Shown here: piece by piece, positions 1-64,000 of the stretch
Numbering within the stretch: the first letter of the stretch is position 1
Layout: each line of letters begins with the position of its first letter
Assembly: GCA_903873705.1 (NCBI GenBank)
Contig: CAIQPK010000072.1
Location: forward strand, 1 to 64,000
Direction of reading: 5' to 3'
DNA from: an uncultured Acidobacteriota bacterium
GTDB lineage: Bacteria > Acidobacteriota > Terriglobia > Terriglobales > Acidobacteriaceae
Length of the DNA stretch: 64,000 nt
Notes under the pieces: generated by a model
What the model was told of the DNA's origin: nothing
Database searches by the model: none
What the model saw: the letters and a program-made list of their open reading frames with translations, nothing else
Program-made: the position numbers and the translations under genes

Positions 1-375
1 AAGAGCTTGGGGCATGGAGAAGTGGAAATCGCTACGCGCTTCCCACTTCTCCACACCCCCGACGGCGGCTGTCTGAAATCAGAAATAGCTGCGCTACACT
101 AATCAATCTCGCTGGTACAAAAGATCGGGCAGAGCAGTATGGATCCGGGCTTCGATGGGTGGACAGCGGGGGCCGAAGCGTGCCGATTTCTCCGCGCAAT
201 CTAAAAACTCAAAATCTCCCGCTGCTCAAAGCGGAGAATCAGCTGCGAAGGGCCGACGAGGACCAGGAACAGTCATCTCTCTATCTGACTTTTTCTACGG
301 CACAGCAGCGTTTTCTGGCGGAATTGCGAAGTTTGAACCCTTCGACACAGCAATTCTTGAAGATGTTTGACTAAA

Positions 376-465
376 TGGCGGAGGGAGAGGGATTCGAACC
401 CCCGGAGCCCTTTCGGGCTCAGCGGTTTTCAAGACCGCCTGTTTCAACCACTCACACATCCCTCC
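376..465 (-). tRNA. tRNA-Ser(UGA)
   Basis: Reverse complement GGAGGGATGTGTGAGTGG...GGTCTTGAAAACC...GGTTCGAATCCCTCTCCCTCCGCCA; long variable arm, TGA anticodon, encoded CCA. Confidence 0.95.
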
Positions 466-500
466 GCGAACCGCTCTGTGGATGCCTACAGAAAAGACTA

Positions 501-2306
501 TCAGTTGCCCGCCGGAGTGGAAATCGGGGTTGGCGATTGATGTGCGCCTGTGGCCCAGAAGCTGGGGTCAATATCGGGGAAGATACTATCGCGGGCTTCG
601 ATGGCTGCGAGACGGTTCTCCTGTTCCGCTGAGATGTGCCCGTGGGCTTGCCAGGTAAGCCAGATCTCCTTGATCGCGTTGAACTGGTCGTCGTGGGTGT
701 GGAAACGGAGTTCGGCATAGTCGCGCGCTGCGCCCGTGGTAATGAGGAACTGCCAGTCGGACGACTCCAGCAGCAGCAATTCGCGGCAGAGCTGTTTGAC
801 GATACGCTGGGAGAGCTCCGACTCGCGCCACCTGTGGCCGGAGCAGACCTCGCGGGTGAAGAGTTCTGCGGGATAAATGTGGGTGTACGTCCAGGCGGTG
901 TCAGGATTCATCCAGACGTGGTTGGTTCCCTCGGCGCCCCAGGAGCCCTCGTGCATGGCGATAAATCCTGCGCGGGGGAAGCGGTCGAGGTAGTCCGAGC
1001 AGTTGATGAGGGCGATGTCGTTGGGATAGTCGTTCAGATTGCGCGCCACTGCTTCCAGCCACATGGGTCCCTCGAACCACCAATGGCCGAAGAGTTCTGC
1101 ATCGAACGGTGAGCAGAGGATGGGCGGCAACTCCTTGCTGAAGCCCGGTTGCAGGGTCTCGCGGACCAAGTGCAAGAAGTGGGCTGCGTGGCTGGCGACG
1201 CGCTCAGCCGCGGCGTGGGGGTAGTAGGGTTCCTTGTCAGCCATGTCGACACGGGGGCCGGAGATCTTCCAGTAGCGGTGGCCGCCGGGCCAGCGTTTCT
1301 TGTGGAAGTCGAGATAGTTGGGGTCACCGGGGTAGCCGGCGTCGCCGGACCACACCTGTACACCGGTGCGGGGATCGCGTGGGAAGACGGTCGTGGCGTA
1401 GCGCTTGTCGTATGGCCCGTCGACGAAATAAGGCTGATAAAGGTTGCGGTCCTGCTTCTGGACCAGCGTTGCGGACTCAGGGCTGGCGATGGAGCCGCGC
1501 GCAACGGGGTAGGGAGAGGTAGCGCGGGCGGACTCTTCGACGAGGTGCGTATCGACGAAAAAGTACTCGATATCGCTTTCTGAAAGTGCCTGCTCCACGC
1601 CGATGCGATTGAACCCAGGAGCCGTGGGCGAGCCGTCGGCGTTCGCGACGGGATAGTTCCAGGAGCCGGCGGGACGATAGCCGCACTCGGGTGCCCACAT
1701 GCCACGGGGGTGTTTGCCGATGTGTCGAATGTGCGCGGCGACGGCGGTGCGCACCTGCGCGCGGACGCTCTCGTCGGTCCCCAGCAGCGGCATGTAGCCG
1801 TGGGTGGCGCCGGAGGTGATGATTTCGATCAAGCCGGCATTGTTGAAGTAGCGAAAGCCGCGGATGATGTCGCCGTCGAGGCGGCGGAAGTCGTCGAGGG
1901 CATCGGTAAAGAATCGCTGCCAGAAGCGGGCGGTCTCGGCGAGGTGCGGTTCGTTGGTGCTGGAGAAAAACGATTCGTCTTCGCGGGCAGCGGTGATCTT
2001 GCGCTCCACATATTTAGGGAACTCTGCCTTGAAGATGGGGTGAGCGAGTTGCTCCAGCAGGATCGGGGAAAGATTGAGGTTGCAGTGGAGGGCGATCCCA
2101 TCGCGCTCCAGGTTGCCCAGAACGCGAAGGAGGGGCAGATAGGTCTCCGCGGCGGCTTCGTGGAGCCACTCCATGCCGTGCGGCCAGGTCCCATGATTCA
2201 CGACGTACGGCAGATGTGCGTGGAGGGTGAAGGTCAGGTATCCGGAGGCTGGCTTTTGGCTGGCTGTGACGGACGCATCCTGAGATAAATCGTGCATCAA
2301 AAACAC
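501..2306 (-). CDS. GH57-family 1,4-alpha-glucan branching protein (DUF1957-like C-terminus)
   Basis: 601 aa; GYLTFTLHAHLPYV N-terminus, MWAPECGYRP and SPFDAELFGHWWFEGP motifs typical of GH57 branching enzymes. Confidence 0.9.
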   Translation of the reverse strand: MFLMHDLSQDASVTASQKPASGYLTFTLHAHLPYVVNHGTWPHGMEWLHEAAAETYLPLLRVLGNLERDGIALHCNLNLSPILLEQLAHPIFKAEFPKYVERKITAAREDESFFSSTNEPHLAETARFWQRFFTDALDDFRRLDGDIIRGFRYFNNAGLIEIITSGATHGYMPLLGTDESVRAQVRTAVAAHIRHIGKHPRGMWAPECGYRPAGSWNYPVANADGSPTAPGFNRIGVEQALSESDIEYFFVDTHLVEESARATSPYPVARGSIASPESATLVQKQDRNLYQPYFVDGPYDKRYATTVFPRDPRTGVQVWSGDAGYPGDPNYLDFHKKRWPGGHRYWKISGPRVDMADKEPYYPHAAAERVASHAAHFLHLVRETLQPGFSKELPPILCSPFDAELFGHWWFEGPMWLEAVARNLNDYPNDIALINCSDYLDRFPRAGFIAMHEGSWGAEGTNHVWMNPDTAWTYTHIYPAELFTREVCSGHRWRESELSQRIVKQLCRELLLLESSDWQFLITTGAARDYAELRFHTHDDQFNAIKEIWLTWQAHGHISAEQENRLAAIEARDSIFPDIDPSFWATGAHQSPTPISTPAGN

Positions 2307-2438
2307 ACCTCTAAAGGGTTGTGGAGGTCGACGTACCTAGAATGCAGGAAGCTGGCCGGAGACGAGCGTCTCCTTATGATCAATATAGTCGCAGCCTGGC
2401 GAGCGAGCCAGACGTGCGATGATGACAAAAAGAAGCAG

Positions 2439-2460
2439 GCGCGACCTGGAGTGGTCGCGC
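2439..2460 (-). terminator. Probable Rho-independent terminator downstream of BON-domain gene
   Basis: GCGCGACC-N6-GGTCGCGC hairpin; minus-strand read continues CTGCTTCTTTTTG. Confidence 0.6.
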
Positions 2461-2478
2461 CCGTGTTCGCTGCAAGAC

Positions 2479-3576
2479 TTAGCGAGGAGGGCGTTGCTGC
2501 AGTCCGGGGACGTCGTCGGGGTCATCCGAGCGCCCTACGCTGCGCACGCTGAGGCCGTTTGCGAGCCGGAAGCGAACCACGCTTTCGGAGAGGATCTGCA
2601 CCTGTTCGCCGCGCGTGACGCCGTTGGCGACACCACCTGCCCCGGCACCGACACCGGCGCCAATGGCTGCACCCTTACCTCCGCCGAAGATGCCGCCGAG
2701 GATGGCTCCCACGGCTGCGCCACCGCCGACTTTCTCCGCTGTGTTCTTGCCGCGGCCCTTGCCTTCGAGTGTGTAGGGCTCCGTGGCGATCGCAATGTGT
2801 TCCCCGCGGCGGGTAATGCCGGTCAGCTCCACCGAGAGCAGAGAATTTCCCTTGTAATGACCGGCTTCATGAACGCTGACGACGCGGCCGGTAACGGAAG
2901 CCCCGGCCGGAATGGCCACATCGCCGTCGACAACGACGTTGTTGGTCACGATGCCGGAGAAAGGTGTGCCTTCTTCAGTGGTGGCGCTATCGAGTGTCTG
3001 GTTAATGCGCACCGAGATGGCAGCGCCGCCGGGAACAAAGACGGTATGGATAGCCGGGGGCGCGGGACGCTCGATAGGTGCCGGGGGAAGCTGGGCAGTC
3101 TGTACGGGTACCTGCTGGACGGGCGCGGACGCCGGGGCGGGAGCCGGACCCTGGTCATACGAAGGTGGCGGCGGAAGGGCCTGGTGGCTGGCGATGATCT
3201 GCCGCTCCTGTTTGGTGGCCGTTCGCGGAGCGGTGGGAGCGTCGGGTGTCGTGATCGTGGGCGCGAGAGCGACGCGCTGAATGGTGAGGTTGTTGACGAC
3301 CTCCCGGACGCCGGTGACGCGGGCTGCGTCCTGGGCTGCCACGAGTCGCGCGGTATCGTTTGTGACGTCGCCGTTCAGCGTGACGACACCGCTGACGACC
3401 GTGGGCGTTACGGCCTCGCTGGCAATGGCGGCATCGCTGGCCAGCGCGGTGTGGATGTTATTGGTGAGGGTGGCATCGTCGATGGGAGCCTTTTTGCAGC
3501 CGCAGATCAGGGCAAGCGAAAAGGCTGCCGTCAGCAGGGAGGATCGGAAGGTAAGGCGAATCAGTGGGTGGCTCAT
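2479..3576 (-). CDS. BON-domain lipoprotein-like protein with glycine-zipper region
   Basis: 366 aa from MSHPLIRLTFRSS (GGAGAG upstream); lipobox-like LALICGC; BON-like VVTLNGDVTNDTARLVAAQDAARVTGVREVVNNL; Gly-rich GAILGGIFGGGKGAAIGAGVGAGAGG. Confidence 0.75.
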   Translation of the reverse strand: MSHPLIRLTFRSSLLTAAFSLALICGCKKAPIDDATLTNNIHTALASDAAIASEAVTPTVVSGVVTLNGDVTNDTARLVAAQDAARVTGVREVVNNLTIQRVALAPTITTPDAPTAPRTATKQERQIIASHQALPPPPSYDQGPAPAPASAPVQQVPVQTAQLPPAPIERPAPPAIHTVFVPGGAAISVRINQTLDSATTEEGTPFSGIVTNNVVVDGDVAIPAGASVTGRVVSVHEAGHYKGNSLLSVELTGITRRGEHIAIATEPYTLEGKGRGKNTAEKVGGGAAVGAILGGIFGGGKGAAIGAGVGAGAGGVANGVTRGEQVQILSESVVRFRLANGLSVRSVGRSDDPDDVPGLQQRPPR

Positions 3577-3847
3577 ATTTTCTCTCCGAAAATTCTTCGC
3601 GGCTGTGGAGCAGTCTATTGTCTCGCCATGGGATGAGTGGCGACACGTTAAAGTTAGACTTTTTTCCTGCTTTTTCGGGGTGTGTGCCGGACTTATCGGG
3701 GTGTGAAAAGCGTCTAATTGATTGTGGCGGCGGATTTCGCGCAACCTTGAAGGGAAACGCGGCATCCACAAGCTGAGACAGTTAGCCCGGGAAGGTGCGA
3801 TGATTCCTTTTGGGCCTGCTTTGGGAATGAGAAAACAGGAGAGTGCG

Positions 3848-4273
3848 ATGGCGGACAATGATAACGGCGTAAGCGGATTTGGATGGTTCTTGGCGGGTCT
3901 GGGTATTGGCGCGCTGGTGGGTGTACTGTATGCGCCGAAGTCTGGCAAGGAAACGCGGGACGACCTGGTAGCAGGAGCACTCGACGCCCGTGACAAGGCG
4001 CAGGAGTATTACGCGCAGGGTACGCAGGCAGCGACAGAGTATGTCGAAAAGGGCAAGCAAGCCGCCAGCGAGTACGTTGATAAGAGCAAGGAAGTTGCGG
4101 GCCAGTACGTGGACAAAGGCAAGGAGTATTACGACAAGGGCCGTACTCAGTGGACGGAGTACGTCGACAAGGGCAAGGGCCTGATCCAGAACCAGGCTGA
4201 CAAGGTGGCCGCCGCCGTTGACGCGGGCAAGGAAGCCTACGTGAAGACTGCTGGCGACCAGCCGCAGGCATAA
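3848..4273 (+). CDS. YtxH domain-containing protein with repeated YVDKGKE-type segments
   Basis: 142 aa; FLAGLGIGALVGVLYAPKSGKETR is the YtxH signature; AGGAGAG upstream of ATG. Confidence 0.8.
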   Translation: MADNDNGVSGFGWFLAGLGIGALVGVLYAPKSGKETRDDLVAGALDARDKAQEYYAQGTQAATEYVEKGKQAASEYVDKSKEVAGQYVDKGKEYYDKGRTQWTEYVDKGKGLIQNQADKVAAAVDAGKEAYVKTAGDQPQA

Positions 4274-4290
4274 CGTCATTGACGCGGTAC

Positions 4291-4316
4291 GAAGGGCCGG
4301 TTCACGCCGGCCCTTC
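4291..4316. terminator. Strong hairpin after YtxH gene (10-bp perfect stem, no clear T tract)
   Basis: GAAGGGCCGG-TTCACG-CCGGCCCTTC. Confidence 0.45.
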
Positions 4317-4407
4317 AACGCGTGCGGCCAAGCGTATTCTTAAGCGTGGACGCTGATGAACGCGACGCGAAGGCCGGATGCGTATCCGGAAGAGATGAGG
4401 AGTTGCG

Positions 4408-4983
4408 ATGACCGCCCTGTATAGCTTGTCGATGGCTTTGTGGCAGACGCCCGATCCGGGCCTGCCTTCTCGCGATGAACACTGGCTGCTATGGTGCATC
4501 GCCTTGATCGCCGGTGCGATGGCGCTGCAGGCCGTGGTGACGGTGGTGGCGGGTTTGCGCGCTTTGAAGATGCTGAATGAATTCAAGAGCCTTGCAGCGG
4601 ATCTGCATTCGCAGGCCATGCCGATCATGCGCCAGACGACGGAGTTGATGAACGACGTGTCGCCCAAGGTGCGCGCGGTTACGGAAAACGTCACGCAGAT
4701 CAGCTACACCGTTCGCGAGAAGGTTGACGAAGTTGGCGAGACGGTAAGCCAGCTCAATCGGACGATGCAGATTTCGAATGAGAAGGCGCGAGCGCAGGTA
4801 GACCACGTGGACCGGATGGTGAGTTCCGCCCTGGCAACGACCGAAGAAGTGACCGAAACCGTGACCAACGGCATTCGTGGGCCATTGCGGCAGATAGCGG
4901 GTTTGATCACCGGTCTGCGCGTCGGGATCGAAACACTGGTAAGGAACTTTTCGCCAAAGGATGGACCCGGGACACGACTCTAG
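4408..4983 (+). CDS. DUF948-like membrane-anchored coiled-coil protein
   Basis: 191 aa; single N-terminal TM then heptad-rich MRQTTELMNDVSPKVRAVTENVTQISYTVREKVDEVGETV. Confidence 0.6.
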   Translation: MTALYSLSMALWQTPDPGLPSRDEHWLLWCIALIAGAMALQAVVTVVAGLRALKMLNEFKSLAADLHSQAMPIMRQTTELMNDVSPKVRAVTENVTQISYTVREKVDEVGETVSQLNRTMQISNEKARAQVDHVDRMVSSALATTEEVTETVTNGIRGPLRQIAGLITGLRVGIETLVRNFSPKDGPGTRL

Positions 4984-4995
4984 CCGGTAACGCCG

Positions 4996-5026
4996 AAAAG
5001 CGTCCGCCCTGGCGGAGGCTTTTTTA
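4996..5026 (+). terminator. Rho-independent terminator
   Basis: AAAAGCGTCCGCCCTGGCGGAGGCTTTTTT: GC stem followed by T tract. Confidence 0.75.
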
Positions 5027-5089
5027 TGACAATAACCGGACAAATTCCGGACCCCTCGCTGGCTAAGATCAAAAGGACATCGAGGACCT

Positions 5090-6349
5090 ATGACCGCGGG
5101 AGCGACGACATTTGAAGCCAGCACGGCTGACGTGCTTCCCGCCGGATTTCTGGCAGGAATTGTTGGCTTCTTTTTCTGCTTCCGGGTTCTGATCGTGCTG
5201 CTGGGAGTGCGCGTATTCGGCGCGGACGCGCGGGTGGTTACAGCCCTGGGCCTCGGATTGAATTACACCTTGTTAGGGGTGGTGGCCTTCCACGGTTCTG
5301 GACGCACTCCGCGAACGCTCGGTTCGATACTGCGGTCACCGTGCTACTTCTGGATACTCTTCTTCATTGCGTTTTCCGGCTGCAGCCTGGCGTGGAGTGC
5401 GGCGTATTCACTGACGGCGGCGATGGGTTTCTGGTGTGCCATGGTGGCCGATCTGTTGATGGTGATACTGATGCTACGTACCGGCCCTATCGGCGACATG
5501 TCTTCCGGGCTAATGAAGGGATTCGTCTACGGGGCGTGCTGCGTTGCGGTGGTGGCGTGGATCATGCCGGGCCAAAAGGATCTTCGCCTGGGCGACGATG
5601 AGTTACTTGGGCCCAACCAGATTGGCTATGCTTGCGCCTTCGCCATTTTCTTCGCCCGCTACCTGATGCGCACGAATCAGCGCCGGTGGAAGGTTGCCGC
5701 CGGGTTTCTGGCGATTACGGTCCTGCGCAGCTTGTCCAAGACGACGATCATCGCGTTGATGGCCAGCGAGATTTTTCTGTGGTTCGGAGATAGATCGATA
5801 TCTCGAAAAACGAAGCTGCTGCTGCTCGCCGGCGCCGCGTTGATTGTCGCCCTCTTCTGGGGCCTGCTGTCGTCCTATCTCGATAGCTACGGGGGTGGCA
5901 GTCAAGCGGAGTCGCTAACCGGACGAGTTGGGATATGGACCTACATTCTGGGCCAGGCTGTGGAGCAGCCGTGGATCGGGCACGGGTTTCATTCGGTATG
6001 GAAAGTGATCCCACCTTTCGGGATCGACCAATTTGAAGCTCGCCATGCGCACAACGAAGTCCTCCAGCAGTTTTATGCCTACGGTGTGGTGGGTGTCGTT
6101 ACGCTGGTGGGGCTTTATGGCAGCTTCTTTCGTCAGGTGAGGAGACTTCCCACAGGACGGTTGAAGCCGTTACTTTTTGCTTTGCTGCTGTTTGTTGTTG
6201 TGCGGGGGCTCACGGATACGGAGGTCTTTGACCTGTCGCTGCCGCTTTGGGCGATCGCCATGTTTTCAGTGCTGATTTCCGAGCGTCAAGACGCAAGTGG
6301 CTTTGACACTCAGCAAATCCACCCGCCGCCGGCAACTTCGTCGCCTTGA
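5090..6349 (+). CDS. O-antigen ligase/polymerase (Wzy/WaaL-like) family membrane protein
   Basis: 419 aa polytopic; LTGRVGIWTYILGQAVEQPWIGHGFHS and HAHNEVLQQFYAYGVVG motifs. Confidence 0.8.
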   Translation: MTAGATTFEASTADVLPAGFLAGIVGFFFCFRVLIVLLGVRVFGADARVVTALGLGLNYTLLGVVAFHGSGRTPRTLGSILRSPCYFWILFFIAFSGCSLAWSAAYSLTAAMGFWCAMVADLLMVILMLRTGPIGDMSSGLMKGFVYGACCVAVVAWIMPGQKDLRLGDDELLGPNQIGYACAFAIFFARYLMRTNQRRWKVAAGFLAITVLRSLSKTTIIALMASEIFLWFGDRSISRKTKLLLLAGAALIVALFWGLLSSYLDSYGGGSQAESLTGRVGIWTYILGQAVEQPWIGHGFHSVWKVIPPFGIDQFEARHAHNEVLQQFYAYGVVGVVTLVGLYGSFFRQVRRLPTGRLKPLLFALLLFVVVRGLTDTEVFDLSLPLWAIAMFSVLISERQDASGFDTQQIHPPPATSSP

Positions 6350-7422
6350 TAGAAGACGGCTGATTGGCCCGGAGTGATGGCGCGTTGCGGCTCATCGAAT
6401 GTGGCTTCGATACGGTCATGTCCGATCACGCATAGCGTAGCCATGGCCGGCTCGTGGCGGTGGCGAATCTTGATCGCGACACGGAGAGGCTCACCAGGCT
6501 GAGGGATCGACACCCAGTTCAGCCGGTCGGCCTTCAACGTGTGCGAGTAAAGCATGTCGTCCGTGCCCACCTCGACCGCGTGCGAGTCGGGGTGAATGTT
6601 GAGGACGTAAAGCGGATTGGGGGAACTGAGCCCGAGGCCCTTGCGCTGTCCGACGGTGAAGCCGTGGATGCCCTCATGATGGCCCAGCACGTCTCCATTT
6701 GACGCAACGAGTTCGCCGGAGCTGTCAGGGAGTTCACGGCCCTGCTCGTCGAGATAAGCCTTCAAAAACTGCGAGTAGCTCCCGCCTGGTATGAAGCAGA
6801 TCTCCTGCGAGTCGGGCTTCTGGGCGAGTTCGAGACCCTGCTCGGCAGCCATCTCGCGGACGGCAGGCTTCTGCATCTCGCCGAGAGGGAAGAGCGTCCG
6901 CGAGAGTTGCTCCTGGGTGAGTCCAAAGAGGAAGTAAGTCTGGTCCTTGGAGCGGTCGGCGGGCCGCGAAAGAATCCAGCGGCCGCGCTGCGCGTCGAAG
7001 TGGTTGCGCGCGTAGTGTCCGGTTGCGATGCGGTCGGCACCGATCTGCCGGGCCGTGACCAGGAGTTGATCGAATTTCAGGTGGTTGTTGCAAAGGGTGC
7101 AGGGAATCGGTGTGCGTCCGGCGAGGTATTCGCTGACAAAAGGCCGCACCACTTCCTCTTCGAAACGGTCCTGCGCATTCACCAGGTAGTACGGAATGCC
7201 GATGTGCTCGGCCACGCGGCGGGCATCGTAGACGTCATCAATGGAGCAGCATCGTCCCTGCACGCTCTCTGGCATCCCTTCGCGTCCGGCGAGGCGGCGC
7301 TGGTTCCAGAGCTGCAGAGTGAGGCCGATGAGGTCGTGCCCCTGCGCGTGCAGCAGAGCGGCGACTGCGGAGGAGTCGACCCCTCCGGACATGGCCACGG
7401 CGATGGTGTTATTAGGTGTCAT
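6310..7422 (-). CDS. mnmA: tRNA 2-thiouridine(34) synthase MnmA
   Basis: 370 aa; AMSGGVDSSAVAALL PP-loop, PCTLCN, ATGHYAR, DQTYFL, SQEICFI motifs. Confidence 0.95.
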   Translation of the reverse strand: MTPNNTIAVAMSGGVDSSAVAALLHAQGHDLIGLTLQLWNQRRLAGREGMPESVQGRCCSIDDVYDARRVAEHIGIPYYLVNAQDRFEEEVVRPFVSEYLAGRTPIPCTLCNNHLKFDQLLVTARQIGADRIATGHYARNHFDAQRGRWILSRPADRSKDQTYFLFGLTQEQLSRTLFPLGEMQKPAVREMAAEQGLELAQKPDSQEICFIPGGSYSQFLKAYLDEQGRELPDSSGELVASNGDVLGHHEGIHGFTVGQRKGLGLSSPNPLYVLNIHPDSHAVEVGTDDMLYSHTLKADRLNWVSIPQPGEPLRVAIKIRHRHEPAMATLCVIGHDRIEATFDEPQRAITPGQSAVFYQGDEVAGGGWIC

Positions 7423-7555
7423 AGCGCTAAGAGGGACGCCGGCGTTGAGAAAACCCGTGCAGTTCCTGCCATCTCCATGATAACGGTTGCGGGGGAGCAG
7501 AGGGTTATCATGGAGGTTTGGCCGCCGGGCTATTGAAGCGCAAGAGTGGATGCGA

Positions 7556-8806
7556 ATGAGTTCAGAGCAGCAAAAACATATCGACGCACGGTGGGCGCTG
7601 CCGTTTCTCGGCGTGGCCTGTGCCGTGGGGGTGGCGTCGATTTACTTCAATCAGCCACTGTTGAGCGTGATGGGCAAAGACTTCGGCGCAAGCGATCACG
7701 CCATGGGCTTTGTCGCCGTCGCGACCCAGGTCGGCTATGCGATCGGTGTGCTGTTCTTCGTTCCACTGGGCGACGTTGCAGAGCGGCGCGCGCTGATGAT
7801 GCGCCTTTACGCCGGGGTGTCGCTGGCCCTGGCTGCCGCAGCTTTTGCTCCGGGCATCGCATGGATGATCGCAGCGAGCGTCGCGATCGGGCTGATGGCG
7901 TCGGTAACCCACGTCGCGTTGCCGATGGCCGCAGAGCTGGCAACGGAAGAGAAGCGCGGCCAGGCGATCGGCACAGTTATGACGGGGCTCCTGCTGGGGA
8001 TACTACTGGCACGAACGTTTGCGGGCTGGGTCAGCCATCTTGGATCGTGGCGAACTGTGTTTCTCGTAGCAGCCGTGATCAACGCTGCATTCGTTCCGAT
8101 GATCTACGCCGTTATGCCAAAGCTGCAGCCTCGCCGCACGTTGCGTTACAGCGATGCCATGCGTTCGCTGTGGACGTTATTCAAGACAGAGCCGACGCTG
8201 CGCGATGCCTGCATCGTGGGCGCCCTGGTCTTCGGCGGATTCAGTTCCTTCTGGACTACGCTGACGTTCCTGCTGAACTCCCACTACCACATGGGACCGG
8301 AAGTGGCCGGTACGTTTGGCCTGATCGGCGCCACGGGTGCGATGATTGCTCCGATCGCCGGGCGCATGGGAGACCGTAATGGAGCGCGCGCCGTGGTGAC
8401 GATCGCTGGCGGCGTGCTGACGGTCGCGTACCTCTGGCTCTGGCTCAACGAACACGCACCGGTAAGTGTGGCGCTGCACATGGTGGGGCTGGTGATCGGC
8501 GTGATCGTGCTGGATGCCGGGACGCAGATGATGCAGGTCGGCAACCAGACCCGCATCTTCAGTCTCGATCAGAGCGCGCGCAGCCGCATTAACACGGTGT
8601 ATATGACGGTGTACTTTGCGGGCGGGGCTATTGGGTCGGCTCTGGCAAGCTGGGTGTGGTCACGGTGGCAGTGGGACGGCGTTTGCGCGCTCGCGTTAGC
8701 GCTGGTGCTGCTGGCCGGAGTGAGGCACGCCATGGGGCGAGGCCGCGGAACGAAGGACGGCCCTGGCAACGATGCGGAAGCCGAGTTCATGTGGTCCGAA
8801 GGTTGA
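7556..8806 (+). CDS. MFS transporter
   Basis: 12-TM-like; ASIYFNQPLLSVMGKDFG...PLGDVAERRALM; start chosen at MSSEQQKHIDARW. Confidence 0.85.
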   Translation: MSSEQQKHIDARWALPFLGVACAVGVASIYFNQPLLSVMGKDFGASDHAMGFVAVATQVGYAIGVLFFVPLGDVAERRALMMRLYAGVSLALAAAAFAPGIAWMIAASVAIGLMASVTHVALPMAAELATEEKRGQAIGTVMTGLLLGILLARTFAGWVSHLGSWRTVFLVAAVINAAFVPMIYAVMPKLQPRRTLRYSDAMRSLWTLFKTEPTLRDACIVGALVFGGFSSFWTTLTFLLNSHYHMGPEVAGTFGLIGATGAMIAPIAGRMGDRNGARAVVTIAGGVLTVAYLWLWLNEHAPVSVALHMVGLVIGVIVLDAGTQMMQVGNQTRIFSLDQSARSRINTVYMTVYFAGGAIGSALASWVWSRWQWDGVCALALALVLLAGVRHAMGRGRGTKDGPGNDAEAEFMWSEG

Positions 8807-8827
8807 ACTCCGGCGGCAGGGATTTGG

Positions 8828-11818
8828 CTAGGAGTTCGTGACGCCCTGTGAGGGTGACGAACGCCCTTTCTTTCCTGCGGCGATGGCGGTCCCGCTGAAG
8901 GCGACGCGATTTCGGCCCGCCGCCTTTGCCTGGTAAAGCGCGTTGTCGGCGATGGCGAGCAAAGTCTCGGCGTCGCTATCGCCCGTAAGGGGATCGAACA
9001 CGGTAGCGCCGATGCTGCAGTTGATGCGGATTTCGTCCTCGCCGACACGCACCCGCAGGCTGCTGATGGCCTTGTGCAGGTGGGCGATGCGGCTCTCTGC
9101 GAACGCGGGTGGCACATCGTTGAGGATGATGAGAAATTCCTCGCCGCCGTAGCGGCCGACACTATCCGATGTCCGGATTGAAAAGCGCAGCGCCGAGGCG
9201 AAACGCCGCAGGGCATCGTCCCCGGTCAGGTGGCCGTAGGTGTCGTTCACCTGCTTGAAGTGGTCGACGTCAGTGAGTGCCAGGATGAGCGGCTTGCCGT
9301 TCTTGCGCGCGTTGGCGATCTGCTTATTGAGCTCCTGCAATATGGCCGAGCGATTGAGCATGCCGGTCAGACCGTCGAAGGTGGCCTGGATGCGGAGGAG
9401 TTCGCGGCTTTCCTCCAGCTCCTTTGTGCGTTGACGCACGAGAGCCTCAAGGTGGTGGCTGCGATTGCGAATCTTCCTGGCGTATAGCCGCGTGGCCAGT
9501 GCGATGAGGAAGCCCAAAATAATCGCGGTCAGTGTGATGAACCATGCCTTGCGCCACCACGGCGGACGGATGAGCAGGTGCAGACGAACGTTGCCGGAGG
9601 TGGCGTTGAGACTGGAGTTGAAGGCGGTGGCGGCGATGTTGTAGTCACCCGGAGGAACGCCGGAAAGCACGACGAGACCATCGCGGCTCTCCGTCCAGTC
9701 GGATTGCAGGCCGCCAATTTGATACCGGAAGACCAAGTCGCTGCGGTTGCGCACCGTCGGCGAGGAGAGTTGCAGGCGTAACGGCAGCGTGGTCCATGGA
9801 AGATCAAGGCGATCGCCGAGGGGGTACTCATCGGTGCCGCGATAGAGCCCGGTGATCGCTATCGGCAGGGCAACGGGGTCAAAAACGTGCTCGGGATGCA
9901 GCAGGTGCGCCAGGCCGCCGCTGGTGCCGACCCAGACGGATCCATCGGCGGCCTCGGTCAGGCCCCACTCGTCGACATCGTTCCAGATCATGCCGCTCTC
10001 CTGGGAGAGGTGACGCCACGTCGATCCGTTCCAGCCCAGCAGCCCCTGGTCGGTACCTAGCCAGAGCAGCCCATGGCGGCATGCCAGGATCGAATAGGCC
10101 TCCAAGCCGTGCAGCTCGGCGGGAAACTCCAGATGCCAGGGAACGAGGTGATCGCCTGATGGCCTCAAACGCCAGACGCCGATCCGCTGGCCGGTGACCC
10201 AGAGCTCACCGGATTCAGCGCACGAGAGGGCAATCAGGCGGCCGCTCGCGGGACCTGGCAATCCGTCCGTAGCGGGGAGCGACCAGGTGCCACCCTTCTC
10301 GCGCAGGAGACGATTGTTGGCGAGAAACCAGTTGGTCCCGTCGGGTGACTGGCAGGCTGAGTGCACCAGGCTCCGATCGGGCAGAAAGGCGTCGGCGGAG
10401 GTTGCGCGCTGAAACTCTCCGTGCGGCTCGCGCACATAGATGCCATGATCCGTTCCGAGAAAGAACCGGCCGGTGGGATCTTCAAACGCGCTGAGAATCG
10501 ATGTGGGCAGTTTCACCAGTTGTTGGGTCTGGCCGGTGTGGTCGTCGATGCGCAGCACGCTGCCGGAGTTGGTGGCCGCCCAAAGCTGTCCGCCGGGTTC
10601 GCGGCCCATGGCTACGATCAGGCCGTACAGCCACTTTTGTCCCTTGACGAGCGATCCGGCGGCGCCTGTGATGGGATCGATCCATGCCGGGCCCTTGTCT
10701 GTTCCGGCGATCACATGGCCCGGTTGGGACGCGTTCATGGCCCAGATGATGGCCGAGGGCAGCACCTTCTCATCGCTCCAGCCTTCCCACTGTCCGTAGC
10801 CCGCCCAGTTGTAAAGGCCGTCACCGTAGCTGCCCAGCCACAGGTCGCCGGAGGTATCGAAGATCATCGTCGCGATCTGGTTGTTACGGGGCAGGCCATG
10901 GTCGCGGTCGATCACTCGCCAGTGGTCGGACTCCCAGCGGGCAACGCCATCGTCGGTCGGGGCCAGCACCCGGCCATCGTTGTCGACGACAAGGCGTGAA
11001 CGCAGAAAGAAGCTGCCCTGAGCCGCCGTAGGCAGGCTGTGATCGACAAAGCTGCCGGCGCCCGAAGGCAGCGCAGCAATGTGATGCTCGCCCTCGGCCC
11101 AGGTGGTGCCTGCGTGATCGACGACTACGCTTTGCCAATGATCCTCTGGAAGTCCGTTCTTCGGTCCCCACTCCGTTAGAGCGGTGGGTTGGAGCGTGCC
11201 GCCGGGTGTGTCGGTCCAGGTGTAAAGACGATTGCCTGCACCCATCCACACGCGCGTGCTTTGGGGGCTCGCGGTCACAGTGCTCACGCTTGTGCCATCG
11301 CCCAGGGACGGAAACGCGGTGAGAAGCGCCGGCGAAAATACCGCGGTGTAGGAGTGGAACTGGCCCTTTGCATCGTGTTCAAGGTTGAAGAGGTGTCCTT
11401 TATCGAGGACCAGAAGGTGGCCCGCATCTGCGACGGCCATGCCATGGGTTCTGGTCAGTCGAACGGCCTGCTGCGTGGCCGGAACGAAACGCTTGCCGTC
11501 GAAGCGGTAGAGGTTCTGCGTGGTGCCCGCCCAGACGGTGCAGCTCGAATCGGCAACGACCTCCTGGATGCCGAGCTCGGGCAGGCCCTGCTCTCGTGTG
11601 AAGTGCTCGAAGGTGCCACCCAGAAAACGGAAAACGCCATTTTCAGTCGCCAGCCACAGGTAGCCGTCGCAGTCTCTGGCGAGTGACCGGACCGCGAGAT
11701 TCTTCAGCCCGTCGGACTGACGATAGGCGTGGAACACGTATTGCTGGGCGGGGAGAAGAGGAGCGAGGGAGAGCAGATAGGCCAGTACCCGGATTCGAGA
11801 AAGCTTCATCGATCGCAC
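8828..11818 (-). CDS. Two-component-type propeller + Y_Y_Y + TM + diguanylate cyclase (GGDEF) sensor
   Basis: 996 aa; repeated propeller blades (DGYLWLATENGVFRF, GDLWLGSYGDGLYNW), C-terminal VGRYGGEEFLIIL with upstream RTSD I-site. Confidence 0.88.
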   Translation of the reverse strand: MRSMKLSRIRVLAYLLSLAPLLPAQQYVFHAYRQSDGLKNLAVRSLARDCDGYLWLATENGVFRFLGGTFEHFTREQGLPELGIQEVVADSSCTVWAGTTQNLYRFDGKRFVPATQQAVRLTRTHGMAVADAGHLLVLDKGHLFNLEHDAKGQFHSYTAVFSPALLTAFPSLGDGTSVSTVTASPQSTRVWMGAGNRLYTWTDTPGGTLQPTALTEWGPKNGLPEDHWQSVVVDHAGTTWAEGEHHIAALPSGAGSFVDHSLPTAAQGSFFLRSRLVVDNDGRVLAPTDDGVARWESDHWRVIDRDHGLPRNNQIATMIFDTSGDLWLGSYGDGLYNWAGYGQWEGWSDEKVLPSAIIWAMNASQPGHVIAGTDKGPAWIDPITGAAGSLVKGQKWLYGLIVAMGREPGGQLWAATNSGSVLRIDDHTGQTQQLVKLPTSILSAFEDPTGRFFLGTDHGIYVREPHGEFQRATSADAFLPDRSLVHSACQSPDGTNWFLANNRLLREKGGTWSLPATDGLPGPASGRLIALSCAESGELWVTGQRIGVWRLRPSGDHLVPWHLEFPAELHGLEAYSILACRHGLLWLGTDQGLLGWNGSTWRHLSQESGMIWNDVDEWGLTEAADGSVWVGTSGGLAHLLHPEHVFDPVALPIAITGLYRGTDEYPLGDRLDLPWTTLPLRLQLSSPTVRNRSDLVFRYQIGGLQSDWTESRDGLVVLSGVPPGDYNIAATAFNSSLNATSGNVRLHLLIRPPWWRKAWFITLTAIILGFLIALATRLYARKIRNRSHHLEALVRQRTKELEESRELLRIQATFDGLTGMLNRSAILQELNKQIANARKNGKPLILALTDVDHFKQVNDTYGHLTGDDALRRFASALRFSIRTSDSVGRYGGEEFLIILNDVPPAFAESRIAHLHKAISSLRVRVGEDEIRINCSIGATVFDPLTGDSDAETLLAIADNALYQAKAAGRNRVAFSGTAIAAGKKGRSSPSQGVTNS

Positions 11819-11992
11819 CTATGAGAGAGGCACGCTCCGTGTAGAGGAAATGCGGAGTCTGGGCCGAAAAGCAAGTTACTTGATCGGATTACGAATGGCT
11901 CTCTCAGTCTATTTCTAAATGCCAAGGCCGCCCATCCGACAATTGGGGCAGAACCACATGAAGTAACTGCATTTCTGGGAATGGCGGGAGAT

Positions 11993-12069
11993 TGGTGGGC
12001 GAGACAGGGATCGAACCTGTAACCCCGGACTTAGAAGGTCCGTGCTCTATCCAATTGAGCTACTCGCCC
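11993..12069 (-). tRNA. tRNA-Arg(UCU)
   Basis: Reverse complement GGGCGAGTAGCTCAATTGGATAGAGCACGGACCTTCTAAGTCCG...CTCGCCCACCA. Confidence 0.95.
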
Positions 12070-12078
12070 CAGCGGCTG

Positions 12079-12744
12079 CTACTTTGGCCTATGCCGTACG
12101 CGCAGGGGATACGCGCTGGTATCGATTGTAGCGGAGGACCGCGCGGGAGCAAGGTCACGCCCGCGCAGCAGCGTGGTTACGTCGGCCAGGGCAGCAGCCC
12201 AGAACTCGACCGCAGATGCAGCATCATGACCGAGCGCTCGGACGTATAACGTGACGGCGAATCCTTCCACGGTGCTCGCCTCGAAATCAAACATCGCGGG
12301 CCGCAGAACGCAGGCCAGCGCCGCCTGCGGATGGAAGAGGCGCTCCGCACGCCGGGTAAGGCGGTCGAGCATCTCGCGCTGCTGATGCGCCGATGCAAAG
12401 AGCGTTCTGTCGCGCCACAGCACGTCGATATAGCTGGCGATACCGTGGGACGAGGTTTCCGGATCGAGCTCGAGCTCGAAGCGCAACATCTCGAGTTCTT
12501 CCGCGTTCTCGCCGGAGGAAAGAGGCCATACGTCGCACTTGGCGGTAAGCAGCGCTGAGCGCGCCGCATTAAGCGAACGCAGGGCGCGGCCGAGGGCAGG
12601 GAAGTGCTCGACCTCTGGGATTTCAGCAATGTCGTAAGGATGGGCCCGCAGGTCGATGTAGCGCGCGCTCCCCGAGGGATCAGACCACGGTACGACCAGG
12701 GTGGGCGCGTCGGCGGTACATTCGGCAGTCCACTCAGCCAGCAT
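12079..12744 (-). CDS. Hypothetical protein
   Basis: 221 aa; non-low-complexity ORF following the gene at 12759 on the same strand. Confidence 0.6.
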   Translation of the reverse strand: MLAEWTAECTADAPTLVVPWSDPSGSARYIDLRAHPYDIAEIPEVEHFPALGRALRSLNAARSALLTAKCDVWPLSSGENAEELEMLRFELELDPETSSHGIASYIDVLWRDRTLFASAHQQREMLDRLTRRAERLFHPQAALACVLRPAMFDFEASTVEGFAVTLYVRALGHDAASAVEFWAAALADVTTLLRGRDLAPARSSATIDTSAYPLRVRHRPK

Positions 12745-12758
12745 CGTTCTTCCAGTAT

Positions 12759-13877
12759 CTATGAGATCAACTGATCTGGCAGAACCGGCGCCGCGGACCG
12801 GTGCTGACCGATGGAAAGCGATCGGCTGGGAAAGGCCTGGCTTTTCGGGAATGCGTATTGGAAGACGAAGCGCAACGCGGTGTGTTCAGCCCAGTAGCCG
12901 TCGTTGCCGGTCACCGGATTGGGCTCGGCAAGAAACGCGCAATGACCGCCGTGTGCTGTTTCGATGAAGGTGATGTTCGGGTTCGCGGCGATGGCCTCGC
13001 GCGTGGTTTCCACCAGCCGGACGAAGGGGTCATCGCAAGCGTGGACGATCAGCGTGGGCACGGTAATGCGGTGGAGGACGCGGGCTGCAGCGGCGCGGTA
13101 GTAGTAGTCCTCAGCCGACTTGAAGCCCGAGTATAGCGCGGTGATTCGGTCGTCGAAGTCACGCAGCGAATGAATACCCGCCGTCCGTTGCGGATCGAAG
13201 ACGTGAGGGAAGAGCATTGCCTTGCGGCGAAAACGCTTGAGGAGTGCACGCAGAAAACGCCGCTCGTAGAGCCGGTTCTGCCACTCATGCAGGCAGCCGG
13301 CCGACGCCTCCAGGTCGACAGCTGGAGAGACACCGATCACGCTGCGCAGCTCGGGCGGAGCATCCGCTCCCAGGTCGCCAGCCAGCTTCAGCATCAGATT
13401 GCCGCCCATCGAGTAGCCGATGAGGGAGAGCGACTGCAGCTTGTGCGCATCGCGGAAGAAGCGCATGACGCGCTCAACATCGGACGACAAGCCGGAGTGA
13501 TATAGCGTGGGCGTCAGCCGTTCTGTGCCGCCGCAGTTGCGCATGTTCATGCGGATGACGTTGCAGCCCGCGCTCCACAGTTTGTTCGCGTTGCCGACAA
13601 CGTACTGCGACCGCGACGAGCCCTCAAGACCATGCAGGATGATGACGGTGGGCCGCTCGGGCCGCTCTGGCAGCGGCTGCCAGTGGCAGTGGCAGAGGAT
13701 CTGGCTGGCAATCTGATTGTTTCGTGCTGGAGAAACTTCAACGAGCTGGGCCACGGGCTCCGGCAGGAGGTCCTGGCGTCGCAGAAAGTTGCCGAAGATG
13801 GTCTGCAGATGGCCGTTGGAAAGGAAGCGACGGGGTTTGAAGTCGGGATAGCCGGAAGGGAGAGACGGAGCTGACAT
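12759..13877 (-). CDS. Alpha/beta-fold hydrolase, YheT family
   Basis: 372 aa; VIILHGLEGSSRSQYV, IGYSMGGNLMLKLAGD (nucleophile elbow GYSMGG), HGGHCAFL. Confidence 0.85.
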   Translation of the reverse strand: MSAPSLPSGYPDFKPRRFLSNGHLQTIFGNFLRRQDLLPEPVAQLVEVSPARNNQIASQILCHCHWQPLPERPERPTVIILHGLEGSSRSQYVVGNANKLWSAGCNVIRMNMRNCGGTERLTPTLYHSGLSSDVERVMRFFRDAHKLQSLSLIGYSMGGNLMLKLAGDLGADAPPELRSVIGVSPAVDLEASAGCLHEWQNRLYERRFLRALLKRFRRKAMLFPHVFDPQRTAGIHSLRDFDDRITALYSGFKSAEDYYYRAAAARVLHRITVPTLIVHACDDPFVRLVETTREAIAANPNITFIETAHGGHCAFLAEPNPVTGNDGYWAEHTALRFVFQYAFPKSQAFPSRSLSIGQHRSAAPVLPDQLIS

Positions 13878-14674
13878 CAGAGGGCAGCCTTCCGGCCAAT
13901 GGCAGCGGCCTTCTTGAGCATGGCGACGGCGTTGAGTGCGCCCGTGGGTTCGTCTTCGTGCTTGAAGAAGGCGAAGACATCCTGCGTTGCGGCCAGCCTG
14001 GTGAAGCTGGTGGCAAAGGTGTTCAGCCTGCGTGGTGTGTAGCCGCCTTCCTTACGCAGTCGATAGTGACGGAAGTTGGCGGTCGCCACATCGGGGGTAA
14101 CCAAGGCATCGGTTTCTGCAACGCAGAGCGCGGCGTTGTGCTTGCGCAGGATCGCGTAAGCCGACTCATCAAACCAGCTCGGATGGCGAAACTCAAACGC
14201 AATCTGAAACCCTTTTCGACGGAAACTCGACAAGGCAAGAAAGGATGCAAGACGAGCGGGGTCGGCCTTGAAATTTGGAGGAAGCTGAAAAAGCAGGGGG
14301 CCGAGTTTGCCAGCCTTGCGCGCCGGGGCTATGGCGGCGATGAATTCGGCAACGGTCGCCTGGCTCTCGCGCAGCCGCTGGAAATGCGTGATTCGCTGCG
14401 GTGCCTTGAAGCTGAAGCGAAAGTCCGGAGGCGTCGCGTCCAGCCAGCCGGCGAGTTGCTCTGCCGTGGGCAGCTTCTGGAAGGTGTAGTTCACTTCGAC
14501 AGCGGTCATCCGCGAGGCGTAGTAATGCAGAAAACCGCGCGAGGGCACGGTTGCAGGGTAAAAACCCGGCTTCCAGGTGGCATAAGCCCAGCCGGAAGTA
14601 CCAGCGAAAAGATGACGGGGGGATGGAGCGAGCGCGGCGGCAGCAACAGGCGTGAATTTCGGAGCGCGCGGCAA
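13877..14674 (-). CDS. DUF72 domain-containing protein (start uncertain; TTG proposed)
   Basis: GTSGWAYATWKPGFYP, VEVNYTFQKLPT, FSFKAPQRITH, LLFQLPPNFKAD; the longer ORF runs through the tRNA-His gene so it cannot all be coding. Stop overlaps the ATG of the downstream hydrolase. Confidence 0.8.
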   Translation of the reverse strand: MPRAPKFTPVAAAALAPSPRHLFAGTSGWAYATWKPGFYPATVPSRGFLHYYASRMTAVEVNYTFQKLPTAEQLAGWLDATPPDFRFSFKAPQRITHFQRLRESQATVAEFIAAIAPARKAGKLGPLLFQLPPNFKADPARLASFLALSSFRRKGFQIAFEFRHPSWFDESAYAILRKHNAALCVAETDALVTPDVATANFRHYRLRKEGGYTPRRLNTFATSFTRLAATQDVFAFFKHEDEPTGALNAVAMLKKAAAIGRKAAL

Positions 14675-14707
14675 AGGACTCCAAGTGGGGCTTTGAGAAG
14701 GGATGAT

Positions 14708-14784
14708 TGGGGCGGCTAGTGGGTTTCGAACCCACGACATCCGCTGCCACAGAGCGGCGTTCTGCCACTGAACTATAGCCGCCG
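14708..14784 (-). tRNA. tRNA-His(GUG)
   Basis: Reverse complement GGCGGCTATAGTTCAGTGGCAGAACGCCGCTCTGTGGCAGCGG...GCCGCCCCA. Confidence 0.93.
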
Positions 14785-14827
14785 TATCGAGATCGATTAT
14801 AGCATCCAAATACGTGCAGGCCCAGCG

Positions 14828-15412
14828 GTGGCCAGAGGTGGGATGACGATGAGCGCGAAAACAGCACAACCAGAGATTTTGTCCCCAGGAGCCCAACCCC
14901 GTGACGCGGTTCGTGAACGTATGGGAGGGGCCGGCGGTTTGTTCCGCGACGAAAACCTCGATCTGCTCTCTCGCGCCCTCGACACCTGGTTTCGCATCCC
15001 GGGCACCCAGATCCGTTTCGGCTTGGACGGCATCGTTGGCTTCATCCCCGGCTTCGGAGACCTTGCCGGTGGCCTGGCTAGTGGCATTATTGTTCTGGCT
15101 GCGTACTTCCGCGGCGCGCCGGTGGTTACGATTGCTCGAATGATCGTCAACGTCGGCATTGAAGTCGGCGTCGGCATGGTTCCTGTGCTGGGCAATCTCT
15201 TCGACATCGGATTCCGCGCCAATCGCCGCAACTACCACCTGCTTGAACGCACGCTGCTAACGGGACGCCGCGATACGTACAAGGACTGGCTCTTCATGGC
15301 CGTGCTGGGCGCGGGATTAGTGCTACTCGCGCTGGTGCCGTTCATGCTCCTTACCTGGCTCAGCATAAAGGTGCTTGGCGGGCTGGGAATCGACGCCAAC
15401 CGCAGTTTTTAG
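14828..15412 (+). CDS. DUF4112 domain-containing membrane protein
   Basis: 194 aa; [28 protein letters not shown] ... [18 protein letters not shown]. Confidence 0.8.
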
Positions 15413-15443
15413 GCCGCGGCGATGCGGTAATATTGGAGTAAGT

Positions 15444-15520
15444 CGGGGCGTAGCGCAGCCTGGTAGCGCATCTGCTTTGGGAGCAGAGGGTCGGGAGTTC
15501 GAATCTCTCCGCCCCGACCA
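15444..15520 (+). tRNA. tRNA-Pro(UGG)
   Basis: CGGGGCGTAGCGCAGCCTGGTAGCGCATCTGCTTTGGGAGCAG...CCCCGACCA. Confidence 0.95.
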
Positions 15521-15572
15521 TTACAAGACTCTCGTCTTTTCATTACAGGTTCCGCGGTGGTTTCCCCGCAGG

Positions 15573-16178
15573 TCAATTGGGTTCCCGGCTGGCAGGGGAA
15601 CCGTAATCCCGCTTGGGCAGAAGACGGTCCCGGTCATAGGGCAAGTCTTCGTGCTCGGGAAGGGGATCATTGGGGAAATCCTCCTGCCAATGCCGACGCG
15701 AATCGTCATCCGCATAATACTTGAGGTAGAGCCGGTTATCTTCCCCGCTGCAAGCGCCGAGCATTTGAATATGCCACGCCGAACTTGCAGCCGGCGCCAA
15801 CACCTTGGTTTCCTCCAACAAGCAATCGGTCCAGAGATGGTTGTAGAGTTCCCGGTCGCTGAGATGATCTGTTTGCTCGATAAAGACTCGAAGGAGCGCG
15901 AGCGTATGGATGACCTCCCACAGCTTTTCGGTGAGTTCCTGATTGTTGAGTGAATCCGGCGCGGGCAAGGACACGCCAGCGCTCTCCAATTGGTGAAAAT
16001 GAGTCGTCCACGGAGCTTCCTCGAACTCCGCCACTTGTTTCCAGAATGTTTCTTCTGTCTCAGGCGGGCAAATGCCCAGCACTCGCGCTTTCATCTGGTC
16101 GCCGCCAAGCTCTTCTGCCCGGCGTTTCAAGCGCTCAATCCTCTTGTCCTGGTCATCGTCAGTTTCCGGCTTTCCCAC
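15573..16178 (-). CDS. Hypothetical protein
   Basis: 201 aa with natural composition (MGKPETDDDQDKRIERLKRRAEELGGDQMKARVLGICPPETEETFWKQV...). Confidence 0.65.
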   Translation of the reverse strand: MGKPETDDDQDKRIERLKRRAEELGGDQMKARVLGICPPETEETFWKQVAEFEEAPWTTHFHQLESAGVSLPAPDSLNNQELTEKLWEVIHTLALLRVFIEQTDHLSDRELYNHLWTDCLLEETKVLAPAASSAWHIQMLGACSGEDNRLYLKYYADDDSRRHWQEDFPNDPLPEHEDLPYDRDRLLPKRDYGSPASREPN

Positions 16179-16267
16179 GGTGCCTCCTGGAATGCGCTAT
16201 GCCCATCGTCCGAGCTTGCGTAGTGGATCAAGTCAACGGCACATCGGTGTTGCTGGTGAGCGAAGAG

Positions 16268-16477
16268 CTACGCTTTGAAATCCGCAGGGGTGTAGGCATT
16301 AGGTTTCCACGCGGGAATGGCCCAATCGGCCGGAACGGCGTCGATCTGCACCGGAGCGCCATTGCGCTCCATCTTTGAATAATAAGCGGCCTGGAGGCAG
16401 CGAAACTTTTTGCGCATGACTTCCAGTGGTTGATACAGCGTACGTTTTTCATAATGAACACAAGCAGGATCGCACAT
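16268..16477 (-). CDS. Small conserved-looking hypothetical protein (69 aa)
   Basis: MCDPACVHYEKRTLYQPLEVMRKKFRCLQAAYYSKMERNGAPVQIDAVPADWAIPAWKPNAYTPADFKA; aromatic/charged composition unlike GC-shadow ORFs. Confidence 0.5.
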   Translation of the reverse strand: MCDPACVHYEKRTLYQPLEVMRKKFRCLQAAYYSKMERNGAPVQIDAVPADWAIPAWKPNAYTPADFKA

Positions 16478-16693
16478 AGCGCCTCAGCATAGGTCGTCCA
16501 GTGCTTTGGATTTTTTGCGCTCTCTATTACGTTGCAGCGACTCTCGCCGCCATTGGTATGTTTGCTGTCTTCGTCAGTTTTGACAGATGGCGTAGGGGCT
16601 GGTTTTGGGGCGCTGTCCGCGTCCTTGCCTTGATCTGGCTTTACTGGATGGCTCTTTTTTTTGTGCGACAAGGGCTGTCCCTCATAGGTGCAT

Positions 16694-16843
16694 AATGGGC
16701 AATATGAAACACGAATACCATGAGGGGCCGGAAGCACTTGAACGCTTTAAGGCAGGGATGTCCCGTCTCTTCCAAGCGTCCAAAGTATCTGTGAAGGATA
16801 AACCTAAACCGAAGCCCAAACAGGGTAAATCCAGCAAGGGTTA
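16694..16843 (+). CDS. Small hypothetical protein, possible IS1595-type passenger ORF
   Basis: MGNMKHEYHEGPEALERFKAGMSRLFQASKVSVKDKPKPKPKQGKSSKG, ends shortly before the transposase remnant. Confidence 0.5.
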
Positions 16844-16954
16844 GCGTTTGTGCTTGCCACGCCCTTGCCGACGATTAGTGCGCCCGTTAGCTGTCCGTAG
16901 GTCAACCGCTTGCCAGCAACCGAACACATGACGCTCTGAAAGCGGGTGCTGTCG

Positions 16955-17820
16955 TCAGGAGTCTTTGCGATTGTTGTACCGAAACACCTGCTCAGCCACA
17001 TAAGCGTCAAGGTGAAAGGGCTCAACCGAGATGTACGTACCCTTGAAGCCCCGCTTTAGAGGGCTCCAAAAGTTCTCAATACCGTTGGTGTGAATATGAC
17101 CGTTGACGTACTCGACAGCATGATTGATGACCGCGCGGTTATAGCCCTCGGACGCGTAAACATACGTCGAAAGCTCATCCGTCATCACGTTTGCGCCGAC
17201 AGCGATTGCATCGTTCATCGCAGGCTTGATCTGTTGACGGCTGCGGTCGGCAATAACACGGGCCTTGACGTTGCCACCACGCTCCAACATGCCGAGGACG
17301 ATAGCCTTCCCGTGACCGCCGTGCAAGCCACTTGAGGGCTGAGGGCAGCCTTAGCGCGGCGCTTGTCTTTGTGCATGTTCTTGGCGAGTCTGCCGACAAA
17401 GGTTTCATCCACTTCGACCGGCTCCGAGCCGCCGCCGATCATGCCCGATTCGTCAGCCATGGCAACGCGGATACGGTGGAGAAGGAACCATGCCGACTTC
17501 TGCGTGATACCGAGAGCGCGGGAAATCTCATAGCTGCTGACACCATTCTTGCAGTTCGCCAGCATCCACATTGCAGCCATCCATTTGTCGAGTCCAATGG
17601 GGCTGTCTTCCATAACTGTGCCGACCTTGACTGTGAACTGCTTCTTGCAGCCTTTGCAGTGCCACAGTTTACGAGTCTGTACAAACGAGTTCTTGTCCGA
17701 TCCGCAGCGTGGGCAAGTTACATCACCTGCGCCCCAGCGCAGATTCTTCGCATAGTCAAAGCAGCGGTCCGCATCGGAGAAGTAGATGATGGCTTGCTGA
17801 AGTGTGTGCGGCGTTTCCAT
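16955..17820 (-). mobile_element. IS1595-family (ISXO2-like) transposase, frameshifted
   Basis: N-terminal zinc-binding CPRCG...WHCKGCKKQFTVKVGTVMEDS and DET (VEVDETFVGRLAKNMHK) in frame 1 (17215..17820); C-terminal DDE part HGGHGKAIVLGMLERGG...HTNGIENFWSPLKRGFKGTY in another frame (16955..17326). Confidence 0.85.
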
Positions 17821-17865
17821 TTCTTAATAGTGGGAGAAATCGCCTTGTGTGTCAAGTATATTACC

Positions 17866-18060
17866 GGCAAGAACTCGGGCGTGTTCTCTTCCATCATGAA
17901 CATGAGCTGCCAGATTGGCGGCGCGCTGACTGCGTCGCTGACCCCCTGGCTGGCGCATCGCTACGACTGGCGAATGCCGTTTTCAGTGGCCGCCTCACTT
18001 GTGCTGCTGGGGGCCCTGGCGTGGCTGTTGGTGCATCCAGAGCGACCGCTCGAAGTGTGA
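17866..18060 (+). pseudogene. 3' remnant of an MFS transporter
   Basis: GKNSGVFSSIMNMSCQIGGALTASLTPWLAHRYDWRMPFSVAASLVLLGALAWLLVHPERPLEV matches the C-terminal quarter of ACS-type MFS proteins; no N-terminal part present. Confidence 0.7.
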
Positions 18061-18087
18061 ACGGCTGGCGCTGCGGAGCGGCTCCGA

Positions 18088-18117
18088 TTGACCTGTATAA
18101 CACCCAATTGTTAGGCT
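18088..18117 (+). promoter_or_regulatory. Putative promoter/operator A (TTGACCTGTATAACA...TAGGCT) upstream of cytochrome c
   Basis: TTGACC-18 nt-TAGGCT, same layout as at 19734-19763 (-) and 19963-19992 (+). Confidence 0.5.
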
Positions 18118-18155
18118 AGGAAGAGTTCGTCAGGGGTCCTGAAGGAGCAGCTGTT

Positions 18156-18512
18156 ATGAAGTTGAAGGCATGGTCGGTGGGCTTGCCGCTTGCGGTTGCG
18201 GTGATGCTTGTTCCCGTGTTTTCTTATATCGGGGTTGCGCAGCAGGCTCCGCCGACAGCCCCCGTAAAGGAAGAGTTACCTGCCGGCCCTGGCCGTGAAC
18301 CATTCCAACGCATCTGCACTGGCTGCCACTCGGCGTCGGTGGTTACATCCGAGCGCCGAACGGCCGATAACTGGTCGAACATCGTTGACGATATGAGGGC
18401 GCGAGGGGCTAACGGCTCTGACGACGATATGGACAAGATCGCCGCGTGGCTCGCCGCCAACTTCCCACCGAAGCCGGCTGGCGCTACGTCAACCGTACCG
18501 ACACCCCCGTAA
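18156..18512 (+). CDS. Monohaem c-type cytochrome, secreted
   Basis: 118 aa; signal peptide-like N-terminus, ICTGCHSASVV CxxCH. Confidence 0.8.
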   Translation: MKLKAWSVGLPLAVAVMLVPVFSYIGVAQQAPPTAPVKEELPAGPGREPFQRICTGCHSASVVTSERRTADNWSNIVDDMRARGANGSDDDMDKIAAWLAANFPPKPAGATSTVPTPP

Positions 18513-18615
18513 TTTCGTCCGCTCGCCCGCTTCAAAGAAAGATCAACAATTGGCGCTATCGCTAACTCGCCAATGACAGCGAGGGAGCGAGCGGGGAATC
18601 TGGGATGTGCAGGGT

Positions 18616-19652
18616 CTAGTTATCGAAAAAGCGATAGCGGATGGTCCAATCCTGGCTGGCGCCGGGAGGGATGTGGATATGGATGTAGGCTTCGGGTGCG
18701 ATCACCGTCGGGACCGACCAGTAGTTGATGCTGGCGAGGGGTGAATCGCTTGTCTACTCTACGCCTACCCCGGTCTTCCGGTTTTTGACGATGAAGTCAT
18801 AATCGGAGGGATTCGTTGAAAAACCGGTAATGCCACACTGTACTGATTGACGCTCCTGGAGTTCGCTGTGATAGACGAGCTCATTTCCAACCAGCTCACC
18901 ACCGTTCCCGAGAGGGCGCACTGCGGTTGGTGCAAAGGCAAAGTGGACTGACAGGTCGGGACCCGTGGTGACGTTGTCTAACCGGTAGAAATCGTGATCG
19001 TAGACGTCCGTATCGATTGTCTTGGTGCCGGTATTTTTCATGTGGTGGTGAATCACCAACACTGGCGTGCCCTTTTCGAGCGCGAGTGTTTTGGTGTAGT
19101 CGTACGCATAGCCTACGGGCGAACTGAGGTTTTGCGTGATCGCAACCTCGTTCGACTTTGCTTTATAACTCCACTTGCCGTGGTCAACGATCGGATATGG
19201 CGTAGAGAACTTGTACGGAGCATCGTCAAGTCTGCGGAGAACGCCTACACCCGGCTTGACGAACAGATCGCCGGCTTGGCGTCGTCAAAACCAAGCGGCG
19301 CCTTCGACTCCAGGGAGTTGAACTCTTCGACGGGTCCGGCAAGTGAATCGTGGCCCATTGGGTCGTGGGTTGGGCGCCACGGATTAAAGTAGGTATGACC
19401 ATCGTAGGAAAGGCAGGGAATGACGCCGGACCAATCGAAGCGCGAGCCGCGGTACCAGCCCTTGTCTGCGTCCGGGAGATCGATGAGTGCGTGGACCAGG
19501 CCGTTGGAAATAGACAGCTGGGGCACGTCCGTTGCCGTCTGGCTGGCGCAGGGATCGAGAGCTGTGGAGGTGTTGCCTTGAGCTGATGCGGGTAATGCCA
19601 GAAGGGCTGTGTTGAAAACCGCGAGTGACGCCCAAACGCAGAGATCCTTCAT
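18616..19652 (-). pseudogene. Disrupted secreted protein gene (aldose-epimerase-like fold suspected)
   Basis: MKDLCVWASLAVFNTALLALPASAQ...GFDDAK | -1 nt frameshift near 19265 | GDLFVKPGVGVLRRLDDAPYKF...KTGVGVE | in-frame TAG near 18755 | TSDSPLASINYWSVPTVIAPEAYIHIHIPPGASQDWTIRYRFFDN. Confidence 0.75.
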
Positions 19653-19733
19653 TTCCGAATATCCCCCACGCTCCCGCAATGGAATGCACTCGAGAGCTTC
19701 CGTCCGCGATACTTTCCAAGAGCAAACCCGGCG

Positions 19734-19763
19734 ATCTTAGCAATGCCCTATTAGACAGGTCAA
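19734..19763 (-). promoter_or_regulatory. Putative promoter/operator B (TTGACCTGTCTAATAGGGC...TAAGAT)
   Basis: Minus-strand TTGACC-18 nt-TAAGAT, 82 bp upstream of the disrupted gene start. Confidence 0.5.
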
Positions 19764-19962
19764 TGATTTTTCCAAAACTATAACTGCTTGACGCGGAGTG
19801 CGGCTAGCGCTTCCCGCAGAAGACGACGCCAACGTCGAAGGCTCATGCGGGTTTGTTCATGGCTGAATAGGCGCACCTAGCTGTAGCGGGGTGATGCGCA
19901 GGGATCCGGGGCCGATTTTGCGAGGGGCAAGAATCGCCTATGACAACTTCCGAGTCGACCTC

Positions 19963-19992
19963 TTGACCTGTTCAACAGGGCTCTGCTACGCT
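19963..19992 (+). promoter_or_regulatory. Putative promoter/operator C (TTGACCTGTTCAACAGGGC...TACGCT)
   Basis: TTGACC-18 nt-TACGCT containing perfect palindrome CCTGTT-C-AACAGG. Confidence 0.55.
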
Positions 19993-20129
19993 TCCGTGTC
20001 GATTCAGGTTCACTAATTTTGCCTCTTCCAGCCAAAATGCTGGCTGGCACGCGTCGGAGTTTGTTCGTCCGCTTGCGATTGAGTAGGAGCAAGAGCTTGA
20101 TTCACGATTATTTTGCGGAGGTAAGAAGT

Positions 20130-22052
20130 ATGCACTTACGTGGGCGGATGGTCTGGGCGGTTTCATCGCTGTTTCTGTGTGTCGCCATGACCAGCTTTGG
20201 GCAAGCAAAGGGTTCGGGGCAAGTATCTGGCGATTGGCCGATGTATGGCCATGATGGTGGCAGCACTCGGTTCTCTCCGCTCACGCAGGTGAACGTGGAT
20301 AACGTCAGCAAGTTAAAGAGAGTGTGGACGTTTCATATGACTCCGGCGACGGCCGAGAGTGCTGCGCCTGCGGGTGGACGGACGCGTGCACGAAGGAGTG
20401 AGGCATCGCCACTGATGATCGACGGCGTCCTGTATCTGCCAACACCGTTTAGCCGCGTGGTAGCCCTGAACGCGAGCACGGGCAAGCAAATATGGGAGTA
20501 CGTGCTGAGCAATAACGACAATGCCTCTACCCGCGGCATCGCCTACTGGCCGGGCGACGGGAAGAAGTGGGGACCTCGCATCGTATTTGGCACCGCCGCC
20601 GGCGCTCTGATCGCGCTCGATGCCAAGACGGGCAAGCCCTCTGGTGGATTCGGCACCGACGGTATCGTCGATTTCAAAGCGAGCGTTGCCAACGGATTCA
20701 AGACGCAAATCGGCATGAGCTCGCCGCCTTCGATTTACAAGAACGTCATTATTACGGGCGTGCGCGTGCAGGAGCAGCCTGCGCTTGGTCCCGCAGGCGA
20801 TACTCGGGGCTGGGATGTGGTGACGGGCAAACTGCTCTGGACATTTCATTCGGTTCCGCATCCGGGCGAGGAAGGCATCGAGACCTGGATGACGCCGGAT
20901 TCGTGGAAGAACCGCTCTGGTGCGAACGCGTGGGGCTTCCTGAGTGTCGACCAGGAGACGGGTACCGTCTTTGTTCCGATCGCTGCGGCCTCTCAGGATG
21001 AGTATGGAGGGGATCGCAAGGGTGCGAATCTTTACAGCCAGACGCTGGTCGCTCTGGATGCGCTGACCGGTAAGAAGAAGTGGCATTTCCAGGTGATCCA
21101 TCACGATACGTGGGACTATGACTTCGGTGGTGCGCCAATCCTGGCGAAGGTTCACCGTGGCTCGGAAACAATTCCAGTAGTGGTGCAGACCAATAAGACG
21201 GGCCTGGTGTGGATACTCGACCGACGCGATGGCACCCCGGTGTTTGGCGTGGAGGAGCGCCCGGTGCCGGCGAGCGATGTACCCGGTGAGGACTCATGGA
21301 ACACGGAGCCTTTCCCGCTGAAGCCCGCACCGCTTTCGCGCATGAGCTTCAAGAAGGAAGAGCTTGCGAATGTGACGCCGGAGCACACCAAGGCATGCGA
21401 GGACATCTTCGCGAAGTACCCTACCAGCCATAACGATGGGCCGTTCACGCGCTTTGGGCTGCAGCCTTCGATCGTTTTCCCGGGCACGTGGGGCGGCTCG
21501 AACTATCAGGGCGGAACCTACGACCCGAAACTGAACTTGATTTTTTACAACGTGAACGACTACGCAGATTATGGCCAGATGATTCCGACAGCTCCGGGTT
21601 CGCCGCTTCCGTATGAGCGCAAGGGGCCGCTGAACGGCAAGTACGACCGCTTTGCCGACAGCAAGACGGGTTGGCCGTGCCAGGCTCCACCGTGGGGTGA
21701 ACTGGTTGCTCTGAACCTGGACACGGGTGAGTATGTTTGGCGCCAACCGTTCGGCACCATTCCCGAACTTGAAGCCAAGGGCATCAAGAACACCGGCTCG
21801 CTCAACATGGGAGGAGGCATCACCACTGCTGGCGGGCTGCTTTTTATCGGCGCTACGCCAGACCTGCATTTCCGTGCGTTCGATGAGAAGACAGGAAAGA
21901 TGCTGTGGGATACGACACTTGAAGCCGCCGGGGCAAATGCTCCCATTACTTACAGGGGTAAGGACGGAAAACAGTACATTGTCATCGTCGCCACGGGCGG
22001 AGCGTTTGGGCAAAGCAATGGCGATGTCGTGGCCGCATACGCTTTGCCGTAG
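20130..22052 (+). CDS. PQQ-dependent dehydrogenase (quinoprotein), secreted
   Basis: GGAGG RBS; signal peptide; GDWPMYGHDGGSTRFSPLTQVN, repeated beta-propeller W motifs, HDTWDYDFGGAP. Confidence 0.88.
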   Translation: MHLRGRMVWAVSSLFLCVAMTSFGQAKGSGQVSGDWPMYGHDGGSTRFSPLTQVNVDNVSKLKRVWTFHMTPATAESAAPAGGRTRARRSEASPLMIDGVLYLPTPFSRVVALNASTGKQIWEYVLSNNDNASTRGIAYWPGDGKKWGPRIVFGTAAGALIALDAKTGKPSGGFGTDGIVDFKASVANGFKTQIGMSSPPSIYKNVIITGVRVQEQPALGPAGDTRGWDVVTGKLLWTFHSVPHPGEEGIETWMTPDSWKNRSGANAWGFLSVDQETGTVFVPIAAASQDEYGGDRKGANLYSQTLVALDALTGKKKWHFQVIHHDTWDYDFGGAPILAKVHRGSETIPVVVQTNKTGLVWILDRRDGTPVFGVEERPVPASDVPGEDSWNTEPFPLKPAPLSRMSFKKEELANVTPEHTKACEDIFAKYPTSHNDGPFTRFGLQPSIVFPGTWGGSNYQGGTYDPKLNLIFYNVNDYADYGQMIPTAPGSPLPYERKGPLNGKYDRFADSKTGWPCQAPPWGELVALNLDTGEYVWRQPFGTIPELEAKGIKNTGSLNMGGGITTAGGLLFIGATPDLHFRAFDEKTGKMLWDTTLEAAGANAPITYRGKDGKQYIVIVATGGAFGQSNGDVVAAYALP

Positions 22053-22144
22053 GCGTTGCTGCGAGAGGTTGCGCTCAAGAGGATTGCGGCGGACCTTGTG
22101 GGGAATGGGAGTCAGGTGTACTTTTTCCCCTGCCAGTATCGGAG

Positions 22145-22740
22145 GTGGCCTTCTATGTCAGAGAAGAGCCACTTCCCGGTAATTTCAAGTCCAGCCCGGA
22201 CCTGGTGGTTGTCAGCCGCTGGGACAACGACCGGCGAATTGGTGCGCACTGGGTACACACCTGCAACGGCGGTCCCAACGGTCTGAATCTCTGCACGATA
22301 CCTCCTTATACGATGCCGCAGCCACATAGCCATCCAGCCGAAGAGGCCTGGATCATGGTGAAGGGAGAGACGACACTGTCGCTCGGGAAGAACCTTCGTC
22401 GCATGACGCCCGGGCAGGCGTACCGTATCCCTCCTACGGGGGTTACTGCCCACAGCAACATCAACTGGTCAAACGAACCGGTTGAAATGATCTATATGGG
22501 GCCACTTTCGCGAGGCGGAAATGGCGGTGGGCCGCCGCAAGCTGCCGCCCTGGGAACACCCCAAGGTGCTGGGTGCGGGGGGCCACCGGGCGGAACAGAT
22601 TACGCAAGGCTTGATAACAGTCCTATCAATCCGGCCACCGAGCCCGACGTCGACGTGTACATGGGGAACTGGCATGACGCATTCCCCAGAATGATGCACG
22701 GCAAACCTCATTCGAATCTGCAAAACCGACCGCCATCTGG
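22145..22740 (+). pseudogene. Cupin-domain protein, probably C-terminally truncated/frameshifted
   Basis: Cupin motifs PHSHPAEEAWIMVKGETTLSLG...GVTAHSNINWSNEP; after MGNWHDAFPRMMHGK the frame looks noncoding and runs into nifJ. Confidence 0.5.
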
Positions 22741-22823
22741 TGTCGGGCGTCACATCCTGCTGTGTTTGCGAAGCGGAGAATGTAGGGGCGGTGCGGGTGA
22801 TGCCCGACCTTGGAGTGTGCGTG

Positions 22824-25800
22824 ATGGATGGAACGTCGATGCAGGTCATGGATGGAAACGAAGCAGCCGTTGCCGTCGCGTACCGGCTGTCCGAGGTCAT
22901 CGCGATTTACCCGATAACGCCATCGTCGACGATGGCCGAAGCTGCGGATCAATGGCGCTCAGAGGGTCGTCGCAATCTCTGGGGGGCTGTCCCCTTCGTG
23001 GAGGAGATGCAGAGCGAAGGCGGCGCGGCGGGTGCGTTGCACGGCGCGCTACAGGCAGGAGCCTTTGGGACTACGTTCACTGCATCGCAGGGGCTGTTGC
23101 TGATGATTCCTAACATGTTCAAGATCGCTGGTGAACTGACACCGGCGACGATGCACGTAACGGCTCGAACCCTTGCCACACATGCCCTATCGATCTTTGG
23201 GGACCACTCTGATGTTATGGCCTGCCGCTCCACCGGGTGGGCGATGTTGTGCTCGAACTCTGTGCAGGAGGCGGGCGATATGGCGCTGATTGCGCAGATC
23301 GCCACGCTCGAGTCGCGAGTCCCGTTTGTGCACTTCTTCGACGGCTTCCGCACTTCGCACGAGATCAACAAAGCCTATCCCATTTCTGACGAGACGATTC
23401 GCGCGTTGTTGGATGACCGGTTCATCCTTGAGTATCGGGGGCGAGCACTGGGGCCGGACCACCCGCAGATCCGCGGCACGGCGCAGAACCCCGATGTTTT
23501 CTTTCAGGCTCGCGAGGCAGCGAATCCCTATCACCTCGCCACGCCGGGTGTAGTGCAGTCCGTCATGGATCGGCTGGCCGCGCTGACTGGCCGCGCGTAT
23601 CACCTATTTGATTATTACGGTGCGGTCGATGCCGAGCGGGTCATCGTGGTGATGGGTTCCGCAGCGGAGGCTGCTGAAGAGGCGATCGATGCGATGATGC
23701 GTTTTGGGGAAAAGGTGGGCGTGTTGAAGGTTCGGCTCTACCGGCCGTGCGACGCCGGCGCTTTCCTGAAGGCGCTACCTGTGACCGTGCGCGCTATCGC
23801 CGTGCTGGACCGCACTAAGGAGCCGGGGGCACTCGGCGAGCCGCTCTATCAGGATGTGATTACGGTGCTGGCGGAGCAGGGGGTTGTGCCGCATTTCGAG
23901 ACGCGACCGCGGGTGATCGGTGGCCGGTATGGGCTGTCTTCCAAGGAGTTCACGCCCGCGATGGTGAAGGGGATCTTCGACGAACTCGCGAAAGCCGCGC
24001 CCAAAAACCATTTCACCATCGGCATCGACGATGACGTGACGCACCTTAGCCTGGCTTACGATGCTGATTTCTCAACGGAAGATCCGCGGACGGTGCGCGC
24101 TTTGTTTTTCGGTCTCGGGTCCGATGGCACCGTTGGTGCGAACAAGAACTCCATCAAGATTATTGGGAACGAGACCGATCTCTACGCGCAGGGTTACTTC
24201 GTTTACGATTCGAAGAAGTCGGGCTCGATGACGACATCGCATCTGCGCTTCGGGCCCAATCCCATCCACTCGACCTATCTCATCACTCGCGCGAGTTTTC
24301 TGGCGTGCCATTCATTCGCGTTTTTGGAGCGGCTGAATGTGCTTGAGGCCGCTATGCCCGGCGCGACATTCCTGCTCAATTCGCCATACGCTGCCGACGT
24401 GGTCTGGGCGAAGCTGACGCGATCCATGCAGCAGGAAATCTTGTCCAAACAGATCGAGTTCTACGTCATCGATGCCTCGACCGTTGCGCGCAATGCCGGC
24501 ATGGGTTCGCGCATCAACACCATCATGCAAACGTGCTTCTTCGCGATCAGCGGTGTGCTGCCCCGCGAGGATGCCATCGCAGAGATCAAGAAGTCTATCC
24601 GAAAGACGTATGGCAAACGCGGGGATGCGGTAGTGCAGAAGAATTTTGACGCCGTCGACGCGGCACTAGCCCATCTTGAGCGCGTCGCAGTACCTTCGTC
24701 AGCGGATTCCGAGCTGCAACTCGCAACGTCGCTTTCTGGCAACCCGACAGAGTTTGTGGGGCACGTGCTTGGTGCGATTGCCGCTGGTAAAGGCGATCAG
24801 CTTCCCGTCAGCGCCTTTCCGGCAGGCGGCACGTTCCCAACCGGTACCGCACAGTATGAAAAGCGCAATATTGCCCAGTTCATCCCGGTGTGGGATGAGG
24901 AACTTTGCATTCAGTGCGGGAAGTGCGTCATGGTTTGCCCGCACGCAGTCATCCGCTCCAAGATATACGGCGCGGACCTATTGGCCGACGCGCCAGAGAG
25001 CTTTAAGTCCACGACACCAAAGTGGAAGGGCCGGGAGCAGGACCGCTACACGCTGCAGGTGTCGTCGGAGGATTGCACCGAGTGCAGCGTATGCGTCGAA
25101 ATTTGTCCGGTGAAAAGTAAAGCCGACTCTGCACATAAGGCAATCAACATGCAACCTCAGGCACCGCTGCGGGCCGCTGAGCGCGTCAACTGGGAGTATT
25201 TCCTATCGCTGCCTGAGGCCGACCGCACACAAATTTCACACACGCAGGTAAAAGACCTGCAATTGTTGCAGCCGCTATTCGAGTTTTCTGGTGCATGCCC
25301 CGGATGCGGGGAAACAGCCTACATCAAGTTGTTGACGCAGCTATTCGGTGACCGCCTGTACATCGCAAATGCTACGGGTTGCTCGTCCATCTACGGTGGC
25401 AGCCTGCCGGCCACGCCTTACAGCCAGAATGCACAGGGTCGCGGGCCGGCCTGGGCAAACTCGCTTTTTGAGGACAACGCAGAGTTTGGCTTTGGCATGC
25501 GAACGGCGCTCGATCAACAGAAGGAGTTCGCCGAAACACTGCTGAAACGCGTGGCGGAACCGGCGGGATCGCGGCTGACTGAAGAGATACTGGAGGCTCC
25601 GCAGAACACGGAAGCCGAGATTATGGCGCAACGTGAGCGCGTCGAGTCACTGCGTTTGCAGCTTCGCGACGTGGATAGCTCCGATGCGCGCAACCTTCTG
25701 GCTATTGCCGACGCACTGGTGCGGCGCAGCGTGTGGATCCTCGGTGGCGACGGCTGGGCCTACGACATTGGCTTCGGTGGCCTGGATCATGTGCTCGGTT

Positions 25801-26429
25801 CAGGAAAGAATTTTAACGTACTGGTGATGGATACAGAGGTTTACTCCAATACGGGAGGTCAGGCGTCTAAAGCCACGCCGCGCGGAGCTGTCGCCAAGTT
25901 CGCCACCTCCGGCAAGTCAACGAACAAGAAAGACCTTGCGATGGAAGCCATCAGTTACGGCTCCGTGTACGTTGCGCGTGTGGCTCTCGGCGGAAACGAC
26001 AGTCATGTCATCAAGGCGTTTCAAGAGGCGGAAGCTCACGATGGTCCGTCGCTCATCATCGCCTACGCCAGCTGCATTGCGCACGGCTATGACCTAGCGC
26101 ACTCGCTGGACCAGCAGAAGCTCGCCGTGCAATCCGGGTACTGGCCACTGATGCGCTATAACCCCGGGTTACGGGACCAGGGGAAGAATCCGTTCCAGCT
26201 GGACTCGCGCACTCCTTCTATTCCGCTGCACGATTATACGAAGCGCGAGGGGCGTTACACGATGCTCGAGCGCAGCAATCCTGAGCTTGCAGCCGAACTA
26301 CTTGTGAAAGCGCAGGAAGATGTTGACCGCCAATGGCGCATTTACTCCGCACGTGCCGCCATGCCCGGGCACGGGGACCCGCACGGCGTGGTAGAGAAGC
26401 CGGTGGAGCCTGCTAAAGTATCGGCTTGA
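22824..26429 (+). CDS. nifJ: Pyruvate:ferredoxin (flavodoxin) oxidoreductase, single-chain
   Basis: MDGNEAAVAVAYRLSEVIAIYPITPSSTMAE; two 4Fe-4S motifs CIQCGKCVMVCP and CTECSVCVEICP; TPP domain GDGWAYDIGFGGLDHVL, EVYSNTGGQASKATP. Confidence 0.95.
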   Translation: MDGTSMQVMDGNEAAVAVAYRLSEVIAIYPITPSSTMAEAADQWRSEGRRNLWGAVPFVEEMQSEGGAAGALHGALQAGAFGTTFTASQGLLLMIPNMFKIAGELTPATMHVTARTLATHALSIFGDHSDVMACRSTGWAMLCSNSVQEAGDMALIAQIATLESRVPFVHFFDGFRTSHEINKAYPISDETIRALLDDRFILEYRGRALGPDHPQIRGTAQNPDVFFQAREAANPYHLATPGVVQSVMDRLAALTGRAYHLFDYYGAVDAERVIVVMGSAAEAAEEAIDAMMRFGEKVGVLKVRLYRPCDAGAFLKALPVTVRAIAVLDRTKEPGALGEPLYQDVITVLAEQGVVPHFETRPRVIGGRYGLSSKEFTPAMVKGIFDELAKAAPKNHFTIGIDDDVTHLSLAYDADFSTEDPRTVRALFFGLGSDGTVGANKNSIKIIGNETDLYAQGYFVYDSKKSGSMTTSHLRFGPNPIHSTYLITRASFLACHSFAFLERLNVLEAAMPGATFLLNSPYAADVVWAKLTRSMQQEILSKQIEFYVIDASTVARNAGMGSRINTIMQTCFFAISGVLPREDAIAEIKKSIRKTYGKRGDAVVQKNFDAVDAALAHLERVAVPSSADSELQLATSLSGNPTEFVGHVLGAIAAGKGDQLPVSAFPAGGTFPTGTAQYEKRNIAQFIPVWDEELCIQCGKCVMVCPHAVIRSKIYGADLLADAPESFKSTTPKWKGREQDRYTLQVSSEDCTECSVCVEICPVKSKADSAHKAINMQPQAPLRAAERVNWEYFLSLPEADRTQISHTQVKDLQLLQPLFEFSGACPGCGETAYIKLLTQLFGDRLYIANATGCSSIYGGSLPATPYSQNAQGRGPAWANSLFEDNAEFGFGMRTALDQQKEFAETLLKRVAEPAGSRLTEEILEAPQNTEAEIMAQRERVESLRLQLRDVDSSDARNLLAIADALVRRSVWILGGDGWAYDIGFGGLDHVLGSGKNFNVLVMDTEVYSNTGGQASKATPRGAVAKFATSGKSTNKKDLAMEAISYGSVYVARVALGGNDSHVIKAFQEAEAHDGPSLIIAYASCIAHGYDLAHSLDQQKLAVQSGYWPLMRYNPGLRDQGKNPFQLDSRTPSIPLHDYTKREGRYTMLERSNPELAAELLVKAQEDVDRQWRIYSARAAMPGHGDPHGVVEKPVEPAKVSA

Positions 26430-26466
26430 CAGTCGGCCCTACCTGCGTCCGGAGAGCCGCCCGAAT

Positions 26467-27909
26467 TTAGAAAGGATAATGCGGTGTCTCCGTCTCGATG
26501 GTCATCCAGCGGGAGTAGGTGAATGACTCTACGCCTCCCCGTCCACCAAAGCGACCGTAGCCACTGGACTTTACGCCGCCGAATGGAACCTGCGCCTCAT
26601 CCTGCACCGTTGGTCCATTGATGTGGCAGATGCCGCTCTGGATTCCTTTGCTCACGGTCAACGCACGTTTGATGTTCTGGCTAAAGACGGAAGCGGAGAG
26701 TCCGTATTCCGTGTCGTTGGCCACGCGAATGGCTTCGCTGTCGTCCTTCACGCGAATAACCGAAGCGATGGGTCCGAACGCCTCGGCAAAGTAAATTTCC
26801 ATATCCGGCGTGACGCCATCCAAGACCGTCGGTTGCATGACGGCACCGTCGCTGACACCATCGGAGTAGCGAGTTGCGCCCTTCGCAACCGCATCCTCGA
26901 TTAGGGTGCCAACCCTGGCCGCAGCGCTTGCGTCAATCATGGCGCCGAGTGCTGTTCCACCCTTTGCGCTCGCGATCAGCGTCTTTGTCTTCGCTGCGAG
27001 CAAGTTGACGAAGGCGTCTGCGACGCTGTTGAGAACGATGATGCGACCGGTTGCCATGCAGATCTGCCCCTGGTGCATGAAGGCTCCAAACGCCGCTGCA
27101 TTAACGGCGTCGGACAAGTCAGCGTCGTCGAGGACAATCATCGGAGACTTGCCGCCGAGTTCAAGCAGGGTCGGCTTCAAGAGCGCACCTGCCTGCTGAG
27201 CGATAATAGCGCCGACTCGGCTGGAACCGGTGAAATTGATGTGTCGCACAGCGGGATGCGCAATGAGCGCGGTGACGATCTCCGGGGCATCCTGCGCCGC
27301 ATGGCTGATGAGGCTAAGGGCGCCGGCAGGAAGGGCTTCAGCCACGGCTTTCGCGATAAGGAAGTGCGTGGCGGGACACAACTCAGACGATTTGAGCACG
27401 ACCGTATTGCCACAAGCCAGGGGCATGGCGAAGGATCGTACAAAAAGAATGATCGGCGCGTTCCATGGTGCCATGCCGAGACAGACGCCCCATGGCTCTC
27501 GCGACGCGTAGGAGAGGGATCCCGGCTTGTCGGTTGGAATGACGTCACCGGTAAGCTGGGTGGTCATGGCGCCTGCTTCCCGCAACAGGTCACAGCCGAG
27601 CTTGAGATTAAATGCGGCCCAGCTTCTGGCCGCGCCAGTTTCCGCTACCATCGCCTGGATGATCTGCTCGCTGGCCTCGAGCAGCCGAGCAGCGGCCTTG
27701 AACATCGCGTCTCTGCGGATACTGGGTGCTGTTGCTGCCCACGCAGGAAACGCATCGGAAGCGGCGGCGCCAGCCAGTTGGACATCCTGCGGCGAGGCGG
27801 CGGGAGCTGTGCTCACTACCTCGCCGGTAACGGGATTGCACCGCCTGAACGTTCTCCCGCTCGCAGCACTTACTTCGCGACCGCTAATCAAAAGGCTGGA
27901 CTGAATCAT
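26467..27909 (-). CDS. Aldehyde dehydrogenase (salicylaldehyde/vanillin/benzaldehyde dehydrogenase-like)
   Basis: 480 aa; MAPWNAPI, FTGSSRVG, LELGGKSPMIVLDDAD, HQGQICMATGR catalytic Cys. Confidence 0.85.
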   Translation of the reverse strand: MIQSSLLISGREVSAASGRTFRRCNPVTGEVVSTAPAASPQDVQLAGAAASDAFPAWAATAPSIRRDAMFKAAARLLEASEQIIQAMVAETGAARSWAAFNLKLGCDLLREAGAMTTQLTGDVIPTDKPGSLSYASREPWGVCLGMAPWNAPIILFVRSFAMPLACGNTVVLKSSELCPATHFLIAKAVAEALPAGALSLISHAAQDAPEIVTALIAHPAVRHINFTGSSRVGAIIAQQAGALLKPTLLELGGKSPMIVLDDADLSDAVNAAAFGAFMHQGQICMATGRIIVLNSVADAFVNLLAAKTKTLIASAKGGTALGAMIDASAAARVGTLIEDAVAKGATRYSDGVSDGAVMQPTVLDGVTPDMEIYFAEAFGPIASVIRVKDDSEAIRVANDTEYGLSASVFSQNIKRALTVSKGIQSGICHINGPTVQDEAQVPFGGVKSSGYGRFGGRGGVESFTYSRWMTIETETPHYPF

Positions 27910-27919
27910 GACGTAACCC

Positions 27920-28543
27920 CTAAGAATTGAAAATAGCTTTAGAATCTTCTCCCGAAAGATAGCGGCGGCCCATATCGTAGAGCGCTTCCACCTCTGAGCC
28001 TTTGAGACCGGGCATATCTGTTTTCACCGGATAGCCAATTTGCGACTGCAGGTAGGCGAGATGGCGATAGCCAACAGGGAACTTGTTCAGCAATGAGGCA
28101 TCCAGCTTCAGGCTGATGGACGGGTCAAGCGGATCGACACGGTCCTTTTCGTAAATCGGCTGGCGGTAAAGCAGTCCCCATCGGTCGCCCCTCTTTTCGA
28201 AAAAATCGTAGAACCTTCCTGTGCAGACAACATCGCATAGTATGCCTTCCAGAGTTCCCCGTTGCGAGATCGTCATTTTTGTCTGCATGACGGCGCGGTT
28301 TCCGGCGAGGTCGATGGAACTCCCCCCAAGGAAGTGGAGGATGCTGACCCCCTTCTCCCATCCGGCCTTGCTCATCGCGATAAATTCGTCTGCCGTCCCC
28401 TGCGTCCACGTCGCCATCATGCGGCCATCATCATGCCAGACCTGGCGAAACCGAGACCAGTCTCCTGCGTCTCGGTAGACAGCCCAGTTCTCGACCAGGT
28501 CGCGGAGCAGTAGTCGATCAACCATTTCCTCGGTGCCTTGCAT
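27920..28543 (-). CDS. Nuclear transport factor 2 (SnoaL)-like protein
   Basis: 207 aa; VDRLLLRDLVENWAVYRDAGDWSRFRQVWHDDGRMMATW. Confidence 0.75.
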   Translation of the reverse strand: MQGTEEMVDRLLLRDLVENWAVYRDAGDWSRFRQVWHDDGRMMATWTQGTADEFIAMSKAGWEKGVSILHFLGGSSIDLAGNRAVMQTKMTISQRGTLEGILCDVVCTGRFYDFFEKRGDRWGLLYRQPIYEKDRVDPLDPSISLKLDASLLNKFPVGYRHLAYLQSQIGYPVKTDMPGLKGSEVEALYDMGRRYLSGEDSKAIFNS

Positions 28544-28601
28544 TTCCGTTCTCCTAAAATGTGAAGCGCTGGCAACATGAGTCGCCTATCGACGAGGTGC
28601 G

Positions 28602-29537
28602 CTAGATCACAGCCATCACGAAATCATATTCGACATCCCAGAAGGGCTCGCCAAAGCCCTCGTCTTTGATACGGACGGGGTCTGCTATGCGCTTGAATTC
28701 GGCGAGGAGCGTTTTCTTAACGCCGAAGACCGCGTCGGAGTTGATGTATGGGTCATGCGGATCAAAGATATGTGTCGTTATGGTCGAAAATCCTTCGGCC
28801 TCGATGATGAAGTGGAGGTGCGCGGGACGGTAAGGATGGCGGCCGAGGACGTTCAGCAGCGAGCCGACTGTGCCGTCATCCGGAATGGGGTAGAACTTCG
28901 GCTTGACGCCGCGAAACCAGAAACGGCCATCTGCGGCAGTGTTGAAGTTGCCGCGCAGATTGAACTCGGGCTGGATACCCTTCTGCTGCACGTCGTAAAA
29001 TCCGTCTTCGTTAGCTTGCCAGACGTCGATGCGCGCTCCATGAATGGGCTGTCCGCGGGTGTCGAGAATCCTTCCGTGCACCAGCATGGGCTCGCCCTTG
29101 CCATCCTGGCAAATGTTCGCACCCATTTCCATCGTTGGCGATCCCTTGACGTGAAAGGGGCCCAAAACAGAATTTTCCGATGCGCCCGAGGGCCTCCGGT
29201 GGTTGACGGCATCGACGAGCATGGTCACACCCAATACATCAGAGAGGAGGATAAACTCCTGGCGCCAATCGTCGCAGAGATGTCCGGTCTGAGTAAGAAA
29301 TTGAATGGCGCTGAGCCATTCATCTGGCGTCGGCTCAATCTCGAGAACGGCTTCGTGCAGTTTGCGGGTAATCACATCCATGGCGAACCGAACGCGGTCG
29401 TCCTTAGCATTCTTGTTTCGCTGGGTCACAGCTTCGATCGAGGACTCCTCGGTGAAGTACCCGCTGTCGCGCGCGTCAAGGCTGTCTGTATCTTGCGGCT
29501 TCCGTCCGGTTGAATGCTCGTTCGACATGATTTGCAA
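28602..29537 (-). CDS. Intradiol ring-cleavage dioxygenase (hydroxyquinol/catechol 1,2-dioxygenase-like)
   Basis: 311 aa; LGPFHVKGSP, GARIDVWQANEDGFYDVQ, PYRPAHLHFIIEAEGFSTITTHIFD. Confidence 0.88.
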   Translation of the reverse strand: MQIMSNEHSTGRKPQDTDSLDARDSGYFTEESSIEAVTQRNKNAKDDRVRFAMDVITRKLHEAVLEIEPTPDEWLSAIQFLTQTGHLCDDWRQEFILLSDVLGVTMLVDAVNHRRPSGASENSVLGPFHVKGSPTMEMGANICQDGKGEPMLVHGRILDTRGQPIHGARIDVWQANEDGFYDVQQKGIQPEFNLRGNFNTAADGRFWFRGVKPKFYPIPDDGTVGSLLNVLGRHPYRPAHLHFIIEAEGFSTITTHIFDPHDPYINSDAVFGVKKTLLAEFKRIADPVRIKDEGFGEPFWDVEYDFVMAVI

Positions 29538-29985
29538 CCTTCCAAAGTGAAACTACACTCCCCAACGTGCCTGGAGCGCATCGCCAGTCCCGTTCGATCA
29601 CAAAAACTGATCGATGCAACGACCGTCCCCTACGAGCTGGTCTCAACCCGGTTATCCGCGCTCCATTCTATCCGGGCGTGGCTACGTTGGGCAGGGTTGA
29701 AGCCCATGACAATCGCAAGATCCTGCCAGAGGGGCACGAGAGGTCTGCTTTGCGGCTCGTGTCCCACCTTCTCGAAGCTGAGGAACCGGCATGTCAAAAA
29801 GAACGTTCGACAGTCGGTAGGCTTGTGGAGCTTTTATTGGCAGGAGTTCGTATACCGAACGGAAGTCTCCCTATACGGCGGAGCATCACAGGCTTGCGCT
29901 ACACTAACAGTCCGGCGGATGTAACTACATTGGTGTTATCGAGGCATTCGCCAGTGTTACAACATCGAGGGTGAGACCGTACATC

Positions 29986-31323
29986 ATGGACAAGATCGAA
30001 GTTGCCGATAAGTTGCCGCCGCTTTCGCGGATGTTCACAGGCACTACCGGCAAAGTTTTCATGCTGCTTAGCCTGATGTATTTCATTTCTTATATCGACC
30101 GCTCAAATCTTGGTATTGCGGTTCCCCTGATCATGACCGAGTTTCATTTGACGAATACGCAGATGGGTTATGCTCTGGCGGCGTTCGGCTGGTGCTATGC
30201 GGCCTTTCAAATCGTCGGTGGACTGGCCGGCGACAAGTTTGGCGGGCGGTATGCTCTGGCTGGGCTCGGGATAATCTGGGCAATCGGAACCCTGATGTGC
30301 GGGTTTGCTGGCGGGCTGGGAACGCTGATTGCGGCGCGAGTGATTGTCGGCCTCGGAGAAGCGGGAACCTTGCCCAATGGAGCGCGCGTGATTTCGGCGT
30401 GGGTACCGTTCAAGCGGCGCGGTTTTGCGCAGGGGTTTACGCACTCGGCTTCGCGGCTGGCTGCGGCGATTACTCCGCTGATCATGGCATGGTTGATTTC
30501 GCTGTATGGGTGGCGCGGCGGTTTCATTGCGCTGGGTGGCGTGAGCCTGCTGTGGACGATCGCATGGTTCGCTTATTTCCGCGATGACCCCAAGGAAAAG
30601 AGCGGCATCACGCAGGAAGAAATTGATGATCTTCCAGCCTATTCACCCTATGGCAAGCAGGTGGGAAAGGTGCCGTGGGGACCGCTGGTGAAGCGCACCA
30701 TGCCGGTGACGCTGGTGTTCTTTTGCCACGCCTATACGTTGTGGCTTTTTCTATCCTGGCTGCCGACGTTCATTGGGAAAACTTACCACCAGGATCTGGC
30801 TCACACGTCGTTTTATACGTTCGCGATATTTGCCGCTGGCGTGGTGGGCAATACTTATGGGGGATTGCTAACCGATCTGATTTACCAGCGGACAGGCAGC
30901 CTTGTAGCGGCCCGGCGCAACGCGGTGGTGATGGGTTTTGGCATCGCGGCGGTATCCATAAGCTTTGTGCTGATCGCGCCGACCGTGATGCTGGCGACGC
31001 TGGCGCTGGCGATAGCTTTCTTCTTTATGGAATCGACTGAAGGCGCGATCTGGTCGGTGCCGATCGATATTGCACCGAAGTATGCGGGATCGGCGGCGGG
31101 TATCATGTGCACGGCTTCGGGTGTGGCGGCGATTATTTCGCCGATCGTCTTTGGAAAAATTGTGGACGTTACGGGCAGCTATCGCATTCCGTTTCGGGGT
31201 TCGATTGGGCTGCTGCTATTTGGTGTGGTGATGGCGTTCTTTATGCGTCCGGATAAGCAGGTAGTGGATGGATACGGTAACGTCGCCGGGTCGGCTGCGA
31301 TGGAAACAGTCGTCTTGGATTAG
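29986..31323 (+). CDS. MFS transporter, ACS (anion:cation symporter)-type
   Basis: YFISYIDRSNLGIAVPLIMTEFHLTNTQMGYALAAFGWCYA. Confidence 0.85.
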   Translation: MDKIEVADKLPPLSRMFTGTTGKVFMLLSLMYFISYIDRSNLGIAVPLIMTEFHLTNTQMGYALAAFGWCYAAFQIVGGLAGDKFGGRYALAGLGIIWAIGTLMCGFAGGLGTLIAARVIVGLGEAGTLPNGARVISAWVPFKRRGFAQGFTHSASRLAAAITPLIMAWLISLYGWRGGFIALGGVSLLWTIAWFAYFRDDPKEKSGITQEEIDDLPAYSPYGKQVGKVPWGPLVKRTMPVTLVFFCHAYTLWLFLSWLPTFIGKTYHQDLAHTSFYTFAIFAAGVVGNTYGGLLTDLIYQRTGSLVAARRNAVVMGFGIAAVSISFVLIAPTVMLATLALAIAFFFMESTEGAIWSVPIDIAPKYAGSAAGIMCTASGVAAIISPIVFGKIVDVTGSYRIPFRGSIGLLLFGVVMAFFMRPDKQVVDGYGNVAGSAAMETVVLD

Positions 31324-31346
31324 GCAATTGGTGGAGAGCATATAGC

Positions 31347-32099
31347 GTGAGCAGAGAACTAGAAGGCAAGGTGGCAGTTGTTACGGGCGCGGCGCGCAAT
31401 ATTGGACGAGCGATCGCGCTGGATCTTTCGCGCGCCGGAGCGAAGATCGTGGTCAACGCGATGACGTCGGCAGAATCGGCGTCGGAGACCGCGAAGCTGA
31501 TTCGAGACGAAGGCGGGGAAGCAATTGTTCATCTCGCCGACGTTACGGACCCGGCTGCTGCCGACGGCTTGGCTGCTACAGCCGTGGAGCATTTCGGACG
31601 GATCGACATCCTCGTGAACAACGCTGCCATTCGCAAGGAGGCGGCGTTCGCCGATGTGGATTATGCAGCGTGGCGGTCGGTGATGTCGGTAATTCTGGAT
31701 GGAGCTTTCCTTTGCGCGCATGCTGTTTACCCGCACATGCAAAAGGCCGGTGGCGGGACGATCATCAATATCGGCGGCATGTCGGCGCATACCGGCGCCG
31801 CTCGCCGGGTGCATGTGATTGCCGCGAAGGCGGGTTTGACGGGACTAACGCGTGGCCTTGCAAATGACCTGGCAGCAGACGGGATTACTGTGAACGCGGT
31901 TGTCCCGGGATTGATCGACACTGTGCGCGGAGTATCGGCTGGCGGCACACCGGCGCACCACTCGAGCGCGCGGACCGCCGTGGGGCGCTTCGGAACGCCG
32001 GAAGAGGTGGCAGCGATGGTGCTGTTTCTGTGTGGACCGAGTGCGCGGTATATCACCGGACAATCGATCCACATTAATGGCGGAGCGTTGATGGCCTAG
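31347..32099 (+). CDS. SDR family oxidoreductase (FabG-like)
   Basis: 250 aa; VTGAARNIGRAIA, LVNNAAIRKE, YITGQSIHINGGALM. Confidence 0.88.
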   Translation: MSRELEGKVAVVTGAARNIGRAIALDLSRAGAKIVVNAMTSAESASETAKLIRDEGGEAIVHLADVTDPAAADGLAATAVEHFGRIDILVNNAAIRKEAAFADVDYAAWRSVMSVILDGAFLCAHAVYPHMQKAGGGTIINIGGMSAHTGAARRVHVIAAKAGLTGLTRGLANDLAADGITVNAVVPGLIDTVRGVSAGGTPAHHSSARTAVGRFGTPEEVAAMVLFLCGPSARYITGQSIHINGGALMA

Positions 32100-32106
32100 C
32101 CTCGAC

Positions 32107-33465
32107 TTAGAGGCTGGCCACTGTTGCGATCTGGGAAACAGCTTCCAACGATTCAAGCTTCCAGCAGAGTTCAATGAGTTCGGCTGTCTTTTCAGCGCCG
32201 ACAATGCTGGTGGTGAGACCACGGAACTTGTTCTCAAGCTCGGAGTTGCTCATCGGGCGGGCAACGCTGCCGATTGCATGGGGGACGTGCAATGCGATGA
32301 CGCGTCCGTCGGTGAGCGTTATGCTGATGCGCGCCTCGTCGGAAGCAATGGAGGTGCTCGATACAGCCTTGACGCGTCCGCGCAGCGCGATGATGCCGGC
32401 GTCCTGCACGGCGCGATCGCTAAACTGCTCTTCGCCTCCGTCGCCTTCGATGAGGGCCGCGGCGGCAGCATGGTAGACGCTGAACTTGCCTTCAAGGCCG
32501 GTCTGCGGAGTCAGTTTGCCGGTGAGTTCCAACACTAGCGGGTGGACCAGAACGTCGACCGATTGAATCTGGTCTGCAGCAAGTGTTTCCTGGTTCCGGA
32601 TCTGAATACAGCCGTCAATCGTGGGGTGGATGACGATGCCGCAGGCGAACGGCTTGTAGGAGTTCCTCAAGATTTCAAACGTGCTGCCCAGATTTTCTGT
32701 GATCTCGGCGTAGTCGTGCCTTGTGCTCAGCACATTGGCCCAACCGCGCTTGGCTTCGATTGCCTGGTGCGAGCTGGTGTAGCCCCTGGCGGCAAGCAGG
32801 GCGGACGTGAGACCGTTCTGCGCGGCGCGGCCCGGGTGAAAGCTCTTGGTCATGGTGCCGAACATCTCGCGCAGGCCAACTGGCTGGGTAGCGGCGAGAC
32901 CGAATGCCCAGGCCATACGCTCGGTGTCGAGCGAAAGGAGCTTTCCGATGGCGGCAGCAGCTCCCCATACGCCGGTGGTTCCTGTGATGTGCCAACCGAC
33001 GTCGTAGTGTTCAGGTGTAACCGAGTTTCCGAGGCGGCACTCCACTTCGATACCGAGAATGAGAGCGTGGAGGAAGTCCTTGCCCGTAACGGGAGCATAT
33101 TCGGCGTAAGCGACGAGCGCGCTCACTACCGGCCCGGCTGGGTGAATGACCGTGCGCAGATGCGTGTCATCGAAATCAAATACGTGCGAGCTGATGCCGT
33201 TCAGCAGGGCAGCGTGCAGGATGTCAAATTTCTCGTTGCGCCCGAGGATGCTCGCTTGCGCGGGGCCGGAAAATGGGGCCAACGCCGCAATCGCGATGTC
33301 TAGCGTTTCGTGGTGCGATCCACCTACGGCACATCCCAGCCAATTGAGGAAAGTGCGTATAGCTTCCTCTCGAACGGGTTGTGGGATGTCTTCAAAATTT
33401 GATTCCGCGACATAACGGGCAAGAATCTGCGTGATTTCGGTGGAAGAAGGTTGACTTTGCGGCAT
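32107..33465 (-). CDS. MmgE/PrpD family protein
   Basis: 452 aa; LNWLGCAVGGSHHETLDIA, SSHVFDFDDTHLRTVIHPAGPV, GWHITGTTGVWGAAAA. Confidence 0.9.
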   Translation of the reverse strand: MPQSQPSSTEITQILARYVAESNFEDIPQPVREEAIRTFLNWLGCAVGGSHHETLDIAIAALAPFSGPAQASILGRNEKFDILHAALLNGISSHVFDFDDTHLRTVIHPAGPVVSALVAYAEYAPVTGKDFLHALILGIEVECRLGNSVTPEHYDVGWHITGTTGVWGAAAAIGKLLSLDTERMAWAFGLAATQPVGLREMFGTMTKSFHPGRAAQNGLTSALLAARGYTSSHQAIEAKRGWANVLSTRHDYAEITENLGSTFEILRNSYKPFACGIVIHPTIDGCIQIRNQETLAADQIQSVDVLVHPLVLELTGKLTPQTGLEGKFSVYHAAAAALIEGDGGEEQFSDRAVQDAGIIALRGRVKAVSSTSIASDEARISITLTDGRVIALHVPHAIGSVARPMSNSELENKFRGLTTSIVGAEKTAELIELCWKLESLEAVSQIATVASL

Positions 33466-33753
33466 GGGCTTATCCAGTCTGACCCGTTAGGACGGGGATA
33501 TCGCTTAGGAGGCCGCAACAAATGGTCGTCAACGGTTCCATCGAGCTAAGCGCTCTCACGATTCTATTACAGCGCCAGGAAGCCATGGTTGATCGACAAA
33601 GCGACGCGTATTTACCGAGAGCGCGGTGCAACGGGAAAGGTAGCCGAACTAGCTTATGCTGCGATAATCGCGCCGCCATTGGCGTTAGCGATGTCGAAGC
33701 TTCTTTTTGAGTATGATTAACAGCAGTGATTTTGTGACTTGCGCGGGGTAGCA

Positions 33754-34224
33754 ATGGCCAATATTGATCTGAAAGTAAATGGGAAATCTCACACTGTTGA
33801 TGTCGACAGCGATTGCCCGGTCCTGTATGTTCTTCGCGATAACCTGGAGCTTAACAACCCCAGGTTTGGTTGCGGACTGGCGCAGTGCGGCGCGTGTACT
33901 GTGATTCTCGACGGTGACGCTGTGAGGTCATGTGTGCTGCCGGTATCGAGCGTGGCGGGCAAGGAAGTTACCACGCTGGATGGTCTCGGCGGTGGCGAAA
34001 AGCTCCATCCCGTGCAGCAGGCGTTCATCGACGAACAGGTATTTCAATGTGGCTATTGTCTAAATGGCTGGGTGATGTCGGCGAAGGCGTTGCTCGATAA
34101 GAATCCTCATCCAACCGATGTGGATATGGAGAAGGCTTTTCGTGGCCTGATCTGCCGATGCGGCAGTCACGTTGGCATCTACAGAGCGGTGCGGCGCGCG
34201 GCCGGCATGAAGGAGAGTGTCTAA
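33754..34224 (+). CDS. (2Fe-2S)-binding subunit of two-component molybdenum hydroxylase (IorA/CoxS-like)
   Basis: FGCGLAQCGACTVILDG and CGYCLNGWVMSAKALL...GLICRCGSH. Confidence 0.9.
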   Translation: MANIDLKVNGKSHTVDVDSDCPVLYVLRDNLELNNPRFGCGLAQCGACTVILDGDAVRSCVLPVSSVAGKEVTTLDGLGGGEKLHPVQQAFIDEQVFQCGYCLNGWVMSAKALLDKNPHPTDVDMEKAFRGLICRCGSHVGIYRAVRRAAGMKESV

Positions 34225-36536
34225 TGGCTTCCGTAGAGAAGATTCTTTCCAGAAGAACGTTCCTGAGAAATACCGGCGGCCTGGTTATCGGCTTTGGCCT
34301 TGCTGACGTCTCCGTGCTTCCGCGCATGATCGCGCAAGCTGTTACGCCGAGCGGGAAAGTCGTCACGGGAAATCCTGTGCCCGATGCGTTGACTTCCTGG
34401 TTGCACATCGAACCCAGCGGTATTATTCGCATCTTTACAGGTAAGACCGAGATTGGCATGGGCGTGGAAACCGCGCTGATGCAGATTGTTGGTGAAGAGC
34501 TGGACGTTGCGCTCGATCAGGTCGTCTTCGTGATGGGGGACACTTCGAAGACTCCCGATCAAGGCGGCGTGGGTGGCAGCAGTTCACTGGCAATGGGAGC
34601 TGATCCTCTGCGCAATGCCGCGGCAGCTGCGCGCTCGCTGCTGCTGGACATGGCGTCTCAACGGCTCGGCGTCCCCGTGGATCAACTCGAAGTTTCTGGC
34701 GGAGTCGTTCACGTGAAGGGCGCGCCTTCGCAGCATGTGTCTTACGGTGAGTTGACCAAAGATGTCCCCCTGCAGGGCTCGCTCGTGGTAACCGGGGCAG
34801 GGTCGGCAATGAGCATCAAGGGGCGAGGTAAGCCTAAGGCCGTTTCGAGCTACAAGCTGGTGGGCCAGCCGGTGCCGCGCATCGATCTGCCGCTCAAAAT
34901 TGCCGGCAAGTGGGAGTATGTCGTCGATGTTCGCGTGCCGGGCATGTTGCATGGCCGCGTCATTCGCCCTGCAAGTGTTGGCGCCAACCTTCTCAGCATT
35001 GACGATGCACCTGCGAGGTCTATTCGTGGGTATGTAAAGACGGTCGTCATCAACAACTTTGTTGGAGTAGTTGCAGAAAATGAGTGGGCCGCTATAAAGG
35101 CCATGCGCGCCATCAAAGTGAATTGGTCTGAGCCGCAGCAGCTGTTTCCAGAGCAGGCGAAGATCTACGACTACATGCGGCAGGCAACTCCGAAGGCGAG
35201 CATGGAGTTCCTCAAGGTTGGCAACTTCGAGGCCGGAATGCAGTCGGCAACCAAAAAAGTTGAAGCTACCTACGAATTTCCGTTCCAGTCGCACGGCACG
35301 ATGGGTCCTGGGTGTGCCGTTGCCGACGTTCAGCCGGATGGTGTTACGACGGTGTGGTGTGGCACTCAGAAGCCACATGCGATGCAGATTGGCATCGCGG
35401 ACTTGCTGAAAGTCGCTCGCGACAAGGTACGCGTTATCTGGACGGAAGACTCTGGATCCTACGGCCGTGCTGGGTTTGAAGATGCCGCCGGAGACGCCAT
35501 TCTGCTTTCACGGGCGGTGGGCAAGCCGGTGCGGGTGCAGTGGATGCGCGCGGACATGACGCGATGGGGATCGAAGGGGCCCGCAGTGATGGTCGATATG
35601 ACCGCGGGGCTGGACCAGCAAGGGAAGGTCACGGCTTTTCGATTTACTTCGCGAGCCTTCTCTGGCGTTGAGACCAATTTCCTGCCGGTGATGGCGGGCA
35701 ATTTCCTCGGATCTCAGTTGGCTGGCATTCCGAATACTAACGTTCGGGATGAGTATGCTGCGTGGGGCCACGAGACTGCCGCGTATCCGTTCCCCAATGT
35801 CATCGCCAACGGGCATGTCGTGGCAGCGCTTTATCCCAATGCTTCGCCCCTGCGTACGACTCACCTGCGTGACCCCGAAGGACCCGCAGCGACCTATGCA
35901 ACGGAATCGTTTATAGATGAAATGGCCGCGGCCGCCGGTATGGATCCCATTGCTTTTCGCCTAAGTAATCTCGAGGACGCCCGCACCAAGGCTGTGATTA
36001 GAGCTGCAGCAGAGAAGTTTGGCTGGGATCCCCGCACCTCGCCTAAGAAGAAGGTTGCGAATCCCGAAGTGGTGAAAGGCCGTGGCATCGCGATTGGCGA
36101 CCGCGGGGGGACACGCGTGGCAACGATCGTGGAGGTTGAGGTCGCTCGGAAGACCGGCGCCGTACGCGTCAGCCGTATTGTGTGTGCCCACGATTGCGGT
36201 TTGATCGTCAATCCCAGCTCACTAAAAGGGACGATTGAAGCGAACCTCATCCAATCGACGAGCCGTAGCCTTATGGAAGAAGTGATGTTTGACCGGAACA
36301 ACGTCACGAGCGTCGACTGGTTATCTTATCCGGTTCTGCGTGCAGCGAACCTTCCGGACAAGGTAGAAGTGGTTCTTCTCAATCATCCTGAGTTTCCGTC
36401 GACGGGGGCAGGAGAACCCTCTAGCAGGCCGATGGTTGCCGCTATATGCAACGCTATTTTTGATGCAACCGGTGCGCGTGTGCGACAAGGACCGTTTACG
36501 CCAGTGAGAGTCAAGGCAGCAATGGCCTCCTCGTAA
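34224..36536 (+). CDS. Molybdopterin-binding subunit, xanthine dehydrogenase family (IorB-like), Tat signal
   Basis: TAATG overlap with previous gene; SRRTFLRNTGG Tat motif; GVGGSSSLAMG, GTMGPGCAVADV, GAGEPSSRP. Confidence 0.9.
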   Translation: MASVEKILSRRTFLRNTGGLVIGFGLADVSVLPRMIAQAVTPSGKVVTGNPVPDALTSWLHIEPSGIIRIFTGKTEIGMGVETALMQIVGEELDVALDQVVFVMGDTSKTPDQGGVGGSSSLAMGADPLRNAAAAARSLLLDMASQRLGVPVDQLEVSGGVVHVKGAPSQHVSYGELTKDVPLQGSLVVTGAGSAMSIKGRGKPKAVSSYKLVGQPVPRIDLPLKIAGKWEYVVDVRVPGMLHGRVIRPASVGANLLSIDDAPARSIRGYVKTVVINNFVGVVAENEWAAIKAMRAIKVNWSEPQQLFPEQAKIYDYMRQATPKASMEFLKVGNFEAGMQSATKKVEATYEFPFQSHGTMGPGCAVADVQPDGVTTVWCGTQKPHAMQIGIADLLKVARDKVRVIWTEDSGSYGRAGFEDAAGDAILLSRAVGKPVRVQWMRADMTRWGSKGPAVMVDMTAGLDQQGKVTAFRFTSRAFSGVETNFLPVMAGNFLGSQLAGIPNTNVRDEYAAWGHETAAYPFPNVIANGHVVAALYPNASPLRTTHLRDPEGPAATYATESFIDEMAAAAGMDPIAFRLSNLEDARTKAVIRAAAEKFGWDPRTSPKKKVANPEVVKGRGIAIGDRGGTRVATIVEVEVARKTGAVRVSRIVCAHDCGLIVNPSSLKGTIEANLIQSTSRSLMEEVMFDRNNVTSVDWLSYPVLRAANLPDKVEVVLLNHPEFPSTGAGEPSSRPMVAAICNAIFDATGARVRQGPFTPVRVKAAMASS

Positions 36537-36573
36537 ATGGTTGTGGAACGAAGATGAGCGGTGAAAGTCCTTG

Positions 36574-37620
36574 TTACTTGCCCTTCCACGCCGGAGTCAG
36601 AAAGCGATAGATCAGCGCGGTTTCCCAGAGGTTGAAATTTCCAGCCGACGAGAAGCGTCTGGAGTAGCTCGTGTCGATGCGCACCTCATGGGGTAGGCGG
36701 TAGTCGATGCCGAAGTCGGCGAGTTGCGTGTCGGCTCCCGGGAGACCGTCTGCGCCCGCACTATTGCGGAATGTCTGCTGCATACGGAAGACGGGCTGAA
36801 TCCTGCCGATGATGCTATCCGCGCCACCGAAGTGAGAAAGCCGATAGTCGAGCTCAATCCAGTATCCCTGCGAGTGCAGACCGTGCCCATATTCCGCGCG
36901 CAATTTCAAAGGAACACTAGCCGGTTCCCACCAGATGTGGGTGCCTACATTATTCGCGAGTCGCGCCTTCTCGAGCAGGCGGGCATAGGATGTGCCGATT
37001 TCCAGCCGTGCCTTGGGGAAATAGACGTTGACTTGGCCGCCGGCGGTGCGCGCCGAAGTGATCTGGAAGTTGGTGGTTCCGGCAGAGGCATAGGCGATGT
37101 AGTTTATGGAGAAGTTATTGGTGGAAACCGCGCGGCCCCTGAGTTCGCCACCGGTCCCGCTGCCACTACCAGTGTTGCCAATCCCATAGATCAGCGGGGC
37201 GTCCTGGAGATTTTGAATCCACATGGGAGATAGCCGCTCGTTATAGGTGCCGAACGGAATCAGAAAGTAGCCGCCGACGAGAGTCATTCGCGAATTCACT
37301 ACAACATCTGCCTGCGCATAATCCACACCGATGAAATGCGAGTGATCGTAAGTGCGATTTGGTCCGCTTGGGGAGAAAAACTCATCAAGGTTGGCGCGCG
37401 ATTCCAACGTAACGCGCTTGCCCACCGGCACGACAACGATCGGCGCAATAGCCGATGTATAGGTGGTGCGACCGCCGTTCGTGCGGCTGAAAAATCCAGC
37501 AGCTCCCGAGATCAGTGGGGTGTCTTGAGCCAGGAGACTGGGCGGCAGCGACGAGACCGCGAGAGCGAGAAAGAGAATGCTGATGCCTAATGACCGGGAT
37601 GGTTGGAAGAGAAATTTCAT
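36574..37620 (-). CDS. Outer-membrane beta-barrel-like hypothetical protein
   Basis: 348 aa; signal peptide and alternating aromatic beta-strand pattern. Confidence 0.6.
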   Translation of the reverse strand: MKFLFQPSRSLGISILFLALAVSSLPPSLLAQDTPLISGAAGFFSRTNGGRTTYTSAIAPIVVVPVGKRVTLESRANLDEFFSPSGPNRTYDHSHFIGVDYAQADVVVNSRMTLVGGYFLIPFGTYNERLSPMWIQNLQDAPLIYGIGNTGSGSGTGGELRGRAVSTNNFSINYIAYASAGTTNFQITSARTAGGQVNVYFPKARLEIGTSYARLLEKARLANNVGTHIWWEPASVPLKLRAEYGHGLHSQGYWIELDYRLSHFGGADSIIGRIQPVFRMQQTFRNSAGADGLPGADTQLADFGIDYRLPHEVRIDTSYSRRFSSAGNFNLWETALIYRFLTPAWKGK

Positions 37621-38188
37621 CTTGAAATCAAGCTAACCGCCGTGACTTTTCGGTGTGTCCATGGATTGTCTGAAGCGTGTCACCAGATTGTCACAAGAAA
37701 TTCGGGCCTTCCATGTACTGCCAATTGCGTTGTGCGACTGCGATAGAGGAGATGCAAGTAGGCGCTTCCGTCATGGCCCAACTGAGCTTCTGATCGACTG
37801 CGCGGGTTGCACCGACGAAGTAGTCAAACCCTGGACGAGACTGCGCCGGTCTAAAAATTCTTTTCGATTAAGGTTTGATGCCTTCACATAGAATCCTTAC
37901 AGAAGCTTAGCTTTCAATCCTTTTTGCAGATGTCCTGTTGCGCCATGACGCGTGCGATTGTCGACCGTAATTTGGTTCGGCCAGCACATAATGGCGTTGA
38001 CATCTCTTTAGAAACAGTACAAACTTAAAGAAAATCAAGAGTTGCCGTAGTGGGCATCCCTTTCCACGCCGACATCTTTCAGCAGTAGTCGCACAGCTAG
38101 CTTTCGGGCCGGTCTCTGCGCCATGCTTTGCCTAGTTGAACGCAGCCTATCTTTGCTTCACGATCAGGAAAGTAGCTCTGTGGAAGAC

Positions 38189-39553
38189 ATGCTGGAAACC
38201 AAGACAAATTCGATTGAGCTAAAGACGTCGATTCCCGGACCCGCCTCCTCGGTATGGCTCCGTCGTCGCTCGGCTGCTGTCCCTACCTCGCTGGGGACCG
38301 TTATTCCGGTCTTCATTAGCAAGGCCGATGGTGCGGTGCTGGAAGACATAGACGGCAATCGGTTCCTTGATTTTGCGGGCGGCATCGGTTGTGTGAATGC
38401 TGGACATAGCGCGCCTGAAGTAGTGCAGGCGATCCAGGAACAGAGCGAGCGGTTTCTTCATACGTGTTTCATGGTCAATCCCTACGAGGGGTACGTGATG
38501 CTTGCGGAGGAGCTGAATCGCCGCACGCCCGGCACCTTCGCTAAGAAGACGCTGCTGGCAAACTCCGGCGCTGAAGCCGTCGAGAACGCTGTAAAAATTG
38601 CGCGTGCCTACACGGGGCGGTCCGGAATTATTGCGTTTGAAGATGGTTTCCATGGGCGCACGCTGCTGACGACCAGCCTGACCAGTAAGACCTCTCCCTA
38701 CAAAAGCGGGTTCGGGCCATTCGTGCCGGAAATCTATCGCATGCCTTATGCGTACTGCTATCGCTGCAATTACAACCTCACCTACCCTGAGTGCAAAGTG
38801 CACTGCGCGGAAAAGTTGGAGGATGTGTTCCTGCGCTATGTGGCGGCGGAGTCAGTTGCTGCCGTGATCTTTGAACCGGTGCTGGGCGAAGGCGGATTTG
38901 TGGTGCCACCGACGGAATGGTTTGCGAAGATTGCGGAGATTTGCCGCAAGCACGGTATTGTGATCATCGCTGATGAGGTTCAGACAGGATTCGGGCGGAC
39001 GGGAGCAACGTTTGCGTGTGAACGCTTTGGACTCGAGCCAGACCTGATTTGTATGGCGAAGTCATTGTCATCGGGCTTGCCGCTGGGAGCAGTGACGGGG
39101 CGCGCGGAGATGATGGATGCACCGGGCCCGGGACAACTGGGCGGCACCTTTGGCGGCAATCCCATTGCCTGCGCTGCTGCTTTGGCGTCGTTGAAGGTTC
39201 TTGATGACAGCGACGCGAATGAGCGCGCCAATGCCTTTGGGCGAGTGTTCAGCGTCTTCGCCAGTGACTGGCAGCGGCGATTTGCCAACGTTGGCGACGT
39301 ACGGGGCGTGGGCGCGATGCAGGCCATTGAGTTGGTCACGGACCGCACGTCGCGCACTCCGGCAAAGGAACTGACGCAGAGGGTGTTGGCCCATTGCCAT
39401 CAACAGGGGCTGTTGATCCTTTCGGCGGGTGTTTATGGCAATGTGATTCGCATGCTGACCCCGCTGGTGGCTACGGAAGAGCAGATTGAAGAAGGCCTCA
39501 CGATTCTTGGCTCGGCGCTCGAAGCTGTTTGTGGTGGAGCAGGGGCAAGCTAG
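38189..39553 (+). CDS. gabT: Class III aminotransferase, 4-aminobutyrate aminotransferase-like
   Basis: FLDFAGGIGCVNAGHSAPEV, NSGAEAVENAVKIAR, MPYAYCYRCNYNLTYPECKVHCAE, IADEVQTGFGRTG, MAKSLSSGLPLGAV. Confidence 0.85.
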   Translation: MLETKTNSIELKTSIPGPASSVWLRRRSAAVPTSLGTVIPVFISKADGAVLEDIDGNRFLDFAGGIGCVNAGHSAPEVVQAIQEQSERFLHTCFMVNPYEGYVMLAEELNRRTPGTFAKKTLLANSGAEAVENAVKIARAYTGRSGIIAFEDGFHGRTLLTTSLTSKTSPYKSGFGPFVPEIYRMPYAYCYRCNYNLTYPECKVHCAEKLEDVFLRYVAAESVAAVIFEPVLGEGGFVVPPTEWFAKIAEICRKHGIVIIADEVQTGFGRTGATFACERFGLEPDLICMAKSLSSGLPLGAVTGRAEMMDAPGPGQLGGTFGGNPIACAAALASLKVLDDSDANERANAFGRVFSVFASDWQRRFANVGDVRGVGAMQAIELVTDRTSRTPAKELTQRVLAHCHQQGLLILSAGVYGNVIRMLTPLVATEEQIEEGLTILGSALEAVCGGAGAS

Positions 39554-39619
39554 AGCAGCCAGACATATTTTCGGCAAAAGATGCAGTGCAGATCCGCGCC
39601 TGCAGGTAAGAAAAAGAGG

Positions 39620-41056
39620 ATGCTCATGTTGCCGGACAGGACAACTGAACCGATATTGCTAGCAGGCCGAATTGAGTCTCGTGCTGAGACCGTGACTATT
39701 CGCAATCCTTATAACAACGCACTGGTGGGCGCGGTTTGTCAGGCTTCGCTGGAGGATGCTGAAACGGCGTGTGCTGCTGCCGTACGTGGCTTTGCCATGA
39801 CGAGGAAGCTGGCAGCGTGGGAGCGGGCGGCGATTCTGACGCGGATCGCCGACGCGCTCGCGGCTGAGGCGGGAGATATTGCGCAGACTATCGTACTGGA
39901 AGCGGGGAAGCCGCTGAAGGATGCGTTGGGTGAAGTATCGCGCGCGGTCAATACGTTCCGCATAGCGGCGGAAGAAGCGAAACGGATTGATGGTGAAGTT
40001 AAGCCGGCTGATTGGATTGCGGGGACCGAGGGCCGCGTGGCGTTGTCACGACGCTTTCCGATTGGGCCGATTCTGGGCATCACACCGTTCAACTTTCCGT
40101 TGAATCTGGTGGCCCACAAGTTGGCTCCGGCGATTGCGTCGGGTAACCCCGTTGTGATCAAACCTGCGCCACAGACGCCGTTTACCGCGCTTCGCCTTGG
40201 ACGCATCGCGGTTGAGGCGGGATGGCCGGCTGAAGCAATCAGCGTGCTCCCTTGTTCCAATGAGGCTGCAGCGGCGATGGTTACGGACGATCGCATGGCC
40301 ATGCTGAGCTTCACGGGGAGCGTATTGGTCGGGTGGAAGTTGAAAGAGATGGCGCCGCGAAAGCGGGTGACACTTGAGCTGGGTGGAAACGCCGCGGTAA
40401 TTGTCTGTGCCGACGCCAACATGGAGCTTGCGGCTCAGCGTATCCTCGCCGGCGGCTACACATATGCGGGGCAGAGTTGCATTTCGGTGCAGCGTGTCTA
40501 TGCTCACACGTCAGTCTTGAGCGATTTGGTGAAACGCATTAGCGATGGCCTGTCGAAGCTTGAAGTCGGCGACCCTGCTTTGGAAACGACGCGCGTCGGG
40601 CCGATGATCAACCTGGGCGCCGCCGAGCGTGCTGAAAGCTGGATAGGTGAGGCTGTCAATGCAGGGGCGACGCTGCATGCAGGCGGCCAGCGGAACGGCA
40701 CGACGCTCATGCCGGCTTTGCTTACAGGCGTTCCTGCCGATTGCCTGCTGTGCCGTGAGGAGGCTTTCGCTCCCATTGTTGTCGTGAATAGTTTTGATGA
40801 TCTGGACGAGGCGCTGGCGGCGACCAATGCATCGCTTTACGGGCTGCAGGCGGCGATCTTTACGGCGAGCTGGGCATCGATGGCCCAGGCCTGGAATGAG
40901 CTCGAAGTGGGAGCTGTGCTGGTTGATGAGTCGTCGGCATGGCGTGCGGACCAACTGCCGTATGGTGGCGTTAAAAACTCTGGGGTAGGCAAAGAAGGAG
41001 TTCGCTCAGCCATTGAAGAAATGACTGAGTCGAGAATGCTGATCGTTCCTGTATAG
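39620..41056 (+). CDS. Aldehyde dehydrogenase family protein (semialdehyde dehydrogenase-like)
   Basis: ITPFNFPLNLVAHKLAPAIASGNP, LELGGNAAVIVCADA, YAGQSCISVQRVY. Confidence 0.85.
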   Translation: MLMLPDRTTEPILLAGRIESRAETVTIRNPYNNALVGAVCQASLEDAETACAAAVRGFAMTRKLAAWERAAILTRIADALAAEAGDIAQTIVLEAGKPLKDALGEVSRAVNTFRIAAEEAKRIDGEVKPADWIAGTEGRVALSRRFPIGPILGITPFNFPLNLVAHKLAPAIASGNPVVIKPAPQTPFTALRLGRIAVEAGWPAEAISVLPCSNEAAAAMVTDDRMAMLSFTGSVLVGWKLKEMAPRKRVTLELGGNAAVIVCADANMELAAQRILAGGYTYAGQSCISVQRVYAHTSVLSDLVKRISDGLSKLEVGDPALETTRVGPMINLGAAERAESWIGEAVNAGATLHAGGQRNGTTLMPALLTGVPADCLLCREEAFAPIVVVNSFDDLDEALAATNASLYGLQAAIFTASWASMAQAWNELEVGAVLVDESSAWRADQLPYGGVKNSGVGKEGVRSAIEEMTESRMLIVPV

Positions 41057-41078
41057 CTCCGGGTGGTGCCGCAGGCGA

Positions 41079-42467
41079 TTATGCCAGGGGATCAAATACC
41101 TCTTCAGCTTCGTCGTTCTGCTCTTCTGATTTGCGGCGAAGGAGGATGAGCGGGAGTATGACGATCATCGTGATGATGTAAATGTAGGGGAGCCGGTGAT
41201 AAGCCCCTTCTGTCGCGTCGAACGAACTGACGGCGGCGAGCCCGAGGATGAAGAGCGATCCCAGCAAAGAAATGGTCGACATGAACGTGAAGTCTTTGGT
41301 GCGGCGCAGCAACACCGCGGACCCAACCGCGACGAGGAAATACGCGGTGATGAAGCCGTAGGTTGCGAATGTTCCGGACCAGCCGTAGACGTCGAATGGA
41401 ACGACGCCGTCGGCCGTCATGAACACGACGCCGAGCAAAATGATAACGGATACGAGAACGATTGCGACGTGCGGCGTCTGGTGGTCTTCGTGCGTGAGTC
41501 CACATGCGCGGTGCAGGTGGCGGTCATGGCTGAGCTTATAGAGTATGCGCGAAGCCGCAGAGATGCAGGCGAGCGTGCAGGCGAAAAAGCTGCAGACCGT
41601 GGTGGCCGTGATGAAAACAGACAGATAGGGAAGATGGCGGAGTTCGCTGAGGAGTTGAAGTGGGGCGCCACTCTGAGCGAGCTGGTCTGCGTGTCCGGCG
41701 AAGCCAATGCTTTCAGCGTATGCGGCGAGGATGAAGAAGAGACCGGAGATCCATGCGGTAAGCGAGATGGCGCGCGGAATGGTCTTGAGTGGGTTGACTG
41801 CTTCGACGCCGAGGGATGCAGCGCTCTCGAAGCCGACAAATCCAAAGATGGCGAGGACAAGGCCGCCGCGGACCTGGGTGAGTGAAACGCCCTGCAGGAG
41901 CCACTGTGACCTATCCCATGTGAGCGCGGTGCGCGGTCCGGGAAGAAGGAAGAGTGCGAGGATGAGCAGGATCGAGAAGGCCTCGATGATTAGCATGACC
42001 CGCGCGGAGATATGTACATCGCGATAGGCGAGGAAGGCGGCGAGCGACACAGCGGCGATGGCGATGACGATGGTCGCGAGGATGGAGGTGTGCACGTGCG
42101 CGCCGAGGAGCGAGTACATGTAAATCGTCAGGCCGCCGACCACGGCACAGCCCGTTCCGATATAGGCGATCAGCAGCGCCCACGCTGTGAACAGACTGAC
42201 GCCCGAGCCAAGGCTCTCGTCAACGAACGTATAGAGCGAACCTGAGGAACTCGAGCGCTTTGCAAAAATGTTGATCTGGTGCGCTACGCAGGCCATGGCC
42301 AAAAGCGCGAGCAGGCAGGCAAGCCACGAGCCGTTGCCGGAGAGCGCCAAGATAAAAGGCACGCCCATCGCCGGTGTGGCCGTTGGAGCAATATTGGCCA
42401 GCGATTGGCCGATGGCTTCCCATTGTGAAAGCGTACCTGCCCTGAGTTCGGTGCTGCTCCTGTGCAT
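41079..42467 (-). CDS. APC-superfamily amino acid/polyamine permease
   Basis: 462 aa; FGFVGFESAASLGVEAVNPLKTIPRAI typical APC motif. Confidence 0.85.
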   Translation of the reverse strand: MHRSSTELRAGTLSQWEAIGQSLANIAPTATPAMGVPFILALSGNGSWLACLLALLAMACVAHQINIFAKRSSSSGSLYTFVDESLGSGVSLFTAWALLIAYIGTGCAVVGGLTIYMYSLLGAHVHTSILATIVIAIAAVSLAAFLAYRDVHISARVMLIIEAFSILLILALFLLPGPRTALTWDRSQWLLQGVSLTQVRGGLVLAIFGFVGFESAASLGVEAVNPLKTIPRAISLTAWISGLFFILAAYAESIGFAGHADQLAQSGAPLQLLSELRHLPYLSVFITATTVCSFFACTLACISAASRILYKLSHDRHLHRACGLTHEDHQTPHVAIVLVSVIILLGVVFMTADGVVPFDVYGWSGTFATYGFITAYFLVAVGSAVLLRRTKDFTFMSTISLLGSLFILGLAAVSSFDATEGAYHRLPYIYIITMIVILPLILLRRKSEEQNDEAEEVFDPLA

Positions 42468-42717
42468 ACTTTTACCCCCGCGGCCAGAAAGTGTACGAAT
42501 GCGTCAACGTGGCGGCAATGCCAAGTGCGCAGGTATGAGTTGTGGTCGGTTTGGTAACTCTGGATAGCTGGGAAAAGGTTACAACATTTTTGCAAGGTTG
42601 AACACAACGAAATGCAGTGCCGCCAATGCGATTCATCTCATTTAAAGTAGCGACAGTAAAACTACATAATTCTTGCGCCTGCAATTTTTATCAACGCAGA
42701 ATGCTGTTTTCGCGGAG

Positions 42718-43587
42718 CTAGAAAGTTGGCGGTGTATTAACCCAGAGCAGCTTCGCTTCAACCTGGCCGGGATTGCTCCAGCGGTGGGTCTGCATGCTGG
42801 AGAAGTACAGGCAGTCGCCTTCGCGGAGTAGATGGTGCTCAACTTCGTCGAGCCAGATATCGCAGACGCCACTGAGCATGTAGATGAACTCCTCACCTTC
42901 GTGATGATAGGAGCCGCCACTCGATGTACCGGGAGCGAGATTGAAGATGCATGTTTCCATGGCTACTTCGCCAAAGGCAAGTAGCTCGATCTCAATGCCT
43001 GGTTCGCTCGACATGATTTTGCGCTGGTGAGGGCGAACGAGCTTCGTGATCTTATTGTTGGCTGGCGCCGTACCCGAGTCGAAAAGCGAAAGAACACTGG
43101 TTTTATAGAAGACCGAAAGCTTCTGCAGTGTAGCGACAGATGCATAAACCTGACCGCGTTCCAGGCAGCTAAGGAAGCTGGGAGAAATGCTGGTGGCGGT
43201 GGCTACTTCAGCCAGTGTGATCTTTCGTTCCTTACGGAGTTGACGAAGCTTTCGGCCGATCGGGTAAACCAGCTCGCGTGGGTTGCCTTTGGGGGTGGGA
43301 GGCTGGGGTTTTTCGCCTTCTTTGCCGAGCAGGTGACGGATGGCCTCGATGTTGAGGCCCTTATCCAGTCGAAGATGCTGGATGTACTTGAGAAGGTTGA
43401 CTTGTTCGAGCGAAAACGTGCGGTAACCACCACGGGTTCGTGACGGGTGTGTAAGCCCTGCGTTTTCCCACTGACGCAATGCCGAAGGGCTGATGCCGAG
43501 CATCTTGGACACTTCAGAGATGCGGAACTGGAACGTATTCTGTGCGGTTGCAGCAGATTTTCGCTCAGCACTTTTCCGGGGACTCAT
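42718..43587 (-). CDS. Transcriptional regulator with MerR HTH + XRE HTH + cupin domain
   Basis: MerR: FRISEVSKMLGISPSALRQWENAGLTHPSRTRGGYRTFS; XRE: IGRKLRQLRKERKITLAEVATATSISPSFLSCLERG; cupin: SYHHEGEEFIYMLSGVCDIWLDEVEHHLLREGDCLYF. Confidence 0.88.
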   Translation of the reverse strand: MSPRKSAERKSAATAQNTFQFRISEVSKMLGISPSALRQWENAGLTHPSRTRGGYRTFSLEQVNLLKYIQHLRLDKGLNIEAIRHLLGKEGEKPQPPTPKGNPRELVYPIGRKLRQLRKERKITLAEVATATSISPSFLSCLERGQVYASVATLQKLSVFYKTSVLSLFDSGTAPANNKITKLVRPHQRKIMSSEPGIEIELLAFGEVAMETCIFNLAPGTSSGGSYHHEGEEFIYMLSGVCDIWLDEVEHHLLREGDCLYFSSMQTHRWSNPGQVEAKLLWVNTPPTF

Positions 43588-43665
43588 AGTTCCGAGGAGT
43601 ATAGCAGCCAGTATTGGCGCGGGAGTTTATCGCGCGGGCACTCGCCAAGCGATTATCGAAACATT

Positions 43666-44274
43666 CTAGATTCCATCGGCATAGTGAATTATTCTGCGAA
43701 GCTTTTTCGGTAACGGACTCATGAGCAGATGAGCTGAGTTAACCTCGTGGCAAGTCATACAGCCGGTGGGACCTTCGCGCTGCTTGTGGCATCCGACGCA
43801 GCCACCCATCGTGGTCACGTTGGTGACTTTGGCGATCGTGTCCATCTTGACGACGTCACCGTGGCAGGATGCGCATTCAACCTTGGCGGTGAGATGAACG
43901 TCGTGACTCCAATACACGAATCCGGGAACGCTGTAGACCTGGACCCAGGGAATCGGAGTGCCGGATTTCACGAACTCCGTAAGCTTCTGGACGCCGGGCT
44001 TGTCGGTCCCCATGGTGGCGTGACAGCGCATACATTTTGCGGTACCCGGCAGCGTCATTTGAACGCCGGGGTCCGGCTTGACGTGGCAAAAGGTGCACGG
44101 CAGCTTCATATCGCCTGCGTGCTTTTTATGGCTGAAAGGAAGGGGCTGAACGGGAGCTTCCGGTGAAGCCGGAGGGGCTTCACCGGATTGCGCAACGCAA
44201 AGCGTAGCTCCGGTAAGGAGCAACGCCCATAACAAAACGATCGACGACACAACCTTCATGGCTGACCCTGACAC
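43666..44274 (-). CDS. Pentahaem cytochrome c3/c7-like protein
   Basis: 202 aa; CTFCH, CMRCH, CASCH, CVGCH, CMTCH. Confidence 0.85.
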   Translation of the reverse strand: MSGSAMKVVSSIVLLWALLLTGATLCVAQSGEAPPASPEAPVQPLPFSHKKHAGDMKLPCTFCHVKPDPGVQMTLPGTAKCMRCHATMGTDKPGVQKLTEFVKSGTPIPWVQVYSVPGFVYWSHDVHLTAKVECASCHGDVVKMDTIAKVTNVTTMGGCVGCHKQREGPTGCMTCHEVNSAHLLMSPLPKKLRRIIHYADGI

Positions 44275-44290
44275 CTGGTTAGCGTTCAGT

Positions 44291-46195
44291 TTATCTGAGC
44301 CCCTGCGTCAGCCAGATCTCTTCCACGGCGCGGTTGGCTTCGTCCATGGCCGTGTTGGTGAAGGCCGCTGCGCCGGAGTCCGTGTTAGCGATGGTGATGC
44401 GACCGAAGCGTGCGCGACCGATGACATGCGGGCGCTGCTCTTCGGGCATGTCGGGATCGTTCAGCGTGTCGTAGGTATAAGCGTAGCCGTATGGCCAGCG
44501 ATTGACGGTGATCGCGAGAATGTCGTCGGCTGCGTTGAAGCCCGCGGGCCCGAGAACGCGCTGGAACTGCTTGCGGATGATGAGTTCGTGATCGGAGAAG
44601 GTCATCGTCAGGAGTTCCTTCTGTCCGGCGAGGTTCTGGTCTTTGCGGTTAGGCAGGCCGGGATGATTCGGACTCTTGTTGAGATGAATGTTGATCGGTT
44701 CGGTGGGGTCACCTACGGCCTGATAGCCGCCGACCAGGTTGCCGGTGTCGATGCCAATGCTGGGGTAGTACATGCCGGGGCACGTAACGCGTGAGACGCC
44801 GAGCTTCTGGAACGACGTCCAGTTCTTGATGACGACGTTGGTGTACATCATCGGAACCTTGACGTTGTTGAGCAGCGCCTTCTTCTGCACGATCGGCAGT
44901 TCAGGGATGAGGTCCGGCAGCAGGCGGTTGTAGCAGGCCATGACAACCCACTTTGCGCGCACGGCCTGGAGCTTGCCGTCCTTGTTGTAGGCGATCTTTA
45001 CGCCCGTGGACTTTTCCGCGGTGCCTTCGAGCATGACCCGGACGACTGGAGCACTGAGGCGCACGCGAATCGGGTTGTCTGCCTTGTCGAGCGCGCTGTA
45101 GTCCAGCTTCGCGTTGACGATGGTGTCCATGTTCTGAGGCTGTTGAGCAAAAGCCGTAGGAACGATCTTGCTGATGAGCAGACGAGCGACCGAGGCGTTG
45201 CCGTCAGGGAAGTGGAAGGTGAACGAACCCTCACTGTACTGCTCCTCGAACTTGAGGCCAAGACCGTTGAAGCCGGCGGAGCCATGGGTTCCGGCTTCGT
45301 AGGCGGGCATCGTGTCGATGAACTTGTTATTGCGGCCGCTGGTGTTCTTCATGAACACCATAACCTGCGGATCGACCTTGGCATAGTTCGCCAGAAAATC
45401 CTTGTAGCTCATGCGTTTGAGCTTCTCGACCTTTTGAGCTTCGGTCATGCCGGGCATGTAGTCGGGATTCTTGCCGTTGATGCGGATGAGATCTGCCTGC
45501 GCCTTGGGGTTGAGCGGGGTCTTGGTGAAAAAGTCCGACATGCCGCGCCGACCATAGCCCAGTACCATGCGATCTTCGCCGAAAGTCTCCTTGTCGAAGA
45601 AGAGGCCGGTGCCCAACTTGTACTTGGTTTCAAGAATGTGATTGGTGAGCTCAGAAGATCGGCTAACCTTGATGCCGAGCTCCTGCAACACCGACTTCGC
45701 CATATAGCTATAGGGGAAGGGCGTCGCAATGCCCATCGTTCCGCCGTAGCTGATGAAGGTCTTGTCGCCGATCTTGAATTCATTGCGCTTGGCGTGGCCA
45801 CCGAAATCATCGTTATTATCGATCACGAGAATTTTCTGCTCGGGGCCCAGACCACGCTGATAGAAAAGTGCAGCGGAAAGTCCGGAGATGCCGCCCCCCA
45901 CAACAACGAGGTCGTACTCTTCGGTGATGGCATCATTCGCGACCGGGAAGGCCTTGTACTTGCCGGCCTGAATATCGGGGAAGTCGGCGATGGCGGGAAC
46001 GAGATTACCGCGGAGGCCCGTATTGAGCGGAGGGTACGCGGGTGAGACTACCGGTTGATAGTCTGCACCCGCAGCCAGGGCGGGGAGACCCAGGCTATTC
46101 GCGGCCAGTCCGACGCCAGTGACAGCGACTCCATTCATGAAGTCGCGCCGCGTGATGGAACAGCCCATGCCAAGTTTCTGTTCTTCGTTCGTCAT
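44291..46195 (-). CDS. Tat-exported FAD-dependent amine dehydrogenase, spermidine dehydrogenase-like (paralog 1)
   Basis: ITRRDFMNG Tat motif; DLVVVGGGISGLSAALFYQRGLGPEQKILVIDNNDDFGGHAKRNEF. Confidence 0.8.
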   Translation of the reverse strand: MTNEEQKLGMGCSITRRDFMNGVAVTGVGLAANSLGLPALAAGADYQPVVSPAYPPLNTGLRGNLVPAIADFPDIQAGKYKAFPVANDAITEEYDLVVVGGGISGLSAALFYQRGLGPEQKILVIDNNDDFGGHAKRNEFKIGDKTFISYGGTMGIATPFPYSYMAKSVLQELGIKVSRSSELTNHILETKYKLGTGLFFDKETFGEDRMVLGYGRRGMSDFFTKTPLNPKAQADLIRINGKNPDYMPGMTEAQKVEKLKRMSYKDFLANYAKVDPQVMVFMKNTSGRNNKFIDTMPAYEAGTHGSAGFNGLGLKFEEQYSEGSFTFHFPDGNASVARLLISKIVPTAFAQQPQNMDTIVNAKLDYSALDKADNPIRVRLSAPVVRVMLEGTAEKSTGVKIAYNKDGKLQAVRAKWVVMACYNRLLPDLIPELPIVQKKALLNNVKVPMMYTNVVIKNWTSFQKLGVSRVTCPGMYYPSIGIDTGNLVGGYQAVGDPTEPINIHLNKSPNHPGLPNRKDQNLAGQKELLTMTFSDHELIIRKQFQRVLGPAGFNAADDILAITVNRWPYGYAYTYDTLNDPDMPEEQRPHVIGRARFGRITIANTDSGAAAFTNTAMDEANRAVEEIWLTQGLR

Positions 46196-46243
46196 ACGCC
46201 CTCACAAGATAAGTGGTGTTGCGTTCGCGAAAACTGATGGAAA

Positions 46244-46807
46244 CTATTTCTTGGGAACCCAGGTAAGGTCGTACTCCTGCTTCCAGGTCACACCATCGTC
46301 ATCGGAGCCCATGGAAAGCTCTTGAATCTTGCCGTCGGGTTTTTTCAGCAGGCTCCAGTGACGCAGTCGCACAGCGCCGCCGGGCATTGGCTGCAAGAGG
46401 CGGAAGCGGATACCGTCAGGTACTAACGTGCCCTCAAAGTGGCTGGTGGCGCCGGCGCCCGAAACCCAGAAGTACTCCCACTTGCCGGTGCGCTGATTGT
46501 AGGTGCTCAGGCCGAGTCCATCGCCAGTTGCGCCGCGTGCGGCTTTCCACACTTCAGAGATGCCGCAGGTGTTCAGCACCTTCGTCACCGAGACGTCTGA
46601 GGATTTCTTTCCGTCGGCGCTGAAAACTTCCCATTCGCCTACCCAATAGTCAAGCTGGCGAAACTCAGGATGTGCGACAGCATCAAGACAAGGCGACGGG
46701 CGGGGCGCCGGAGGAGTCGCCGGAGCGGCCGTCTGGGAAACGGCTGGAAGCGCAATGGACAGCGCACAAAAGAGAAGGGCGGGAGCTGCTGGCGTCAGTC
46801 GTGGCAT
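46244..46807 (-). CDS. DUF1579-like secreted hypothetical protein
   Basis: 188 aa; signal peptide; FRQLDYWVGEWEVFSADGK...TWKQEYDLTWVPK. Confidence 0.7.
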   Translation of the reverse strand: MPRLTPAAPALLFCALSIALPAVSQTAAPATPPAPRPSPCLDAVAHPEFRQLDYWVGEWEVFSADGKKSSDVSVTKVLNTCGISEVWKAARGATGDGLGLSTYNQRTGKWEYFWVSGAGATSHFEGTLVPDGIRFRLLQPMPGGAVRLRHWSLLKKPDGKIQELSMGSDDDGVTWKQEYDLTWVPKK

Positions 46808-47256
46808 GGTCACCTCAGATCCGGTTCGGGTCGTGGAGCGATGGGTGCGGAGACGGCGTGGAAGAAGCGAAAGGAATGCGCTGTGTTGGCGAATTTCACT
46901 AACCTTACTTCTCTTCTCTTTGCATGTCAATCGCGTGCGTGAAATTAGTTTGCGGCCCTGTTCATGCGGCGGCGGATTTCCATAGAGATTTCCGGTACGG
47001 GCAAATGAGTGCTTGACGTACCTCACTAACCTTGCTATTTTTTTGCAAAGCTCTCCTCGACGCAACGCCCCACAAATTGCCAGCGCCAGCGTAACTTTCA
47101 TTGCGCAGGCGATTCTCTTTACCTTCTGGCATTCTCACATTCCCTTTCGTCAACTCGAAAGGGATCGACGGAACTCAGGATTTAGCGGACTCACTCCTAT
47201 TTTGCAAGACGCGCAATCAATGCGCTGCAAGTTCAACCGGATTCCCAGGAGAAGTA

Positions 47257-48585
47257 TTGAGCCAACTCGTTGAAGCCGCGCCGATTGCCCCTGGACTTAA
47301 AAATCAGTGGCTGCCGTTCACGCCGAACAGAGACTTCAAAGAAGATCCGCGAATCTTCGAACGTGCGAAGGGAATTTACTTTTACGGGCCCGAAGATAAA
47401 CCCATTCTGGACGGGAGTTCGGGTCTCTTCACCACGCCGGCGGGTCATGGGCGAGAAGAGATTGCCGAGGCGGTTTACGCACAAATTCTGCGGCTCGATT
47501 ACACGTCAAGTTTTTATCGCAGCCATCCGGGCGCGATGGCTGCGTGCCAGGAGATCGGGAAACTGCTACCTGTGGGCCTGGACCATATCTTTCTGACGAA
47601 CTCGGGTTCGGAGGCCGTCGATACCGCGCTGAAGATCGCTTTGCAGTATCAGCGGGCGCGCAAGCAGGGGACCCGAAATATCTTCGTGTCGCGCGAAGGG
47701 GCGTATCACGGAGCGAACCTCTCCGGTGTCGCGCTATCGGGTATCGCGGGGAATCGACGTGACTTCGGCATGCCGATTCTCCCGGTGGTGCATATGCGCC
47801 ACACCTGGCAGGAAGCCAATCGTTTCCAGCCAGGGCAGGGGACTTACGGAGCGGAACTGGCGGACGACCTCCTTCGCCTGATCCGCCTGCATGGTGTGGA
47901 AAATATCGCCGCCTGTATTGTGGAACCGATCATAGGATCAGGCGGTACACATGTCCCACCCGTGGGCTATCTTGAGCGGCTTCGCGCCATCTGTGATGAG
48001 CACGATGTGTTGCTGATCTTTGACGAGGTGATCTGCGGATTTGGCCGCACCGGCAAGGCGTTTGCTGCCGATGCGTTCGGTGTGACACCCGACATGATGA
48101 CCATGGCAAAGGCCGTGACGAACGGCGTCGTTCCCATGGGCGCGGTTGCGGTGCGCTCGGAGATTTACGAAACGATCGTCGAGGCAGATCCCAATCGCAC
48201 GGTTGAGCTTTTTCACGGCTACACCGGATCGGGACATCCCGTTTCCTGCGCTGCCTGCCTTGCGACGTTGAAGATCTATGAAGCTGAAGATCTGTTCGAG
48301 AACGCGAACAAGCTGTCGCCTTATTTTCTCGAGAAGATATTCAGCCTGGAAAAGTTTGAAGGCGTTGACGACATTCGCGGTTATGGGATGTTGGCCGGCG
48401 TAGACATTAACCCCAGCGTGCTCGGCACCAATGGTTACGGGTTTCAAAAACGGCTCTACGACCACGGGCTCCATGTAAAGACGACCGGCAACACGGTGAT
48501 TTTGTCACCGCCATTCATCTGTACCCACGGCGACATCGATGCCATTGCCGCTACGCTGGCGGAATTGCTGGCCAAAAAGTCTTGA
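47257..48585 (+). CDS. Class III aminotransferase (omega-amino acid:pyruvate-like)
   Basis: AGGAG then TTG start; LDGSSGLFTTPAGHGREEIAEAV, LTNSGSEAVDTALKIALQY, IFDEVICGFGRTGKAFAAD. Confidence 0.85.
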   Translation: MSQLVEAAPIAPGLKNQWLPFTPNRDFKEDPRIFERAKGIYFYGPEDKPILDGSSGLFTTPAGHGREEIAEAVYAQILRLDYTSSFYRSHPGAMAACQEIGKLLPVGLDHIFLTNSGSEAVDTALKIALQYQRARKQGTRNIFVSREGAYHGANLSGVALSGIAGNRRDFGMPILPVVHMRHTWQEANRFQPGQGTYGAELADDLLRLIRLHGVENIAACIVEPIIGSGGTHVPPVGYLERLRAICDEHDVLLIFDEVICGFGRTGKAFAADAFGVTPDMMTMAKAVTNGVVPMGAVAVRSEIYETIVEADPNRTVELFHGYTGSGHPVSCAACLATLKIYEAEDLFENANKLSPYFLEKIFSLEKFEGVDDIRGYGMLAGVDINPSVLGTNGYGFQKRLYDHGLHVKTTGNTVILSPPFICTHGDIDAIAATLAELLAKKS

Positions 48586-48608
48586 TTTTGTCACCGTTCA
48601 AATATTTC

Positions 48609-48636
48609 TTGACTGTCAAAAAAAATGCTGTATAAC
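48609..48636 (+). promoter_or_regulatory. Putative sigma70-type promoter for TonB receptor gene
   Basis: TTGACT-16 nt-TATAAC; implies a leader of about 310 nt. Confidence 0.45.
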
Positions 48637-48954
48637 TTTACATAATTTCTACAAACCACTTTTTAGCGTAACTTGTTGCATCCGTAATCACCGCTCCACT
48701 CGCTTGTGATTTGTCTAACGGGTTTCCAACGGTAACCGCGCCACAGGAGTTTTCCGGCTCCTGAACAGGCCAGTCCCTAGACGCTGTAGTGCTCCGAATT
48801 TCATCCTTTTAGCCTTAACTGAAACGCCTACCGCAATCGAGCAATACGCGAATCTGCATACGGTCGACGTGTTGGTAATCGTATATTTCGTCGACATTAC
48901 TTAGCTTCTATAACCATATTTTCACTGCTTTGCCCTTGAAGGAGGACAAAAGAG

Positions 48955-51930
48955 ATGGCCCAGACCGATCGCGTTTACGCCAAACTCGTCAACTTGCCGA
49001 GCTTTTCGACCATCAATCGAAAGCGTCGCCATAGAGATGGATTCTCGTGGGCGGTGATGCTCACCGTTCTCTGTATCTTTGCGTTCGTGACGTCGTTCTC
49101 TACGGCATCATTCGCGCAGACGAGCTCGACTGAAGGTGCGATCATCGGATCGGTGACCGACAGCACGGGCGCGGCGATCCCTGGAGCCATCGTGACGCTG
49201 ACAGGCGCGAAGGTCATGGGACCGACCAAGGTCACGGCCGGTTCAGACGGGCAATATAAGTTTCCGGCCCTGCAGCCAGGCGAGTATTCGGTCTCGGCTT
49301 CGCACGAAGGCTTCGCAGTCGGCCAGGTGAAGAGCATCAACGTGGGGCTCGGCTTCACGGCCACGGTACCGATTTCATTGCCCGCGGGTAGTGTCGAGCA
49401 GGTTGTTTCGGTTGATGCCTCCGGCACCTCGATCGACACACAGTCACAAAACGTAACCACGCGTCTTAGCACGGCAGCGCTCGAAGAGCTTCCCGGTTCG
49501 CGCGACTTTTGGGCTGTTATTGCGCAGGCTCCCGCCATTGCAGTGGGACGCGTGGATGTTGGCGGAAGCAACGCGCTGACGCAGCAGTCGTCGATTACTT
49601 ACGGTCTGACGAGCGGCTCGGGCGTCAATCGCGGCATGGTCGAAGGCGTGATGGTGAACGAAGGCGCCGGCGGCAGCAGCGAAATGTACTACACGGACTT
49701 TGGTGCACTGGCTGAAATGTCGGTCAATGCGGCGGGTAATAACGCCGAGATGCCGAACCCAGGTGTGCTAACCCAACTCATCGTTAAGTCGGGCGGCAAT
49801 CAATATCACGGCAACGTCTACTACGATTACGAAAACGACTCACTGGAAGGCGCCAACATCGATGCCAACCAGATCGCGCTCGGCGTCAAGGGAAGCAACG
49901 TTCTCTCGGTTTATGACACCAACCGCATCAGCAAGTTCTCCGACTTCAACGCCGACCTGGGTGGCTTTATCGTGAAGGATAAGCTGTGGTGGTATGGCGC
50001 TTTCCGATATACGTCCGTTGGTCAGCGCTATCCGACACTCATCGACGACACGCAGGTTACAACGTCGCCCGTCTGGACCGGCAAGATCAACTACGACATC
50101 AACGGCAAGCAGAAGATCATTGGTTTCTACCAGCACTCCGCCAAGGTTCAGCCCGACTACCTCGGCGCCATTCTGATCAGCGGAGCCCGTGCAAGCCCGG
50201 CGTTGATGGGCAAGGACACCGTCTGGAGTTCTTCATTCCCCACCTATGTCTGGAAGGCTGAGTACGACTACACCATCACCAACAATCTGCTGCTGGAAGC
50301 GCGTGTAGGCCAGTATCACTCCGACTGGGACCGTCACTATAAGAGCAGCGACGCCCGAATTGAAGATACCAGCAGCAACTACGTCTATGGTGGCGTCTAC
50401 AACTCCGAAAATAAGCGCAGCCGTCCTCAGTTCAGCGGCAGCGTGGTTTGGGCCCACTCGGGCTGGTTGGGTAGCCACTCCTTCAAGTTCGGTGGCGAGT
50501 ACATGCGTGACACCATCACGCAGCCGGCCGGCCTCTTCGGCAGCTCCTGCCAGTGCGTTTCGCAGCTGGTGGCGGGTGCACCCACGCAGGTAACGATCTA
50601 CCAGGCGAATATCTCCATCAACGGCAACTCCACAATCGGTGTTTATGCCCAGGACACCTGGAACATGACACGCCGGCTTAACGTCAACCTCGGCGTACGC
50701 TTTGACCACAACAACCTGTTCAACCCGGAGCAGACCGGCGCGGATGGAACCAAGTACGCCGCCGTTTCGAGTGCGTTCCACTTCAACAACGTCGGACCGC
50801 GCATCGGCTTCGACTATGACGTCTTTGGCAATCACAAGACGGTAGTGAAGAGCAGCTTCGGCCAATACTTCGTTTACCCAGGCTCCGACTATGCCGGCAA
50901 CTTCAACCCGAACACTGCAGGCGGATGGAAGAAGGTCTATCAGTGGACCAATACGACCATCACGAATGGCGGCGGCACGCCTTGCGGCGGTACCGTAGCT
51001 ACTGGTGATGTTCCCACTTGCCACTGGGACGGCAACTCGAAGACGCTCGGCAACCTGGTCAGCTCAGCCGGCGGTGTCAACACAATCAGCATCGATCCGA
51101 ATTTGAAGAACACCTACACGCTGCAGGGAACGATGTTCGTCGAGCGTGAAGTGGTTCCCAATTTCACGGTTCGCACCGGATTTGTGTGGAATGGTCGTCG
51201 CGATGTTGCGGCGAGCATCTATCCGACGCGCCCCCTCTCCGCGTACATTCTTCAGCCCAACCCGTTCTACATTCCCGGACCGACCGCAGGAAGCGCGTGT
51301 TCCACAGACTGCGGCTACGGCTCGTATAGCTACTATGATCTTCCCACCCCGGTGACCGCTGCGGTGGCGCAGACCCATAACATCCATGCATCGTCCAACT
51401 ACTACAGCTGGGAAATTTCCGGGGCCAAGCGCAGCGGTAAGATCGACGTGCTGGCCAGCTACGCCAGGACATGGTCGTACGAAACTACGTTGGGCGCCAC
51501 AAATGCTTACACCCCGAACGCGCAGCTTGGCGCTCCGGGCTTCACTAACTCCTTCTACACCTGGCAAGCGAAGGTCAATCTGACTTATCGCGCACCGTAC
51601 GGCATTCGACTCATCCCGGTGATGACCATGCAGTCGGGTACGCCCTTCGCCCGCACCTTTACCCGAACGATGAATTATGGGTCCACGACATTCCTCGCTG
51701 AGTCATTCGGTTAAGAACGCACGCCGGTCATTGCTCCCGTCAACGTTCGTATCGAGAAGGAGTTTCGCATCAAGGAACGCTTGAAGATCAGCGCCCTGGG
51801 TGATGCTTACAACATCTTCAACACCAATGCGATCCAGGCGACTACCGTTGCTTCGGGTACGTCCTTCCTGCGGCCGGCTGCTATTACTGGTCCGCGTGTA
51901 GGCCGTGTTGGTTTCAAGGTCCAGTTCTAA
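48955..51930 (+). pseudogene. TonB-dependent receptor (Oar-like), interrupted by in-frame TAA at 51712-51714
   Basis: Ordinary ORF ends ...GSTTFLAESFG*; same frame continues ERTPVIAPVNVRIEKEFRIKERLKISALGDAYNIFNTNAIQATTVASGTSFLRPAAITGPRVGRVGFKVQF* with the canonical C-terminal Phe. Confidence 0.8.
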
Positions 51931-51958
51931 CCAGTAGCGAAGTAAGGGAGCATTTGTA

Positions 51959-53992
51959 ATGAAGAAGACTGATGCAGAACTTGGAATGGGAACCGAGATC
52001 ACACGTCGTGATTTCGTCAATGGTGTAGCAGTCACGGCGGCAGGAGCTATGCTCCTGCCGTCGTGGGGCCTTGCGCAGGAACAGAAGGCTGCGCTGGAGC
52101 CGGCTGAAACCGGTGTAGGAGAAGGCCGTTACGAAGGCGCAGAAACGGGTGGTCCGGGCGAGGCTTATCCGCCGCGAAAAACAGGTATGCGCGGCAGCCA
52201 TCCGGGATCGTTCGAGAGTGGACATCAGCTTCGGGACAATCCCAAAGAAGTGATCAAGCCGGAGATGCTGGACGAGGAGTATGACCTCGTCGTTGTCGGC
52301 GCCGGAATGAGCGGCCTCAGTGCCGCCTATTTCTTTGTCAAGAATGTAGGCCGCGAAGCGAAGGTGCTGATACTGGATAACCATGACGACTTCGGTGGTC
52401 ATGCCAAGCGCAACGAGGTGATGGTCGGCGGCAAGCTGATGGTCGTCAATGGCGGCACGCTCAACATCGAAGCACCGGCGTTCTACAACGAGTACGCGCT
52501 GGACATGTTCAAGGACATCGGGCTCGACCTGCCGCGCTACCTCAAATCGAACGAGACGAACCGTGCACTTTATCGGGGGCTCGGCATGAAGAGTGCCTAC
52601 TTCTTCGACAAGGAGACGTGGGGCAAGGACGTGTTCGTGATGAACGAGGGCGGGCGCGGCGAAGGCGGCGGCATCACCATGGAGTTCCTCAACAAGACGC
52701 CCCTCTCTGAAAAGGCCAAGCAGGACGTGCTTCGTCTGGCAGATGCCAAGAACGCGCCGGATTATTTCCCGGGAATGTCAGAAGACGAGAAGCGCGTCAA
52801 GCTGGCAAAGATGAGCTACGAAGATTACCTGCTGAACGTGGTGAAGGTGGCCAAGCAGGTGATGTGGTTTCATCAGAGCTTCGGTGAAGGCAACTTCTGC
52901 GTTGGCGCCGATCAGACTCCCGCGCTGTTTGCGTGGGCGATGGGCCAGCCTGGCTTTGCCGGGTTGAAGCTGACGCCGGAGACTAAGGGCGTGTTGGAAG
53001 AACTGCCGGGGACGCAGCATGGACGGCAGAGCTCCAACCGCGGTGGCTCGGTACACTTTCCGGATGGCAACGCGATGGTCGCTCGTTCGATCGTGCGTTG
53101 GCTGATTCCAGAAGCACTGCCGACTGCGAAGACCATGGAAGATATGGGCGCGGCGCACGTTGATTACTCGGTGATCGACAAGCCCGGTAATACGGCCCGC
53201 ATTCGCGTCAGCAGCACCGTGTTGAACGTGAAGAATGTTGGGCCCAAGAATCGCGAGACCGGCACTATCGTTTCGTACAGCAAGGGCGGCAAGATGTACT
53301 CGGTGAAAGCTAAGGCCACGATCATGGCCAGCTGGAACATGATGATCCCGTACATCATTCCCGATATGCCGAAGGAGCAGAAGGACGCTCTCTCGTATGC
53401 CGTCAAGGGCCCCTTGATGTACACCAGCGTGGCCATCAGAAACTGGCAGGCATTCAAGACTGCTGGCGTTTCGAGTATCAACTCGCCGACGATGTACTAC
53501 CCGTCGATCGGGCTGACCGAAGCCGTTTCGCTTGGTGACTTGAAGCATCCTCAATCGGTGGATGAGCCTATCTTTCTCCACATTTCCAAGATCTTCGTGA
53601 CGCCCGGCAAGCCACGCAAGGACCAGCACCGATTGGGCCGGTTTGAGCTACTGGGAACAACCTTCGAAGAGATGGAGCGCAAACTGCGCGATCAACTGAA
53701 CCGTCAGCTGGGACCGTTCGGTTTCGATGCGAAGCGAGATATCGTTTCGATCCAGGCAAACCGCTGGCCCCACGGCTATGCGTATACCTATAACGGCTTG
53801 AACGAGCCGCTGGAGTGGGTGTACACGAACTCGCCGCATTCACCTTGTGTGATTGCCCGGCAGCCGTTCGGCCTTATCTCGATTGCCAACTCGGATGCAG
53901 GCGCCAGCCCGCATACGGATACGGCAATCTTCCAGGGTCATCGTGCGGTGGACGAAGTACTCAACCGCCGTTCCATGCCTTACCTCGCGTAG
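51959..53992 (+). CDS. Tat-exported FAD-dependent amine dehydrogenase, spermidine dehydrogenase-like (paralog 2)
   Basis: ELGMGTEITRRDFVNGVAVTAAG; DLVVVGAGMSGLSAAYFFVKNVGREAKVLILDNHDDFGGHAKRNEV. Confidence 0.82.
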   Translation: MKKTDAELGMGTEITRRDFVNGVAVTAAGAMLLPSWGLAQEQKAALEPAETGVGEGRYEGAETGGPGEAYPPRKTGMRGSHPGSFESGHQLRDNPKEVIKPEMLDEEYDLVVVGAGMSGLSAAYFFVKNVGREAKVLILDNHDDFGGHAKRNEVMVGGKLMVVNGGTLNIEAPAFYNEYALDMFKDIGLDLPRYLKSNETNRALYRGLGMKSAYFFDKETWGKDVFVMNEGGRGEGGGITMEFLNKTPLSEKAKQDVLRLADAKNAPDYFPGMSEDEKRVKLAKMSYEDYLLNVVKVAKQVMWFHQSFGEGNFCVGADQTPALFAWAMGQPGFAGLKLTPETKGVLEELPGTQHGRQSSNRGGSVHFPDGNAMVARSIVRWLIPEALPTAKTMEDMGAAHVDYSVIDKPGNTARIRVSSTVLNVKNVGPKNRETGTIVSYSKGGKMYSVKAKATIMASWNMMIPYIIPDMPKEQKDALSYAVKGPLMYTSVAIRNWQAFKTAGVSSINSPTMYYPSIGLTEAVSLGDLKHPQSVDEPIFLHISKIFVTPGKPRKDQHRLGRFELLGTTFEEMERKLRDQLNRQLGPFGFDAKRDIVSIQANRWPHGYAYTYNGLNEPLEWVYTNSPHSPCVIARQPFGLISIANSDAGASPHTDTAIFQGHRAVDEVLNRRSMPYLA

Positions 53993-54066
53993 TTGGCGAG
54001 AATGGCCGGCTGGAGCTCATGGCTCTGGCCGGCCAATACTTTGGCGCAGCGACCCGGGAGCGTGCG

Positions 54067-56139
54067 ATGAGCGAGTATTCAGACCTTTCGCCGTTGGATC
54101 TTAAACTGGGCATGGGCTGTCCCATCTCACGCCGCGACTTCGTCAATGGGATTTCCGCTACCGCCGTGGGGGCGATGTTGCTGCCGTCGATCGGGCTCGC
54201 TCAGGAAGCAGCCCAGGCCGCGGCGGAAACGGGTGTTGGCGCGGGACACTTCACAGGTGCGGAGACGGGCGGCTCTGGCGAAATGTATCCGCCGCGCAAG
54301 ACAGGCATGCGAGGTAGTCATCCGGGCTCGTTTGAGCAGGCACACCAGCTGCGCGATAACCCCAAAGAGGCACTCGCGAACGCCACATCCGTCGACGAGG
54401 TTTACGACCTTATCGTTGTCGGCGCGGGCATGAGCGGGCTCAGCTCCGCTTACTTCTTCCAGAAGAACGTGAGCAAGGATGCGAAGGTGCTGATCCTTGA
54501 TAACCACGATGACTTTGGCGGCCATGCCAAGCGCAACGAGTCTATCGTCAACGGCAAGATGATCGTGACGCAGGGCGGCACGGTCGATCTTGAAGCACCT
54601 TCTTATTACTCCGCCGAAGCCAAGGCGATGATGAAGGACATTGGCATCGACCTTGACCGCTACGTGAAGACGAACGAGGTCAATCGCACCCTTTATCGCG
54701 GTCTTGGCCTGCGCAGTGCTTATTTCTTCGATAAAGAGACATGGGGTAAGGATGCGTTCGTCATCAACCCGGGCGGCGCTGTTTTCAGCAGAGAGTTTCT
54801 GGATGCGACGCCGCTTACTGAAAAGGCGAAGGCCGACATGTTGCGCTTGCAAAATGCCAAAGGTCTGCCGGACTTTTTTGCTGGGATGTCTGACGATGAC
54901 AAGCTGGTAAAGCTTGCGACGATGAGCTACGAGGACTACCTGATGAAGGTGGTCAAGGTCGACAGGCAGGTCTACTGGTTCTATCAGCACTTTGGCGAGG
55001 GACAATTTTGCGTGGGCGCGGACCAGACGCCGGCGCTCTATGCGCACAATATGGGGCTGCCAGGGTTTGAGGGTCTGAAGCTGCCCGAGATCAGCGAAGG
55101 TATTCTTGATGAATTGCCGGGGCGGCAGCACGGCCGGCAAAAGGAGAACCCTTTGCGCGAACAGCGCATTCATTTTCCGGATGGCAACGCAACGGTGGCC
55201 CGCATGCTGGTGCGGTGGTTGATTCCGGAGGCTATCCCCGGTACTACGATGGAGAGTATCGGTGCTGCGCAGGTCAACTACGGGTTGCTGGATCACGAAA
55301 GTCAGTCCGCGCGCATCCGTTTGAGCAGCACCGTGCTTCACGCCAGGAATGAAGGACCGAAAGGGCGCGAAACAGGTGTGAGCGTTACGTATAGCAAGGG
55401 GGGCAAGCTGTACACGGTGCGCGGTAAAGCCTGTGTGATGGCCAGCTGGAACATGATGATCCCGTTCATCATTCCCGAACTGCCTGAAGCACAGAAGACG
55501 GCATTGCATTATGCCGTGAAGGGGCCGCTGGTATCGACGACAATTGCGGTGAAGAACTGGAGTGTCTTCAAGAAGGCCGGTGTATCGAACATCAGCTGCC
55601 CTTCGATGTATCACACGTCCATTGGCCTCTCGACCGCAGTTTTACTGGGAGACCTTCAGCATCCGCAGTCGCCTGACGAACCTATTTTCCTGCATATGGG
55701 AAAAGACATGGCTAACCCCGGCCTGCCGCGGAAGGACCAGCACCGCATGGGCCGGATGCAATTGCTGAACACGTCGTTCGAGACCTGGGAGCGGAACATC
55801 CGAGAACAGCTCAATCGCGTGCTTGGTCCCCATGGCTTTGATCCAGCCCGGGATATCGTCGGCATTACCGTCAACCGCTGGCCGCATGGTTATGCGTACA
55901 CCTACACCGGTCTGCATGAGCCGCTGGAGTGGGTGTACACGGCCTCACCGAATCGTCCGTGCGTGATTGCGCGGCAGCCATTCGGGCTGATTTCCATTGC
56001 CAACTCCGACGCCGGCGCGAGTCCGCACACCGACACCGCTATCTGGGAAGGGCACCGGGCTGTTGACGAGATACTCAACCGCCGGTCGATGCCCTTCCTT
56101 AGCAAGACAATGCTTCACCAACCCGAGCTGGAAGGATAA
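54067..56139 (+). CDS. Tat-exported FAD-dependent amine dehydrogenase, spermidine dehydrogenase-like (paralog 3)
   Basis: KLGMGCPISRRDFVNGISATAVG; near full-length similarity to paralog 2. Confidence 0.82.
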   Translation: MSEYSDLSPLDLKLGMGCPISRRDFVNGISATAVGAMLLPSIGLAQEAAQAAAETGVGAGHFTGAETGGSGEMYPPRKTGMRGSHPGSFEQAHQLRDNPKEALANATSVDEVYDLIVVGAGMSGLSSAYFFQKNVSKDAKVLILDNHDDFGGHAKRNESIVNGKMIVTQGGTVDLEAPSYYSAEAKAMMKDIGIDLDRYVKTNEVNRTLYRGLGLRSAYFFDKETWGKDAFVINPGGAVFSREFLDATPLTEKAKADMLRLQNAKGLPDFFAGMSDDDKLVKLATMSYEDYLMKVVKVDRQVYWFYQHFGEGQFCVGADQTPALYAHNMGLPGFEGLKLPEISEGILDELPGRQHGRQKENPLREQRIHFPDGNATVARMLVRWLIPEAIPGTTMESIGAAQVNYGLLDHESQSARIRLSSTVLHARNEGPKGRETGVSVTYSKGGKLYTVRGKACVMASWNMMIPFIIPELPEAQKTALHYAVKGPLVSTTIAVKNWSVFKKAGVSNISCPSMYHTSIGLSTAVLLGDLQHPQSPDEPIFLHMGKDMANPGLPRKDQHRMGRMQLLNTSFETWERNIREQLNRVLGPHGFDPARDIVGITVNRWPHGYAYTYTGLHEPLEWVYTASPNRPCVIARQPFGLISIANSDAGASPHTDTAIWEGHRAVDEILNRRSMPFLSKTMLHQPELEG

Positions 56140-56141
56140 CT

Positions 56142-57422
56142 ATGGACAGCATCAATCGTCGTACCGTTTTGACCTGGATCGGCACTGCCGCCGGGGCCGT
56201 TGCGTCGAGCTCCATCGCGGGCGCTGAGCCTCTTGCTGCGCAGGCGAAGGCTCCTGCCATCGGGCGCAATCTGCCGGATGTGACCGTGCTGGGCGCTGGA
56301 GCGTTTGGCGCGTGGACGGCTCTGTGTCTGCGTGAGCGCGGAGCTAAGGTGACGCTGATGGACAGCTATGGCGCGGGTAATGCGCGGCAGGCTTCGGGTG
56401 ATGAGACGCGACAGATCCGCTGCGCTTACGGCGACCGCGAGATCTACTCGCGGTGGGCGCTGGAGGCGTTCGATATCTGGCATCGGCGACAGGACGAGTT
56501 CAAGCGGCGGCTGATCTTTGCCAACGGCGTGCTCTCGCCTAACGAGCCGATCGAGCAGTACGAGGCAGAGAAGCGGATTTTTACGAAGCTGAAGATTCCT
56601 TTTGAAACGTTGTCTGCTGAGGAGTGCAAGAAGCGCTGGCCGCAGGGCGGATTTGAAGGCGATGAGCGCGCGCTGTACGAGCCTAAGGCGGGTACGGTGA
56701 AGGCGCGCGAGACGCTGATCGCGGTGACCGAAGTGTTTGTGCAGAAGGGCGGCACTTACAAGATCGGCATGGGTTCGCTGGGTGCGAGCGCCGGCGGCAA
56801 GATGAGCAACCTGAAGCTGCAGGATGGCACGAAGGTGGATACCGGGATGGCGGTGTTTGCGTGCGGGCCATGGCTGCCTACGGCGCTGCCGAACCTGCTG
56901 AACAACTACATTCGCCGGACGCGGTCCGAGGTGTTTTATGTGGGTTCGCCGGCGGGCGATACGAGCTATACCTGGGAGCGGTTTCCGAATATGTGGCATG
57001 GCGGTGGCGGGTACTCGCTAAGCGATGTGGATTATGGCTACAAGGTGGCGCCCAGCGGGCCGGGCAGCCTGACTATCGATCCGGATACGGATGAGCGAAT
57101 TGTGTCGCCGATCATGTGGGAGATGGCTCGGCGGTTTGTGGCGCATCGGTGCCCGGGGCTGGTGAACCAGCCGATCGTGGCGAGCCGGGTGTGCAACCTG
57201 GAGAACTCGGACAACGAGCACTTCATCATCGACCAGCACCCGGAGCTATCGAACGTTTGGATCGCGGGTGGTGGGTCCGGTCACGGCTTCAAGATGGGGC
57301 CGAAGACGGGCGAGTATATTGCTGACCGGATCGTTGGCATTGCCGATCCGGCGGAGGAGAAGGGCCTGTTTGCATTGAGCGCTCATAAGGCGATCGGTGG
57401 GCGGCCGCTGGTACGGGGATGA
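56142..57422 (+). CDS. FAD-dependent oxidoreductase, DAO / monomeric sarcosine oxidase-like, with Tat-like leader
   Basis: NRRTVLTWIGTAAG leader; DVTVLGAGAFGAWTALCLRERGAKVTLMDSYG; GGGSGHGFKMGPKTGEYIAD. Confidence 0.85.
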   Translation: MDSINRRTVLTWIGTAAGAVASSSIAGAEPLAAQAKAPAIGRNLPDVTVLGAGAFGAWTALCLRERGAKVTLMDSYGAGNARQASGDETRQIRCAYGDREIYSRWALEAFDIWHRRQDEFKRRLIFANGVLSPNEPIEQYEAEKRIFTKLKIPFETLSAEECKKRWPQGGFEGDERALYEPKAGTVKARETLIAVTEVFVQKGGTYKIGMGSLGASAGGKMSNLKLQDGTKVDTGMAVFACGPWLPTALPNLLNNYIRRTRSEVFYVGSPAGDTSYTWERFPNMWHGGGGYSLSDVDYGYKVAPSGPGSLTIDPDTDERIVSPIMWEMARRFVAHRCPGLVNQPIVASRVCNLENSDNEHFIIDQHPELSNVWIAGGGSGHGFKMGPKTGEYIADRIVGIADPAEEKGLFALSAHKAIGGRPLVRG

Positions 57423-57510
57423 GCGGGGGGTGCCCCCCAGACCCGATCTGCAAAGTCTCTGATTCTATTGACTCAAGTCTGGCCAGACCAAAGGAGACCC
57501 GGGAAGTGGA

Positions 57511-57543
57511 AAGGCCGCCTGCTGAAGAGCAGGCGGCCTTTTT
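57511..57543 (+). terminator. Rho-independent terminator
   Basis: AAGGCCGCCTGCT-GAAG-AGCAGGCGGCCTTTTT, 13-bp perfect stem. Confidence 0.9.
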
Positions 57544-57824
57544 ATTTCTACTTCCAGTTTAGCGGATGGGAGGTAATAACTATGCCAAGTTTCTGAAGGA
57601 GAATTGCCTTTGGTTTGTTGGTGTTGGAGGGAGTTTTGCAGGTGGGGGGCTTGACAGGTTCTGGGTGGGCCGGGAAGGGGCGGTTGTTGAGGAGCGAGGG
57701 TGAGAAGGATTGAGGCATGAGGCGGGTGCGTGCTGGGTTTGTTCGTAGCGAGTTCAAAGGTGAGAGCGGGGGTAAAAGCCTTGACGCGGAGTTCGCTAAG
57801 TTTAAACGCCAAGTTTCGCGAAGT

Positions 57825-58724
57825 TTAAAGGTGTGGGCGGGAAGAGGCTGGGTTGTTTTCGCCGGCACCCATAAGGATGAGTGAGCGCTGGGCGAAGGGG
57901 GCGTAGACCAGGAGCGTGGTGCAGGCCAGCGCGAAGCCGTAGTTGATGTGGTGCAGGAGCAGGAAGGGCGCGAGCGACCAGAAGATATCGCACAGAAGGA
58001 GCAGCGGCCACAGGCGCAGGAATTTTTGCCGGACGCGGGGAGCGTAGAAGAGCACGGCGCAGAGCAGGAAGATGCGGACGGGTATCAGCAGGGCGGCGGT
58101 CAGCATCATGGTGTAGAAGAGGGGCGTGGCGGAGGGCAGCGGCGAGAAGAGATCGTTGATCTCCGCCAGGTTGGATAACGCTCCGACATAAAAGCCGACG
58201 TACATGAGCTGCAACAGGACAAAGAGCGTTTGCACCACGGCGTGCGATGTTCGCGGCAGGTCTTCCGTGGTGGCGAGGAAGTGATCGAAGACGCTGGCTG
58301 AGGTGGCCTGCGACTGGAGTGCCGGCCCGGCAATGGGGGAGGTGTTTGCGGACGGGAGGATGGGGACGCCGGTTTCGACGCGTGGGGCAATGCGTTCGAC
58401 GGGAGCGACGAAGCGGTAGCCGCGGCGGGCCAGCGTTTCAATGAAGCGAGGGTTGGCCGCCTTGTCTCCGAGGGCTTCGCGGAGGCGATTGATAGCGGAG
58501 TTGACGCCGTGCTCGTAGTCGACGAAGGTGCCGTCGGGCCAGAGCTCGCGGCAGATGTCTTCGCGGGTGAGCATCTCTCCGGGACGCTCCAGCAGCAGCG
58601 AGAGCACCTGGAAGGGTTGCGCGTGCAACTTGATCCTAACGCCCTTGCGACGCAGCTCTCCCGTGGTGGCATCTGCTTCGAAAATGCCGAAGCGATAGAT
58701 CGTAGCTTGCCGGGAGTCGTTCAT
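57825..58724 (-). CDS. Winged-HTH (OmpR/CadC-type) DNA-binding protein with C-terminal multi-TM domain
   Basis: FEADATTGELRRKGVRIKLHAQPFQVLSLLLERPGEMLTREDICRELWPDGTFVDYEHGVNSAINRLREALGD. Confidence 0.82.
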   Translation of the reverse strand: MNDSRQATIYRFGIFEADATTGELRRKGVRIKLHAQPFQVLSLLLERPGEMLTREDICRELWPDGTFVDYEHGVNSAINRLREALGDKAANPRFIETLARRGYRFVAPVERIAPRVETGVPILPSANTSPIAGPALQSQATSASVFDHFLATTEDLPRTSHAVVQTLFVLLQLMYVGFYVGALSNLAEINDLFSPLPSATPLFYTMMLTAALLIPVRIFLLCAVLFYAPRVRQKFLRLWPLLLLCDIFWSLAPFLLLHHINYGFALACTTLLVYAPFAQRSLILMGAGENNPASSRPHL

Positions 58725-58874
58725 CTCTGCCGTCCAGTGTACCGAAGCCAGGTGGGCGTGCTGCGCAGGGAGGGCGTGATATGTGCCGCGAAGTGGCACA
58801 TTCTTCGGCGGTTGTTGCGTGAGGAACAAACTGTGGCGGATGAGGTCCGATGCATTGTTTCCCGGACGGGAAAA

Positions 58875-59720
58875 ATGCAGATTCAGGGCATGAAGCGTTC
58901 CCGCATGGTTCAACTCCGCAAGTTATCAGCTGCCTGCAGTTTTCTGCTGCTGTTCGATTCACCACCTGTGCTGCGTGCCGATCCACCTGCTGCGGCGGTG
59001 CTTGTCTTCAATGGCTACAGTCGGGCCGTGGAGGCTCGTTTGGCCCACCAGCACCAGGGGAGAGTGGGCTTCCTTGCTCCGACTGCCGGAGATCGCAACG
59101 CCGCCGAGGGTGAACTGCGTCGTGGCGAAGTGATGATTGAGCGGGTGAGGGAACCCGGTGGAAAGGAAGCCAACGCGGCCGGCGGGCTGCTGCATCACTG
59201 GCGAGGTACTGCCTTTGTACCGGGAGCGACGGCGGCCGACTTCGATGGCCTGATGCGGAATTTCAATGCGTATCCGCAGACGTTTTCACCGCAGGTGCAG
59301 GACGCGCGCATGGCCTCGGGTGGAAGCGCGGACCGCATGCAGGTGTGGATGCGTGTGCGGCAGCACCATGTGATTACGGTGGTGATGGACACAGACTATG
59401 ACGTCCAGTTTGGGCGGCTCGATGTGCAGCACGGTTTCAGCATTTCCCGCAGTACGCGGGTGCAGGAAATCGACAAGCCCGGGACGGCCGCAGAGCGGGC
59501 CATGGGAACCCATGAGGAGCATGGGTTTCTGTGGCGACTGAACACCTATTGGAGCTACGAGCAGCGGGATGGCGGGCTGTATCTGCAGGTTGAAGCGGTG
59601 TCGCTGACGCGGGCGGTTCCGCGCGGGCTGGGATGGGCGGTGGGGCCTTACGTGGAGAGTATCCCGCGGGAGTCGCTGGCGTTCACGTTGCAGTCGGCGC
59701 GGAATGCCATGCGGAAGTAG
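58875..59720 (+). CDS. Hypothetical secreted protein
   Basis: Signal peptide then globular sequence (HHWRGTAFVPGATAADFDGLMRNFNAYPQTFSPQVQDAR). Confidence 0.65.
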   Translation: MQIQGMKRSRMVQLRKLSAACSFLLLFDSPPVLRADPPAAAVLVFNGYSRAVEARLAHQHQGRVGFLAPTAGDRNAAEGELRRGEVMIERVREPGGKEANAAGGLLHHWRGTAFVPGATAADFDGLMRNFNAYPQTFSPQVQDARMASGGSADRMQVWMRVRQHHVITVVMDTDYDVQFGRLDVQHGFSISRSTRVQEIDKPGTAAERAMGTHEEHGFLWRLNTYWSYEQRDGGLYLQVEAVSLTRAVPRGLGWAVGPYVESIPRESLAFTLQSARNAMRK

Positions 59721-59752
59721 TGGACGGGACAATTTTTCGCAAACAGAAAGGG

Positions 59753-60457
59753 ATGAGGATGAGTATTCAAGTGGCAGCGGTGAGGGAAGCGCGGGAATTT
59801 ACGCACGCGCGGCGGGTGAATGAAGCGCTTACGGCTTCGGCGGAGAGGAAGGTGCTGTGCTGGATGGCGGAGCGAGCGCCGCGATGGCTCAGCTCGGATC
59901 AACTGACGGTTCTGGGACTGGTGGCGCAGATTGGCGCGGGCGCCTGCTATGGGTTGTCTCGGTATCATCGCTGGGCGCTGCTGGGGGTGATCGGGTGCCT
60001 GGTGCTGAACTGGTTTGGCGACAGCATGGATGGGACGCTGGCGCGGGTACGCTGCCGGCAGCGGCCGCGGTACGGGTTCTACGTGGACCACGTGGTGGAT
60101 GTGGTGGGCGCGGTGGCGCTGATGGGAGGGTTGGGCTTGTCGGGGTTTTTACACTGGCAGGTGGCTGCCGCGATGCTGGTGGGGTTCCTGCTGCTGGCCA
60201 GCGAGAGTTACCTGGCGACGTATACGCTGGGACGATTTGAGATGTCGCAGGGGTTGTTTGGGCCGACGGAGATTCGGATACTGCTGGCGATCGGCAACGT
60301 TGCGCTGCTGCGGAGTCCGTACTCGGTGGTGCTGGGGCATCGGCTGCTGCTGTTTGACCTGGGTGGGAGCATCGCCGCGGTGGGTATGGCGGCGATCTTC
60401 GTCAAGCTGGCGGTGCAGCATACACGGCAGCTCTTTCGCGAGGAGCCGATTGTATGA
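59753..60457 (+). CDS. CDP-alcohol phosphatidyltransferase family protein
   Basis: DSMDGTLARVRCRQRPRYGFYVDHVVD matches the DG-x2-AR-x8-G-x3-D-x3-D motif. Confidence 0.85.
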   Translation: MRMSIQVAAVREAREFTHARRVNEALTASAERKVLCWMAERAPRWLSSDQLTVLGLVAQIGAGACYGLSRYHRWALLGVIGCLVLNWFGDSMDGTLARVRCRQRPRYGFYVDHVVDVVGAVALMGGLGLSGFLHWQVAAAMLVGFLLLASESYLATYTLGRFEMSQGLFGPTEIRILLAIGNVALLRSPYSVVLGHRLLLFDLGGSIAAVGMAAIFVKLAVQHTRQLFREEPIV

Positions 60458-60900
60458 AGACTTATCTGCGTTGGGGGAAGTTCAACCTGGTGGGTGCGAT
60501 GGGGATGGTGGTGCAGCTGGGCGTGCTGGCGGTATTGAATCGCTGCACGGGAGGGCGGTACCTGGTGGCGTCGGCTGTGGCACTGGAGGTGACGCTGGTA
60601 CATAACTTTCTATGGCATCGGCGCTTTACGTGGAGGGAACGGCGGGAGGGTGGTGCGGGGAGTGTGCGACGTTTTCTGCGGTTCCAGCTGTCGAATGGGA
60701 TGGTATCGCTGGTGGGCAACCTGGTGCTGATGCGTCTGCTGGTGCGGGGAGCGCATGTTCCGGTGGTGGCGGCTAATGTTGGGGCGATTCTTTGCTGCTC
60801 GACCGTGAACTTTTTTGTGGGGGACCGCTGGATCTTTGGGGGCGCGACAGCTCATCACCTGAGGCGGCGGGAGATCGATGGGGTAGAAACAGGGGCTTAA
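60454..60900 (+). CDS. GtrA-like family protein
   Basis: 148 aa; KFNLVGAMGMVVQLGVLAVLNR...NFLWHRRFTWRER; ATGA overlap with previous gene. Confidence 0.8.
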   Translation: MKTYLRWGKFNLVGAMGMVVQLGVLAVLNRCTGGRYLVASAVALEVTLVHNFLWHRRFTWRERREGGAGSVRRFLRFQLSNGMVSLVGNLVLMRLLVRGAHVPVVAANVGAILCCSTVNFFVGDRWIFGGATAHHLRRREIDGVETGA

Positions 60901-61258
60901 AAGGCAGCGGGACGGATCGTTGCCGACCGTCCCATTCCCACTCTGCGATGCCCTCTCCTCCTGCTCTCGAGGAACAGGGTAGAGCTAGATAATGACGGGT
61001 GCCGAGAGGAATCGGAATGCAAATGTGAGGAGGTTGCTTTAAAGCAATGGCGGGTGGCTGGGGCTCAAAAATGCTGAAGTTTTGGGGGATTTCGCGTGCC
61101 AGGGAGAGAGGCGGTTCTGGAAACGGGGGAGGCTTGTTGCTTATGCGCAACCGGTTGATGGCGCTGTTGTACGATGGAGACACACGCCTACCCCCGACCC
61201 GCTGACCTGCACTCGTGCGTGCGGCTGCTGGTCGTTATTCTGAGCACCAGGGGCAAAT

Positions 61259-61990
61259 ATGGAAGGAATCGGTGGCAAGCTTCGCGCGGCTCGTCTGGGC
61301 TGGAAGCTGACCCTGAGAGAGGTCGAGGAGCGCAGCCTGCGGCTTGCCCAGCAGTGGGGCAATCCTGCGTACCGCATCTCTGCCAGCTGGCTGGACCGGG
61401 TGGAGCGGGAGAACCGCGGCCTTTCGGCGACGAAGTTTATCGTTCTTGCGAGCATCTACAGCCTGAGCGTGGAGCAGTTGCTGGGATTGCTGCCGGCTGC
61501 GGCTGGCGGGCCGGCTCCGCTGGAGGACATGTCCGTGCCCAACGCGACGATCCTGGCAAATGGACCTCTGGAAGAGCACGCGAAGCTTTGGCTGCCGGAC
61601 AGCCTGGTAAGCGATACGCCACCGGAAGAGACGATGCTGCTGCCGCCGGTGGAAGGGTTGCTGCCATCACATTATCGGCGAGGGATTATCGGGCAGCAGG
61701 ACAAGACGCTGGAGCCGATGATCCCGGCGGGGTCGATTGTGCTGATCGATACGCAGAAGAAAGCGATTGCGGGACGGCGGGAGTGGAACCACGAGTTCGA
61801 CAGGCCGATTTATTTCCTGCTGACTCGGGATGGGCATATCGCGGGGTTTTGCGAGCTGGATCGGGAGTCTGACTGGTTGACGGTGATCCCGCACGCGTTG
61901 TCGTTCGAACAGAACCGGCGGTTCCGCTATCGGAAGGAAATTGAAGTGATCGGAACGGTGGTTGGGGTGTTCGTTCGGCGCAGTAACTGA
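61259..61990 (+). CDS. XRE-family HTH regulator with S24/LexA-like C-terminal domain
   Basis: 243 aa; IGGKLRAARLGWKLTLREVEERS...; DKTLEPMIPAGSIVLIDTQKKAI. Confidence 0.75.
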   Translation: MEGIGGKLRAARLGWKLTLREVEERSLRLAQQWGNPAYRISASWLDRVERENRGLSATKFIVLASIYSLSVEQLLGLLPAAAGGPAPLEDMSVPNATILANGPLEEHAKLWLPDSLVSDTPPEETMLLPPVEGLLPSHYRRGIIGQQDKTLEPMIPAGSIVLIDTQKKAIAGRREWNHEFDRPIYFLLTRDGHIAGFCELDRESDWLTVIPHALSFEQNRRFRYRKEIEVIGTVVGVFVRRSN

Positions 61991-61993
61991 GGT

Positions 61994-62530
61994 CTAGATG
62001 GCCTGCTGGAGTTCGGCAAAGCCGGGGACGCGGCCGCCCTCGTAGAGGACGAGTAGGCTGCGGGTCATGAGGTAATAGGTGGCTACGGCGCGCTGGGCGT
62101 ACTGCGGGAACTGCTCGTAGAGGTGTCCGGTTTGCGAAGCGCCGCGGAGACGGCCGATGTGCCACTTGATTTCGCGGGAGTTGAGACGGAGCTCGTTGGC
62201 TATTTCGAGGGCTTCGGGGTACCACTTCTGGACGTAGGCGGCGAGGTCGATGAGGACGTCGCAGTTTTGTTCGAGGGCGCCGAGGCCTTCCATGCCGCCG
62301 ATCATGTCGAAGATGACGGCGGGTTCGAGCTGCGGCTGGTTCTCGCGCTCTTCGAGCAGGTCAAGGGCGACGGTCGCGAACTTGTCGCGATCGATACGCT
62401 GTAATTTGGCGAGGATGGCCATCCAGGATGTCCGCGCGGCCCTACGCGCCCGAACCAGGAAATACGTGGCGGTGGCGATGATCGCCACGAGAAAAACGCC
62501 GGCTCCGACAAGAAATGGGAGTTGTGACAT
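61994..62530 (-). CDS. Hypothetical protein with N-terminal TM helix
   Basis: 178 aa; overlaps stop of upstream gene at 62530. Confidence 0.6.
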   Translation of the reverse strand: MSQLPFLVGAGVFLVAIIATATYFLVRARRAARTSWMAILAKLQRIDRDKFATVALDLLEERENQPQLEPAVIFDMIGGMEGLGALEQNCDVLIDLAAYVQKWYPEALEIANELRLNSREIKWHIGRLRGASQTGHLYEQFPQYAQRAVATYYLMTRSLLVLYEGGRVPGFAELQQAI

Positions 62531-63312
62531 CAGGCACGCCCCGATCCGCGCAAACTCTGCAGTAGCATCGCGGTTCGCCTTTGGAGATCACGGAGTTCAA
62601 GGCGGAGCTGCTCAGGCATTTGCCGATTTTCCGGCTCTTCCTTTGCCAATCCGAAAATCCAATAGGCGACGCAGACACAGTATAGCGATATTCGGATATG
62701 CGATACCACCGAATATGTGTGTGTGTTGCTCGCTGTGCCAAAGTAGCTATGCGCTCCATTCGTGAGTATGCCGAAGATCGAGTAGACACCGAATCCCTGA
62801 GTGATGCGTGCGACATGTGTCCTCCAGGGGAAGCCCATGGTGAACGAGAGGGCGAGCATGATGACGAAGAGTTCCGCCATGAGCGCCGAGGAAAAGAATT
62901 CGCCCTTCATCACGACCGTTGCGCGCAACGAGCGGGTGGCGGGCGTATCCAGCCAGGTGAGCAGGGAAGCGACCAGCAGGCTTGCGCCGCTGAGCCAGAG
63001 AAAGATGCGCCTGACATCGGAATCCCAGGCGCCTACGGGGCGAAAGACGTGGGTGACAAGCTCGTAAACGATCACGAACTGGAGGGCTATATCGAGAAAC
63101 GCGAACGACCAGTAGGTGTAGAAGTAGGCTTCTGCGCCTGCATGGCGCAGGGTGAAGTAAAGAACGATGGTGCGGAAGACGTTGGTCGCGATCAGTGCGG
63201 TGAAGGCCGGGAAGCGCCTGGCTCGATGACGGAAGATGAGCACGGCCAGCAGGACGATGTGTTCGAGCAGCGTGAGTGCCCAGAGGAGGAGGTCGATGCC
63301 TGTAAGGTGCAA
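62530..63312 (-). CDS. Hypothetical polytopic membrane protein
   Basis: 260 aa, about 7 hydrophobic segments. Confidence 0.65.
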   Translation of the reverse strand: MHLTGIDLLLWALTLLEHIVLLAVLIFRHRARRFPAFTALIATNVFRTIVLYFTLRHAGAEAYFYTYWSFAFLDIALQFVIVYELVTHVFRPVGAWDSDVRRIFLWLSGASLLVASLLTWLDTPATRSLRATVVMKGEFFSSALMAELFVIMLALSFTMGFPWRTHVARITQGFGVYSIFGILTNGAHSYFGTASNTHTYSVVSHIRISLYCVCVAYWIFGLAKEEPENRQMPEQLRLELRDLQRRTAMLLQSLRGSGRA

Positions 63313-63352
63313 CGCCGTCCTCCCTGGGCGCTATCGAACGCGCGCTGCCAGT

Positions 63353-63652
63353 TTACGACAGCTTGAGGCTAACGAAGGCTGCTTCGAGTGCGGAGTGGAT
63401 CATGGCGCCGCCATCGCCGCTGGGCTGGGGGTCGCCGCCGGTGACGACGTCGTCGTCGGTCATCATCATGTTGGGGTCGGGTGAGCCGACCAGGTTGGGA
63501 TCGCCGCTGGGCTGGGGATCGCCGCCGGTGACGACGTCGCCGTTGGTGATGGGGGCCGGATCCGTGGCCTGGGCGTGGAGCTTGCTGATGGGAGCGAAGA
63601 GGACAGCGATGAGCAACAGGAACGAAATCCGGAAAGGGGCTTGCTTGAGCAC
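63353..63652 (-). CDS. Small secreted protein with internal DVVTGGDPQPSGD repeat
   Basis: 99 aa; signal peptide and duplicated motif. Confidence 0.55.
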   Translation of the reverse strand: MLKQAPFRISFLLLIAVLFAPISKLHAQATDPAPITNGDVVTGGDPQPSGDPNLVGSPDPNMMMTDDDVVTGGDPQPSGDGGAMIHSALEAAFVSLKLS

Positions 63653-63936
63653 GAGGTAGGTCTCCTTGGAAGCGCATGCGGCGCTAGACGGAGAGTAGGG
63701 ACTCGGCTCGACTTTCGGGCTTAGATTTTTCGGAATTTGCTTATGCGAAAGCGAATTCGGGATTGCTTGGGAAAAGGCAGAACATTTGCGCGACAGGGCG
63801 CTTTTGTTCGCATGACCGATTGCGAATACACAACAAGATCACCGGGAGGCAGAGGGCTTCAGACGCAGCACGATGTCACGGGGCGGGCTTATGTGTTGCG
63901 GCGCACATAAGGCTGTGCTGAGCGGAGCGACCTGGG

Positions 63937-64000
63937 TCAGGCGTTGACGGTCTTCGGGGCCTTGTTTCGCCCGAATGCCAGCCGCTTCTGAAAGGAGTCC
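63937..64000 (-). CDS. Possible 3' end of a gene running off the window
   Basis: Minus frame ...DSFQKRLAFGRNKAPKTVNA*; too short to identify. Confidence 0.3.
   Translation of the reverse strand, partial: DSFQKRLAFGRNKAPKTVNA

Follow-up and report, generated by a model that had tools for sequence, protein, structure and literature searches.

A putative exported amine-breakdown locus in an uncultured Acidobacteriota bacterium, with a spermidine dehydrogenase-like flavoprotein that lacks both haem b ligands and adjoins a pentahaem cytochrome c gene

PaSpdH, the spermidine dehydrogenase of Pseudomonas aeruginosa (PDB 7D9F–7D9J), has a surface haem b that is ligated by His54 and His562 and is the first electron acceptor from FAD, and members of its family (SpdH) are described as dehydrogenases that reduce cytochrome c or artificial acceptors (PMC12564564). 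The heterotrimeric FAD-dependent glucose dehydrogenase pairs an exported flavoprotein dehydrogenase with a multihaem c-type subunit that is separate and serves electron transfer (PMC9727119), and ActA of alternative complex III is a pentahaem cytochrome (PMC5928083). The locus described here resembles PaSpdH in three flavoproteins (Fp1, Fp2 and Fp3), which share with it full-length homology, a Tat-type leader, the FAD site and the fold; Fp2 and Fp3 also have both haem b histidines, whereas Fp1 is without them and is paired with a pentahaem cytochrome (CytC5). With the E. coli Puu and Pseudomonas Pau systems it shares an XRE-cupin regulator, an APC permease, an aldehyde dehydrogenase (ALDH) and a GABA transaminase in one locus.

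The window is the whole stretch of DNA analysed, 64,000 nucleotides of contig CAIQPK010000072.1; features of the locus are listed in Table 1. All genes named in a preliminary description of these ∼19 kb are long open frames at the expected coordinates and each matches its named family, so that inventory stands. The grouping goes beyond chance, since the genome's three SpdH homologues all lie inside the locus, as do two of its only four class-III aminotransferases. Gene content supports the view that this stretch, from a soil-type bacterium, encodes a putative exported amine-breakdown pathway with SpdH-type flavoproteins. Some gene starts differ from the annotated frames: the AptA-like protein really starts ∼50 codons inside its frame, CytC5 probably at an ATG a few codons inside, and Fp3 near 54067 rather than 53815. 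The small protein upstream of Fp1 has no match in Pfam or NCBIfam.

Table 1. Features of the locus, with positions in the window
Feature	Position	Strand	Evidence
GabT-like 4-aminobutyrate:2-oxoglutarate transaminase	38123..39553	+	TIGR00700 566.7 bits vs cut-off 506.65
Cytoplasmic aldehyde dehydrogenase (ALDH)	39581..41056	+	PF00171 E 8e-133
APC-type amino acid/amine permease	41079..42467	-	PF00324/PF13520
Regulator, MerR HTH + XRE HTH + cupin sensor	42718..43587	-	PF13411, PF01381, PF07883 above cut-off
CytC5, putative secreted pentahaem cytochrome c, ActA/QrcA-like	43666..44274	-	five CxxCH
Fp1, putative Tat-exported SpdH-like flavoprotein without haem b ligands	44291..46195	-	PaSpdH E 1e-114
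Fp1 codon (Tyr) aligned to PaSpdH haem b ligand His562	44489..44491	-	
Fp1 R-N-N-K motif at place of PaSpdH Asp282	45323..45334	-	common to 11/11 Fp1-type proteins
Fp1 codon (Pro) aligned to PaSpdH haem b ligand His54	45977..45979	-	
Fp1 Tat motif Arg16-Arg17 (S-I-T-R-R-D-F)	46145..46150	-	sequence
Small putative secreted protein upstream of Fp1	46244..47101	-	real start within frame
AptA-like omega-amino acid (beta-alanine):pyruvate transaminase	47101..48585	+	NF052567 537.3 bits vs cut-off 500
Outer-membrane TonB-type receptor, carboxypeptidase-like N-terminal domain	48955..51714	+	PF25183, PF00593, PF13620
Fp2, putative Tat-exported SpdH-like flavoprotein, both haem b His present	51959..53992	+	PaSpdH E 6e-126
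Fp3, tandem paralogue of Fp2 (68%), both His present	54067..56139	+	
DAO/monomeric-sarcosine-oxidase-like flavoprotein, Tat leader	56142..57422	+	PF01266 E 4e-42

The three flavoproteins are homologues of PaSpdH over their whole length (E-values from 1e-114 to 1e-126), and an AlphaFold2 model of Fp1 (pLDDT 84.3) has SpdH as its best Foldseek match (ranks 1–10; TM 0.82/0.90). The arginine pair of the Tat motif (R16 R17) is unchanged across 30 homologues, and TatC is encoded in the genome. In the alignment of Fp1 with PaSpdH, position 54 is Pro and position 562 is Tyr, with no His left near either ligand site, whereas Fp2 and Fp3 keep both histidines. Because of this replacement of the haem b ligands, we class Fp1 as a derived SpdH-like variant and not as an SpdH; the protein probably lacks haem b.

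The reading that we favour, with moderate confidence, is exported amine oxidation in which Fp1 has lost the haem b ligands and uses an external pentahaem cytochrome c, and Fp2 and Fp3 work like PaSpdH. The three proteins would be exported by Tat; FAD would take electrons from an amine C–N bond with release of aldehydes and amines, and transport together with the cytoplasmic ALDH, GabT and AptA would supply central metabolism with C4 and C3 omega-amino acids. In Fp2 and Fp3 the electrons would move from FAD to the surface haem b, as in PaSpdH; in Fp1, since both ligands are lost, FADH2 would most likely be oxidised by CytC5, the product of the next gene, which would pass the electrons on to the respiratory chain.

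A polyamine seems doubtful as the substrate of Fp1. Among the PaSpdH residues probed by deposited mutants (Asp282 and Tyr443), Asp282 is replaced in all three flavoproteins, and Tyr443, kept in Fp1 and Fp2, is Ser in Fp3; the basic motif in place of Asp282 in Fp1 argues against a polycation. These replacements favour an alternative that we regard as a serious possibility, if not quite the probable one, namely that the substrate is a non-polyamine amine (e.g. an N-substituted amino acid, or an aromatic or N-acylated amine) and that the role of GabT and AptA is a general one in the turnover of omega-amino acids. Consistent with it, amidohydrolases and PQQ dehydrogenases adjoin Fp1 in three other loci (L167, L168 and L170), and the locus itself contains a sarcosine-oxidase-like protein: the DAO protein shows full-length homology to sarcosine oxidases in the PDB (residues 47–397, E 5e-26) and falls in the monomeric sarcosine oxidase family, although it does not reach the curated cut-off of any named member. 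This alternative concerns the substrate, and can hold together with an exchange of haem partner.

Against a non-polyamine substrate stands the recurrence of GABA-route enzymes and of an ABC importer beside His/His homologues of SpdH. GabT homologues, and ALDHs together with a GABA transaminase, adjoin SpdH in six loci of other Acidobacteriota (L170, L173, L176, L218, L219 and L220), as expected if the SpdH-type proteins are exported amine dehydrogenases, which the preliminary description had proposed. Two of these loci (L218 and L220) combine SpdH with a GABA transaminase, an aminobutyraldehyde-dehydrogenase-like and an SSADH-like protein, a set for the route from 4-aminobutanal through GABA to succinate, and in L219 SpdH and the GABA transaminase are accompanied by a binding-protein-dependent ABC transporter (importer). 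The GabT-like protein of the window passes the curated cut-off for GABA transaminase, and the AptA-like protein, which matches PDB 4uhm and 4b98, passes that for the omega-aminotransferase AptA; the two would fit the two halves of spermidine, C4 and C3 respectively.

The change at the haem site is not limited to the window. Each of the 73 other complete homologues, among them Fp2 and Fp3, has both His54 and His562, whereas position 54 is a residue other than His in 11 out of 11 Fp1-type proteins, which form a single clade nested inside the His/His family (SH-aLRT 100). Position 562 is Y in eight of these proteins and F, N and H (L174) in one each, counts that are subject to ascertainment bias, as seven of the 11 were retrieved by a Tyr562 pattern (L174, L214, L215 and Fp1 of the window were retrieved without it); position 54 is outside the pattern. 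A pentahaem cytochrome c gene is directly downstream on the same strand in seven of the 11 Fp1-type loci, with a cytochrome identity of 47–56%. Within 1 kb, such a gene is found in six of the nine Fp1-type loci with enough flank, versus none of 66 His/His loci (Fisher p = 4e-7, a value that is not corrected for phylogeny and, coming from one clade, overstates the independent evidence). No pentahaem gene is near the Fp1-type gene in L170, L172, L174 and L175, and these genomes have only more distant, unlinked cytochrome homologues (at most 42% identity). Our search of the open-access literature turned up no SpdH relative reported to have a multihaem partner.

All three proteins could instead be ordinary SpdH-type flavocytochromes, with the haem of Fp1 bound through other residues and the cytochrome a generic periplasmic carrier and chance neighbour. 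The preserved fold, the retained His562 in L174 and the four loci without a cytochrome gene would agree with this, but we consider it unlikely given the absence of His near either ligand site of Fp1, the drift of position 562 to Y, F and N, and an adjacency that recurs in seven loci and in none of the His/His ones. It is similarly improbable that Fp1 has turned into an oxidase, or into a dehydrogenase with quinone or another carrier as acceptor, with the cytochrome serving only part of the clade: members that lack a neighbouring cytochrome must have a different acceptor, and O2-using amine oxidases are distant relatives of the fold, but the downstream, same-strand position in seven of 11 loci and the description of the family as dehydrogenases (PMC12564564) point the other way. 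That Fp1–3 act on carotenoid- or phytoene-like substrates is scarcely credible and was rejected: models of the desaturase/ketolase type do match a different flavoprotein linked to a cytochrome (L087), but Fp1–3 are full-length PaSpdH matches with no carotenoid model among their matches, and have Tat leaders and aminotransferase neighbours.

The cytochrome gene follows Fp1 after a gap of 16 nt, and Fp1 is the only one of the three flavoprotein genes to adjoin it. Because Fp2 and Fp3 retain their own haem b ligands, CytC5 is assigned, on sequence grounds, specifically to Fp1; we dropped the idea that it serves all three, as no His/His homologue has this cytochrome next to it either. The pairing of a flavoprotein with a multihaem cytochrome, as suggested earlier, is supported, with the proposed electron transfer narrowed to Fp1. 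CytC5 is homologous to ActA as a distant paralogue (∼30% identity), and scores 83.4 bits against the curated QrcA model (cut-off 180); unlike ActA, it is predicted to be secreted, and is encoded outside an act cluster, beside a flavoprotein gene and not actB/nrfD. The genome has its own ActA as a separate protein in a cluster of its own (at G000:C2), which rules out CytC5 as the ActA of alternative complex III.

Fp1 and CytC5 would work like the FAD-dependent glucose dehydrogenase and related FAD-GMC/multihaem c complexes. The glucose dehydrogenase has a GMC fold, an Fe-S cluster, a different type of subunit with three haems and a small subunit that serves Tat export, whereas Fp1 has the SpdH fold, carries a Tat leader of its own and is paired with an ActA/QrcA-like pentahaem cytochrome. 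Elsewhere, the nearest relatives of CytC5 follow flavoproteins of the GMC (16 out of 18) or amine-oxidase-like type (two out of 18), and the cytochrome tree is ordered according to the type of partner, with no more changes than the minimum needed. Tentatively, the Fp1 clade may represent periplasmic dehydrogenases of a new class, whose built-in haem b was exchanged for a recruited pentahaem cytochrome c, acting on a new non-polyamine amine and drawing on modular ActA-related partners, a cytochrome set of Acidobacteriota that would link SpdH-like, GMC and amine-oxidase-like folds to the respiratory chain; all of this together is possible, though we would not call it probable. If true, it would be a natural exchange of electron-transfer cofactors, in which a multihaem protein takes over from a built-in haem b and sequences of an intermediate kind can still be seen, and a general cytochrome module connecting several exported dehydrogenases to respiration in Acidobacteriota. 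Fp1 and Fp2/Fp3 in one locus are also a ready comparison pair for the role of the SpdH surface haem, which is relevant to direct-electron-transfer biosensors built on SpdH.

The parallel with Puu drawn in the preliminary description holds only at the level of function. The regulator has the XRE and cupin domains reported, plus a MerR domain, and reaches 57.5 bits against the PuuR model NF007408 (cut-off 211). Its architecture is repeated, at 41–43% identity, in the Fp1 loci L168 and L170. The ALDH has no NCBIfam model at or above its cut-off, with 219 against the PuuC model (cut-off 850), the DAO protein resembles monomeric sarcosine oxidase, and oxidation would here be carried out by exported SpdH-type enzymes.

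Modules of the locus recur in distant Acidobacteriota, as was seen once the Fp1 clade had been found there, and support exported amine oxidation: one comprises Fp1, an Fp2-type SpdH, the receptor and the regulator, and another SpdH, a GABA transaminase and two aldehyde dehydrogenases. Homologues of the TonB-type receptor (45–52%) lie beside Fp2-type SpdH in L168, L170, L173 and L176. The co-occurrence anticipated for these families is thus found in other Acidobacteriota, though close relatives are without the locus: SpdH is absent from all 27 congeners, and not one of the 20 SpdH neighbourhoods compared within the family shows the set of GabT (>45%), regulator, cytochrome and receptor. The idea that close relatives conserve the locus in full was accordingly rejected; as a whole it is rare. 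Its GC content (57.6%) is near that of the flanks (59.1% and 61.1%), and composition gives no support to recent foreign DNA; the patchy distribution is compatible with an older transfer or loss.

The genes named in the preliminary description were found where it had placed them, and their family assignments were confirmed. The genome encodes exactly three homologues of the spermidine dehydrogenase of Pseudomonas aeruginosa (PaSpdH), all within the locus (Fp1, Fp2 and Fp3), four class-III aminotransferases (two of them in the locus) and TatC. The DAO protein resembles sarcosine oxidases, and Fp2 and Fp3 are a tandem pair of paralogues with 68% identity.

Features of the proposed amine-oxidation locus, its surroundings and related loci
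Feature	Location	Strand	Remark
Putative ring-compound breakdown group	window 26467-36536		adjoins the locus
Molybdenum hydroxylase	window 33739-36536		predicted Tat-exported
Regulator	window 42718-43587		MerR, XRE, cupin
CytC5	window 43666-44274	minus	pentahaem cytochrome c
Fp1	window 44291-46195	minus	whole-length match to PaSpdH
Fp2	window 51959-53992	plus	whole-length match to PaSpdH
Fp3	window about 54067-56139	plus	whole-length match to PaSpdH
DAO protein	window 56142-57422
Regulator	L168:14807-15742		MerR, XRE, cupin
Regulator	L170:830-1678		MerR, XRE, cupin
SpdH and two multihaem proteins	L179:8805-15162 (G672:C116)
TIR-NACHT-type protein	L222:1647-4988		adjoins an SpdH homologue

Exported amine oxidation with electrons passing to a multihaem cytochrome, as originally proposed, finds support in outline, but the cytochrome is assigned to Fp1, the flavoprotein in which the haem-b ligands are lost. 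In family alignments, both haem-b histidines of PaSpdH (His54 and His562) are retained in Fp2 and Fp3; Fp1 has Pro and Tyr at these positions, with no other His within either ligand stretch. Fp1 is thus predicted to have lost the haem site and to have retained the fold, the latter because the best PDB match of its AlphaFold2 model (mean pLDDT 84.3) is PaSpdH (TM 0.82 query-normalised, 0.90 target-normalised). The Fp1 gene lies directly upstream of the CytC5 gene (a gap of 16 nt), and the pentahaem cytochrome is the probable partner of Fp1, which is without haem b ligands of its own. The pair would function in the manner of FAD dehydrogenases that have a multihaem c subunit (PMC9727119), but Fp1 is built on the spermidine-dehydrogenase fold.

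Searching GTDB genome contigs with a DNA pattern for N-R-W-P-Y-G-Y gave seven Acidobacteriota loci with Fp1-type proteins, and whole-genome reading added three that the pattern would not have caught (position 562 is His in L174, Asn in L214 and Phe in L215). His is absent from position 54 in all 11 Fp1-type proteins, the window's included. In a 67-homologue tree, built before L214 and L215 were known, the nine Fp1-type proteins included form a single clade (SH-aLRT 100) nested in the family that keeps both histidines (His/His), so that the ligand loss appears derived and would most simply have a single origin.

A CytC5 homologue is directly downstream, on the same strand, in seven of the 11 Fp1 loci (the window, L166-L169, L214 and L215). 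When the count is limited to loci flanked by 1 kb or more, it adjoins six of nine Fp1 loci vs none of 66 His/His loci (Fisher p 4e-7, a value that takes no account of the Fp1 type being a single clade). The remaining four (L170, L172, L174 and L175) have no CytC5 homologue nearby; their genomes carry only more distant homologues, located elsewhere.

Outside Fp1 loci, the nearest CytC5 relatives in the order are also downstream of flavoprotein genes: GMC oxidoreductases in 16 out of 18 cases and amine-oxidase-like proteins, both with Tat-like leaders, in two. In their tree the cytochromes group by partner type, and the number of changes is the minimum possible. Almost every genome of the order also has a more distant paralogue, with about 30% identity; in the window's genome it is part of an act-type cluster that also contains Fe-S, NrfD and cytochrome c genes, and ActA of alternative complex III is itself a pentahaem cytochrome (PMC5928083). 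CytC5 therefore looks like an ActA-related partner module. In many genomes of the order (L181-L187, L189-L198), pentahaem ActA-like cytochromes directly follow GMC oxidoreductases whose consensus start has no obvious leader peptide, a widespread FAD-dehydrogenase/pentahaem pairing separate from SpdH.

Fp1, Fp2 and Fp3 all have another residue in place of Asp282 of PaSpdH (the residue mutated in PDB 7d9i), and the 11 Fp1-type proteins share an R-N-N-K motif there; being basic, this motif argues against a polycation substrate for Fp1. Tyr443 (mutated in PDB 7d9j) is replaced by Ser in Fp3, suggesting from sequence that the substrates of Fp2 and Fp3 may have diverged.

The locus is absent from close relatives; parts of it recur in distant ones. 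L168 has Fp1 with CytC5, the receptor, an Fp3-like SpdH (60%) and the regulator; L167 has a run SpdH-Fp1-CytC5 with an adjoining amidohydrolase, and an APC permease, an aldehyde dehydrogenase (ALDH) and a DAO protein nearby. L170 combines Fp1 and two SpdH copies with the regulator and the receptor, and also encodes GABA transaminase (GabT) along with a second such enzyme, a PQQ dehydrogenase, an amidohydrolase and an ALDH; L173 and L176 have the receptor, SpdH and GabT. Beside His/His homologues, L218 and L220 encode a GABA transaminase above the curated cut-off and two ALDHs (one nearest betaine/aminobutyraldehyde dehydrogenases, the other closest to succinic semialdehyde dehydrogenase); in L219 the neighbours are a GABA transaminase and a binding-protein-dependent ABC transporter. 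These enzymes correspond to the route that leads from 4-aminobutanal to succinate. The window's own GabT would suit the C4 portion of spermidine, and its beta-alanine-type transaminase AptA the C3 portion.

The regulator, found in three SpdH loci, has two different DNA-binding domains, MerR and then XRE, followed by a cupin sensor. The XRE-cupin family of Pseudomonas comprises local repressors of metabolic genes, polyamine genes among them (PMC7901475, an open-access paper that does not mention MerR), a role that fits the window's regulator without thereby identifying its ligand.

The group adjoining the locus, mostly read from sequence, looks like aromatic or ring-compound breakdown: an ALDH, an intradiol-dioxygenase-like protein, an MFS transporter, an SDR, an MmgE/PrpD-like protein and the molybdenum hydroxylase, whose molybdenum subunit is the only scanned member. 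In a Terriglobia MAG (G672) that also has an Fp1 locus, a His/His SpdH homologue is directly followed by two multihaem proteins (cytochrome c7/c3-type; each with 23 CxxCH motifs over about 650 residues), a set for which long-range or extracellular electron transfer is possible. The large TIR-NACHT-type gene of L222 is possibly an immunity gene outside the pathway.
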